Source: Nautilus pompilius (Eukaryota; Mollusca; Cephalopoda; Nautilida; Nautilidae). Taken from it: a stretch of 64,000 nt of DNA. Made by a program: the position numbers and the translations under genes. The notes under the pieces are model-generated. The model made no database searches. It had not been told where the DNA came from and saw only the letters and a program-made list of their open reading frames with translations. Positions within the stretch are counted from its first letter, which is position 1; every line of letters begins with the position of its first letter. The stretch is from NCBI GenBank assembly GCA_018389105.1, contig JACATO010000684.1:1320140-1384139 (forward strand). The letters are read 5' to 3'. This document shows positions 1 to 64,000 of this stretch, in pieces.

Positions 1-1667
1 AAACAAACAGATGTTTCCGTATTCGAGAGCGTTCAAATCCTTCAAGCATCAAAAAGGAAACCAAACCAAATGCAGCAGGAGCCTGTAAAACAATAATTGG
101 AAAGTTCGCCTGTACGCATCAAGTCACATGAAACCCATACAGATATAATATTAACAAAACTTTAAAAAAATAATAAAAAGGTGGTGTTAAGTAACAGCTT
201 AGGTTAAATACAAACTATCAGGTCATTTTGAAACTATATTATACCTTAACTTGGTCTGGTGAAATCATAAGTCCCTCTGAATGTAAATCAAAAATTTGTT
301 TTGATTCCAAACTACAAATTAAAAATACCACTGATAAAATATCTAAATATGTCTCTACTTTTTTAAAATTAAATTTGCATTTTTTTCCCTCTCCTTTTAT
401 CACCATCTTGTATATGTAAAGACACATGACCCTGTCCTTGTGGTATCCTTTAAAATCTCATTTTTTCTATTCAGCCTAAGCCACTGTTCTGCCAAGTTTT
501 TTTTATACAACAGCAGCAATTAAAATATTAATTAAATTATCACAACCTTAAATCATGCATTTTTTAAAAACATTTTATTACTTATTCACAAACCCATAGA
601 TCCTGAAGAATTAAAGGATGTGCAGAAATATGTTACAGGCTTTTGACCAGAAGCTGAAAATGTTTTTCTTTCTAGCCTTCAGAACAATAATATATTAAAG
701 CTGAAAATAAACTTAAGAAAAAATTACATAAAACAGAGGTTAAGGTAGTCGTAATTAGTTGCAATACTAACTGACATGTCTTTTATCACAGAAACCACTA
801 ATGATCAAATTAATTTAAAATATGAGTAACAAAAAACAAAACAGTACAGAAACTGTCTATTCATTAAAAAATTATACAAGGTGCCTGCCCTCACATGCAA
901 TAACCCTACTGATATACATTAGTTTTAGAACTTCAAATTCTATATTATATCTTAAAGAAAAAGGTAGTGCAATCACAAATTCTGGTAACCAATAATATGA
1001 CAAAGTGACAGAATTATAGATCCTTAACCCTCCATATGCCACCTGGGTACCTACCCCACTACTTCTAAAATCTGTAGGGGCTGTGACAGAGTACCTTCAT
1101 TATTGATATAACCCATGTTGACTAAGCATACATCCATTTTAACACAAATACTAACCAGAGTTTCTAGGCTGGGGATGTGGTATAAGAGAGGTAAAAACTG
1201 ACGTGGCGTACAAAGGTTAAGAGACATGTTTTATTTTCATATATCAATAATTAAGATGGCCAGTGGCTTAACCAGAATGGTTCATGCATATTGGTGATAA
1301 GGGTCACTTGAAAAAGCATCTACAAATTCATAGATGGAAGGAAAAAGAAAACCTTTCAAATGGGTGTTGGAAAAGGACCTGTCTTTACAGGATAAACAGT
1401 TAGTCTGACCTCAGCCATTTCTACAAAATAGTCATGGGAAAAAAAAAATTTTTTTTGCTGTTGTATACATACAATGTAAAGAACAACTAAGGAATTTAAA
1501 ATAACCACAAAAAAAGAATAAACAAAGCTATCCTCAGGCTTTATAATAAATTAAAAGAAGCAAGACTGATGCTAAAATTTATTGAGCAATAGATGTCTTA
1601 GTTGCTACAGCAACAAAAATGAGTCCTGAAAAAAATTAAGATTTTTTGATATTCTTCATTTACATAC
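1..1667 (-). other. ZIP9 intron 5 (partial), no other feature seen
   Basis: AT-rich sequence left of ZIP9 exon 5. I see no further ZIP9 exon, no long open frame on either strand and no recognisable element, only short A/T runs. Confidence 0.7.
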
Positions 1668-1753
1668 CTTATGCAACATAATTGCGAGAAAAACAATCAT
1701 TGTGATGCGATCCTCTGACATAGTGATGGCTGCCCCCAGAGCAATGCCATCAG
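1668..1753 (-). CDS. SLC39A9: ZIP9 coding exon 5
   Basis: Acceptor CTTGTAG, then [20 protein letters not shown] and VFLAIMLHK, donor GTATGT, ending in phase 0. Joined to exon 4 it completes HAADG...GAA of TM4 and the HK of TM5. The next expected residues (APAAFGLV-like) must lie left of the window. Confidence 0.95.
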
Positions 1754-4700
1754 CTACAAGAAAAACAAACACCTGGGATCAATAGATGGCATAGAGATGG
1801 CCGAGAAGAACTAAAAGCTTTGAAGAACGAGAGACAGCAAGCTAATAAGAACTGGGTTTGAGTCAAATTAACACTGAAAAGCATTTATTTGCATGCCAGT
1901 GATTATACTAATTTCAAATAGACAGCCAGACTGCATCTGGAAATCAGGAAAAGTTAATCTTGAGAAATAGAAAATATACTTATTCTCTCCCCCCCACCTC
2001 GAATATCCTATCACCCTAATGCGCTTTTTAGACAGCAAGAATCCTGTATTAGAAAATCAGTTTGTAGAATAGTGAAGAAGCCAGCAGACAACCTGTGGTC
2101 CTGGTCCGGTTACCTCCCCGGCAACAGTCTCTTCTCCACCAGCCAGTCACGTGGGCTTCTCCCAGACACTCTAGTTTCCTCTCACATCTAAAAATGGAGG
2201 GTTCCAGCAGGGACTTTCTGTGCCCTAACTCCTACTGGTCATCACCTCGCACAGGCCTGCCAGTGGAGCAGACAAGGAAGTGTGGGACAGTTCACAGGAA
2301 TTTGCAACGGTAAATCATACAACTTGATTTTTCGGGCCAGTCTTCATTTTGCTAGGCAGGTTTTTCTTTGATTATTAAAGCCTGGGACATGTGTTGGGTT
2401 TCAGAAGTACATTTTAACAACAATAATTACCACACCTTCTGAATAAAAACTAGCAGAATATTAAAGTATAAGTCATAGTTTTGTTAAAGGTAAAAAATTG
2501 GAAAAAAAAAGTCTTTTTTATTAGCTTAATGAAAATCTCTGCAATTGAATTAATGACAAAATACCCAGCATTAGTTTATAATTGACTTTCTTTTTAATTT
2601 GACCAGTAAAAGCTAAAAGAAATACAATAAATAAATAAATAATTACTGCTGCAAATAACTAAAATCTTTCAGAAAAAAAAAACAGTACAGAAACTAATTG
2701 TCTGAGACGATATAAGGCATCCACTGCAGTGTCCAAACACTCTCTCACAGAGAAAATCAAACGATAAGGGAGTGGATGGTTAATTTCTCAGTAACTTGGT
2801 CAGTAGCAGCAAATATTGTCGTAGTTCTGGAAAATATCTGGTAGGCATTGCCATGGTGTGAACCACACCCAAGGGCTTTGGACGGTATTGTAACCTGCTT
2901 CCTATCCACACTTCCTGCAATGGTTTTGGTCCAAAAATTTAAAGAACGCTGCTCCCCACCACCCAGTTTAAAGAGTATTTTTTCACGTTCTCTGAGGTAA
3001 TGATCCTGGCCAAATCAGTATTATGGGCACACAAGTAAACAGACGCTCTCTAAGACTAGGCCAGTCCCGTCACACGACAATATATCGTTGCAAGCTAAAA
3101 GCAAGTACAGGCCAAAGAAAGCCTCTCTCAGCTGATAGCAATGCCAAAACATAAGGTTCAGGGGAATCTGAAATAGTGCACATAGTTGGGCAATGGGACA
3201 TTGAGAGGGGAGCAGTGGGAAAATCTCCAAAGCACTGGATATTATACAGCTGACTGTTAACAGAATGACTGCACAGTTCCAGACAAACAATAAGACTATG
3301 TTCACATATTGTTCTGGATACCCAAACCCAGCAAAACGAAGATCTTGTGCTGTGAATAGGAATGCAAAAATAAGCCCCAAAAAATGGCTGCAAGTATGAC
3401 AGGACGTGCAGTTTTCAGGAAAGCCATCAGACATTATCTCCACCAGAGGAAGTACAACAGAATAGTGGCAAAACACGAACCACTCCTCTGTTGAACAGTG
3501 CCAGTGATTGGATGCAATGAACAATGCAGATGCTACCATTCCCTCCTGCCTTTTTGGAACAAAGCAATTTTTTCCAGTCAGTTCAGATTTCCACGGATAG
3601 TAGTCAGGTTTGGTGTGGCACCTTCTAACACTGGAATTTTAATTGAATCAACTGCAAGCCAAGACAAAATAAGATGATTTGTCTGACATGGTCTCAGGTA
3701 TAATATGAGACACTAATCAATTGCAGGTGGGTCTGTATTCTAACTTCTTTCCAATACATCAATCCACAAGGGATTTCTGACTGTCTATGCCAATGGCTGT
3801 CTGTCTAAAGAGGGGAAGTATCTTTATGGCATGTGGAGCATTGTTATGTAATGCAAAGAAAGATAGTCAGGACATCATCAAAACTCTACCATGGCCTGGC
3901 CAATCATCTGACAGTGAACCCATCTGATCATCAAAGCTATCTTCAGCTAATTCCTGTAAAAGTAGCCCCACAAACCCAAATCCTGGACTCACTGAAACAG
4001 GAATAGAGTGCAATCCTGCAGACTAGGATTGCCAATCTCATCCACACAATGTGTCAGCATACTGCTACATTACATAAAGGCTGTACCATCAAGTATTAAC
4101 TTCAAGTCATATTTTTCCAGTGCTGTGTGTTTCCAGAATAAACAGGTTTTTCCTTCAAACTTGGGCTAGCATAACAGTTTTAAATGGATGAGATTGCTGC
4201 TTATCAGATAAAACATTTGACACAAGCAGAATCACTGGTTATGATATATGCTTATTTATAATGCAATGAGTTAAATTTTGTAAAATTACCTTAATCTTTA
4301 AAGTTGAATTCTCTAATTGCTATGCACTTTTAGCATAGACTCAAAACTAAAATTCATTTTTAAGGTGTGGATATGAAAAGTTTTTCTTTTTTAAAAAAGA
4401 AAAGAAAACAAATAGTGTTTAGATCAAAAGTAAATGGTTTTCAATAATTTTAACAATTTGTGGATTAAAAAAAAAGTATTTAAACAAGACAAATGTAAAT
4501 GATAGTAAGAAAGAGAATGGTAGCAATGATAATGAAATGGATCTCAGGCCCACAGAACTGACAGAAGAGAGAGAGAGAGAGAGAAAAGTCTATGAAAGTA
4601 AATTATTTGCCTACTATACTAAACTAAATAATATGTTCAGAGTTAGCTATATTATTTCAAATATTTTATTTATTTGCTATTGGATGTAATTCAATCTGTT

Positions 4701-7296
4701 ATAATAATATTTACCAATAACATCATCATCATCATCAAACAAGTAGAATTTTATTTTAAATTTAAGATACACTATGATATTTAGTGAATGTTGTAACTAT
4801 TTTATAGTAATAAGGAATTGAAATTAAAAATAACTAGAATTCTAATGGCAACAATTAAAACACTGAATCCAAACTTGTGCCTTTTCTGGTTTTGAAAAAA
4901 ATTTTTTAGGAAAATGGCACAAGTGAAAATTCCAAGGCAGCTATTTAATTTCATGTTATGCTTCATTTAGCCATTTTATTCTAACCTCCTCCTCTCCAGT
5001 ATCATACGAGGTGACAATAAAGAAACGAGACTGTGGCAGCCACGCTCATGACTCAATGCCAATTGGCTAACATCTCGCCACTATTCTGCTATAATATTGT
5101 TCACTCCTCTCACTCTGTGCTTCTTTTTCAGGCTTTTGTGTGGCACACTGCTATTACGTTTTGTCACGCAACTGGAGGTGGCACAAACATGGAGCAAAGA
5201 ATCAATTTGAAATTTCTAGTTAAGTTAGGGAAGGGCCCAACCAAGTATCTCAAACTTCTCCAAAAGGCTTATGGAGAAGATGCGATGTCGCGACCGCGAG
5301 TCTTCGAGTGGCACAAACGCTTCAAGAGTGGCCGTGAGGTGGAGGAGGATGACCCCATGTCAGGACAGCTTTCCACGACAAAGACAGCCGAGAACATTGA
5401 CAGAGTGAACCAGCTGGTGCGGAGTGATCGCAGATTGACGCTGCGGATGATAGCGGAGGAGCTCAGTCTGAACAGGGAGTCAGTGCGGACCATCTTGTTG
5501 CAGGAGCTGGGGATGCGGAAGGTGTGCGCCAAGATGGTTCCCAAGCTTTTGTCAGATGACCAGAAGGAGCACTGGGTCAATGTTTGTCGAGACTTGCTGG
5601 AGAAGATCGGGGAAGATCCGGAGTTCCTTGGCCGGGTCATCACAGGAGACGAGACTTGGGTCTTCCAGTACGACCCTGAAAACAAGAGACAGAGCATGCA
5701 GTGGAAGACCCCAGATTAACCCAGACCCAAGAAGGCGTGCATGTCCAAATCAAAGATCAAGGTCATGCTGATCGCATTCTTCAACCAGAAGGGAGTGGTT
5801 CATCATGAGTTCGTGCCTGAGGGTCAAACAGTCAACCAGCACTTCTACCAACAGGTCCTCAACCACCTCTATGACCAGGTTTGGCTCTGTGGAGAGACAA
5901 GTCGTGGCTGCTCCACCATGACAACATGCCCGAACACACTGCACTCAGTGTGAGGCAGTTCTTGGCCAACAGATTGCAGCTCTCGACCACCCTCCTTATT
6001 CCCCAGATCTTGCACTATGCAATGCAACTTCTGATTCTTCCCCAGGCTGAAGACAGTGCTCAAAGGAACTCATTTCACCTCTGTAGAAGAGATCAAGGCC
6101 ACTGTGACAAGGGAGCTGAGGGACCTCAAGGACGACGACTTTGCCAAGTGCTTCCGTGGGTGGCAGAAGCGAATGCAGAAGTGCATTAACTCTGGGGGGG
6201 TGGGATTACTTTGAAGGGGACAATAAGTAATTTCTCTATAGATTTTGTAATAAAATGTTTATGAGAAAAGTCTCGCTTCTTTTTTGTCACACCTTGTACA
6301 TCTGAAGCAGGCAGTTTGAGTTACAATGAGCTCCTGGTCTTCTACTTCCAAGAATAGGATAACTGCTTCATAAAGGAGCAAAGGAGTTGTAATACTGTAG
6401 CCTTGCTGATGTTGATCGTCAGCTCCTGAATGGGATGAAAACAGTGCCAAAACTTTCCAAATAGGTGTGCAATTGGCTTATATCAAGTGATGCATGGAAA
6501 TACAAACTAAAGCAAATATAAATTAAAGCAGCATTTATGGAAATTTCTACATTAGAGTTCAATAAATGCAATTTCTACTGGAGACCTGTCTGCCAGTATC
6601 ATTAACTTGCCCCAGTTCACTAAGTCGAGAGGAATTATACTAACCTGCAGCATGGACAACAAGCCCCAGAGTAGCAGTAATTTTATGTCTGTTTTGTGAA
6701 TTGGGTTGGTTCACCACCACTTCAGTGTCTGAAACAGAAGACAATAGCAGCTGTTTCATGCATAACAATTAAAAAAAAAATAACATTTTTCTAGTTTGGG
6801 TATCAGACAGCTGTTAGGACATGTCTTCCAGTTACAAAGACTAGGGTCACAACTGTAAAAGCACAGTGTGGTACTAAAAAACAATTTTAACAAAATTGCA
6901 ACAACAAAAAAAGAAACTGCCCACAATATTTGCTGATTCCATTAGTTAGTGTAAGCCGGTTTTTTTTTTAAAAAAACTTTTCTTTTCTATTTTCTCATAG
7001 GGACTTGCACAAACCATGGTGACATCACACCTCCTTGTAACATCTAAACTAAACTATTCTTCTAACCCAAGATGCCAAAAGAACTACAAGACTCCTGAAA
7101 TTTGGCCTACAAGTAAAACAGCTTTGCCAAGAGAAGCAAAGCATTCCAGGTCTAGCCATAGTCAGGAGTTAATCTGTAATAATGGACAATTGTAGAAAAT
7201 CTATGAACCTTTCCTAGTAATTTGATATCGTTTCTTGACTATGAACTCCAAGACTACTGCATCATATATCCAATATCAGAAAAACATAATGAGAAC

Positions 7297-7352
<56 letters not shown>

Positions 7353-10300
7353 CAAAATGTCCATGCTTTTATATCTAATAGTTTTAATTATTCCTGGCAC
7401 TTTAATAGCTTTACTAGCACCTGGAATAGTTTGTTTATTTCTGGTTTATTTTTCAAAAACTATATTCTCAAATTTAAAACCACCCCTATAATAATAATAA
7501 TAATAATAATAATAATTTTTTCTATTTTCCATCTGACAGATCATAAACTAATTGGACTAATCTGAAAATTATCTGCATTGTTATCAGTTAAAAATTGCAT
7601 CAGTAGTAAGTAATATTTATAATAGCTTTCTGTCTCTTACTGTTGCTAAAGTAAGGGAAGAACTGATGGTTCTCTGGCCACCTAGTGGATAGTCTTCCCT
7701 TATGTTTAGTTTAATTGCTCAAACACAATATTAGAGTAAATAAAAATGAAATAACAAAAAGATCCTGCAGTCCTACAAGTTATCTCCTCTTCTGTTACCA
7801 ACCAACCTGACAAAATATTTTATCAATTCCATGTGTAATTTTAATTTGCAGGAAAATGAAACCTAAACTTTTTAGTTAGCAACAAATGGCAAACATCTCC
7901 CGATGACAGTACAACAGTACAAGCCAAATAACCAATGGCATAGATCTACATGTAATTCAAGAATGAAAAACATTAAGATATTATCAAAGCAAATTTACTT
8001 GCAGTTGCCTTGTTACTGTCACAAAGAAATAAAAAAAAAATTGTCTCATAAGACCCATGATCGGAAAAGCAAACTGTCCTGAAAATGATCTGTCCCTCTG
8101 GGATGAGAAAAAAATTAAACAAAATGAAAACAAAAAAGGAATAGATGCAAATGAACTGCACTTGGTTTCACATAGTTTCATCACTGGATATAGCTTCTCT
8201 GAGCCACCTTTTGATATCACTAATGACCCTGTAATGTGTTTAGCTTCTTCTCATATTATTCTTGGCACTTTGCAATCCTGTGACATAAACCCTGGAAACT
8301 ATTCACCATCATCTTAAAATTGGGATCGATTTCAAAAACATGTTGTCTTCTGTGCCTTCTAAAGCAGTGGACATGTCTTTTTGAAACTTTTCTGATCTCA
8401 TATCAGGAAACAAGAATTCCTAGCTTCCCACCTGCTTGTGGTGGCATTGTAGCCTTGGCTTTCCCACATGCCTGCCCTGTGTGTGTGTGTGTGTGTTTAC
8501 CATCTGATTATTCCACTTCTCTTGGCTGCTTTGCCTGAATAACCAATTCCAGGATACATCAGCCAATTATATTAAGCTGGTAAAGCCACCTGGAATCAAT
8601 TGCAACTTTTTATTTGCAGCCACCTTTTATACGCCTATCCATTGTCTTCTAAACGTCCCAGACAATTTTTTGTTTGGCATAACAACCCTATGTTTTTGCA
8701 GCCAGTAGAGAACAATGTCAACATTAAGCCAACTATCTGCGCCCCTTCTGACTAACACTCCTGCAGGAATCAGCAATGCAGAAAGTTCCTGTTTCCCTCT
8801 TAAAACAACAGAGGAGGAACCATTTTCATCCATCTGCAATTGCCCCAAGCCCGAATGCCTTTTTTAATACCCGGTTATTTTGATTAAACCATTTTTCTCC
8901 GTGGAATGGGGCAGAGCCATCTTGCTTGATGTGACAAAATATAGGGATGTTCAAGGGAAACCTGGCCTGACGTCCCTAGCTATCTTATCCATACCAATAT
9001 CGACAATGAATTTGTCACATTCTGATAATGCAGTGATGGGATGTTTCCACCTTTTCTTCCTGGGTCATTAAGATGATTTTACACACAACTGCCACTTTTC
9101 TTCTTCTTGTAAAGATGACAATGAAATTCGTTCATTCACAAAGCCATCTGCCACTTACACGTAAAACTCCACGACCAGCAGAGATAACAAATTTGCTGTT
9201 TCTCAAGTTTCACCTGTTTTCCTGTGATTCACAGGCCAGAATCACAACATATGCAAAAGCTGTCAAAAGATGTTGATGATCTATTTCAACTTCTCCCCCC
9301 CCCCACCACTTTCTTGTCTTAGCCAGGTCCACAATCTGTTTTTCCTTCATACCTACATTGGCTTGTTGAACCTCCCCATTTTCAAATTCTTTTTCTGTCC
9401 ACACCAAATCTTCTTGCCACCTAATTGTTTACTTTACATAGTTTGTAGTGTCCAGCTTGAACTTGACTGTAGCTGGTCTTGCCATCTTGGGCACCCTAAC
9501 TCTTCTGCAGACATGACAACACGATCCATGCTATGAGAATTTCCGATGAATGAGTAAACACAAGGGAAAACACTGATGCTGAAATAGAGAGAGCTACTAA
9601 TATTGTAGAAGCATGGCAAATGATGATCCGACACAACCAATGCACAAGTGTCATGTGATCAGTGATGTGACAGTCACATGCCTAAACAAGGACTGCTTCC
9701 CAAAGTATTACAAAACAAACTGATAGCCCATGGATGTTATGGGGACAAAAAAGTATGTACATAAATAGAAAGATGTATTGCTCTCTCAGATACTTCAGTG
9801 GTGAAAAAGACTACTGAAGTAAACTATAACTGATTTGAACTGGACTGATTTTCATTTAGCATTTGTAAATGCAGTGATCAAAGAGCCATCATGTCTACAA
9901 AGTTCTTCAACAGATGATTTTCATGAATGCAAACAAATGAGCTTTATTTAATAGTTGGAGTGGGGGGGTTGGGATGGGAATGAGTGTTTATTGGAGCATG
10001 GGTGGTATTGGAACCAATGTGATACGTAATATGCATAGTTAACAGTCTTCTGCCAAACCTAGAATCAGGGGGGGCAGAGAGCATGAGATATTTTAACCGG
10101 CTAGCTAAGGTGTCACTTTTTCTTTTTTTTTTTAAAAAAGAATTTAAAGAGAGAACCTGCAGCTGAATGGAAATGGTGACTTCCACCTCCAAAACACTGA
10201 TCTATGAGCAGCATACATATGAAACCCGCCACCAGGGCTACGCCAATGATGCTGTGGATATTAGCAGGCTGGTCATTGTGAGATTCATGTCCGTGACTTT

Positions 10301-13300
10301 CAAGCACTGCGTTTCTGGCCTGGTTAGCTACTGTCTCCTTAGATACCAGTTTGTCTAGCTCATCATGGTTATGACCTGAAAATGTAAAAGGAAATTATCT
10401 ATTTATTTAATGTAGGTACTGGAACTGCCTTGACAAAGATTTATAAATATTAACCCTGCTGTATTCAGTAGCCATTAGAAATGTGATCTGCAAAGGCAGA
10501 AACAATTTATAATCTATCAGTGTCATCTCTCAAAGTTAACATGCACTTCCTACATAGATATAACCTACTTAAAAATGGTCACATAATATATGGTATGTTA
10601 CTTATTATAATGTATCATTTACAACCTAAATAGATAAATAAATATACAAGATGTATAGAATCAACAAAAACATAAAATTCAGATTTATGAATTCAATGAG
10701 AATACCAAATGATTTTTGTTTTTTTCCAAACAAAATGCAGGACAAGCATTTTTTTAAAAGGGTTTTTTAAAACCACCTTTCTATTCCATATGACCTGTCT
10801 TCCTCATACTACAAAGTGATCAACAGCCGGCGTTTGATTTTCTGTGATAGTTTTCCCACCTGAGAATCAAATTTTAAAAATCAATAAAGAACAGTGTGAT
10901 GATTGGCCAAACCAACATAGAAAGTTAGGAAAAAGCAAAACAATTTCTAGGTAATAACAATGGCAGGCAGCCCCCACCTCACAAAATTGTGTATTATCCC
11001 TTTATTGAAATCAACTTTCTTAACTTGTTGTAGAATATTTGGCAAGCCACAGAAAATGTTTCATAGCACAATCAGTTTTAGAAACATTGTCCATTCCAGT
11101 AAGAGCTCTTTCCCATGAAAATCTTATAGTGAAAAAAAAAAAAAAAAATAAAGAAATGTCAACATTTATTTATACAAATGTAATTTACCATTCTATTGAT
11201 ATCTGGATGGTTACATGGATGGTAGAGATATTAAGTATAATCTAGGGGAAAGTGTAATATCAACTAATCACACTAGGCCTATAAATGACAGGATATAAAC
11301 AAAAACAAACATTCAATCAGCTTCAATATAAAAGGAACATTCAAATGAAGTCAATAAATGTATTAATGATTGTGATAATCAGGGCTCTAAACAACTTCAA
11401 GTTTCTAGCTAGAATAGGGAGGTTAAGAGAATATTTTTGCGTTCTAGGTGGCCCATCTTTCTGTTGCTTGCGCACAGTTTGTGCCAGTAATGATTATCAG
11501 AAAAGATGGCTGTCAGCTAGATTTTTTTAGTTGCCAATGGAAACCTGGCAATATATTTCTGAAGCTCTGATGATAATTAAAGAGTTATTATACATGTTTT
11601 AAAACTACAAAAAGCCAGAGTTTGAAATGGTGTGGTATTTGTAATTGTAGAGTGTATTTTGACATAGAAACTTTATTTGCAGCTGACCTTTGATAAAGTA
11701 ACCAGAGAAAGGCAGTGCCAAAATCTCATTATTACTTAATCTGAAAAACACATAGTAAACACTGTATTTTAAAAAATAAATAGACAAAATAATTAAAGTG
11801 AAAAAGATTAATCATTTAAAACTGTAGTTAATTTCATTCCATCAGAACTCTGAATATCCACAGAGATCTGATTTAGCTGCTGTTGGTGGTGTCTTATTCC
11901 ATGTATCATCTTTCGTACTGGATCATGAATGTTTAGAACAAAGTTTCTCATTTGTTCTGTAACTCAGAAGAGTATCCAACAGTCTTTTCTCAACTTCTCA
12001 ATAGAAAGGATAAAGTATGCTGGGTTTAGCGGTCAGCTTCATCTAGTTGGCACCTCTGACAAATCGGACATTTTTTTCATCCATTAGGTTAAATTCACAA
12101 GCTCTTTGTATTCCCTGAATGACATTTTGAGTAAGTGGATGCTATCTGTCTTTGGGCTTGCAGATGTACTACTACTGGAAAAAGTGGCTTGCTAAACCCC
12201 CCCCCCCCCCACCAGCAGTAACTGGATTTATGCATTAGAGTCTCTTAGGATCATCTCATCTCTCTGACCTTTCCTTCTGCCTTCCTGGGAAACTGGTCAG
12301 CTACTTTCTCATCTTTTACCCAGACGTGTACAAGGACCTATGCAGCAAATGAGAAAAGCCATCTTTGATAACATTTCAGGCTTTTCAATTTCCTTGGATA
12401 AAGAATCTGTGGCAGCATCAACAGCTATGATGGTTGCTCGAAAGTCACACGAGATGCAAAAATTGTCTTTTTATCAGCAGTAAAGCTAACAAAGGCAGCT
12501 GAGATTGCCTTCAGTACCACTGTAATGTTAGATGCTAAACTTCCAGCACTGATACTTGGCCTTCTGGGTAGTTTAGGTGTATCCTGCAACCACCAATTTT
12601 CAAGTACTCATCTGACAATCAATCTGTGTAGGCTGTGGCATAAATATCTGGTTCATTTGTAGTTTCATTGCCAGTAACTTCTGTCTATGGTTTTCCTGTT
12701 TTGAATTATTCCTTTCCCACTTTGAGGTCATCGGTAGCCAAATTACTTTTGACCTTTCTGTCGGTGTGCATTGCTAAAGATCTTTTCAATCTAGCTTTCT
12801 ACATCCAACTGGATTGTGTTCCTATGGCAGGGCAATTTTGATCATGGCTGAGTGCTCAGTGGGTGAATCGAGCAATTTTTAAATACTTCAGTGTTGCATG
12901 GATACCTTCTAGGTCTGCTTCCTCTTCTGTGGATGTAGCTGTTCTATATATGATCTTTGTTGCTTTGACATGAGCTGTGTCTAATTCTGCAGAGAGTCAA
13001 AGATATGTGCCCAAATTGGTGCAGAAAACTCCATCAGTGATCTTACAAAGCAGTGTAGGTTGTTTTTAAGAGCCCCTGGTCTATACCCATAAGGCATCAC
13101 AAAGTCTCTTGATAAGATTGAGTTTCCTTGTAGCTTTGGCCAACCAGAAGGCAAAGTGCTGGTGGAAGCATAGTTCTGATTTGACAGTAAAGCCTAAGTA
13201 TTTTGAATTGCTCACTGCTTGAACTACCATTGTGCCATTAATATCGCTGGTTATAAGCATGTTTCAGTTACATCTATTCATGGTAGATCTTCAGTGGGGG

Positions 13301-16300
13301 TTAAATGTAATTTCAAATCTAATTTCCAATGTTACTTTCAATGTTTCATATTCCAATGTCATCTGCATAACAGCATATCCCATATGGTTCATTCCACCAA
13401 TTTCTGATGTACACCAAAGGTATACAGATGGAACAATAGCGAGCCAAGTACTGAGCACTGGGGGATACTGGCTCACGGTTTCTTCATTTTCAAGTAGCTG
13501 TTGCTCACTTTCCCCTTGATTTATCTGTTTCTAAAAGAATCTACTGTTCATGCAAGGATTTGTACTGGATGCTAACGCCATTTATTTGACATTTAACCAG
13601 ATTTTTTATACTTTATCATCAAATGCTGCTATATCCAGAAAGACAGCTGCTGTTTTCTGGGGTGGCATTTCCTGGTGACTTACACAGAATAAATGATCTT
13701 TGATGAGGTGTTTGGGCCTGTGTGTGGCAGTCTGATAATTTTCTTCTTTCGATTTTCATCTATAAGGTATAGAAACATGTCAAACATTCTACAGATTTTC
13801 CAAAAAGATGCCTGTAGTTTTTGTTGATGAATATTTAAGAGCTGAGATTCAGTAATGAGGTTTAGAGTGTCATGTCATGTCCAAAAATAGATCTTGTCCT
13901 GGTTCTTTGTTTAGATCTGAGTTGCCTAATTGCTGTTTCAAGCTCAGTCACAGAAGAGGTTCTTTAGAAGAACTTGTCAAGCATAGTGGTTACCTGCTTC
14001 TTAATCTTATTACTTAATCTTGCTTGCTCATTTTTCTGTCTGACTTCTGTTAAGTATTAGGGTTGCTTTGACATAATGGGAAGTGAATATGTTGGTAGCC
14101 TGTATCTGCATGGGTAGGCTTTCTCCTGTTTCCGCTCAAGGCTATGGAGGAATGTCCACTATTGTTTGAGGAGTTAAGGTTCCTACAGATTTCTTCCCAC
14201 TTTTGGTGCATGCACTTGCTTACGCTGAGTTTCACCATATCACTGATTTGGCCTTCTGTAGCTTGATGTGGTCTTCATTGGACTTAGTTTTTTTTTTTCA
14301 GCTGTCCATTGCAAATTGTCCCTTTCTTTGATAAGTTTATCGATCATGGTATCTACAACTTTCTTTTTTCCTTTGGAATAGCTTGTTAGGTTGCCCTTTC
14401 TTTCTTTTTTTTACATCATTTACAAGGTCTTTCAGATCTAGATCACAATTATGTTTTAAAAAGAAGCCAGTCATCATAGATAGCTTTCAGGATGTTTGTG
14501 AAGATTCCAATCTGTTTTGCGGAAATTCCACCTGTTATTTCCGACTTTTTGAGTAATGTCTTGATAGCGGTAATGACCGACTTTTGGTCACTAATGAAGT
14601 TTGAGAGGACTAACCATTTACATTTGGCTGCAAAGTGGTGGCTATGTTCCTTGAGTTCTAGAGTAATATGTGATCATCCCATCATCTAATGAGAGCTTTT
14701 CATACAAGCAAAGATCTTTCACACTTGGCTCCCTCCCTGATCTAAAATCTCCACTCTTCAAGAGAGGCTTTTTTTTTTTTTTTTTTTAACTGAAGTCCCT
14801 GAACATCAGTGTATGCTGGGTCTGGAAGATTAATGCTTATCAAATCTTCTTCAGTTGGTAGTCTATAAGACAAAATGCATTAGTCTCACCAAATGCAGTA
14901 GCATTCATTGTGGCTTTGATTGTTGTATATCAAACAGATTTGAAAATGCACCACTAATATTTTAGTCATGCAGAATATAAATGACCAATCTAAACCATTT
15001 GAATGATATATCAAAATAAATGATTTCCATTTTTATCATCATTAAAATAGCATTTTATTGAAAGAAGCTTCTTGCAAAATAGTAGCATGTAAAAAAAATA
15101 GTTTACCACAGCTGGAGACTGTCTCGATGTGTCAAAATCTAGTGTATACTACATAGTTTTCCATAAGAGCCACACAGTGCCATCTCATTGAGTCTGTAAA
15201 TCTTCTGGAGGTGGTCTGTGGTATCAGCATTCACTTCTGATGTCATTCTATATTTTTTATCAGCATTGTCATTTTTTTAAAAAATCAACTGATAATTCAT
15301 TTATTTCTATGCTTAAACTCATTTAAAACAAATATCAAATATCTAGCTGTGGATTGCTTCAGAAGTACAAAGATCACCTTTTTATATAAAATTACTTGTT
15401 CATCCTTGCACTGTCAGATGATCTGCTATGTTCTCCATGTATCAAAATCTTTTTCAGTAATTCCTCTAACAGTCCGCTGTCTGTTAAATCCGATGGCTGC
15501 AGTTGACCTGAACACATTCTGAGCACAAAAGTGGGCATTACATTGATTTCTTCTAAGTGTTTTAAAAACTCTCAATCTTGGTGCATCTCAGAAACATTGA
15601 ACAAAACAGTGAGAAAATTCAACACTTGTTTAGTATGTCTGCATATCTCACTGTAGCGGATATGTATTCCAATGTGATTCTGTGTGTCATGTGTAGAAAG
15701 AAAATCCCTTTGGATGAGAAGCTGGTGGTTTACCTGCATAAAAAAGCTATGGAAAAAGGAGACACCTAGCACAGAGGCTGCTGTTGCCACTGAATTTCTT
15801 GTTTGCATTCAATGACCATAATCAATACTTGCTTTGCTCCAATCTAATTTCAGTATATATTTAGTATTTATTTGATCAAAAGTGATAAACAATTCACAAT
15901 GTGACATAGTTTTCTCAATATCTGACTGTATTTTCTCAATATCTGCTATTTTACTATTCAGGAAATAGAGCAGATTCACAAGCTGCTTTCATCCCTTCAG
16001 AAAATTCATCCTCTAACTCAGCTTACCATCCATTAACGTATATTCCTCCATTCTCTTTCAGCAAGCAAGGATTTCTGGTGCTGACAGCTCCTCTTGTAGC
16101 TACAGTAGTGCTATTCAATTCACCTGACTCCCAGTTACCCTAAAGTCACAGAGTTTGAGAGGTCAACTAGAGGATTCTTTACCTATTCTTCTCTCCTTTT
16201 TTTATGTGGCTATCACTGAATAATGAATAATTTCTTAATTTTCAATTTAAACTTTTATCATAAAGCTACCAAACGTCTTGAAGGATTTATCTTGTTTAGA

Positions 16301-19300
16301 GGAGCCTGAAAATCCAGATAAAACAAATGAAATCATTCTTCTCATCCTCTGTTACTCAAAGTTTAAGATATCTTCACGAAAAAAAAATTCAAACTTAGCA
16401 TTTAAAACCAACTTTGAAATCAAAACCCAGATAGTGCAGGCTCATCACTTTCTGTCTATATGGTTGACATAGTAACCTTGTAGGCTCATTTATATGCACA
16501 AAATGCGCAGGCAATGTTTTCTTACTGAAAATAACCTCTTTAATTGAAATGTTATAGGGATTTTGCATAATTTTTCAAATAACAAAATTTGATAGCTTCA
16601 CCAAAACTTACACAGATAACAAAACTTGTTTAACACACTGCCTTTGACATACCATGGTCAGACTACATTTCAGATCCAAAGACATTTATTTTGGAAAATG
16701 CATTGGGCCACAGAAACCCCTACTTTCTCTACTGTTATAACAAAGACAAATTGTCCCTTTCTGGGGATACCCATTTTGCACAGCAAACCTAAATAAGCTG
16801 ATTTACTTGTCTGCTTGCTTTTCATGCACAAGTAAAAACTGAATTAGAGATCTGTCAGTCAGTGAGATGTAGTAGAAATTTTTTTAAAAACTCTCGAGAA
16901 ATATACCATTGTTACATCATCTATGAAAAACTGCATCCCTTGTTTTCTTCTTTCCAGATGGTCAGGAGTCTGTTTATTTGCTTGAGTTATAGTACTGTCT
17001 CCTATATTCAGAATAAACAAGCAGTCTTACCATGATGGTTGATGTACATCACATGAACGCCTTCAGGTATAATCACAGCCAGAGATGTGCCAATCAACAG
17101 ACCAGTACCAAACACTGGAACCATCTTTATTTTGTTCTAGTACAAACAAAAGAAAGAGGACCCACAAAGTAGTAAAACAGCAACAGCCAAACAGGCCAGG
17201 CATTAGTCACTCACCCAACCACTCAGTCTCCTACCTACATCTCAAATAAACTGTCCAAAAAAATTGAGAAATAAATTTAGAATAAACAACCCAACAAAGC
17301 AACATTCTTATCGACAATAAGAGAATTTAACTGGCGCAAGACATATGAAAAATCAACTGCTGCCACTTTTTAAATAGGTTATATCTTGCTTAATGATCTC
17401 TGACAATTGCTCTCATGGTCCTTCCTAATGGACAGCAACAGAATCTTATTGTTGGTTTGTTTTTAAAAAGTATCTCAGCAGTGCTGCCCCATACCACTTG
17501 GTTTCCTGATATTTCAGCGTATTACTCTCACTGTCCATCCCAAAAAATGATGGTTCAACCTTAGAAACTGATTGTTGGTTTAATGATTTTGAAAAGCATC
17601 TCAGCAGATATGGGAACAGTTTTCTGAGATGATGCTCAAAAGTTTCAGTGATGCTGCAATTGGAGCAAGTCTTAGAAGTGACCCCACTCCTATCCTATGA
17701 AAGACAGGCACCTAGGAGGAAATAACCAATACACAGTCTGCTTACCTGTACCTGTAAATCCCTGGGTAACTTGAGAAAATCCCTTCACACATTTATTAAT
17801 TCCTTTAAATTGAGATATGAACTGTTTTCAGATTCAACTCTACATAAATACTTTAATTTTTTTATTGAAATACTTTCGGAGTCTGAGGTAATTTGTTAGC
17901 AGTTTTGACAACATTTTCATTTCCTAGCATGTGGTAGCCACTACCTGCACCCTAGTAAATGGACTGGCCAATCAACCCAAATCCCAGTTATAACCCCTGT
18001 GAAATTCTTCTTAAGAAAGAGAGGGGGGAGACAAGCTCACTGCAAAGCAAACTTAAGTCAGATATACAAATTCCCTTTTATGCAGATTTGTTTGTTTTTT
18101 TAAATGTGGATTAGTATTAGCATGTATCAAACATAGTAAAGCATTTTAAACAGAGTCCAGAAGCTAAAGGATTTTAAAAATTATGTGGAATTCAAATGAA
18201 ATACCACGAGTTTGGTGATATAAAGGAAGTCATTCATATGTGTGGTCTAAAGGTTCATCCTTATACATTTTCTATTCTTAATAAAAACCGTTTTTGCTCA
18301 TTATGCCTGTTTAAATATACATTAAATAAATAATTTTTGCACAATTAAAAAGAAAACTGTCAATGTGTTCATACCCATTTTCACTCAATTTCAGAAACAT
18401 TAAATCTAAATGGGTTTCTCTTGCATTATTAACAACTGGAAGTCCTTTACCAGAACTCTTACACGAGTAAGAAAATGGAAAGTCAAAGCATCTTTCCGGA
18501 TCACGAAAATTTTTTGACATGTCAAAACCAAATACTCAAGAGTATTTCTTTACTCAAATAAAAACAGTTGGACTAATAGACGAGGGGGGGTGGAGGTGTC
18601 GAGAAAGGAAAGTAGGGAGAGCAAGATTAGGTCAAAGACTTAAAAGAATCATCTATTTAATTTCCTCTCCAGGTACGGTGTTGTTATCGAGTCGGTGCGC
18701 GTAGCGAAATAAGGGGTTCTATCTGCGGTAAATAAAACACAAGGTGGGAGCCAAGATGTAAATAAACTTCGCACGGATACAGTCCATCGCCCGCCCCGAC
18801 ACTTTTAAAGACTTCTAATGACCATTAACAATATAAACACCGGCTTTTCAATCTGAAATTAGTAGAAAAGGATGTAGCAAGCTGTGCGATGTACTAATGA
18901 CATACACCTGAGTTAATAAAAACACACCTGGCGTCCATAACCAAACCAGGTAAGCAGGTGACACACATACATTATATATATATATGTGTATAATGTAAAA
19001 GCTGGTGCTGAGAATGAAATACAATAATTACTCAGTTCATCTCCAACAAATGAAATGATAGGGGACTGGCGGCTGCGGGCAATCTAACAGTGCGCTGGTG
19101 GGTGTGAGAGAGGAGGAGGGGGACGGGACGGGACGGGACGGGACGGGGTTAAGGGGATAAATAAGGTTCACACCTGCCAGACGGCTCAGGTCGGCCGAAC
19201 CCGGGCTGCTGCACCACGTTAAAGGACAATCGGGAGGGGAAGAGGAGATCCGCCCGCATACTCACCTCAGCAAACTGGAAGGCGAAAGGTAACATCCCGG

Positions 19301-19361
19301 CGACGTAGCATCCCACTAGCATCGCCAGAGACAGGACTAGCAAAGTCCACGTGTCTTCCAT
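1668..19361 (-). CDS. SLC39A9: Zinc transporter ZIP9 (SLC39A9), five 5' exons, C-terminus outside window
   Basis: Multi-exon gene read by translating splice-bounded segments: 19361-19266, 17136-17031, 10375-10157, 6728-6645 and 1753-1668. Phases join exactly and give 197 codons. ZIP9 is a ZIP-family transporter that moves Zn2+ into the cytosol from the Golgi or across the plasma membrane. Visible signatures are the N-terminal membrane segment [32 protein letters not shown] (TM2), a histidine-rich loop ([17 protein letters not shown]), [15 protein letters not shown] (TM3), the metal-site helix [17 protein letters not shown] (TM4, HxxxD) and VFLAIMLHK (start of TM5). Animal ZIP9 is about 300 residues, so roughly a third is missing; no APAAFGL-type continuation is visible in 1-1667. 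Head to head with ERH. Identification is by recognised family motifs; no search was run. Confidence 0.94.
2093..2255 (+). mobile_element. SINE middle fragment
   Basis: Contains GGTTACCTCCCCGGCAACAG, CACCAGCCAGTCACGTGGGC and TCCTCTCACATCTAAAAATG, equivalent to the central block of the SINE copies at 49783 and 58222. Head and tail are missing. Confidence 0.55.
3060..4180 (+). mobile_element. Degenerate Tc1-like transposon relic (copy 1)
   Basis: Lies in ZIP9 intron 4-5. Broken plus-strand frames show a helix-turn-helix-like piece (GKISKALDI, then [10 protein letters not shown]) and, about 650 bases later, [13 protein letters not shown], which corresponds to the WPxQSPDLNPIEHxW block that carries the catalytic acid of Tc1 transposases. 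Stops and shifts throughout. It shares ATGGCCTGGCCA and neighbouring sequence with the relic at 23250-24290, so the two are one family. Ends not located. Confidence 0.65.
5007..6296 (+). mobile_element. Mariner element with terminal inverted repeats, 1290 bp
   Basis: Flanked by the TA target duplication (5005-5006 and 6297-6298). The left end CGAGGTGACAATAAAGAAAC pairs with the right end read inversely, CAAGGTGTGACAAAAAAGAA, about 28 bp with one 2-bp gap. The length is the standard 1.3 kb of mariners. It sits in ZIP9 intron 4-5 on the opposite strand to the gene. Confidence 0.95.
5189..6190 (+). pseudogene. Mariner transposase, frameshifted
   Basis: ATG at 5189 starts [20 protein letters not shown] and stays open to TAA at 5717-5719. 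It covers both N-terminal helix-turn-helix domains (ECLSR-type [37 protein letters not shown]) and the first catalytic Asp ([10 protein letters not shown]). The reading then resumes in another frame with [20 protein letters not shown] and [20 protein letters not shown], shifts again to [11 protein letters not shown] (second Asp), and again to PPYSPDLA (third Asp). All three catalytic residues survive in pieces, but at least three shifts prevent a full protein. Confidence 0.93.
6645..6728 (-). CDS. SLC39A9: ZIP9 coding exon 4
   Basis: Acceptor TTCTGTTTCAG, then [20 protein letters not shown] and LGLVVHAA, donor GTTAGT, phase 1 on both sides. The final LVVHAA carries the first histidine of the TM4 metal-binding helix, whose second half is in the next exon. 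Confidence 0.94.
7301..7348. repeat. Poly(A) tract of 48 bases
   Basis: Uninterrupted run of 48 A in ZIP9 intron 3-4. No clear retrotransposed body can be seen on either side. Confidence 0.95.
10157..10375 (-). CDS. SLC39A9: ZIP9 coding exon 3 (His-rich loop and TM3)
   Basis: Begins with [20 protein letters not shown] and contains [11 protein letters not shown], followed by the hydrophobic helix [18 protein letters not shown] and [12 protein letters not shown]. The donor is the weaker GTTCTC; phase 1 is kept. The histidine-rich cytosolic loop is the expected zinc-sensing or zinc-handling segment of ZIP proteins. Confidence 0.93.
12000..14690 (-). mobile_element. Degenerate non-LTR retrotransposon (LINE) with reverse transcriptase
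   Basis: In ZIP9 intron 2-3. Minus-strand fragments in order: [12 protein letters not shown] (RT motif A, from about 13650), [13 protein letters not shown]-like after about 13480, YADDIGI (catalytic YADD, about 13340), [20 protein letters not shown] and [16 protein letters not shown] (post-RT region, about 13220-13080), then [20 protein letters not shown] (about 12980). These match the jockey/CR1-type RT order AVFLD..AFD - PQGSVLSPLLF - YADD - KYLGVxLD..LNLIKRL. Stops and shifts are frequent. Outer limits are approximate; the part above 13750 is assigned by continuity only. Confidence 0.75.
17031..17136 (-). CDS. SLC39A9: ZIP9 coding exon 2
   Basis: Acceptor TTTGTACTAG, then [20 protein letters not shown] and [15 protein letters not shown], donor GTAAGA, leaving phase 1. 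It corresponds to the second membrane helix with the IPEGVH motif of ZIP9. It joins FAE from exon 1 in frame. Confidence 0.94.
19122..19148. repeat. (GGACG)n pentanucleotide repeat
   Basis: Five copies of GGGAC/GGACG in ZIP9 intron 1, about 120 bases inside the first intron and within the GC-rich promoter zone. Confidence 0.9.
19266..19361 (-). CDS. SLC39A9: ZIP9 coding exon 1
   Basis: Thirty-two codons, [20 protein letters not shown] onward, ending FAE before the donor GTGAGT (phase 0). The start was chosen because [12 protein letters not shown] lies about ten residues from the N-terminus in ZIP9 proteins. The same frame stays open upstream through a glutamine-rich and proline/tryptophan-rich stretch, so a longer N-terminus cannot be excluded, but that stretch looks like 5' UTR/promoter DNA. 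Confidence 0.93.
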
Positions 19362-19875
19362 TTTTCCCGTGCGCGAGTCCGGTAAGTTATACCATCCTCG
19401 CCCCCTCCACCACCACCCCCCGGGGGGGAGGACCTCTCCTTGTTGTTTGGTAGGTGGTGGGGGTTCTTGCTGCTGTTGTTGTTGTTGTTTTGCTTTTGTC
19501 GTCCCTGTTGCTGTTGTCAAAAAATCCAAGCCAAACAACAGCAGCTGAAATGCCGGGGATGCAGCGACGGCCGCCAGATGTCGCTAGTGTAGCCCAGCCC
19601 CCCCAATCGGCCAACGTTGGATGATGGTCTTGTTTGTTATCTTCCCTCCCTCCCAAATTTTCAAAAAGTGAAGTGAATAGTTTTAAAAAAAAAAATATTT
19701 TTGTTTGTTTTAACGAAACGACATTCGGGGTTTTATTCTTGCGAATGTCAACAACGACGACGAATAAATAAATAAATAAATAAATTTTTTCCCAGAAGTC
19801 AATTCACCGGTAGTTGGGCAATACAAAAAAAAGAAGAAGAGGAGGCCTCAGTTCCTTCCTGCCGAGAACGGAGAG
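19362..19875. promoter_or_regulatory. Bidirectional promoter between SLC39A9 and ERH
   Basis: 514 bases separate the two divergent start codons. The segment is clearly richer in G+C than the surrounding introns, has several CpGs, C-runs near 19415-19430 and a CAG/CAA-type run near 19465-19490, and no obvious TATA box at a suitable distance. These traits fit a shared housekeeping promoter. Transcription starts cannot be placed from sequence alone. Confidence 0.7.
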
Positions 19876-19914
19876 ATGTACCAGCAACAGCCCCAGCTGC
19901 ATAATGACGGCGGT
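19876..19914 (+). CDS. ERH: ERH coding exon 1 (13-residue N-terminal extension)
   Basis: ATG at 19876 reads [13 protein letters not shown] up to the perfect donor GTAAGT at 19915, phase 0, in frame with SHTILL in exon 2. In other animals ERH usually starts MSHTILL, so this extension is unusual. If the true first exon ends in ATG at 20291 instead, this segment would be 5' leader or an alternative exon. Confidence 0.6.
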
Positions 19915-21260
19915 GTAAGTTTAATCGATCCCTGTTCGTTTAGGCATCTGGAAGAAAATGTGTTTTGTTTTTTCCTTTCTCCATGAAGCCCGCACGGGCT
20001 GAACCCGGCCGTTTTTCTTTTCGTAGCCAGGCGAGGGTTAGGGTTTGGAAAACTGGTTAAACAGCAGCAGAAAGAAGAGAAGAGTAAATGCCGTAGTTGG
20101 GTTGTAGGTCTGACCTGCGATAGATAGTCTGGTGAGAAGGAGGGATGTATTCTTATAAACATGCACGTGTGTGTGTGTGTGAGCAGAGTGCTTCATCTGG
20201 CGAAAACTTGTTGGGCAAGTAGCAGGTGGGGGGGGGAGGACGCGGTTATTTCCCTTGCATGGGAAGAAGGCTTCGTTCATGTTCAAGAATGGTGAATTAA
20301 GTTACTGTTAGCGACGGTTTAAAGTTTGCTGCTATTATTATTATTTTTCTCGTCAAAAGTATATCCTGTTGTTGGTAATTCGAAAAGAAATGCACTCACG
20401 ACAAAATGTAAATGGGCTGCTGCTTTTACACAACTTGACGATGTCCGGTTTGTGAGAATAAATCCAGGAGAGCCGTAGAATCTAGTGGGGGGGGGGGGGT
20501 TCCTCGTACATTTAAACCTCCCTCCTGTTTTATTTGACTGGGTATAAAGTGGTTTAGGCGACTACTCTACTGTTAAGGTCGAGTCCCGATCCGAACCACT
20601 CGGGTTGTCCCTACCTCCCTGACACGGTATCTATGGCTCCCCTTCCCTACCACACACACACACACAACACACACACAAATGTCAGAGACACAAAGGAAAC
20701 AAAAAGTCATAGAAATAAAATAAAATTTTAATTTGTCAACATTACATGTGTCTTGTTTATTAAAATAAATGAGAGATAAGTATGAAGAGGTAACGTTTAA
20801 AGAAGGGCCATTTGTGGTTTTCCCCGATTTGGCGAGAGAAAGAGAGGAGTCGTCTACCTGCCCTAGCGGACGAGCGACTGGGAAAATCGAACCCCACCCG
20901 GTGTAAGATTATACGGATCGTAATAATAAGTTGGTTAAATAATTTCAAAAAAAAATATTAAGTGTCTTAGTCAAATAGATTTGATTATGAATAAAAGATG
21001 AGGTCCGAAGAGAAGAAAAAAAAATGTACTAAATGTCTGAATGATCTGAATGATAGATAATTAAATCTATTCGATCAGTCACTTGACAGATTAAGTGATA
21101 TGCTTAAGCCTATTGATCGGAAAAAAATACCAGTTTATTTTTCTGATCAATAATAAAGTATTAAAAAAATAATTACTGATATCTCAATAATCGAATAGAT
21201 TTCATTATTCAATAATTTTTAGAGATTTATTTATGGTTATTTATGCGTTTAAGTTTGGTA

Positions 21261-21296
<36 letters not shown>

Positions 21297-24200
21297 TCCT
21301 GCTCTGTACGGTTAAATACTTGACTTTGTTTCTTGACTTTTTTTTCCTGCAGTCGACCCTTGCCTTTGGTGTTTCTTGTTTTTATTTTTCACGAAGAGTT
21401 CTGGTAGGGACTTTGCGTATGTTCGTTCTTGGATTTACACTCTGCATGGTGGGATTATTGGAACCCACGATGCAAGTACTCCTCCCTTGTCTGTTTTGAA
21501 TCATGGATAGTCCTGGATCAGTGTCAAACCACCCCCCCCCCCCCCGGGCTCGGAGATGCCACATGATGGTTACATCAGATGCTGCTCTGCTGGCGGACAG
21601 CAGTTATCCGAGGTCATCAAGAAAGTCATTCTCTTTCCTCTAGTTCCCTCACAGCGTCAGATGATATAAAACGGTTGTCAAACGTATATAGGAATTTATT
21701 TTTAGAGATTAACAGTTTTAAAGTTGTTTCTACACCTATTTAATATTTTCCTTTAAACTTTTTTTAAGTCGCATACTATACTGCTTGTGCAGCCAAAGAA
21801 AAATCCAGACAGCAGAACTTACTCAGATTATGAAACACTCTATGAATGTCTAGAAGGTAAGTTACTTAATAACATTTTTTAAAAACCATAATAATTAGTT
21901 AGTCAAAACGTTTTTCTTAGTCATTTGGCAATTAAAAACTAATGACTAAGGAGAAAAATACTCATGACTTCCTAGATAAGTGTTCTTTGTAATTTTACAG
22001 TCTATGACTAATCAACAGGGTTGATGCATATCATACTCTTTAAACCTACTACTTGTCATTTTTATTTTTATTATTTTCTACTCATTGCTTGCAATACATA
22101 TAATTTTTTGTTTTTTTTTTAAGGAGTTTGCAAGATATATGAAGAACACTTAAAACGGCAAAATCCCAATTGTCCTTCTATAACATATGACATCAGTCAA
22201 CTGTTTGATTTTGTTGAGCAATTATCTGATCTTAGCTGTCTTGTGTAAGTATGCAGTTCAATTACATTCATACTTTTTGTTGTCCTGAAAATTGTTAAGC
22301 CACTTGAATGTATTTAGATATCAGTGCTATATTACAATTGTCTGACAACATAATTTGGTCCTTGATGTGTCTGAGCTGTTTGGTAGCTGTCTTCTTCACA
22401 TAGGTTTATTCCAGGCACTAAAGTTTCTTTCTACTAATCTGAAAAATTTTAGTTTCTTTGCTTACTGAAGTAGTATTTGGTGTATCCCACTCCAGCTGTT
22501 CACATTAAACTAACTCATTTTTGGGTAGGCTCAAACCAAGAGGGCTCAACCCAAGATTGGGAATACCTCAATGAAATCTTATGCCGCCAATTACTACTTT
22601 ATCTAAATTCAGCTATGTTAAAAATCTTGCACTTTAGCCAACATATAAGTGCAGTAAGATTATGATCATGATGAAACAGGTGATTAAACTCTGATTTACA
22701 ATATCAAACCTAGTATCTTAATTTAGACATTGATTTTTCATATGATAAATTCATTTAGATCCTGCTTGGCTCTGCTAACATGAATTTGCCTAACTTAATT
22801 TATCAGGTTGGTGCTGGATGTACAACCAACTCAGATCATAAATCTGTGCAGATGGCCTGTCTGATGGACAGGATTATAAAAGCAACTTGTCAGTACATTT
22901 CTGGCTATAAATAATTTTTACATTAAGATCAGTTGAGTCTTCAAAATTCTTAACAGCATTTGGTTTATCATAAAGTGTCAGTATTAATACTTAATCTTCA
23001 TTAGCCAGTACACTTTTCTAATTTGTAGTAATAGTATATAACAGAACTCTCCTATTTTCCATGTAGTTTTTTTAAAGATGTGATTCATTATACAGATTTG
23101 TGAAACTTCATGGACTGTGGCTAAATTTCCAAGCATGTTTAGATTCCTATCTGATTTTATTTAGTTATTTCACATTGCTATCATTATAACCTTATAAACA
23201 TTGAATAGGTGAGTTCTGACTACCATTAACAAACAGTCTTATAAGAGCCTTTTTTTAGTAGTACAATAAAGTAACTTTACATATGTCAATAGAAGCTCTG
23301 AGGTCATTCTAGTCACATGATAAAAGCATCATTGCAATTAAAAGAACAGATACAGGCCAGAGGAAGCATCCTGCCACAACAGGAGGTTTCTGGTGGAAAC
23401 TGATGGATTCAGGCACCTGGTTGAGTAATGAGATATTGATAGAAGCCAGTAGGAAGTCTCCAAGGCACCGGATATTCTGCTGCTGACTGTGAACAGGGTG
23501 ATTTTCCAATTCAAAAGAAGCCTTGTTCATGTGACCTGAATGCCCAAAACTTACAGAATGGACATTTCATGCTGCAAAGAGTGGTGTGGAAAATGAATCC
23601 TAACAATTGGCTGTAATATGGCAGAATGCACAGGTGTCCATAAGAACCATTAAGCATTAAGTACAACAAAAATGGCAAGATGAAAACTACTATCTATCTC
23701 AGCCACCTGCAGTGCATTTATTTGTCAACTATACTGAGCAATGAAAATGCTATTATGCCAGCTCTCCTGACTTTTGGAACGGTTTTATCTGAGTCCAGAT
23801 TTTTACAGTTCACTAACTGGTTGTGCATGGCTATGGTGCCATCTAGCTCAGGCACTTTCATTGAGCCCATCTAAGACATGAAAAAATATGTCAGTCTGCA
23901 TTGGAACTATGTGATTAATCAGTATTGCCCAAGGGAGTTTCAGCCTATGCCAATGATTATCTTTTCAGACAGTCTTTTTATGGAAGTGAGAGTTGGGGTA
24001 TGAATCTGCCATGGCCTGGCCAGTCACCAGACAAACACTATTGAGCACATGTGGGCTAAAACCAGATTGATCCCCACAGAAGTGTTTCTGTAAACTCACT
24101 TCTTGAGATGACTTAGATTCTGTATGAGGAATAGGCAGCAGGATTACAGATATAGTTCACACAAATGTGTTAGTGCATTGCTTCCTTTAATAAGGCAGTT

Positions 24201-24704
24201 GGCTACACCAGAAAGCATTAGAAGCATTGGCAAAAATTAGTGGTATTTAAGGCTCTGAAATAAATGGGTGTTCTTTTAAACTTGTGCATGTTACCTTACT
24301 GTCTTTTTCTTTTGTTTTTCCATAATATATTTTGACTAATGCGTTATTTAATTATTAACAGCTATCTTATTTAGTGTCTATTATATCTTTTGTTTTGATG
24401 CAGCACTACAATATATTTTTACTTTGAAATTAAACTGACACTGAAACATTTAGCCTTGTAATATTTGTCTATGTAATGCAGCACAATTCAAATATTGTTA
24501 CCCTACTTAAAAACTTGTTTCCAATTTTTTTATAAAATCAAGATCTTTCTTCACATAATTATACTATTTTCTTGAAATTATTGTTTAATATCTTTTTTTT
24601 TTTTTTTAAGTTTTCAGCCAAACACCAACACATATGTGCCACATAATAAAGACTGGCTGAAAGAGAAGATCTACATTATGTTAAGGAAGCAGGCTGGAAA
24701 GTAG
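19876..24704 (+). CDS. ERH: Enhancer of rudimentary homolog (ERH), complete, four exons
   Basis: Exons 19876-19914, 21769-21856, 22124-22244 and 24611-24704 join in frame to 113 residues plus stop. ERH is a small, highly conserved nuclear homodimer that binds RNA-processing and mRNA-decay factors. The body reads [20 protein letters not shown], then [51 protein letters not shown] and [20 protein letters not shown], ending KQAGK. Usual length is about 100-104 residues; here exon 1 adds [13 protein letters not shown] in front of the canonical SHTILL. The junction is phase 0 with a consensus GTAAGT donor. An alternative first exon is ATG at 20289-20291 followed directly by GTGAAT, which would give the standard MSHTILL start. 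Confidence 0.96.
20545..20645 (+). mobile_element. SINE head fragment
   Basis: In ERH intron 1: GTTTAGGCGACTACTCTACT, AAGGTCGAGTCCCGATC (B box with small changes) and CCTCCCTGACACGGTATC, matching the head of the window's tRNA-derived SINE family. No tail. Confidence 0.6.
21264..21297. repeat. (AAT)n microsatellite
   Basis: About 11 ATA units in ERH intron 1. Similar short (AAT)n tracts occur at 7491-7515 and 60455-60483. Confidence 0.9.
21769..21856 (+). CDS. ERH: ERH coding exon 2
   Basis: Polypyrimidine tract and TTAAG acceptor, then [20 protein letters not shown] and YETLYECLE, donor GTAAGT, phase 1. This is the first beta-strand and start of helix 1 of ERH. Confidence 0.97.
22124..22244 (+). 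CDS. ERH: ERH coding exon 3
   Basis: T-rich tract and AAG acceptor, then [20 protein letters not shown] and [20 protein letters not shown], with V split at the GTAAGT donor (phase 2). [10 protein letters not shown] is a hallmark of the family. Confidence 0.97.
23250..24290 (+). mobile_element. Degenerate Tc1-like transposon relic (copy 2)
   Basis: In ERH intron 3. Plus-strand pieces include [10 protein letters not shown] (helix-turn-helix area) and, at about 24005-24080, LPWPGQSPD followed after one shift by NTIEHMWAK, the third catalytic region of Tc1 transposases, then a Tc1-like C-terminus. Same family as the relic at 3060-4180: corresponding blocks appear in the same order and spacing. 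Confidence 0.7.
24611..24704 (+). CDS. ERH: ERH coding exon 4 with stop
   Basis: Long T tract and AAG acceptor, then [20 protein letters not shown] and [10 protein letters not shown], stop TAG. It ends with the short -QAGK tail typical of invertebrate ERH. Confidence 0.97.
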
Positions 24705-25320
24705 TGTCAGTCAGTTAAATTACCTCCCTTTGTCTTTCAGCTGGATGTTCAAGAATGAATGCTGGACTTATTTTGTTTGTGCATAAAATCCATATAATTC
24801 TGGGGACCAAATCTTCTGTTCTGATGTTCTCTTTCAACTTATGAAACAAAATTGTAGACCTAAATACATTTTTAAAGTTTCCTCTTTTAAATTCGAAACA
24901 TTAATAGGTATCTGAATTCTATTCTAAATAACCAATTTTAACATTCCAAAGTAGTCCATTTAATACAATTGCAGAATTTATTTTCTTCTTGAGGTTGGAT
25001 TATGAAGTCAATTTTAACTTTATTTTGCCATTTTTCTATTCAGAAAATAAACTGTTTAAATGTAGCTATTATAACAGTTTATTTCCTCTCAGCTTGTTCA
25101 TTTAGGAATTAATGCTTCTATTTATTTTAAAACATTAAAACTTAGGAAGTTTCCCATTTTAATAAATAATTACAAGTGTACGTTTTTTACTATAATTTTG
25201 TATTTTTCTAGGTAATACTTTGCATTATTGTTCATACAGTTTAATAGAATAAGGTATTTCCTTGTCTCAACAACATTGCTGAAATATTTAGTTTAAGAAC
25301 AATAAAAAATGCTGGAAAAA
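24705..25320 (+). other. ERH: ERH 3' UTR with candidate polyadenylation signals
   Basis: AT-rich sequence after the ERH stop contains AATAAA at 25046-25051 and again at 25301-25306. Either could end the transcript. No competing open frame is seen. Confidence 0.6.
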
Positions 25321-28300
25321 AAGGGGGTTACTTTATTATTTTAAGTTTGTCAAATATTTCCAAATACAATACCATGCATTATACTTCAGTGTAGTCAGCT
25401 GACTGCCTGGTTTTCTGCACTCAGTGCACATTTCAGCATGGGGCAGAATAAAGACATTATGAAGTGAAATTATTGGATGATGGTTGCTTGCTTGCTATAC
25501 AGTCAACAAAGATGTACCACTGTTCATAAGATATCTAGAGTCTGGACAAGATTCTAACCTCTCTCTCTAATTTTGAGAATTAAATAACTTAGCATTATTG
25601 GTGAATTTTGAAGGTTTATATCAATCAGATGGGTGTTAGTGTGCATGAAAAATAATTATAACAGCTGCTTAGATTTCCATAGAAATTTTTTTTAAAAAAG
25701 AACAAATCCTTCAGATAAGACATTACTTAATTTTAAAAAAAATAATTTTTTCTGGTGTTCCATTCAGAAAAAAAGTATGAAAACAAAAACAAACCATTGT
25801 AGTTTTTTAAAGTGTTAAACTGTTTAGAAGAAACAAAAGCCAACTGGATGCCATTTGGCTTGGTTTCATTTGAACATCCTGGGTATATGAACTGGGCTGA
25901 TAAATTTGCTGTTGGTCTAGTACAGCATGATAATATTATTGTGCTTAGAACTGCTTACTGATACCTTCTTCAAGCTACATAACCATCAACACTTTTGTAA
26001 TTCTTTTATCTTGAAACCAAATAGGTCTCCATTAAAAATAAGAGGTTTAGGACCTGGGCAGCATTTTTAATATTTGTAAAATTTAACATTTGTTGGTAGA
26101 TCTTTTTTAATTTAGTAAAAAATTTAAGTAATTGTAATTAGTACTAACAGAAGTAGATAATGATGATGCACAACACAGGTTGCTATTCTGATTTACTTAA
26201 AGGAAGAACTTTGCTGCTTTAATATTTAGCTTGTGGGGAATATTAAAAACAAAACTGGACTTTAAGGAAGCACATTTAGAATTATAAATTAAATGCACTA
26301 ATTCTTATAAAAATAATTTCAATGCAAGAGTATTTTTTTGTGTTACATAAGGCTATTCCATCAGTGGTGCCCCCCCCCCACGTAGTTTGGAAAGTAGGTT
26401 ATACAAAAATAAGGTATTTCATCTAGCGGAAGCCACTGTTACCATATCCACAAGATGACAGTCAACAAACAGTTACATCTAATCCTTAAAGGCTGGACTG
26501 CCAGTCATATTATTTCATCCCAATGAAATGCATGTGGGTTATGAGTAAGAGTAAAGAAAACTAAATCATCAAAAATGTATAGTAAACCATGACTGACAAA
26601 TTATCCAACAAAGATTGTAGTGGTCATGGCAGATCCCTCAAGATTTCATTATATTTTAATATGCAGAGAATTTTCTTCATACACTTAAAATAGTGTTATG
26701 TGCTAAAAACAGGAATTTACTGAAACTGCTGCTGCTTTCAGACAAATCAATTACAACTGAAGGCAGCTACAAATTCTTGTTGGTCAGGGTTAAGGTAAAT
26801 TCATATTTTTGAGCCAATCTAGCATGTTAGCATTTTCCTGAAACACTACATCATCAGTACCATACATGGTGTACTTGCATATAAAATGTTTGGCATGTGC
26901 TGCTCTTCACTTTTGTACAGTGATAAATTAAGGAATTTTTTTAGGCTTCAAATCCATCTTGAAAAATGCATTTGTACTCCAGCATCTCTTGTCACTTTCT
27001 TCTAGTCTTCTGTACATTCAGTTGCTGAAATAATTAATAGATGCCTAACATTAATTTTAGTAGTGCAAGAAAGATTCAAATATCCATTCATACAATTTTG
27101 GCAATATTGAGAAAACTAAGGGATATATGTATATGCCTATATATATACATATATGTATGCATATTCTGTATCTTTAAAGAAATGGATATATCACTAAGAA
27201 CAAATGATTTAGTAATTTCAAAACATCATCCTGATAAGCAGATGTTATAGGCAATAACAGAATATTGCAGATGTTCGAACTGTGTGTGTGTGTCTGATAC
27301 TGCTTTCGGGTAGAACTATGGAAGTGGGTACATTTTAAGAATCATTCCCAGAATCTGACAGTCCTCAACTTTTCCAACACAAACAAAACATCCAGATTAC
27401 GATCAATAAAATCCTCTAAATCCAGAGGAGGAAATAATGGCCCCCGGATCTGGCCTTTTGGTTATGTTACTAGCATAGTCGGGGGGGGCTGGCACTAGTG
27501 GGTTTAAGAAAAACCAACTGCCACTTGATTGAACCAAGTGTTTTTTTAAACCCTTGAAGGATGACAGCGGGGGTGGCGACCGCCGAGAAACACCACTCTA
27601 GGCGAGCCCCCCGTCTCCTGATTTTTGGGGGTCTGAGGACATTTTCACTAACCGCTGGCTACAAGAGAAAAAGGTGACGGGCAAGGGTTAGCCGGAAAAC
27701 CGGCCTTACTAGAACTCTTCATTTTTTCAGATATGGAAAGGAGCCCAGGCAGCCGGCTGGTGAAGCGGACCAGTGAGTTACACCAAATCTGAGAGGGGGA
27801 GGGGGTGAACTCTGGGCTCCTCAGCCATGGCAGTCCACTCACTAGTCTAACAGGCTGCAGCGACTCCTAAATGTAACACGATGTTGTCAGTCCCATTTAA
27901 ACAGGAAGTAAACAAATTTATTTCCCTTGAATTTCAATACTGCATAAAAAAAAATATTCGATTAGGTTTAAGATCAGACTGAAGGGGGGGACCCCACCGA
28001 TTTGTTTGCGTGAATTATGAACCATGAATAAATAAGGTTTTCAATGTCGCTTGATATAATTTTTATTTTGCAGTTAATATTCTGATGAGGGTGAAATTGA
28101 ATTGAAACCGAAGGAATGTCCGAGCTCTAATTTTATATAGAAAGTCCACTGGTAGCAGTAATAATGATGCTAATGTCTTTCGGAGAGAAGAAAAGATTAA
28201 TTACTCGTAGGATTACTTCCATCTGGCTGGCGGCGGCCATTTATAACATGGCGTTCATGGCATCAACGAAGAGGAGGTAGAATCTCGTTTAGTCGTAATT

Positions 28301-28349
28301 CAGGAAAGGATATTAAAAAAAAAAAAAAACTCCGTCAGCGTGTACCTAC
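25321..28349. other. Intergenic or intronic, mostly featureless
   Basis: AT-rich DNA with a short C-run near 26370 and a more GC-rich patch at about 27430-27880 that resembles an old repeat but which I could not classify. A second exon for the UQCC3-like gene would be expected here (minus strand), but I could not identify one. Confidence 0.5.
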
Positions 28350-28451
28350 CCTTTTCATTTCATCTTCACTGGGTACGGTTACCTTCATAAGAATGTAACC
28401 AACACCAAGTGTGCCCGCAATCCAAACCAAACTGGCCGTTAGTCTGTTCAT
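28350..28451 (-). CDS. Candidate first exon of a UQCC3-like complex III assembly factor
   Basis: ATG at 28451 gives 34 codons, MNRLTASLVWIAGTLGVGYI then LMKVTVPSEDEMKR, ending exactly at a consensus donor GTAGGT (phase 0). The pattern of a short N-terminus, one hydrophobic helix with GxGVGY, then VTPSE-type residues and a charged EMKR resembles the N-terminus of UQCC3, a small inner-membrane protein needed for cytochrome b assembly in respiratory complex III. The downstream part (LPE-type helix) was not found, so the family call rests on about 30 residues. It could instead be another single-span mitochondrial assembly protein or chance. Confidence 0.45.
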
Positions 28452-28671
28452 TTCGCTGATGATACACTTTGTTATTCATCTGCGATTTAATAAAGGGAAA
28501 TAACTTCCACCAGTACAATTTCTTGAGCTGATTTCGTTTACAGAATTCCAATACGTATTCGTAAAATTAGATTGACACACAGGAAACTTTTACTGAGTTA
28601 AAAATTATTTAAAAATATAATGTTTATTTAAAATTGTAATTACTACTCAATATGCACATTGGATGTTACAG

Positions 28672-29400
28672 CTCTCTCTCTCTCTATATATATATAGAGA
28701 GAGAGATAGCAAAGATTATATATATATATAGAGAGAGAGATAGCAAAGATATATATATATATAGAGAGAGAGAGATAGCAAAGATTATATATATATATTA
28801 TAGAGAGAGATAGCAAAGATATATATATATATAGAGAGAGATAGCAAAGATATATATATAGAGAGAGAGATAGCAAAGATATATATATATATATATAGAG
28901 AGAGATAGCAAAGATATATATATATAGAGAGAGAGATATATATATATATAGAGAGAGATAGCAAGATATATATATATATATATATAGAGAGGAGATAGCA
29001 AAGATATATATATAGAGAGAGAGAGAGATAGCAAAGATTATATATATAGAGAGAGATAGCAAAGATTATATATATATAGAGAGAGATAGCAAAGATTATA
29101 TATATATATAGAGAGATAGCAAAGATATATATATATATATATAGAGAGAGATAGCAAAGATTATATTATATATATAGAGAGATAGCAAAGATATATATAT
29201 ATATATAGAGAGAGAGAGATAGCAAAGATTATATATATATAGAGAGAGAGATAGCAAAGATTATATATTATATATAGAGAGAGAGATAGCAAAGATATAT
29301 ATATATTTATAGATAGAGAGAGATAGCCAAAGATATATATATATATTTATAGATAGAGAGATAGCAAAGATATATATATAGATAGAGAGATAGCAAAGAT
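28672..29400. repeat. TA/GA minisatellite with TAGCAAAGA core
   Basis: About 21 tandem copies, roughly 30-37 bp each, of (TA)n-(GA)n-GATAGCAAAGAT, with copy-to-copy variation in the length of the two dinucleotide tracts. Variants include TAGCAAGA near 28960, TAGCCAAAGA near 29325 and GATAGA insertions near the right end. It produces long artificial open frames on the minus strand that should not be read as protein. Confidence 0.95.
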
Positions 29401-30429
29401 ATTTTACAAAAAATAATCTAGTTAGAATTAATAAATAAAAATGTGATCTAAAATCAGTTTTAGATCAGTAACAACTAAATTCTCTTTAAAGTCTAAATAT
29501 ATTAGTGGCATTCAAATGAAGCCTAATCGGATAACCATTAACGGAGATGCTATTTCAGCCTGGTTTCTTTTGAACGCCCAAAGTACTACAGTACCTCGGT
29601 GCAACTGAATCCTATCATAAACAGGTAATATTATCATTTTACCAAGTTCACGGCCACCCCCCCCTTTTTAATAGAGATGTTGAATGATGATAATTAACCT
29701 GAAATCAAGTTTAGTAATATTTTATTACTAAACAGGCAGTAATTTATTGATAAAGACCAACCTTTGAATGAAGAAGTTAGTAGAGAGAATAGAAACCACC
29801 TGACCTGGTTGGTTACTTGTTTTTTGTAACACAGAAGTAAAATGATTTAAAACAATATGCATTTATATATAATCAGGAATATAGTTAAATTTTGACATTT
29901 TTCTAAAAATTCCAAAAGAGTAGCAGTAAAAATTGTAGAAACAGTAAATAAATAAAATATCCTAACTATGCTTCAGCCCATTTCCAACCATATAAAACTC
30001 ATCTCAGTCACAAGAAATATATATGTAAAAAAACATCATAAAACGAAAGCTGAAGAAAACAAACAAACAAATTTAAGGGAAAAGATACAAAGGAATGAAA
30101 GTCTTTTACTATTGAGAACAGGATTCAGATGCTTGATAAATAATGTCCTACATACACAGGGTCAATAACAAAATCAAATAGTTTTGAGCTTGCAGAATTT
30201 GTTAATAATTAAATTTCCATCCTTTTGTAAGCTTTCCCTTTAATGTGTGTTTCCTTTTAACCAACTCTTTCTCTAGTTGTATATGAAGCATTATTTTCGA
30301 TTTTCGCAGTGTGTTTTTGTGCCTGAGTTGGGTTTTATTCAGTTAAAAAGGAAGAATTTTGGTAGTTATGGAGTGCAGCCAGTACAATGTCTGGTCTTTT
30401 TGAATGTTCTTTGACACTGGATTGACCAT

Positions 30430-30717
30430 CAGTGCCAGATTTAGGACAAATGAAGCCCTGTGCTAGTTAAGTTATGAGGCCCCTTACTTGGGCCCTGAAG
30501 GAGGTACAAACTACAAAGTAATGCTTCAACTGCTTTTGACAATTTTTACAGACCAATTTCACTTTTATAACTTTTATGAAAAACATTTGAATGTTTGACA
30601 TTTTAAAAACATTTGAAAAATTCATCGTAAAAAATTTTTTTGGCACGAAGATGGGCCCCCTGGCCAACGGGGCCCTGTGCTTAAGCACACCTAAGCACAA
30701 TGGTAAATCCGGCATTG
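30430..30717. mobile_element. hAT-type non-autonomous element (MITE-like), 288 bp
   Basis: Imperfect terminal inverted repeats: the left end starts CAGTGCCAGATTTA; the right end read on the minus strand starts CAATGCCGGATTTA. Inner inverted parts share GGGCCC/GAGGCCCC-rich blocks. The flanking octamers TTGACCAT (30422-30429) and CAGACCAT (30718-30725) match at six of eight bases, as expected for a decayed 8-bp hAT target duplication. No transposase frame is present. It lies left of the globin 3' exon. Confidence 0.7.
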
Positions 30718-30985
30718 CAGACCATTTTCATGTAATTTGTGAATAGTTATTTTTGATTATGAGGGGGTGACCGTTATTTGCATATAGATACTTTTTAGCA
30801 TAAACTCTTTATCTATCACCTTACAGGTGTGCATAAATAAAAGATGTGGTTCTATCTACTGACCAACTCTATTTTAAATGCTCAATCCAAATTAAATAAT
30901 AAAAATGTGTTGATGAAAAAAGATAAATCCACATTTGAAGATTTAACTTCATATTAAGTGAGCTTAACAATAGAAGGTCTTGCTA

Positions 30986-30991
30986 TTTATT
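30986..30991 (-). terminator. Candidate polyadenylation signal of the globin
   Basis: TTTATT on the plus strand is AATAAA for the minus-strand globin, about 290 bases after its stop codon. Other A-rich signals nearby are possible. Confidence 0.35.
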
Positions 30992-31280
30992 GTGCATGTT
31001 TATGCATACCAACATACAATAGTTATTAAATATTAAATTATTAATAGTATAATAAACTAAGTAAATTTACTCACTGCATTATTAAGAAGTTCTTCTGTTA
31101 TTTTCTCTCTCTTAAAATGCACTTTGATTTTAGGATTACCCAAATGGTAACTGGATATGAGTTAAATGAAAAACATATATAACCATAAAAAAATAAAATA
31201 ACACAAAATGTATTAACATTATCATGGTACACTCAATGCAGTGTCTAGAGTGTAAATGAAGCAACGTTTTCACAACTCAA

Positions 31281-31469
31281 TTATTTTGTGTAGCTGATGC
31301 ACTCTCCAAGAAGATTGCAGGCTCTGTGTCTCTTGCTAGCATTGCACATTCCATTGATCATCTGGGCACACATGTAAGAATAAATTTTTTTCCATGCTGC
31401 TTCTACCTCTCTTGTGTAATTTTCCTCCAGCAACATGCGCAAGCCAAAATTCATTGAGGGCCAAAGTCT
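31281..31469 (-). CDS. Globin exon 3 (helices G-H and C-terminal tail)
   Basis: Acceptor CTCTTGCAG, then RLWPSMNFGLRMLLEENYTR, EVEAAWKKIYSYMCAQMING and the tail MCNASKRHRACNLLGECISY-TK, stop TAA. Spacing from the F-helix to the H-helix Trp equals neuroglobin, so no exon is missing. The tail beyond helix H has three cysteines. Confidence 0.92.
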   Translation of the reverse strand, partial: RLWPSMNFGLRMLLEENYTREVEAAWKKIYSYMCAQMINGMCNASKRHRACNLLGECISYTK

Positions 31470-34400
31470 CTGCAAGAGAAGAGAAGACAAACAACTCTTG
31501 GCTGGAACTTTTTCTTTTTGCATCCATGTCTTTAATGTAATTTATGCACAGAGTACTGCCAGAAAAAATGAACACAGCTGAAGCATAAATAATTTTTATT
31601 GTAGATTGTATGTATGCTAAAGAGTCATACAAAATAGCAGGAAAGAAGAAATTATATCTAGTATTTTCAGACACATAGCAAAGACGGAATGGGAGTTTGT
31701 CTGATAACATGGTCAAAATTTTGCCAAAAGTCAGTCAATTTTTCTTTCAGATCTGTTATAAATGTGGAAGGAGGTCTTGTTTTTTTTTTTTTTTATAGGT
31801 TGGCAATCAGTGTTTCCAAAAGCATTCAATTACTTTCATGTTAGGGGCTCTTAGGTGTCCAGGAAGGGACCTGCAGCCGCTGAGTGGTGGTTTTAGAGAT
31901 GTCTTAGAATCTTTGCAGAAAGTGTCTTGAACTGAAAAACCCTTTGTTGAAAAATTGGCCTAAGATTATTATCAAGAATCGATGTCAGCAGAATTTAAAC
32001 ATCACTTGGTGAACACCAGGCCAGTCATCCCAATGTCCAAAATCAGTACCCACATCACTATATTAAAACCACCGTGTTGAGCTGGGGGCTGCAAGCTGCT
32101 CTTCTGAAATGCTTGAGTCACCTTTCTCCCATCTATGTTCATCCATTTGATATGAAATGACAGAGAACAAAACAGATGTCCAAAATGCCACAGGTCTGTG
32201 TATTATTTCCTTGGCCCATGCAAATCTGCACTTTACACTGGCTTCAGTAAGCTGATGTTTTTGCAGAGTGACCTGTCTGTTGTAGACCACTTTATGCTAA
32301 TAACTTAGACCTGTATGTCATGACACATTTACAGTATTGATGATGTCTGCAGCATGAATTCAGCCCCATCTGGAAAACAAGGGCTCTTTTAGTTTGTTCT
32401 CTAATCACAGATGGCCATCCTGATCAATGATTGGCTACTTTTTATATACCTGACAAAAATGCATGTTATTCACTGACCCATTTGTGAGTCAGAGAATTCT
32501 GCCCTATCTGTCTCTCACTCTGACCACAATCTGATTGTCTATTCATTGGGCAATTTCATGTGATTGGTGACATATCATATGCACCAACTGTACAAGGGAT
32601 CTTTTACATTTTTCCAGCTCTACTTTCTCATGTTACATGCTATTTATAGCATTGAGCGCACAGCCTATTGGGAAACATGGGTTGTGCCATTATTTTCACG
32701 AGTGTTTATTTTATTCTGGCAGGGCTCTGTATATATATATATGAAAACATTAACTATTTTCTTTCTACTTTTATGTATATATTTTAGAAAATTTGTTCTT
32801 ATTTTGCTAACTCTTTATTAGCAAAACATCGGTAACTTTTCATTTTAATGAATAGTGAATGTGAATACTACACTGCCTTCCAAAAGTAAAGCAATAAAAA
32901 ATAAATAGAAATGTTTCCAAAAGGTTGAGATTTTATTCACCAGCACAAAGTCATCTTTATGGAAGACAACCTTTATCAAAGAAATTTGTAAACTACAAAT
33001 GTATTTTAGAAGTGTAAAGGAAAGCAAGCAAAAGACAAAATCAGGAAACAAGAAGAAATTGTAACATAAACATGCAAACACACATGAACCGAGGTAGTGG
33101 TTAAATACTAAAGATGCACTGATATAATTCCATTCAGTAGTGAAACTATCTAAATAACTTGGCATAAAATTAATACTTAGAATTACCACAATTTTCGATT
33201 TAAGAAAATAATATAAACTAATGAGCGATTACTTATTTATAAACACATCGTTGTTTAGGGCGCCCTGAAGCCTGGCGGTAGGACTACTAGACAAGGCGTC
33301 GGTTCGACTCCCGTTCCGGAGGGTAGTGTTGGCTCATTATCGTTTCTTCTCGGTCTTTACCAGCCGGTCGTATGAGTTTCTTCCCACATCTAAAACTAAA
33401 AAGTTCTATCAGAGATTTTTCTCGGAAGTGGCGCAGAATAGGTAACGCTCTCTATCGGATAAATGCGGCACTACGCTCCCTCGCCAGAGTTATCTCCAAT
33501 GCAGAGAATTTATCTCCACTGTAAAAATTAATGTCCGTCTTAAAAGTGAACTGATGAAACACCAGATTTATTGTTAACTGGAATTTAAGTTATATCGTTT
33601 ATTGAAATAAGTTTGTAAGAAATCATATTTAAATTATAATAAACATAATGCTAAAAACAAGAAAGAAAGTCTGTTTTACTTTAGAAGAATAGTACTACAC
33701 AATGGCATCTATTTATTTAATTATTAGTGCGCGGATGTGCATATTTATTCATTTAGTTTAAGTAAAATACTGTACATGCTTTGAATAATTATTCTTTGAA
33801 TACAGAAGGGGCCAATAATAACCAATGCAAAAATATCCAGAACTATAAGTAGTTAGAGAGAGAGAGAGTTACACTCCATGAACAGTGTCGATTTCTTACC
33901 TTACTTGTATCCCTTGGGATATAATATATAGTCAAATATGGTCATGATTCAAAACACGTGGGGTGGGAGCAATATACGAATTTATCATAATGGGATAATT
34001 AATGAGGGAAAGGGTACCATGTTTCACTACTGACCATGTGGCTCAATCTGAGTAACAGGTGTGAAGGATAATATATGCATATCATCGAATTGGCCGAGAA
34101 ACAAAGTTTTAATACCTGGTTCAACCATTTTTTTTTTTTATTATTATTTTAATGCTCAGACCAGTTTTTCTTCTTCACTGAAGCAACCCGGCGCCATTAA
34201 TTTAGACGTTGGTAAGGTTACTGAAGGAATCACGACGCCGATGTAGCCGGCCCCAGACGGCAGCCACTAGATGCCACGTTAACAAAGTCGTTAATGGCAA
34301 TAAACGGCCTACAAACCATCCCGGAAGAGGTGTGAGTAACACGCACATTAAAAAAAAAATCTATTTATAGGAGTTTCTCTTAGTTGCCTCACTATTTCCT

Positions 34401-34990
34401 GCAATCAATAATCGTCTTTAATTTGTTCGTTAAGTCCAGATGTATTCGATGAGCAACGACTTAGCTACAGCGGCAGTTCTTGTAGACAGTCCACGGCACC
34501 ACAGCCTCGATTGGAGCTGAAACGGAACGGAACTGACCACCACTAGACAACCAGCGAACAACCGGAAGTCAGCTGTTTCCGCTGCTTAGAATTTACTCCG
34601 TCTGCCCCCCAGCATTGGTCAGGGCTGAACTAGTAACCGAAGTCAAACTATATAACTTTAAGAACAGTAACCGCTCCATATATATATGGTAGTCCGGTGC
34701 GATACCTCAGAAAATGGTCTGACTTTTGAATATATGTGAGTGAGTTCTTTCTGCTGCTATCTAGTGGTATGCATCACTGACTCGTTCTCAAGGTTCCCTC
34801 CTTGCAAAAGACAATTAGCAGTCGCAGCTAACAGAGGAGAAGGAAACAAACCCCGTTTCGGTTCCTTAAATATAGGAATTCTTGCTAAGTAGGTTGCAAG
34901 GAGACATTACTCAAGACAAAAACTATGAATCAAGTATAAGTTCTTATAACGTAAGCATAATCGGAGAGGTTGGACCGCATCATTATTAAT

Positions 34991-35066
<76 letters not shown>

Positions 35067-36937
35067 AACTTAAATTACTGTTCCACTATTTTGTATATGA
35101 ACAAGTAATTAATCGTCAACAACTGGTAGAAGAGATTTTTGGACGAAAGATCCCCTGATCAGCCGGATGTCGTTGAGCGGTGTCGTCAGCTTATCTAACA
35201 CCGCCAGGTCCTCTCGTGACATCACCAGTCAGCTTCTTCCCATGGAGCTGCCCGATACGATATCAGCAAGCTGCGCGCCTGCTCCAGTCAATAGGCGTGA
35301 AAACGCGTAAAGCAGAAACCGTGACTGAACTAAGTGGCTGCCGGTTTCAGTTCCAAACATCTTTCTTAAACTTCTTGCTGATAATTTGAACTGGGTGTAA
35401 GGTATCGACGTTGGGTCAGGTCTGCTGCATTCCGCTGTTCCTCTGCAAGTGCTTATTGCGTTGATATTGATGTTTATTTTTAAAATCTTTATCTGTCGTG
35501 TTGTACTAGTTACAGAGCGGACAACACGGCAAGTGTCATTTGAAAACCTCTACTTCTCTTTCTTTCTTTCTTTCAGAGAAAGAGAACAAATATTACAACA
35601 ACAGAAAACAACGGATATTATTAATGCCTTAAAACTTTTTATTATTTTTTTTTTTTGTTGTTGCAGCAAAGCTCGAGGAAGGAAACCGAAGAAAATGCTT
35701 ACAAACAAGTTTGTGTTGTTGTTAGAGAGAATGGAGCCAAACCGGACGCGGGAGACTAAAGGAGAACAGTTTAGAAAATCAAGATTTCGCATGGATTTAA
35801 CAGACGAACATGGTGCAAAGCGGGTAAAAATCTGGATATCGTGCTTCTGCGTAAAATCAGATCACGACGGCACGACATGGAAAAAAATGATGTCTGTCCA
35901 CACCGTGATGCAACTACCGCCACGACATGGAAAAAAATGATGTCTGTCCACACCGTGATGCAACTACCGCCACGACATGGAAAAGTGATGACTATTCCCA
36001 CCGCGGTGCAGCTAGCGCCATAAGTCCCCAATCCGGAATCTTTTTTTTTTTCTTTTTCATCACCATCCTTCTGCATCCACAGCAACTTTATAACTGCATA
36101 TAATAACACGCTTATAATATTCACCTGGGCGATTGCAAATAGTGAGATATCCTATTGAAAATGGTCGCCCCGGGGTAGATTCCCGCAGGATGTTGACAGT
36201 TTATGCGCGGACATAATCTTCTCAAATTACCCCGAATAGCCCGGATCGAACAGCTTTCAGTTGAAGTCGCCCCTGACTATTGACCAAGGATGTCAGGAAC
36301 GACCATCTCTCCAAGATTGGCTTCTTGTTCATTTGTTGTTGTTTTTTTTTTGGTTTTTTTAACACAAAAGAAATCCTCTCTTTCAAAAGGGAGAGGTTAT
36401 CGCCTCCCCTGATTGGTCCCGGAGCGAGAAGTATCAATGGCTACTTGGTGGACGTTACCAATCCGGAATATAGGCTGATGAATTCTCTTGGTAGCTACCA
36501 ATGAAGTATCGCATCCGACAATGACTTTTTATATTTGGCATTTTTAAGGCTGACCAATTACTCTTCTTGGTCCACTCAGATTTTATTTTTATATCGGATT
36601 TGTTTTTTTCTTTTTTATCATTATTATCTTTTTACTCGTATAACTTATTCAGAAAGAAAATCCTCAATAATGGATTCAGTTACTCTATTTCTCCATCATT
36701 TGCTCCAGTTTAAGACCAAAATTTTAGAAACAATGAATGGGCTGAAGAAAGATCGTTTGTGATGAGATAGTGGATGTGCTCCGGGTGTTAGGCTTAATAG
36801 CGCTTTCTCCGATCTCATGCCACTTTTTTTTTCCTTCTTCTTTTCACAATTTTAATAACTTTCGTTAAACGTAATTAACGGACGATGATTTGTTTAGATA
36901 TTGATTTATTTGTTTAAACAAAAAGAGGACTCAGTGC

Positions 36938-37013
<76 letters not shown>

Positions 37014-37082
37014 GTTATTACACAGAGAGAGAGGGATGACGTTATTACAGAGAGAGAGGAGAGAGAGAGAGATGACGTTATT

Positions 37083-37120
<38 letters not shown>

Positions 37121-37177
37121 TGACGTTATTACACAGAGAGAGAGGGATGACGTTATTACAGAGAGAGATGACGTTAT

Positions 37178-37225
<48 letters not shown>

Positions 37226-37309
37226 GTCATTACAGAGAAAGATGACGTTAATACAGAGAGAGATTACGTTAATACAGAGAGAGATGACGTCATTACAGAG
37301 AGATGACGT

Positions 37310-37365
<56 letters not shown>

Positions 37366-40300
37366 TTATGGCTTGTATTTATCTAACCAGTTAATCACAA
37401 TTTTTGTTTGTTTGTTTGTTTGACATTAGTGGACCAGTTATCTTCTTTGGTTTCTGCTCGTGTTATCATCCATACGTTAACCCTATTAGCATTTGTGTTC
37501 TAAAGGCCTTCGTTTACTGCTATCTGATTTTTTCTTTCCAATTAACACACACACACACACTTTGCAGAGATGAAAATTGGTAAGAATCTCAAGACGCTCC
37601 GAGCGTTAGAGACGGGTGACTGAAGCGAACCTGTTGCAGATAATTCCAGGGTTCTGCGGGAGGTAGAAAAGATTAAACTAAAAGATAACGGCGAGGGGCT
37701 GCTGGTTAGCGGAATAGGAATCCATCACATTGTTTCATGCGGTTCATTAGCTTAATAGCGACGGGGTCCCTCCGAGGGGCAGGGGCTTAGATGTTTTTTC
37801 CCTAGCCCTTCCCCCACCAACACAGCTGCAGCACACTTCAGAGCGAGTGAGAGAGGAGACCTTATCTCCACCCACTGCAGGCAGATTCGATTCACTCGCT
37901 GTTAACGTTTTTTTGACGAGCGGAATGTGAAGTAAATAGGCAAAAACATCCGACTCTTCTGCGGTGATCTGACCAATCCGGATGGTTCTCCGACGCCTGG
38001 AGGTCAGGGGAGGGGGAACTGGAGATAGCGTTTGGAGCCGGGCATGATAAAGCACATCCGCGCAGGCGACATAAAGAGAGCTGGTTGCCGGTGTCCCTCC
38101 CGCCAAGATCTGTACTCAACCAAATTCACTGCGCTGTCCACGAAAAATCAACAGGAATATTCTGTCTACAAAGAAATTCGCATTGTTGGCGTTGATGAAG
38201 TGACAGAGAGCGCTAGGCGGCGCACCTTGGAGCCTCTCTTCTAGCCAGTATTACCACGCCCGACCAGTTATCGCTGCGAAAATCAGTCAGGTCAAAGGTC
38301 AGTCTCTGAAGTGAAGGAGAGAATAATTGTAAATACTAGCTGCCCCCCCCCCTCATTACGTATCAACATCCGGCAAAAAATGGTAAAATAAAAATAAATA
38401 AATAGGTGAATTTTCTGCCAGGACTATTGTAAAGAAAAAAGAAAACAACAAATAGTGAAGTGGAACTATATTCCAAAGGTGCACGTATTTTTTGACACGC
38501 AAATGCTCCTCGCGTTCTTGTAAAAGTGTAATAAATATAACGCTTACTTAAAACATTTTGTTTTCAGTTAAATCACGAATGGAAGACGAAATTGTATATG
38601 CAGTATATTTATTCTTCTTCTCAATATAAACAGTACCCGAGCAGATTTTCCAGCGCCCGACGCTATAAGGGCCCCCCCCCCGGCGCGCATGCGCTGATGC
38701 TGCTACATCGTTTGTATTTTTTCTCGGCACGAGGAAACACCGACGAAGTAACGGAGATGGCGAATGGTATCCAGGATAGCAAACAAAAGCGAGAAAAGCC
38801 GTCCACTATGAGGCGCGTATTCGCTCGGATGGAACAAGAACGAATGGCCAGCTAACGGAAATCATTGCAGACAGTTGTTCTAGCGCGACGCCGATTCGCT
38901 CCGACGAACGAATAGATTCGAAAGATTCTAGAATCCGGTTCGGCTGAAGAATGGCCGCCCACGCATCGCGTGCGGACGGACGCGGGGACAGTAAATCAGG
39001 CGTGAAATGCTCGTAACCTGGCGGTGTTCGGAGACAAGGCGAATAATGCTGGCGGCGTGTCCCCCCAATTAACTGCAAGGGACAGGAAAAGGCGATAGTT
39101 CCACTTGTTCGGCCGAGATATCGGTTGGCACTGCCAGATCGCGGAGAAGGGCTGGCCGAAAGCGAACCCGGAGAGCTGAACAACAAGAAGGGCTCGCGGA
39201 GGACTTCGTTCGGGTGTTGCCTGATGAGCCCGCGCTGTGGCCAGCAGCAGGCTTGACCGACTCGTCGAAAGAGAGGTCCCAAGTAAACACTGGATGTTCA
39301 GTTTCCACAGGATAACGGTGCATTCTCACGAAGAACGCTTTGAGGAGGAGAGGGAGCTGCTACATCCCACCTGCAAACAACTGGGACAGATTTCTGCGAC
39401 CATTGATTCTGTACTAGAAGGCTTCAAAGCGTGGAAGTGCATTTTTGTCTACGGTCAAATGGTGGACATTGATCGCTAGCAAGAAGACTACTGACTAAAA
39501 GGGTTCGTCTCGCCGAGCATTAGTGGGCTACACTATGAATGGTGAATGGTCGGCCGGTGCCTCGATTTCGCGACATTTTAATGGCTCGAGAACTCGGCAG
39601 TCAATATTGGCGGCAGTAGAGGATGAGAGTCACGACAGTGGGAGCGATGTGAAGCGACACACAGTGATAGGCACTAGCGAAGAGTCAGCCTGAATTTGGT
39701 CGTTCTTGATGCTGCTAAGTTGTCGGTGCTGTCCGGTTTGTACAGCGCATTTCCATTATCTCGAGGTTGGTCTATACTCATGTACTGATCTCTTCAGGCC
39801 CCCGTCTCTGGCGTGTGTCCTGCTGTATGGAACGACGTTAGTTTTCTGGGGGGGTTTCCAAATAAATCGCCTGCGCAAGCTGCTTCTAGGCCCTAACAAA
39901 GCGACGGATGCCCTTAATAATGAAATCCATTCAGTGCTCAAGCAATTCGCAAGGCAAGATAAGCTTTCCTGAAAAGAGAAGCCGAGGAGAACGCTTGAGG
40001 ATGAGTCTCGCCAAGAGTCCCGAGAAGGGATTTAGGCGAGATGAGGACGAGGACAGCCGCGGAGGGGAGTAATTGGCGGACGGTGGAGACTTCCCGACCC
40101 CGCCTGGCCAGGTGGCGCGACCGCTCCGCCAAGGGAGGGGTTATTTAATTCTCACGCAAACCTTCACACCGTCTCCCTGACTTGAGAAGAGACGTTTTCC
40201 CCGGTGTGGAGGTGAAATGAGGAGAGAGCCCCCCCCCTCGCCTTAGTCTTGGATCCCGCCCCACAAAAGCCTAGCATCGGGTTTGAATGCGCATCACTGT

Positions 40301-43241
40301 GCCTCACAAGAATGGAAAACATGTCCTCTCTGTACAGTTCCAAAAACTGTGAAAGCATTAACCCTAACCGTTAACGAATGTGGGCGAGGCGCTGAACTCT
40401 GTATCCCAGAAGATGGCAGCTATATGGATGGAAGCTTAATGATCCACAGAGAACTGCTAAGGTGTACACGGCTCTGTAATAAATTTATTCTTTGTTCTAT
40501 TTTATTTAGTTATTAAACATTTAGGCCCCTCAAAGCCCTTATAAACACTGTATACATACAAGGTGTATTTAATTACAATACAATTCAAACAAAATCAACT
40601 ACCCCTCCCATAAATTTGCTCTCCCATCAATGCTGCAGCTGCCAAACTGGTGTCCACCAAGACAGTATTTCCAGCGGGTTTTGACGGCCCTGCCACCCCT
40701 CAACACCGTTTCAATCCCCTTTTTTGTTTTGGACAGTGGGCCGGAGCTATTTGTCGTCTAAGCTACGTACACAGGACAGCCGAGAGGTAGAAGGGAATAA
40801 ACGGGGTAACTATCCCGGAGCCCGGTCCCCGAAAATGACAATAACATATCATGATAATACTATACTACCTCAAGCTTTCTGGTTATTCAGTGTGGTTGGC
40901 CATTTTCAGCTAAGTGCTGTTGCAGTATCGATGACAAGCATCATCATCAAATTTTTGTTAGTAAAAAATGCATTACAATAGTCAAAAGATTGAATAAAGG
41001 CCATCATGGGGGAAATGACGTCTTCTTAAAATATTGTGCAACCATTTCAAAGGTATTCTTGTACACAGAAAGACATTTATGACATCGAGCACCTTCGAAG
41101 ATCTGGTAATTAAAATCGCCATTAAAATTTGTCCACATCACTGGCTTATCCTTTATGTGCTATTTCAAGTCAGACACTATTTAGACTGGACTACTACTGA
41201 TCCGAGTTCGATTCCAGTGGGGGACTGGTTCGGTTTGGGCCTACCTCTCTGATATGGCTTCTTTTCGCTCTTCTTCTTCACCAAACCAACCTGGGTCATC
41301 CGGGATCTCCGATCTCATCCCCAGTTTAGTAGGAACTTTCCTGCCGAAATTCAGAGAGCTGGTCGAGCCCCATAGTGTACGACTAGCAACGCTTCCTAGC
41401 CCTAGCGGGACAACCGCAAAGATACGCTCCCTCACCAGAGTTGTCTCCCTTGTAGACATCGGTGTACGGTTTTCAAAAATTGGAAAGTGGTAATCCTACG
41501 TAATTGGTTTTAAAAAATTGAACAAAACTAGATGTTGCTCTTTGTCTGCGCGCTTAAGGGAACAGAAGTGTAGTTGGTGCAGCATGAAGATAAATAGATG
41601 CGAAAGAGTTATCACCAATCGGTTTACAGATACAGGGATATTGTATACAATGATAGGCGTTCTAAAAAAAAACCGAATTAATTCCTACTGTCAGGGTTTC
41701 CAGGGTTGTCTTTTTTTTAGCTTACAGATGTTGGAACTTTTGGAAATTAAAACCTGTAGAGGTTTTCTTTGTTCTGTACAACAAGTACAATTTAAGGACA
41801 TTTAGTTTATGTGCGTCAATTTTTTCTTCTTTCTAAATTCAAGTAAAAAAAAAATTGGCAATTGCCATTTTACCAAAGCATATTTTATTTGCTTATTTAT
41901 ACGGGAAGGTTTTTGTTTAGGTTATACAGCGAAGCATGAAGCCGTGGTAATTTCCACGGAAAGCCGTCCGAGCCTAATACCGTCGTCATCAGCGCGGGTT
42001 TTCACCGACAGGAGGAGCTGCTTTCTCGCAGAGTGTCGAACACTAAGTGCGCGGTTGGTTGGCAGTTCCGGTAGTCCCGCAGCGATGTGTGTGTGGATGG
42101 GGGGGTAAGCAGCGTAAGTGGCTCGTGTTGTAGACAGTCAGCCAGGAGCGATATGTGCACCGGTTGGCGGCCCGGTCTTTACCCACCCCTACCCCTCCAG
42201 GCGGAACAAGAAGAAAAGTGACATTCAAGCCGAGCGTGAAACCTGGCGAAGCCGCGGCCACGAGATAAGCGCGGAGCCACGAGGCGATTTGTCTAAATGG
42301 CGCTATCGTCAATGGGTCCTTTGAGGCAAACTAGCGCTATCGTCAGGATGGAGCTGAATGGCGATGAAAGGGTCTTTCTTCATCAGCCGAACACCATTCG
42401 AGAAGACACAAACAGATATCACTAGATTATTTTATTTTTACCATCAATGAGCCAAACGTTCTCTTTATCCTTATCAGGTGCAGACAAGAGCCTTGGCGAG
42501 ATACAAGGGTAATAGTCGTAACGATGGGGAATCTCGGCAACGAGAGCATCCGCATCCTTAATGATACAAGCGCTACGAGGTGACAATGTGGTAGGAATGC
42601 GTGATTATGCATGCTACGTCACTGATAAAATGAAGCGTAGGTTGTTTGGTAGATTGATAAAAACTGAGACATTTCGTCTCAACAAACATCAGTATTATGG
42701 ACTTGAAAGTTGCTTCTGTGATGAGAAAATAAATGCATCTGAAGTGATCTTTCTGTATTAATAACTGATTGTTCTCTTACCGTTGATTACACGCAAAGCA
42801 TAAAGAGATCTCATGTTTATATTTTTTAAAAAATGCTTATTTCTACTTTTTTGGATAACTGCAATCAATTTACGAAAATACACTGCTATACAAAACCATT
42901 CAGATACTCACGTGCATGGCCACAAGTTTGGCATTATTAGAATTGTCTAATTTTACTTGATAAAGTTGAATTAAACCTGCTGAATTTAAATATTAATTAT
43001 TAACGTATTGAACTGCATACGACGATGTGACCAACATAAAAAATTGGGACGATTTGAAATCTAACTTGGAAATACTTAGTTTCAGAAAAGACTTTATAAA
43101 TCATGAAGGTAAGTGTGACGCAGTTTGATGTATTCAAAAGCAGTCTTGGGCAGCAAGCCAGGAGCCTGATTTGAAGATAAAGTTTGTTATTGCAGCTCTA
43201 GGGCGATGCAAAACTTTTGCTCATAGCTGTAGCCTGAAAGA

Positions 43242-43294
<53 letters not shown>

Positions 43295-44895
43295 AGCGCG
43301 GTAACAGATGCAAAAAGAAAGTTTGATTAAGAAAGGTTCACTACTTTAAAACAAGTAAGATTAATGAATGCGAATTATCACCGGAATCGCTCTTTTTTTC
43401 ACACTTGCCTACCTGTCAGTCAACTTGTACAGAAGGAACAGAATTGCTGAAGGACAGACGGATAACTTATCAAATCTATTATAGAGAAACGGCTGACAGA
43501 TAACCCTCTAGACTTTGAGAGCAGTCACTAAATCAACGAAAGATCGATATATATATATATATATACGAATACGACGTCTGTCCAAAAAGAAGCTGAACTT
43601 TTTAAAAAAACAAATTGATTGTTTTACTTACAATTTAATCAGTCTTGCCTCCTTCAAAATAGTTTTCTCCACTGTTGATACATCACTCCCAACGTTTTTT
43701 TCCAGTTTTGGAATGTGTCCTGTAATGCGTTTTCAGGGATAGTGTGCAGTTCTTATAGCAAATTTTCTTCAATCTCTTCTTTTGTCTGAAATCAGTGACC
43801 TTTCAGGATGAATTTAAATTTTGGGAACAAAAAAAAAGCTCTGCAGGGGCCAAATCCAGAGAGTAGGGCAGCTGAGGGACGAGAGTCGTCTCGTGCTTTG
43901 CCAAAAAGTCATGGATAAGGAGTGACGCGTGAGCAGGTGCGTTGGCGTGGTGCAGCATCCAGGTTTTGATTTTCCATGCCTCGGGCCTCCTCCTCCACAC
44001 TGCCTCAGGACATCCAAGTAAAACTCTTTATTGATCATCTGACCACGTGGAACAAACTCGTGATGAACGACGCCCTTCCAATCAAAAAAGACTATCAACA
44101 TCACCTTCACCTTTGAGCGACTCTGACGTGCTTTTTTTGGTCGCGGCGACGATGATCCAACCCACTGCGACAACTGCCTTTTTGTTTCGATACCGTAGCC
44201 GTACACCCACATTTCATCGCCTGTTATGACACTTTTTAGAAAGCTTTCATCAGCATTCGAACGATCAAAGAGATCCTGACTGACTGTGACTCGGTTCTCT
44301 TTTTGTTCATCTGTCAGCAGATGCAGCACAAATTCTGTGGCTACACGATGCATGTTCAATTTTCCTTTTAAAATCATGTGGCATGAACTTTCACAGATGC
44401 CTACTTCTCCAGAAACTCCATGGACAATCAGGTGACGATTTCCACGGATCACAGCATGCACTTTCTCAATGTGATCGTCGTCCGTTGTCGTGGAAGGTCG
44501 TCCAGATCTGGGATCGTCTTCGGTGGATGTTCTTCCCGATCTGAAACGCTGGTACCACTCGTGACATTGCGTACGGCTCAAACAATCCTCCCTATAGGCC
44601 TGTTGAAGCATTAGAAAATTCTCCGTAAAAGTTTTTCCCAATCTGAAACAGAATTTCACACAAACACGTCGCTCTTCAAGATCCTTCATTGTTCAACTTG
44701 CGGCAAATCGCCGAGTGCACTAAGCATACATTCACCCTAGCACTTGTAGATCGATGACTAACTGACGTGGCATGATGAGGCTATTATTAGACTGAAGGTC
44801 AAGGTCACCGATACACAGCATTGCAGTCGCGAGCACGCTGCGTCGGCTAGTTGGCGCGCTATTTTAAAAGTTCAATTTCTTTTTAGACAGACCTC

Positions 44896-44959
<64 letters not shown>

Positions 44960-47900
44960 TAATGGTGTATTGGAAAGATTAAAATGTATACGTCGTACGG
45001 TGCATTAGCATTTGGTATGTATGCATTTTGTCTTATTTAAAGCGTGCCACTCTGTTTACACGTCCCTGTACAGATTATCTATGTATGACTGTGGAATGTT
45101 CTAAATATCCTGTAGCACTTTTCACCACGGTGATGGCTGCCATTTAACTCGCTCAATAGCCATATAATCTCATATAGTATCAATGGTGCTCATATCGGGA
45201 CTTTGTGGAGGTCAAGGTATCTTTTTTTGGTGTTCCAACGGCCTCTTTACTTTACTATCAATTTAACACCACATTGGCTGTATGCTTGAGGTCGCAGTCA
45301 TGTTGGAAAATGAATCCCCGCCAAATGAGATGTCTTTTCTGAGGGAATGGCATGATAGAAGAAAACTTGCTTGTATCTGTCGGCAATCAGTATACCTGTG
45401 GTTGTGAAAACATTTGACACTCTCTGTTGACATGCAGCTCCACACATATATCGATCATGTTTCACTATAGCTGCTGTACACTGACTGCTATACTCTCTGG
45501 TCCACATTTGAACAGACTGCTTTTTATTATTGACAAACAGTTCAAATCCGGACCCAGCTCTAAGGACCACCATCTGCCAGGTTCGGTCATCCCACTGTTT
45601 CATATCTGCTGCTCATTGCAGCCTTGTCATTTGGTTGTCTCCCCTCAGCAAAGGTTTTCGGCCAGCTACACATCCACTCAGACCACTCTACGTCAATGTG
45701 TATCTTGGGGAAACTCTAACACCCGTACTTGCAGCTAAGTCATTCGCACGATCTCTACTGGCTCGTCATCTGCCATGTAGAGAATATACCCTGACGTACT
45801 TAACATCGCTTGGCTTTCTTCCTCGACCATATCTGCTGACCTTGAATAAATTAGAGGTTTTGGAGTGTCGAGAGGCGTCAGTGATGGAAGTGTTAAAGGC
45901 AACCCCCCGTTTATATACCTCAATTCCCGGTTACCTTCCGTTGATTTTACCACGGCGGGCCCGCCTGTTTGTCGGGATGTTTTTAAAACTTTCCGGTGTT
46001 GTGCTAATTTTTGTCACCATGAAATAAAGGTCATGTCAGGTTGCCTCTGTTTCGATTTAAGGACACCCAGCTCTTTAAAAACAGACAAAGGAAAGACAAC
46101 CAACAACATAGACGCTTTTGGTGGGATGGGGAACAAAAAGAACTGCCTGCATTAAATCGTTGTCCAAAAAAATGGCATGGTTCATTTTCCTTCCCTCGTA
46201 CCCCCCCCCCACTCCCGGGGGGGGGGGGGTCAGGAACCAGTGGTTGTGTGAGAATAAGTGAGGCTTTCTCTGCGCATTGCATCTAGAAGGGAAATAAGAA
46301 AGAAAAAGAACTGCAATTTCCATCCGGAAAATTACAGATCTTCTTATATAGTGGTATTTGTTTAAAACTGAAAATACAGCAGACTCGCTTCCAAATTAAT
46401 ACCGTATCAGTTACTACAGGGTTGGGCTGGCTACTCTGAAGTCTGGCTGGAGATTACCTGACTACAGTTATTCGCTGAAGACGGCAAAGCGAAGTTAAGC
46501 TTTGCAAATGAAATATATGTTATTTTAGAAAGGCAGTTTAAATGGCGATGGTTCTGCGCGATCTATAAAGTTGTTCATATCTGAAATCAAAAGATTTTCG
46601 AACCCCCGTCTCCATCCTGACTTCGAGGACATGTGAGAAGTAAGTTAGGTGTTGGATATCAGGGATGGTGACCGAGCTAGTTAGTTACCTGGGTGCGGTT
46701 GAGGCTTGGCGAGGTGCGAACCAATCAAGAAGTACTCGCGGGATCCATAAAATCCCTATTATAATTTTCTATTATTTTTTTTTTTAATTTTTAGATATGG
46801 GAGGAAACTGGAGCGTTCAGGGTACCCCACGAGGCCGGGTGGTTAAAAGGTGCGAGCAGAAACTACGTAAGAAAGGTAAGTCAAGTCGAGATGGCTCAGA
46901 CCGGGATTCGATCCAGAGTTCTCAACTTTTAACAGTCCACTGGTCTACCACAGTAACTTATCAGGTCGGAAGTAGTTTGTCTCGTGTGGAAAAACAGCAC
47001 TAATGCCAAAGAAATATATTGAAAGATGGAAAACTGTAAACCAAGGAATTCTTCTACAAATAACCAAAACGAAAGGACAACAACGTCTGCTAACCTCTAT
47101 TTTCGTTTTATCCTTTTTGCTGTTGTTTAATATTAATTAATTTATTAACTTTAAGACAACCTGTTTTAAGTTGTATTGCTATTACCACGAACTTTATATT
47201 TTAATATTTAAAAGAAAGTAATGATTTTAGTCTTGAATTATAGGCATCTTCTCTTCCGCTAGCGGCAAGGCGAGCAACTTGTATCATTCGAAGAAACGGG
47301 AACTGACAACATTCTGATGAATCACGATGTCGTCACAGCACGAACCTTGCTGCTATGTAGACGATATTATAACTATAGCCACTCCGAGTCAATTATAAAC
47401 AAATCTGTATTTTATGGTGCAATATTCAAATGTACAAAATCCCCCCATCTCAGGCTGGCCCCTTTTCTCTGTAACAGTAAGATAAACACGGCACACGGGT
47501 GGACACAGGGGTATCAGTATATACTGAAAAATTAAAGAAGGAAAAGCACAACTGAAAAAAAATGGCGGTTGGTATAAAATAAATATCAGGTGACAGAATG
47601 GCATCTCGAGCGTAAAATCAAAGCGCGCTATAGTACGGTCACGTGTCAATATATTACACTGTGATCGGTTGTCATGGTAGCGATCAGAAAAGTGCCGCAC
47701 GCGCAGGACTGTCAGAGTATAGGTAGTATTTGTGGGTTGGTGAATACTATGGTTCCCGGAAAGAAAATATCACATGACAAGTGATAGAAATAACAGACTT
47801 AGCTGGTGAAGGCTACTCTATGCGGTAGATCGCAGCCCGACTTCGTGGTTCAGAAGGAGCTGCGTGCGGGATTCTGAGAAGGATATGTGGAAGTGATGCT

Positions 47901-50900
47901 GTCGACAACAGAAACGGTTAAAGGAAAAAAACAACTGAACTGTATTCTTCAAAAGGTGGTGTCAGGTACCCGAGGCTGTGATAGACAGCGAGCCGGTAGC
48001 GATCTTGTGGATGGCCCGACTGCCAGTATGAGTGTCAAAGAACGGTAAGATATACATCAACACGAAGTGCTCTCGGTGGATGATAGCTTAACGAAAATCT
48101 TCACCGAGAAGAGGCAACCAAATGACAGGGCTGGAATGGACAGCAGAAATGAATCAGTGGGGGGGGGTGTGAGTCCAACTTTGAATTGTTTGGCGATGCT
48201 CAACGGTAGTTTGTCCGAATGCCGGACGTCGGAGCAGGAGCAGGATAACAGTCAGTGAACAACAGCCGCAGTGAAGCAGCATGAAGGAGCTGCATATCAA
48301 AAAAAGTGTGTCAGAGATTTGCATAAAATCACAGGTACAAGCAAGCTTTCATCTATTGATGCCATTCCTTGAGGAAGACATCTCGTCTGTCGAGGATCCG
48401 TCTTCCAACATGACAATAACACTCAAGAACACGGTCAGTGTGGTGAAAAACGTAAGGAGGCTGATGGAACACTCACAGAGATGCCTTGGCCTTCGCAGTG
48501 TCCTGATATGAACGCCATTGACGCTATACGGAGTTATAAGGCTACTGAGAACGTCAAATGACAACCAAACACCTTGGATGGATTGGGAATAGTTATATGG
48601 GATATTTGGAACACCATTCCACAGTCATACATCGATAACCTGCATGGGAACACGAAAAAAGGTGACAGCTCTTTATCAGGGGCTCATATACCACGTCCTA
48701 ATGTGCTGCACAATGTATTCATTTTGAGTTTTGCATATTTTCTGTAATAATGCATTGTGTATGCATTGCATACGTCACTCAGTTGCAATTGCTGATTATT
48801 TGTGCCTATTTTGTGTGTGTTTCCATAATTATCTTTAATGCTGTATGCGCCGTTAGAATTGTTTGAATTAGTGTCCGCTACGGATGCACTGTCTGTCAAA
48901 CAAGCAGCCAGCCGCGTGGTCAGGACTGACACAAGAGTTCGGGATAAAGAGCGATAATCCCGTATAAAACTGTGAGTGACGTCACACCTCTCTTTGCGCT
49001 ACAATAATTCTACGCCCTTCCACTTTGTGGCCTTAAGTTCGACTTTCCCAAAAGTTAAAGAATTTTCCCTTTTTTTTAAAGTTTGGCAAAGCTGTCTACG
49101 TCAGATGCCAAGACTCGTTTTCATTTGGATCGGATGTCTGCAGTTAACCAGCAGCTTTCATGTCTGACCCCGCTAATATCCGGTGCTGTTACTCCTTTTT
49201 TTGCCCCATAATAACTTTCCAGGCTCATCCGACTGACGATGCGGCATTTCTACAATACTTTAACTTCTGTAAATTTAAAAATAAAAACAGAATAAAAGAG
49301 CTTTTTATTTTCTGTTTATTATCCTGCAATAGTGACCTCTCTACCTTTTTCTTGTACAGGTAAATTTTAATTCCAATTTTCTTATCCTGCAAAGATTTTT
49401 TCTCATTTCCTTAAACATTGTCGAATTCCTCTGGAATGCAACTTACTGGGCTCCCTAATGCCCGTCCTCGGTACACGGGATAAACAAGCTGTCCCTAGCC
49501 TAATTATGTCCCAACAAAATCATCGATGTCATCAGGGGTTTACCGCGCGGATTCATTGGGTTACAAAGACTAGGATTGTAATCCAGCTGGGAGTGAGTTA
49601 AAGAGGTTATGAAATCTCTGAATAAACAGTGGCTGGTACGATACTATCCACCTGAGCGTTGACGGACAGTCTGTCTGCTGGCGGTAACTAACTTGTTGGT
49701 TTATGAAAGGATGTATGTACTGATTTAGTTTTTTGTTTTTTTTTTTGTTTTTCCATAAAATCCTAGAAATTCGTAGTGAAAGATGATGTGCAGTAGTCCA
49801 GTGGTTAGCCTACTAGACTGCCAAGGTCACGTCCTCAGATTTGATTTCCGCATGAGACAAACTCGGTTCGGCGTACTTCCTAGGCACGGTTTCCTCTCGA
49901 TTTTCTTCACCAGCCAGCCAGCTACACGGGGTTTATCCTGCGAGAGGTCTCCGATTTTCTTCCGCATCTAAAAAATAAAGATTACTAGTAGGGGAAGTCG
50001 GAACAGCGCACAATTGGTAACGCGCTTCCTAGCGGTAAGCCGCAAAATTACGCTCCGTCACCAGAGTTTCCTCCCTTAAACACATCGGTGTGAGAAGTTT
50101 AAAAAGTCAGAAAAGTGGCAATTGTAGGTAATAAGTTAAAACAGTTGAACAGAACTACAGATGTTGCTCTTTTTTGCATGCTGTAGCCTGTGACACGATA
50201 GTCAGATATGTAGTTGAGCAGCAGTAAGGAAAGTATGGTATCGTCCCCTCCCCAAGAGTTATCTACTACAGCCGGCGATTTGATGATATCATATATGAAC
50301 AGAAGAAACGCACGTTTATTGTGCCATCTAACGTCATATCCGCAGTGATGTAATCTCCTTAACGCAATTATCGCCTGTTATTCGCTGACTGAGAACCAGT
50401 GTTCTGTAGATGAAATTAGCCACTCTGTCTGACTAGAACTTTCAATCAATCTCTTTTCGGTGCCATCAGATTGGAAAATTGCTAACATTTCACCTTTTTC
50501 AAGAAAGGTAACAAAAGTGATCGGACCAGTTAGCTTAACAAGCGCGGTAGGCAAAATGTTAGAATTAATTATCCGAGATAAACCTTTTGATTATATAGAA
50601 TAGAAAAACGTGTTGAAGCATTCATGGGGTTCAAAGGGGCTCTGTTCTACAAATCGCTTTGACTTTTGATGTCGATGGAGATAATGGGTTTGATTTCATC
50701 TACCTGGACTTTAGTGTGGCCTCGATATAATTCCTAATACACTTCTAATTCCAAAAATCAATGGCATAAAAATAAAACACTTTATTTTATTGTGAGGGGT
50801 AAAGAGAATGAGGTGTACTTCTGAACTCCGATTTCAAGTTCTCGAGCACTGAGCGTGGCATATTTTAAAAATCATTCTCAGAATCTGCGAAGGACTTGCC

Positions 50901-52514
50901 AGAAAATTTCAAGTGTTAGCCACACACACAGACACACACACACACACCACACACATCGCCGATTGATTAACAATGTTTGTTTTAAGAAAACATTAGTTAT
51001 TAATATTTATCAAAGGAATTCATGCAAAACTGGAATGAAAAAAGGCATTCCCACACTAAAAAAAAAAACATATACTCGATCAAATTCCATTAGACTTTTC
51101 TCCAGACTGCTGCCATCAATCTGTTTTCCGTTTCTTGGTGTTATTATGTTATTTGTTTTGTCATATATCTGTTTCTTTCAATTCTGTTTTTATTTATTTC
51201 TTATCCATTAATTCGAGCGGCTAAACAGAATTCCCAGATTTATATTCCGACATGACATCAGTAACCACACCGTTTTCCCAGATGTCTGCATTCCATTATG
51301 GTCGAGTTTTTTTTGGCTATGAAAACTTTCAGCCACTACAGCCATTACAATGGGAAGACGAAGTATGTATATATAACTACCACTGTTATAAATTTCTTAG
51401 TCTTTTTCGAGACAAGTATTTAATAAAATAGGTGAAACATTGATATTAACAGACGTTAGGAGAGCACTAGTGCTGACTGCTGCCCAGATCCACTTCCTGC
51501 AGCAGTTCATGCAGATTGAATAAGATGCTGTGTTCTAGCGCAACATTCGTGTAGCTGCGCAGTTCACTATAACTTCCTTTTTAGATGTGGGAAGAAGCTG
51601 GACAGTGTCCAGAGGAAGTCCAAACCCTCAGCTAGTGAAGATCAACGAGAAGAAACCGTGTCAGGGAAGTACGCCAAACCGAGCAGACCCGACCGGGATT
51701 CGAACTTGGGTCCGCGTCCTAATGGAACATTTAAAAGTTAAAAACTTCATAATCTGTCTCAAACACAGCATTAAACAAGTCAACCGATTGGTTACTTGCA
51801 TCTGCCACAGCAGTAAACAAGAGAAGCCATTGGTTGCTAAAGTTTCGTTTGCAAGGCTGTCTAATTTATTGTTATGATGAGATTAGATAATTTGAAATAA
51901 GAATTTAAAAAAAAAACAGAGTAATCTGAAGACGTATGATTACCTTAGACATTTATGAAGCTTTTTTTTCAAGGCAATTTGAAATATTAACGAAAAGGAT
52001 GCTTTACTCTTGAACACTCTTTGATTTTCAAATGTAGTTTTCTTACCCAGTTGTTATTTTTAAAAGTTTTTACAATTTCGATCAAATTATCATAATATCA
52101 AATGATCAGTTTAATTCATAACTTAAAGCTAAACGTTGTATTTATTTAACCTTTCAGTTATTAATCTCGAGAAAACTTACCATCAACAATAACCTTTGTC
52201 AATTACATAATTTTAGACTTTTAAGCAGAACATCAGTAATGAATTTGAATATATAAAATAAATCATTTAAAATTAAAAGTGAAAAGGGTATTCCGACAAA
52301 TTCCGTAGAATTAATCCTAATTTTGTAAACTACATTCAGGTATGTTATATCGTAGCGGTGACAAATTGTATTATGGAAACACAGGTGATCATTTCTTTTG
52401 AAGAAGCACGTGTGCTCTACCTGATTATTCTGCTTCATTTGAAAGACACTCATTCTGGTTATCTAAATTCGTTTGAGAACTAAGATTAAAAATAATTGCA
52501 AAGCAGCAGCAGCA

Positions 52515-52552
<38 letters not shown>

Positions 52553-53069
52553 AAGCTACTTCTCTGTCCTTCTAGTTTCTCTTTAGATTGATGAGAGAGA
52601 GAGAGAGTTGACGTCATTACAGAGAGAGATGACGTCAGTACAGAGAGAGAGTTGACGTCATTACAGAGAGAGAGATGACGTCAGTACAGAGAGAGAGAGA
52701 TGACGTCAGTACAGAGAGAGTTGACGTCATTACAGAGAGAGAGAGAGATAGAGAGAGAGAGAGTTGACGTCATTACAGAGAGAGAGATGACGTCAGTACA
52801 GAGAGAGAGATGACGTCACTACAGAGAGAGTTGACGTCATTACAGAGAGAGAGAGATATAGAGAGAGTTGACGTCATTACAGAGAGAGAGAGATGACGTC
52901 AGTACAGAGAGAGGATATGACGTCAGTAGAAGTAGAGGTAGAGAGAGAGAGTTGACGTCATTACAGAGAGAGAGATGACGTCAGTACAGAGAGGATATGA
53001 CGTCAGTAGAGGTAGAGGTAGAGAGAGAGAGTTGACGTCATTACAGAGAGAGAGAGATGACGTCATTAC

Positions 53070-53127
<58 letters not shown>

Positions 53128-54205
53128 AGAGAATCTAGATTTTGAGTTGAGGCCCGACGTACATGACGAATATTTAAGAATAGCACATTATAGACAGGGA
53201 AACTGTGTACAGCATAAGCAGATGCCAATCTATAAACAAGACGTACTTTTCTCCTGTAGCAGGCGTTGAGTTCGAGGAATGGCTCTGGAGTTATGGTGGT
53301 AATCTGGCGCCACTTTTTATGTCTGGAAAAACTTTGTAATGGTAAAAGAAATTATACTTAACGGATCTAGAAATCAAACGCTCGTCCGAAATCGCGACGG
53401 CAGTGAAATTTCCATTCTGAAATGGTTGTATTTTAGGTCCTGTGATTTAAAACTTCTTTTCTTTATCAACGAAAAACCGGAGCAGGTTTTCTTTCTCTCT
53501 CCGATGGAAACCGCTTCAGTTAGGTGGACAAATATCACAGTCTTCTCGTAATTAACTCGGGATAACCACGTGAGTTTCGCTGAATCAGTGGTTTTATACT
53601 TCGTATTCGCGGTATGGAAGCGGGGCGCGTTACTCACCTTCAGCATGCTGGGCTTGACGCTTTTGTACGTGTGACTTTTCCCTATGTCGAAAAGGACCTG
53701 GCTGAGATGTTCGGAATCCTCCAGGCTCTCCACAGTAGCTCTAAGCCCGCCCATCACCGTCATGGCGTGCTTCTGCAGCATTTCTGTGTCGGTGTCATAC
53801 TCCAGCTGGTTATTATCGTTTATCAGGACAATTTTCGGAAACAGCATCTTCAGATCTTTCTCTTTTTCGAAAAACCTGTAGAATCGGGAAGAAAAAAAAA
53901 AAAGAAGGCAAAGAGAGAGAGGTCGGCTATTATATCTTTCTAAGGCCGTGAGGATAGACGGCTCATCGAACGGGTACTTGGTTCCTTACTTCTTATAGCT
54001 TAAGCTCACATCACTGCCAACGAAATGATATCGTAGCCTTTGTATTATTTGTGATATTAGAAACTTCCGGGCGTAAATGGGTTAGTGTTAGGAAATATAA
54101 TTGGAAATGCACACATGGAAATTTGGAAATTTGCAGGTGTGGGATTTGTTACTGCAGCTCAACTAAGCTGAAATATCTGACTATGCTTTTTTTTTCTAAA
54201 CTGCG

Positions 54206-54250
<45 letters not shown>

Positions 54251-57143
54251 TTATTTATTTATTTTTTTTTAAGAATTTACCTAGGCTTTTTCCAAACGAC
54301 TCTTTTAAACTGTTTTTAAAGAAACGTTTCGAGGACCTCTCAGCGTCAGAATCAGCTCTTTAAAATACCGTTTGTGTGAATACACATACGAGGTTAACGT
54401 TCGCTTTTCTTTGCCTGTCGGCCGTGCGAGTTTCCTCCCACCTCTTAAAAAAATACGAAGGTGCCCGGGCTGGAAGCGTCGGAGTAACTCTTGGTGCAAC
54501 TCTTGAGGAGAAATGAACTCTCCACAGTTGGAAAATACATTACAATTACTTACGAGTGGTTTGGACCACGGCGTTGCTAATCGGTCGATATTGTTAATTA
54601 TACTTCCGTTCCGACTATAATTTGCATTTCTGAGTCCCCGAGTGAGAGTAGAAAAAATAGACTTCAAGGGGCCACAACGAACTCCCAGCCAAGGTGCACG
54701 AGTTTGACGTATAATAAGTAGTTGCGATCTCTTCAACAAGGGAGCTATGGCCAAGACGTGTTTACAATTATCGAAATTTTAAATACATAGAGAGGAAGAG
54801 AGGGAGAGAGTTATGCCACCTTTCGACGTTTAATTCTTCTAACTACCTGGTCGTTTGTCGCTATTATTCCAGTTTTTTTTTTTCCTGGTAAATAATCAAA
54901 CACGCTCCGAAAATTTCGGTTGAGTCTCCATAAGCTTTCCGCTCATATCGAACACCACTTTGTCCGCCAGGCTTTGGTAGTTTGACCATAAATACTTCTC
55001 AACCGCTTCTCAAGAATAACTGAAATCGGGTTCAGAAAGCAGGATTAATTTCACTAGGATTCCCATGATATGATTAAGTGAAATCGAGCTTTTCATCATT
55101 GCATTATATACAGAATTATTAAAAATTACCTTACAAACGTATATTACATAATAAGCAAAATTAAACTCAATCAAATACACCATTTGGTGCGGATATACCT
55201 TTTTGGTGCTGATTCAGGTAAATTACGTCAAAACAAATGAATAATTTCCTGAATATATATAAATTTTAAATAAATAAGAGCAAAAATGCATTTTGAATAC
55301 AACAATAAATTCAATATTTTTTTTTCATTTTCCGCAGATTAAAATTCCCAGATGAATGAAAAACATGACGTCATTATTACTAGAATTGTCTGTCTATCTC
55401 TTGGTCTTGTAACACATGGATTTCTTCTGACTTTGAATTTCTAAGTGACAACAGAACTTGCTCATTAACTTCCACTGGTACAGATGATGGGTTGATGACG
55501 TATGAAATTGTGTACATTACTTTTTATTAAAAGCTTGGAACGTCACATACCACCGACGTACTCCCCGTTCCGATTACAACAGCCACGGTACTTTTGCTTT
55601 AAGAAGGTTAATCTTTCTGTTATCGACTTTAACAAGGGCTCTGTGTAAACTGATGCTCAGGATAACGTCCGTGGGCTCTTCCAATAATCGGAGACGACCG
55701 TCTCAAGTAACCTCTACCGAGATCACACTGACCACGGTGTCAAATAGATCGCGCGGCCATATATAATAAGATGGTAAATCTCTTCCAATCGGGTAAGAAT
55801 GACGTGGCTTCAGGTTTTCATTCGCATTGGTATTTTAAATCGCAAAATAAAAAACAGGAAATAAACAGAGCTGGTGACTTAAACACAAGTATCAAGAATT
55901 CTTGTACTTTTTTTTTTGAGAATTCATTGCCATTTTTTCTGGCGAGGGAATTCAAGCAAACGGTTATCTGAAGAAACTGGTCGAGAACAGAAACCTCCAG
56001 GTTCATCGTGTACAGCCGTTCTAAATGGGAAAGCGTCGTACATCCCGACCTGAAGGGGTCTTTTTTTAAATATATAAACCAAAGCTAAAATAACAACAAA
56101 AGTTGAAACTAAAAACATTGTGTACAATAATATCAATGTCTTAAGGTAAAGCTGAAGGCCACGTTCCGGCGAGTTCTGCGCTTCTACTTCGCCCATCTTG
56201 GATATCTGTTCTTCTTCCTTTTCCTCTTTGTCTATGCGCATCTATAATTTTGATTTTTTTGTCGGATCATAACACTGCTTTCTTTCTCTTAGCTAGGAAA
56301 ATATATTTTATATATTGTGCTTTTATTCAAATGCAGGCAAATTATCCATAAAATATGCGAACATATTCTGAATGCCTCGTGTAGACAGAGTGGTCAGAAG
56401 TAAATAGAGACCTCGACGAGTAAATCAAAGTAAGCCCCATTCACCTTCATCCACCTGCTCTATAGGTAAGTTTATTCCATGTGTAATGCAAGGAGCGGAT
56501 GGACGGTATGACAGAGTTAGTTTGCGCAAAGGGTGGTTATGGCAATAAACTGCTTCTTTTACAGATAGGGAGTCTGTGTACCTTTTAAAAGTATCTGTAT
56601 ATCCTCTTCCTGAACCGATATCGGTGTAGATGTCTTTTGTAAGACGTATTAGTACTTCTCCATTATAAAAAGCCATTGCCTAAAGTTTCCAGAGAAAGTC
56701 GCCAATGCCATTAAACATGGATTATTAATCAGATTTAATGGAGATTAAATTAAAAGTAAATGATAGCATTTATAAAGTTTTACATCTTAGATTTTTAGAT
56801 TTTTCTCTCTGAACAAAGATTCCTTTTTGGAAAGTCTGAACACGAAGTAATTGACAGGAAGAGAAATAAATACAAGACTAATGATGTGGTTTGTTAGTCA
56901 GAAAAGTTTAATGAGATATTCTGTCACGATTTTCATACTTTCCATCATCTTGTAAACACGGGGTGGGGGAGAGAGAGAGAGAGGACTGACTTACTGTTTA
57001 AATATCATCACGCCCAGGATGGAGAGGTCGTCTTTTAAAAGAATCCACGTCTTTTGAATCAATCTGATTTGATTGTTGTTAAGGTACGTGATCAACTGTT
57101 CCCTGCCCGGCGATCGAAAGCCACACCCACCGCCGTTACCCAT
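31281..57143 (-). CDS. Membrane-anchored neuroglobin/globin-X-like globin, complete, three exons
   Basis: Exons 57143-56995, 53875-53638 and 31469-31281 join in phase (2, then 0) to 191 residues. Globin landmarks align by spacing with neuroglobin: A-helix Trp (IQKTW), B10 Phe, CD1 Phe (KMLF), distal E7 His (MLQKH), 32 residues to proximal F8 His (GKSH), VKP after it, and the H-helix Trp (EVEAAW) 33 residues from that V. Introns fall at B12.2 and G7.0, the ancestral animal globin positions; there is no central E intron. The first ATG follows an in-frame TAA at about 57204-57206 and has a G at -3 and +4. The protein begins MGNGGGC, fitting N-myristoylation at Gly2 and palmitoylation at Cys7 as in globin X. 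It has a Cys-rich 17-18 residue tail (MCNASKRHRACNLLGECISY). Likely roles are redox or nitrite chemistry or O2 sensing at membranes; this is inference. Confidence 0.94.
31590..32500 (-). mobile_element. Degenerate Tc1-like transposon relic (copy 3)
   Basis: At the 3' end of globin intron 2. Minus-strand readings: VKCRFAWAKEIIHRPVAFW, TSVLFSVISYQMDEHRWEKG (the VLFSDES block with the Asp lost), FGHWDDWPGVHQ, FNKGFF, then LPGHLRAPNMKVIECFW (WPxxSPDLNVIEHxW block) and STFITDLKEKLTDFWQ. Several stops and shifts. No terminal repeats found. Confidence 0.7.
33257..33550 (+). mobile_element. tRNA-derived SINE copy, full head and tail
   Basis: Perfect RNA polymerase III B box GGTTCGACTCC at 33301-33311 with a tRNA-like region before it, then the block CCCACATCTAAAA near 33385 and the tail block ACGCTCCCTCGCCAGAGTT at 33473-33491. 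These blocks recur in the other SINE copies of the window. Confidence 0.8.
34986..35064. repeat. (ATT)n microsatellite
   Basis: About 25 ATT units with one single-base phase break (TATTATATTATT), in globin intron 2. A similar (ATT)n tract is at 54208-54250. Confidence 0.95.
35871..36021. repeat. Three tandem 50-bp repeats
   Basis: Starts CACGACATGG at 35871, 35921 and 35971. Copies one and two are identical through GATGCAACTACCGC; the third is diverged and CpG-richer (CCACCGCGGTGCAGCTAGCG). No gene assigned. Confidence 0.93.
36930..37363. repeat. (GA)n array with TGACGTTA/TGACGTCA motifs
   Basis: (GA)n tracts interrupted about eleven times by GATGACGT(T/C)ATTACAG-type units: mostly TGACGTTA, with three perfect TGACGTCA near the right end (about 37220-37310) and variants such as GTTAATAC. 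In globin intron 2. It generates false open frames rich in Arg/Glu or Ser/Leu. Confidence 0.95.
37560..42350. other. CpG-rich stretch in globin intron 2, unexplained
   Basis: GC- and CpG-rich DNA, most marked at about 38640-40150 and 41940-42310, with several ATGs and open frames up to 160 codons on overlapping strands. None has a consistent coding signal or a family I recognise. It includes one SINE (41170-41560). It could be a CpG island with unannotated promoter(s) or a GC-rich old repeat. Confidence 0.5.
41170..41560 (+). mobile_element. tRNA-derived SINE copy
   Basis: B-box-like GAGTTCGATTCC at about 41203-41214, central body, and tail block ACGCTCCCTCACCAGAGTT at 41424-41442, followed by ACATCGGTGT and a 3' part ending GATGTTGCTCTTT. 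The same 3' part is found in the copy at 49783-50185. Confidence 0.8.
43241..43294. repeat. (CT)n microsatellite
   Basis: CT dinucleotide tract with one CCT interruption, in globin intron 2. Confidence 0.95.
43572..44896 (-). mobile_element. Mariner element with terminal inverted repeats, 1325 bp
   Basis: TA duplications at 43570-43571 and 44897-44898. The left end CGACGTCTGTCCAAAAAGAA pairs with the inverse of the right end, CGAGGTCTGTCTAAAAAGAA, for about 31 bp. It lies in globin intron 2, inserted between a (TA)n tract and a (GT)n tract. The terminal repeats differ from those of the 5007-6296 copy, so this is a separate mariner lineage. Confidence 0.95.
43620..44689 (-). pseudogene. Mariner transposase, one frameshift and a lost catalytic Asp
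   Basis: ATG at 44689 begins MKDLEERRVCVKFCFRLGKT and is open for about 230 codons through the two HTH domains (CLSRTQCHEWYQRFRSGR) and the first catalytic Asp (VITGDEMWVYGYG). Near 44000 the reading moves by one base into RRRPEAWKIKTWMLHHANAP. There the second catalytic position reads HHANAPAH instead of HHDNAPAH (GCC for GAC), then PYSLDLAP (third Asp kept). The C-terminal part continues with stops (FQTKEEIEENLL, ENALQDTFQNW). It is inactive both by shift and by the Asp-to-Ala change. Confidence 0.93.
44899..44958. repeat. (GT)n microsatellite
   Basis: About 28 GT units with one GTGG interruption, directly abutting the right end of the mariner at 43572-44896. Confidence 0.95.
45005..45990 (-). 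mobile_element. Degenerate Tc1-like transposon relic (copy 4)
   Basis: Minus-strand pieces: ANDLAASTGV, VSPRYTLT, SGLSGCVAGRKPLLRGDNQM, TRLQ, WDDRTWQMVV, SGFELFVNNKKQSVQMW (FSDESxFELF block), SQCTAAIVKHD, TTGILIADRYKQVFFYHAIP, and IPQSYIDNLYRDV-like near 45120. This is the standard Tc1 order from HTH to C-terminus, with several stops and shifts. Clearly different from copies 1-3; related to copy 5. Confidence 0.85.
46793..46970 (-). mobile_element. tRNA-derived SINE copy, inverted
   Basis: On the minus strand: GTGGTAGACCAGTGGACTGT, B-box-like GGATCGAATCCCGG (about 46899-46912), then GTTTCCTCCCATATCTAAAA at the 46793 end. Head and middle block only; the tail is absent. Confidence 0.75.
47730..48720 (+). 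mobile_element. Degenerate Tc1-like transposon relic (copy 5)
   Basis: Plus-strand pieces: RGCDRQRAGSDLVDGPTASM, GSVFQHDNN (second catalytic Asp block), EMPWPSQCPDMNAIDAIRSY (third catalytic block) and WNTIPQSYIDNLHGNTKKG (C-terminus). Order and spacing fit a Tc1 transposase of about 340 residues; many stops. Opposite orientation to copy 4, 1.7 kb away. Confidence 0.8.
49783..50185 (+). mobile_element. tRNA-derived SINE copy
   Basis: tRNA-like head AGTCCAGTGGTTAGCCTACT, decayed B box (AGATTTGATTTCC), CCGCATCTAAAA block at about 49961, tail ACGCTCCGTCACCAGAGTT at 50050-50068, then ACATCGGTGTGAG and GATGTTGCTCTTT. Along the whole tail it matches the copy at 41170. Confidence 0.8.
50425..50740 (+). 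mobile_element. CR1/jockey-like LINE reverse transcriptase fragment
   Basis: Reads VPSDWKIANISPF, then after small shifts GPVSLTSAVGKMLELIIRDK and DGDNGFDFIYLDFSVAS. This is the N-terminal RT segment VPxDWKxANIxPxFKKG..PVSLTSxxGKxLExII..DVIYLDFSKAFD of CR1-type elements, with the AFD damaged. Only about 300 bases are recognisable. Confidence 0.75.
51583..51740 (-). mobile_element. tRNA-derived SINE copy, inverted
   Basis: On the minus strand: AAGTTCGAATCCCGGTCGGG (B box), CTTCCCTGACACGGTTTCTT and CTTCTTCCCACATCTAAAA. Head and middle block only, ending at the same CATCTAAAA boundary as the copy at 46793. Confidence 0.75.
52512..53135. repeat. (GA)n array with about 18 perfect TGACGTCA (CRE) motifs
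   Basis: Between 52608 and 53065 I count 18 TGACGTCA octamers separated by 10-35 bases of GAGAGA, in two alternating units, GTTGACGTCATTACAG and GATGACGTCAGTACAG, plus ATATGACGTCAGTAGA. The array starts after a (GCA)n/(GA)n tract and one inverted copy of the repeat seen at 61364-61575. It ends in (GA)n about 0.5 kb downstream of globin exon 2. Confidence 0.96.
53638..53875 (-). CDS. Globin exon 2 (helices B end to F, haem-binding histidines)
   Basis: Acceptor TTCTACAG, completing Q, then FFEKEKDLKMLFPKIVLIND, NNQLEYDTDTEMLQKHAMTV, MGGLRATVESLEDSEHLSQV and LFDIGKSHTYKSVKPSMLK before donor GTGAGT (phase 0, G7.0). CD1 Phe, distal His (QKH) and proximal His (KSH) are present, so haem binding, probably six-coordinate as in neuroglobins, is expected. 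Two extra residues lie between CD1 and E7 compared with human neuroglobin. Confidence 0.95.
54208..54270. repeat. (ATT)n microsatellite and T-rich end
   Basis: About 14 ATT units followed by TTTATTTATTTATTTTTTTTTT, in globin intron 1. Confidence 0.9.
54408..54500 (+). mobile_element. SINE middle fragment
   Basis: In globin intron 1: TTTGCCTGTCGGCCGTGCGA, GTTTCCTCCCACCTCTTAAA and the following block resemble the SINE centre (compare CGTATGAGTTTCTTCCCACA at about 33369). Short and decayed. Confidence 0.5.
55924..56241 (-). CDS. Hypothetical 105-codon frame with one membrane helix
   Basis: ATG-started frame MRIDKEEKEEEQISKMGEVE, with a strongly hydrophobic segment LILLYTMFLVSTFVVILALV (about residues 37-56), then positively charged FKKRP and a polar tail. 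It lies in globin intron 1 on the same strand as the globin. No family recognised. The charged N-terminus, single helix and basic stop-transfer look protein-like, but length alone does not exclude chance. Confidence 0.25.
   Translation of the reverse strand: MRIDKEEKEEEQISKMGEVEAQNSPERGLQLYLKTLILLYTMFLVSTFVVILALVYIFKKRPLQVGMYDAFPFRTAVHDEPGGFCSRPVSSDNRLLEFPRQKKWQ
56425..56676 (-). CDS. Hypothetical 83-codon frame
   Basis: ATG-started frame MAFYNGEVLIRLTKDIYTDI, ending QVDEGEWGLL, stop. It lies 180 bases upstream of the membrane-helix frame at 56241-55924 and on the same strand, also within globin intron 1. No family recognised; it could be a relic of an inserted element or chance. Confidence 0.2.
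   Translation of the reverse strand: MAFYNGEVLIRLTKDIYTDIGSGRGYTDTFKRYTDSLSVKEAVYCHNHPLRKLTLSYRPSAPCITHGINLPIEQVDEGEWGLL
56995..57143 (-). CDS. Globin exon 1 (lipid-anchor motif, helices A and B)
   Basis: MGNGGGCGFRSPGREQLITY then LNNNQIRLIQKTWILLKDDL and SILGVMIFK, with Q split at donor GTAAGT (phase 2, position B12.2). Gly2 with a small residue at position 6 fits the myristoylation rule; Cys7 is a palmitoylation candidate. The open frame extends upstream only through GTG codons to a TAA stop. Confidence 0.92.
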
Positions 57144-58060
57144 TCCGGACTCTAACTCTTTCGGCCGCAACTGTTCCCACGACGGACTCACGTGCACCCT
57201 TTACCCAGGCAGAGCGGGGCCTTTCGAACGCGAGACGGGAATTCCTCCTCCCCGCCCAACTCAGTCGGTAGGTAGGTAGGTGGGTGGGCGAGTAGCTGGT
57301 CCACTCCAACCGGGCCGACGAGTCGGTCGGTGGTGCGTGCCTATCTACCCACGTGCACGGTTCCGCTGGCCCGAGGATGGAATGCGACAGAGGTCGGATG
57401 TGAGGCAGCAGTTGGTACGGAATCCAGGCGAACTCCGCTCGCTCGGCTCGACGCAGTCAACACAGATGTAAGCACCCGGCGCGGGCCCGATTACGTTCTT
57501 ATTACGTGGCACAGAAAGGGGATAAGCGAAAACTCGGACTTCAGATGGCGGACGAAAAGAAAACAAACCTGTATGGGATAACCGGCGGGGGCTGCGGGTT
57601 ACCAGAAAGGGAATAAAACGATTATTTACCTGCCATTTCTTATGATCCGTGAAAAGTTTCCCCTCCACTGGACAATGAAATCTTTTTCTTTGTTTTTGCC
57701 TGGGGGGGGGGCAATCCGCCCGGTCTCTGGATACTTTCCGCTTGACTGAAATCAGATGTTGTCAATTACTCACGCGATTCAATTTTACCGATACCTTAGT
57801 TTTCAGGCGGTGTTTGGTTACGTTTACACAGCCCAGCCGGAATAATCTGAGCGTTACGGGGGGGGGGTGAGGGGTCACGCGCTATGGTCTTATGGCGAAA
57901 CACTTTTCTGCGCATGCGCGAAACTACGAAAGCGGAACATCCCAGTAAAGCCGCCATGAAGACTGGGTTGGCCAATCAAAGTCGCGCCGCGCGCTTTGGT
58001 GACAGAACGAGGTCCTGGCTCCATCTTTGCACCACCCCGGATCCATTGCATGATGGGAGA
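57090..58060. promoter_or_regulatory. CpG-rich region at the globin 5' end
   Basis: The sequence around and upstream of the globin start (57143) is GC- and CpG-rich, with motifs such as GTAGGTAGGTAGG and GGGCGGGC-type runs, contrasting with the AT-rich introns. It is the expected position of the globin promoter and 5' UTR. No TATA box is evident. Confidence 0.5.
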
Positions 58061-58221
58061 TTTTTGATACTTTAAAAGTTTCCCAGTTGTTTTAGCAGAA
58101 ATACGTTTGTAACCAAAAGAACTTTAATATTATTTAAAAGTGAAATGCGCCTAATTTTTTAAATATTGTATGCAAGCGTAATTAGAAGAGTTAAAACCAT
58201 CTCGTTCAGTAGGGGTGTGCA

Positions 58222-58500
58222 ACTGATTAGCTAGCGGTCAGATGGTTAACTGCTAGACTGCTTTGGTCAAGGGCTCGAGTTCGAATCCCAGTTGGATTCG
58301 ACTACTTCCCAAGCGCGGTTTTTTTCTCGGTTTCCTCTCACATCTAAAACTAAACGGTTTTAGCACAAACTTCTTGCGGCAGGCGCACGGTTATCCTCCG
58401 CTAGGTTCAGGAAACCGACGCCAGGGGTTTTCCTTTGATGACTGCTTTATGCGCCGACGTAATCGCGCGGGTTCGAAAAAGAAGATCGAAATTAAATAAT
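58222..58500 (+). mobile_element. tRNA-derived SINE copy
   Basis: Head with a well-preserved B box GAGTTCGAATCCC at about 58277-58289, then CTCACATCTAAAACTAAACG near 58336 and a decayed tail. Located upstream of the globin start, same strand orientation as the copies at 33257, 41170 and 49783. Confidence 0.75.
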
Positions 58501-61360
58501 GTGAAGAAAAAAAGAAAAAAAAAACACATTTCACGCGCACGCTCCCCATAAAAATCTATGGACTAACACTTGAGATAGAGGCTAATTTATAGTTAAGGTT
58601 TTAAGTAAACAACACCAGAATTCGTGTACTGGCTAGTTGGTGAATCAATACCTCTATTGTTCTCCTCCCGTATGAAGTGTGTCACTTACCTGCTCCAGTA
58701 ATCGGTTTTAAAAAAATGGGTGCATGGCATTCGTTTTGTGGTAGAAGAGATTCTAAAACACCCGCGGTTCTACAAAAGGAAAAAAAAAACGACAATAACA
58801 GCAACTTCAAAGATGCAAATGAACACAGGAAACAAGCTCGCAGTCAAACGTTTAGTCGAATTGCGTAATTATAAGGAACCAGGAGGCTACCGGTGCTTAT
58901 ACGAGGCTTCTCCCGTGGAGGAGAGAAAAATTACCATCAATGCAATCCTTTTAAATTAATCAACGCCCTTGTGTTAGCTTTACTTTCCAGCAATTAATTC
59001 TACTCATGAACGATTCTATTGCTTTAAAAAAAAATTCTAGAAACAATATTGTGTGATATTTAACCGGGCTGGAATTTTTAGGTAATTAATAATTGTGTGC
59101 GCCTGTAATAAATAGCCCAAAACACCGCCTTTGTCAGTAATCTTGGCGTACAGATTTGCTTACTAGCTGTTAAATATATATATATATAAATTTTAGAAAC
59201 TCCTTTTACAAAGAATTGCATCACTAAAAACATCTTTCAACAAGAGACAACTTCTGCAGTCCGAGAATAATAGATGAAGAGAAGGATTTTTCGGAGCCTA
59301 GAGCTGTGTTGCTACGGAACGTCGGAACCTTGCTATTTCAAGTCCCTGAGAACTGATGTAAACGAGTTCGAAGAGTTCCTACAAAAAAAAAACGGTTGCA
59401 CCCTAGACACAGACACCGCCTGGCTTCGATATCTGATCTTTTATAAGTCAGTTATTACTTTTAACGCCAATAAATTAAAAAATTCCGCCCTTTTATACAG
59501 TAATAAGGTTTGTTTTTTTTATTCAGATGTCGGGGGCTGGTCTTATAACTGAGATATAAAGCGAAAGTCGTCTGAAACATGGAGTTTATCGGTAAAGGAA
59601 AAATCGGCGCCCAGTTTCTCTTTAGGAGACGATGTTGAGTTTTCCTGTCTCAGTAATAGGGGATTTATTTCAGTAGTACTGAATTAGAAATTGTAAGTTA
59701 GTCAAATAATGGATGCGTCATAATACTACGACCGGGAGTACGTCGCCATTTTTAATTTCGGGTATTTCTTCACACCTGCATGCAATATACATCCAGTATC
59801 TGTTTTGATGGGGAGCTTACCTTACCTGTTGATAGAAAAGTGCCCGAGGCAATCTTAAGAGCTCGTATTGTTTTATTATCTAATTAACAAAAATAACAAG
59901 AAGACAAGACAAAGTAAAGATTGTATTCATACTTTCAAGCTTCACGGTATTTGTTTCTAAAACAAACGATTGATCAGCTGAATATTATGTCTGGCGTAAC
60001 AGAGAAATATTTTTCTGACTCTTCAAAATCTAATTTTCCGACCTCTTCTTATAGCCGGGTTCAATGCTATGGTTATTGATTTTTTGTCAAAGAAAGGGGG
60101 TGTGTGTCTTATAAGCGAATATCTACGGTAACAGCAACAGCCTAAACTCTCTGTTGATTTCGATATTGTATGTTGTTAGGAATACTAAAGGGGAAAAAAA
60201 AGTATTCTAAATGTGTACAATTTAAGGAACACGATCAACTTAACCCCATTTAAAACTTCTTTAAGGTAGCTAGGTAAAGAGACCCTGTGATTGGTGAGAC
60301 TAGCCATTATGCAGAGTTGTCTCTCCTTGAGCGGAATAGAATTAGGCTTTGCCGTTTGTACTTAATTTTCTCCCCTCGAAATGAAAATGGAAGCTTTCCA
60401 TCTTTATCTTTTAGACGTTGCTACGAGATAACAATATAAAATTAGTCTTGATTCAATAATAATAATAATAATAATAATAATATATTCCTTCTGAAAACAG
60501 AGAAAATTAGCTCATTTCAGATTGTAGATAATTCTTAGAAAAACAGGGGCCCAACCAGATTGCTGTGCTAGAGTTAGGGAGCGTTACGGTGAAGATGAAT
60601 GGCTTAGAATCTAGGTGGGTCCTGGTCGGACACACAGATACCCAACCCAGCCAGCCAGCCAATATTATCTTTTGATCTGGAAGATTAACCGTCCCTTCCA
60701 TTAGATCCAAAGTTACGCCGAGGCACTGTACTGCACTGAATCTTCAGCAAGAAGCTAGGCAAAGAATATTTTTTTTGTTTTTAAAAAAATGGCTGCTTCC
60801 CGATAGATGGCCAGCTGCCGAGCACTCGCGGTGCATTGTACTCCCTTTCAGCTATTTCATTGTAAAACTTTTAACAGTAAATGCAACTTTTTTTTTTTAG
60901 TTTATTACATTGTGTCCAGCACCAGATAAAGAAATTCGTTCAGAATTAAATTTCTCTTTGCTTTTCTATGTAAAAAAAAAAGAAAAAAAAGGAGGGGAGG
61001 GAATTAAAGGAAGTCTTGAGTACTGTTCTGATGTCTATTCCCTCCCCCGAGTACCGACATCACCTTAAACAGAAATGGGACACCACTGTTTGAAATCGAG
61101 CAGTCTACCTACAGCGGCCCCTGTGAGGAATTCCGTGCACTAAAAGATTAAAAGAAGAAAACCGCGAAGACTCACCAGTTGCTATCGGTGGCTCCCGCAG
61201 AATTGTTCGCAGTGCTTTCCCCCTTTTTTTCTTCTTATTTCTTTTATTTCGGGATCAGAACAAATGTTTTCAGATCCACAAGTCACGTGATGCCATCGAA
61301 AAATCAGTTCTTAAAAAAGCTGAGTGGTCGGTTGCTGTTAGGTCCAGGTGATGGAGACCG
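58500..61360. other. Gene-free stretch right of the globin
   Basis: Mixed AT-rich and moderate-GC sequence with an (AAT)n tract at 60455-60483. One 92-codon frame (59274-59552) has no recognisable features. Nothing else can be supported. Confidence 0.5.
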
Positions 61361-61363
61361 GGA

Positions 61364-61463
61364 GAATCTAAAGAGAAACTAGAAGGACAGAGAAGTAGCT
61401 TTATTCTCTCTCTCCTCTCTCTCTCGCATCTAAAGAGAACTAGAAGGACAAGAGAAGTAGCTT

Positions 61464-61500
<37 letters not shown>

Positions 61501-61575
61501 TCTCATCAATCTAAAGAGAAACTAGAAGGACAGAGAAGTAGCTTTATTCTCTCTCTCTCTCTCTCTCTTGCGTAA
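61364..61575. repeat. Three tandem copies of a 50-80 bp unit with (CT)n
   Basis: Unit ATCTAAAGAGAAACTAGAAG-GACAGAGAAGTAGCTTTA-(TTCTCT...)n begins near 61367, 61429 and 61509; copies differ by one- or two-base indels and CT length. The same unit occurs once, inverted, at about 52546-52595 at the edge of the CRE array. Confidence 0.9.
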
Positions 61576-61776
61576 ATCTCTTCATTTTCTTTCTTACCAC
61601 AGAGACTGGAGAGGCAACCAATGTAAAGTAAAGGGGATTAAGCCAACGCGAGGCCAGGAAACGGCTGTGCTTTCGCTGACTTTGTGTCCAGCTAAAGACA
61701 AAAAAATATTTTAAAAAAGGAAAAATAATCGGGGTACTGGCCGTCTTCTTCTTCTTGTTGTTTCGGTAGCGCAAAA

Positions 61777-61782
61777 ATGGCG
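61777..61782 (+). other. Possible 6-base first coding exon (ATGGCG before GTAAGT)
   Basis: AAAAATGGCG is followed at once by the consensus donor GTAAGT at 61783, after a moderately GC-rich leader. That is how many housekeeping genes begin. No second exon was identified between here and the right edge, so it is only a candidate for a plus-strand gene continuing to the right. Confidence 0.2.
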
Positions 61783-61799
61783 GTAAGTGATGAGGTCAG

Positions 61800-63837
61800 C
61801 TGTAAAAAGAAAAGCGCGGGTGAGGGAACAGCGTCTGGCGATTTGACCGGGTAGATGCCACGGGCCCTCCCAGTATAATACCTTTCAAGTCACACTTCTG
61901 TCAGCTGCTCCAGATTTACTTTCTCTTGGATGGATATAGTTACATCATGTATATTAGTATATGGCTGTCATCACAACACGTATTTTTTTGGAGTTGTGAT
62001 CGATAAAGTCTTCTTTTCATTCTCTTTTTCGCATATTGATTGGATAGCCTATGATCTTGACGGTTAGTGTACGCTGGCTGGCATATCTGCTGTTTTCCAA
62101 AAAGCAAAAGCTATTCCTATAAAGCAGTACAGTATAATATTGACGAAAACCAGCCTGGTTATATACGCGCCGTGTAAGCCGTTGTTGATTATCAAGCTAA
62201 ATTATGTCTTACACGAATGAAGCGAGCTGTTCGAGTGTATCGACAGAAACAGAGCTCACCGGCCAACATCCGTCTGAAGGCAGTGAAAAATCTCTCTCTC
62301 CCTCTCTCCAAGTTATTTTACAATATAATGAAAAGACCAATGCAATACCTTGCTATATTACGTAGTTATTCGCCGTATAAACGATAAGATCATAGCAGCT
62401 AGAAATGTATTTATCATTTATTTCCTCCCCCCGGAATTTTCATCGCCTAGTCTTGAATAAGTGCACACACACACACGAGCACACACACAACACACACAAC
62501 ACACACACACACACAACACACACACACACACACGAGCACACACACACACGAGCACACACACACGCGCACACACACACACACACATACACATACACACACA
62601 CGAGCACACACACACACACACGAGCACACGCACGCACACACACACACGCGAGCACACACACACGCGCACACACACACACGCACACACGCACACACACACA
62701 TACACATACACGCACACACACGCACGCACACGCACACACACATACACATACACACACACGCACACGCACACACACGCACACACACACACACACTGTGTCA
62801 GTAATTTATATGGAACTTCAATTTTCTATTCATCCCAAATGTGAGGGGGGGGATGACTTACCTCCCTTGTTAGCCAGTTCGCAGCCATTCTAGCGCAGGC
62901 CATATTCGAAATACTGTCGGATTTCCAGCTGTCAGAACGGCTGCACAGGCCACACTTCACTACTCTTTCTAATCTTCCGAAAGGCTCAAAAACCGTACTG
63001 TGACGGAGTCGGAGCTGTCGATATGAGAAAAAAAAAAGCGGTGATCTATGCTGAAACGGTGCGCACTTTAAATGTTTTCCTTTGTCCGTCCGTCCGTCAC
63101 GTGACCGAGTACCCAGTGTCGCTGGGCGGGGCTTGGCTGGGCAAACAGGCAGAACTCGAGGACCCGGTCAGGGGTCAACGCAAATTTTAACGTTCGGATT
63201 CTGGGCGCAAAGCATGAAGCAGTGGGTCACAGATGCAGCACCGTCCTGGCCAGTAGTGGAAATTCACTGAGTGGTGGTGGTATAAAAATACTGTACAGGC
63301 TTTAAAAAAAAATTTAAAAAAACGCCTATGCGCTATTATTAGGGTTTCATCTCGTGTAATTTTTTTTTTAGTTGGTTAAAGATGCGACGGAATGAAGAAC
63401 CCGCTTTTTGACTCTGAATGGGAACCGAATTTTCAAAAATGATGTGCATACTTCCCAAAGAACAGATGTACTGCGGCAAGGATTACCCATTAAACGGTAC
63501 TGTCTTCAGACGAGCGAATCAAGGGTCTTGTTAAGTCGGAGAGCTCTAACAAGCGGGCACCATGTTCGTTCAGTCCCGCTGACCAGAAAGAATCGCGCGC
63601 CGTCCGAACTCGTGGCATCATCGGTGATTTCGTTCATTTTGTCGCGATTGGCCGCTGTGATTTTTAGCTAAATTCTCATCACGCTCGGGCGCACAGCGAT
63701 AAACTTATGCCGAAAGGTGGTTAAGGACAATGTTTCGCGCTGTGTCGCGAACAGACCCAGCTCAGTGGACACCGCGGCAGAACGGCCAAACTGAGAACAC
63801 CCAGAGGGAGAAGACCGACCGTAAACATTAAATCGCC
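61800..63837. other. Gene-free stretch containing the (CA)n tract
   Basis: Apart from the (CA)n tract at 62462-62795 and short CT runs near 62290, no exon, transposon or RNA gene was recognised on either strand. Confidence 0.5.
62462..62795. repeat. (CA)n tract with ACGAGC and ACGCGC variants
   Basis: About 330 bases of CA repeats interrupted by CACACGAGCACACA, CACGCGCACA, CACATACACATACA and CACGCACGCACA in patchy higher-order order. Open frames here (His/Thr or Cys/Val) are artefacts. Confidence 0.97.
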
Positions 63838-64000
63838 GTCCTCTCTCTCTCTCTCCGCCTCCTCTCACGCTCCTCTCTCTCTGTACTGACGTCATCTCTC
63901 TCCTACTGACTCCTCTCTCTTCTGTACTGACGTCATCTCTCTCTCTCTCTCGGGACGGACGTCATCTCTCTCTTTCTGTACTGACGTCATCTCTCTCTCA
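63838..64000. repeat. (CT)n array with TGACGTCA motifs, cut by the window edge
   Basis: The same kind of array in inverse orientation: TACTGACGTCATCTCTC units with three TGACGTCA and one GGACGTCA between about 63888 and 63988, still continuing at base 64000. It lies upstream of the globin. Confidence 0.95.

Follow-up and report, generated by a model that had tools for sequence, protein, structure and literature searches.

The gene studied here begins with the residues MGNGGGC, and the question it raises is whether this start marks a globin held at a membrane by lipid, and to which kind of animal globin such a protein would belong. The window, by which we mean the whole stretch of 64,000 nucleotides that was analyzed, carries the gene on its minus strand in three coding exons, whose splicing gives an open reading frame of 576 bases from the ATG at 57143 to the end of the TAA stop codon at 31281, encoding 191 residues. 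The coding part of exon 1 (57143-56995) contains the MGNGGGC start together with helix A and the greater part of helix B, and ends in phase 2 at position B12.2 with the donor GTAAGT. Exon 2 (53875-53638), bounded by a CAG acceptor and a GTGAGT donor in phase 0, runs from the end of helix B to G7 and holds the CD1, E7, E11 and F8 residues (Phe62, His86, Val90, and His118), while exon 3 (31469-31281), which also follows a CAG acceptor, provides the remainder of helix G, helix H, and a C-terminal tail with Cys171, Cys180, and Cys186 before the stop. The two introns measure 3.1 kb (53876-56994, position B12.2) and 22.2 kb (31470-53637, position G7.0), and pyrimidine-rich tracts precede both acceptors. 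In addition, an AATAAA hexamer resembling a polyadenylation signal lies on the same strand at 30986-30991, about 290 bases 3' of the stop.

The encoded protein matches the Pfam family Globin (PF00042) over residues 46-166 with an E-value of 2.2e-14 and a score of 54.4 bits against a cut-off of 22, and this is the sole Pfam family found at E ≤ 0.001. It thus shows the features by which members of the globin superfamily are recognized, namely the profile match, Phe at CD1 and His at F8. Exon 2 was also recovered independently, as locus L010, when the window's own genome was searched with PF00042, and a search by pattern for a rival third exon, run on the sequence that follows exon 2, returned one other string, a weak one, at 28081. 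The window gene is an intact three-exon animal globin gene, and the outer coordinates (31281 and 57143) and the 191-residue globin given in the preliminary description proved exact when compared with the spliced translation and the Pfam match. Its introns, in phases 2 and 0, occupy B12.2 and G7.0, two ancient globin positions; both are described as ancient globin introns, and together as the ancestral architecture of metazoan GbXL, in PMC7457136.

Any reading of the N-terminus depends on the start codon. An in-frame stop lies at 57203-57201, 19 codons upstream of the ATG, with no Met in between, which agrees with the earlier statement that this ATG is the first in frame after a stop. Met does not occur again until residue 46, within helix B, so exon 1 offers no alternative start that would yield a full globin. 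Sixteen acceptors of globin genes in this genome, including the two of the window gene, were used to build a small acceptor profile. Under leave-one-out scoring (n = 16) they reach 2.7 to 14.5 bits, whereas none of the 16 AG sites in the interval 57260-56995 exceeds -3.5 bits. Moreover, a pattern scan of the whole window for another first exon, encoding the A and B helices and ending in a phase-2 donor, returned two short strings besides exon 1. Neither approach therefore gave a convincing candidate within the window for a first exon lacking MG, the finding that the preliminary description had set against its own reading, and with no acceptor-like AG and no convincing rival exon the MGNGGGC exon is very likely the true first coding exon. 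The chance that the real first exon lies elsewhere, and that transcripts do not start with this exon, appears very slim to us. The contig that carries the window (G000:C660) stops 6.9 kb upstream of the ATG, where the window also ends, so that a more distant exon would escape view, and the start exon was placed from genomic sequence; however, the AGs around the ATG do not resemble acceptors, and exon 1 itself provides helices A and B in frame.

The MGNGGGC codons (57123-57143, minus strand) encode a Gly2 that, with Asn3, Gly4, Gly5, Gly6, and Cys7, fits the myristoylation pattern PROSITE PS00008, which is to be read as a motif match. This pattern is a loose one: among the 2219 ATG codons on both strands of the window, 82 precede Gly, and 16 of these 82 fit PS00008 at Gly2. 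Seven of the 16, the globin counted, also have a Cys within residues 3-10, which corresponds to about 0.3% of the ATGs. The myristoyltransferase favors a Ser6/Lys7 context, and since Gly6 and Cys7 differ from it, the myristoylation site may be weak. On the motif, myristoylation of Gly2 is plausible and Cys7 is a possible palmitoylation site. Of the dual lipid anchor predicted from this start earlier, the motif stands, with Gly2 fitting PS00008 and Cys7 close by, while the anchor itself amounts to a motif match.

The haem pocket could be read from alignments, which place Phe48 at B10 and bear out the haem contacts previously named, CD1 Phe, E7 His, and F8 His, at residues 62, 86, and 118; Val90 occupies E11. 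Neuroglobin, aligned alongside, has the same set of B10 Phe, E7 His, and E11 Val, which suggests a six-coordinate haem. Another globin of this genome, L004, has this set too. Besides Cys7, the protein has cysteines at 163, 171, 180, and 186. The last three are the tail cysteines already remarked upon in the preliminary description, and Cys163, in helix H by alignment, is a fourth toward this end. It is conceivable that the protein belongs to a spiralian lineage of globins anchored at both ends, in which the N-terminal myristate and palmitate would be joined by a Cys-rich basic tail (Cys163, 171, 180, 186, and SKRHR), either acylated or acting as a thiol switch, with the haem domain lying flat on the membrane and being released or re-oriented according to redox state; we consider this elaboration highly doubtful.

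The starts of other globins in the same genome were compared with this one. The search with PF00042 covered 727.6 Mb in 2558 contigs and found at least ten central globin exons, the window's included. Flank scans located the start exon of six of the ten loci; they found no start exon for L003, L005, L006, and L008, and no third exon for L002, L006, L008, and L009. Five of the six located starts can be Met-Gly, these being the window's MGNGGGC, MGCRNS in L004, MGLIWS in L001, MGALWS in L002, and MGCRSS in L009. In L002 and L009 another in-frame Met precedes this one, and the Met before Gly was picked by eye; in L001, L004, and the window gene no Met was seen in frame ahead of MG. A Cys occurs within the first seven residues in three of these five (window, L004, and L009). 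The sixth located start, MAASC, belongs to L007, a separate neuroglobin-like gene (9.2e-25 to PDB 1oj6). A Met-Gly start is therefore possible in globins of four different sequence types within this genome. Relatives were also sought in viral contigs, where 14 stretches fit a peptide pattern and none encodes a relative.

Regarding the placement of the window globin, a tree was inferred from 17 rows, ten globins of the same genome and seven from PDB; six of the former (L002, L003, L005, L006, L008, and L009) are incomplete, with unknown junction residues entered as X, and each PDB row covers the aligned part of a chain instead of its full length, with two rows heavily truncated. No named globin X, clade II, clade IV, or Sp-gb sequence is among the rows, and the class labels of some paralogues are ours: we take L003, L004, and L005 to be globin X-like, judging by the MGC with which L004 starts and by sequence motifs, and L006, L008, and L009 to be GbXL-like, judging by motifs of insect GbXL. 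The three globin X-like rows grouped together (support 95/96), as did the three GbXL-like rows with PDB 5ziq (89/93), L007 with two neuroglobins (99/98), and L001 and L002 with the nerve hemoglobin 8oup and the myoglobin 1dm1 (83/87). The entry 8oup, which we take to be a protein of the clam Spisula, was matched by L001 at 9.9e-26 with a query that contains one wrong junction residue; this match is part of the basis for regarding the source animal as mollusc-like. The window globin appeared as sister of the four GbXL-like rows (82/90, not firm), and its end branch, at 1.63, exceeds all others in the tree. When it was forced to group with other classes none of the placements was rejected, the p-AU values being 0.216 for globin X-like, 0.338 for neuroglobin, 0.41 for molluscan HbL, and 0.453 for cytoglobin, and for this reason the tree is unable to name its lineage.

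Pairwise identities over the core are low throughout. The window globin shares 33 of 143 positions with L004 (23%), 34 of 143 with L001 (24%), and 30 of 143 with L007 (21%), together with 27 of 103 with L002 and 27 of 104 with L009, so that its identity to the globins of its genome with an MG start ranges from 23 to 26%; to the three GbXL-like paralogues it is 25-28%. The highest value, 31% (43/137), was to the cytoglobin 6q6p, and the closest PDB matches by sequence were cytoglobins (best 4.2e-11), followed by neuroglobins (best 1.6e-6).

These results do not support the kinship with globin X that had been proposed on the basis of the N-terminus. The identity to L004, whose start is MGC as in globin X, is 33/143 vs 43/137 to the cytoglobin 6q6p, and the best tree keeps the window globin apart from L003-L005. 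Blank et al. (2011; PMC3176823) describe a dual-acylation start with Gly2 and Cys3 for every GbX they knew of, and in zebrafish globin X palmitoylation occurs on Cys3 (PMC3176823), whereas residue 3 of the window globin is Asn and its Cys is at position 7. No Cys occurs between residues 7 and 163, and the protein therefore lacks the CysC4-CysG14 pair of fish GbX; the gene is also without the E10.2 intron that arthropod GbX typically has as its third, the region from the end of helix B to G7 being contained in one exon. Neither absence discriminates within this genome, since the Cys pair is seemingly missing in L004 too and L003, L004, and L005 also lack the E10.2 intron. Zebrafish GbX, compared here by its description in PMC3176823, resembles the window globin in a Gly2 for myristate, a Cys nearby, and extended N- and C-termini, and differs in the position of that Cys and in the core Cys pair. 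Orthology with globin X proper (clade III), the dual anchor having moved from Cys3 to Cys7, would agree with a start of the dual-anchor type, with the pocket shared with L004, and with a grouping with L003-L005 at p-AU 0.216. However, the genome already has three globin X-like genes, one of which, L004 (G000:C660:1136856-1140062), has its exon 2 at C660:1138356-1138562 and a start exon ending near C660:1153365, and thus, with its MGC start, shares contig and strand with the window globin at a distance of about 0.2 Mb. Together with the low identity to L004 and the position in the best tree, this makes orthology decidedly unlikely, and we regard the link with globin X as weak.

A further alternative is a cytosolic globin of the cytoglobin/haemoglobin-like clade I that begins with MG by chance. 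Cytoglobin is cytosolic, and cytoglobins give the window globin its best PDB matches and its top identity, while groupings with CYGB or with molluscan HbL were not rejected; neuroglobin, which follows among the PDB matches, has the same pocket set. A start with Gly2 and Cys7 is not known as a feature of either cytoglobin or neuroglobin. The motif with a nearby Cys is rare among the ATGs of the window, MG is possible in most of the located globin starts, and even the HbL-like L001 and L002 can themselves begin MG..WS, which argues against a chance occurrence and leaves the clade I reading unlikely, if somewhat less so than globin X orthology. As an observation in its own right, the starts of L001 and L002, both on G000:C157 and haemoglobin-like, are of the myristoylation type without Cys; in the survey of Song et al. 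no member of clade I is predicted to carry a dual anchor (PMC7771090).

We consider it likely that the window globin belongs to another acylated bilaterian lineage, namely GbXL (clade II), clade IV, or the spiralian Sp-globins of Song et al. (2020), the latter two described in PMC7771090. Predicted acylated globins are numerous in the bilaterian clades II, III, IV, and Sp-gb (PMC7771090), and clades II, IV, and Sp-gb, rich in such globins by that account, are the ones at issue here. For GbXL (PMC7457136; PMC7771090), the likeness consists in the three-exon gene with introns at B12.2 and G7.0, a start of the myristoylation and palmitoylation type, and the nearest rows of the tree, a position that is not firm. 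The two-intron arrangement of GbXL is found in the window gene, as it is in many other globins, and the GbXL-like paralogues end exon 2 with F...FW, which the window globin lacks. The end branch, the longest in the tree, and the motif-based labels of L006, L008, and L009 also weigh against a firm assignment to GbXL. The window globin is similarly remote from the GbX-, Ngb-, and HbL-like paralogues (23, 21, and 24% for L004, L007, and L001), and at such a similar distance from the other classes clade IV or Sp-gb, known here by description as lineages with many predicted acylated globins (PMC7771090), would fit.

Acylated globins are well represented in published work. In zebrafish GbX, myristoylation is essential for membrane localization and palmitoylation is needed for full association, and a minor portion still localizes to the membrane when myristate is missing (PMC3176823). 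A putative myristoylation motif was described in 112 arthropod globins (PMC7457136), predicted myristoylation in eight globins of amphioxus (PMC3087553), and acylation in 6 of 19 globin genes of the annelid Platynereis. GLB-26 of Caenorhabditis elegans is a myristoylated and quickly oxidized membrane globin, for which a role in electron transfer was proposed (PMC3520999); this protein and the myristoylated membrane globin of Carcinus maenas (cited in PMC7457136) are likened to ours by description. A respiratory role was considered highly unlikely for zebrafish GbX, with lipid protection or signaling proposed instead (PMC3176823), and protection by GbX against ROS was reported by Koch and Burmester, as cited in PMC7457136. 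The earlier view that O2 transport is an unlikely task for a globin bound to the membrane thus matches the argument made for the zebrafish protein. Among the titles listed in our literature searches, none concerns a cephalopod acylated globin or the window gene, which is no proof of absence; PMC7771090 treats acylated globins and mentions cephalopods.

Considering this evidence, we assign a probability of roughly 70% to the reading of the window gene as an ordinary animal globin of the widespread acylated and membrane-anchored kind, attached to a membrane on its cytoplasmic side and active in redox reactions or in sensing a ligand. The acylated state is probably correct, as supported by the intact gene, the start context, the fit to PS00008 together with Cys7, the five of six starts that can be Met-Gly, and the published acylated globins. 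As a counter-weight, the myristoylation site is possibly weak and PS00008 a loose pattern, the identity to the MG-start globins of the same genome is 23-26%, and the top identity is to a cytosolic cytoglobin. We infer the acylations, the membrane location, the coordination state and the function as follows, the anchoring and the function by analogy with other acylated globins. The initiator Met would be removed and Gly2 myristoylated during translation, and Cys7 would probably be palmitoylated in a reversible manner, which would seat the protein at a membrane, facing the cytoplasm. The neuroglobin-like pocket of B10 Phe, E7 His, and E11 Val would bind haem, probably in six-coordinate form, and the protein would act on or sense ROS, NO/nitrite, or O2 rather than transport O2 in bulk.

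Membrane-anchored globins are already described and are common in animals, and the Met-Gly/Cys start of the window globin is accordingly an expected rather than a surprising feature. If the acylated reading is true, this gene would add one more lineage to the view of membrane anchoring as a common and possibly ancestral state of animal globins. Blank and Burmester, as conveyed by a citing paper, proposed that blood globins arose from membrane-bound ancestors; the window globin bears on this idea and does not by itself make it newly testable.

The remainder of the window was also surveyed. Scans for tRNA genes and Rfam families in the window gave no matches. A remnant of a mariner/Mos1-type transposase, with the Pfam domains HTH_48 and Transposase_1, lies within the second intron of the globin gene (43814-44692, minus strand), and a second remnant of this type, with HTH_48, lies at 5021-5719 on the plus strand. 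Besides, long microsatellite-like stretches, rich in GA or CA, extend over 36898-37394, 52923-53351, and 62396-62893, where several reading frames are open by chance.
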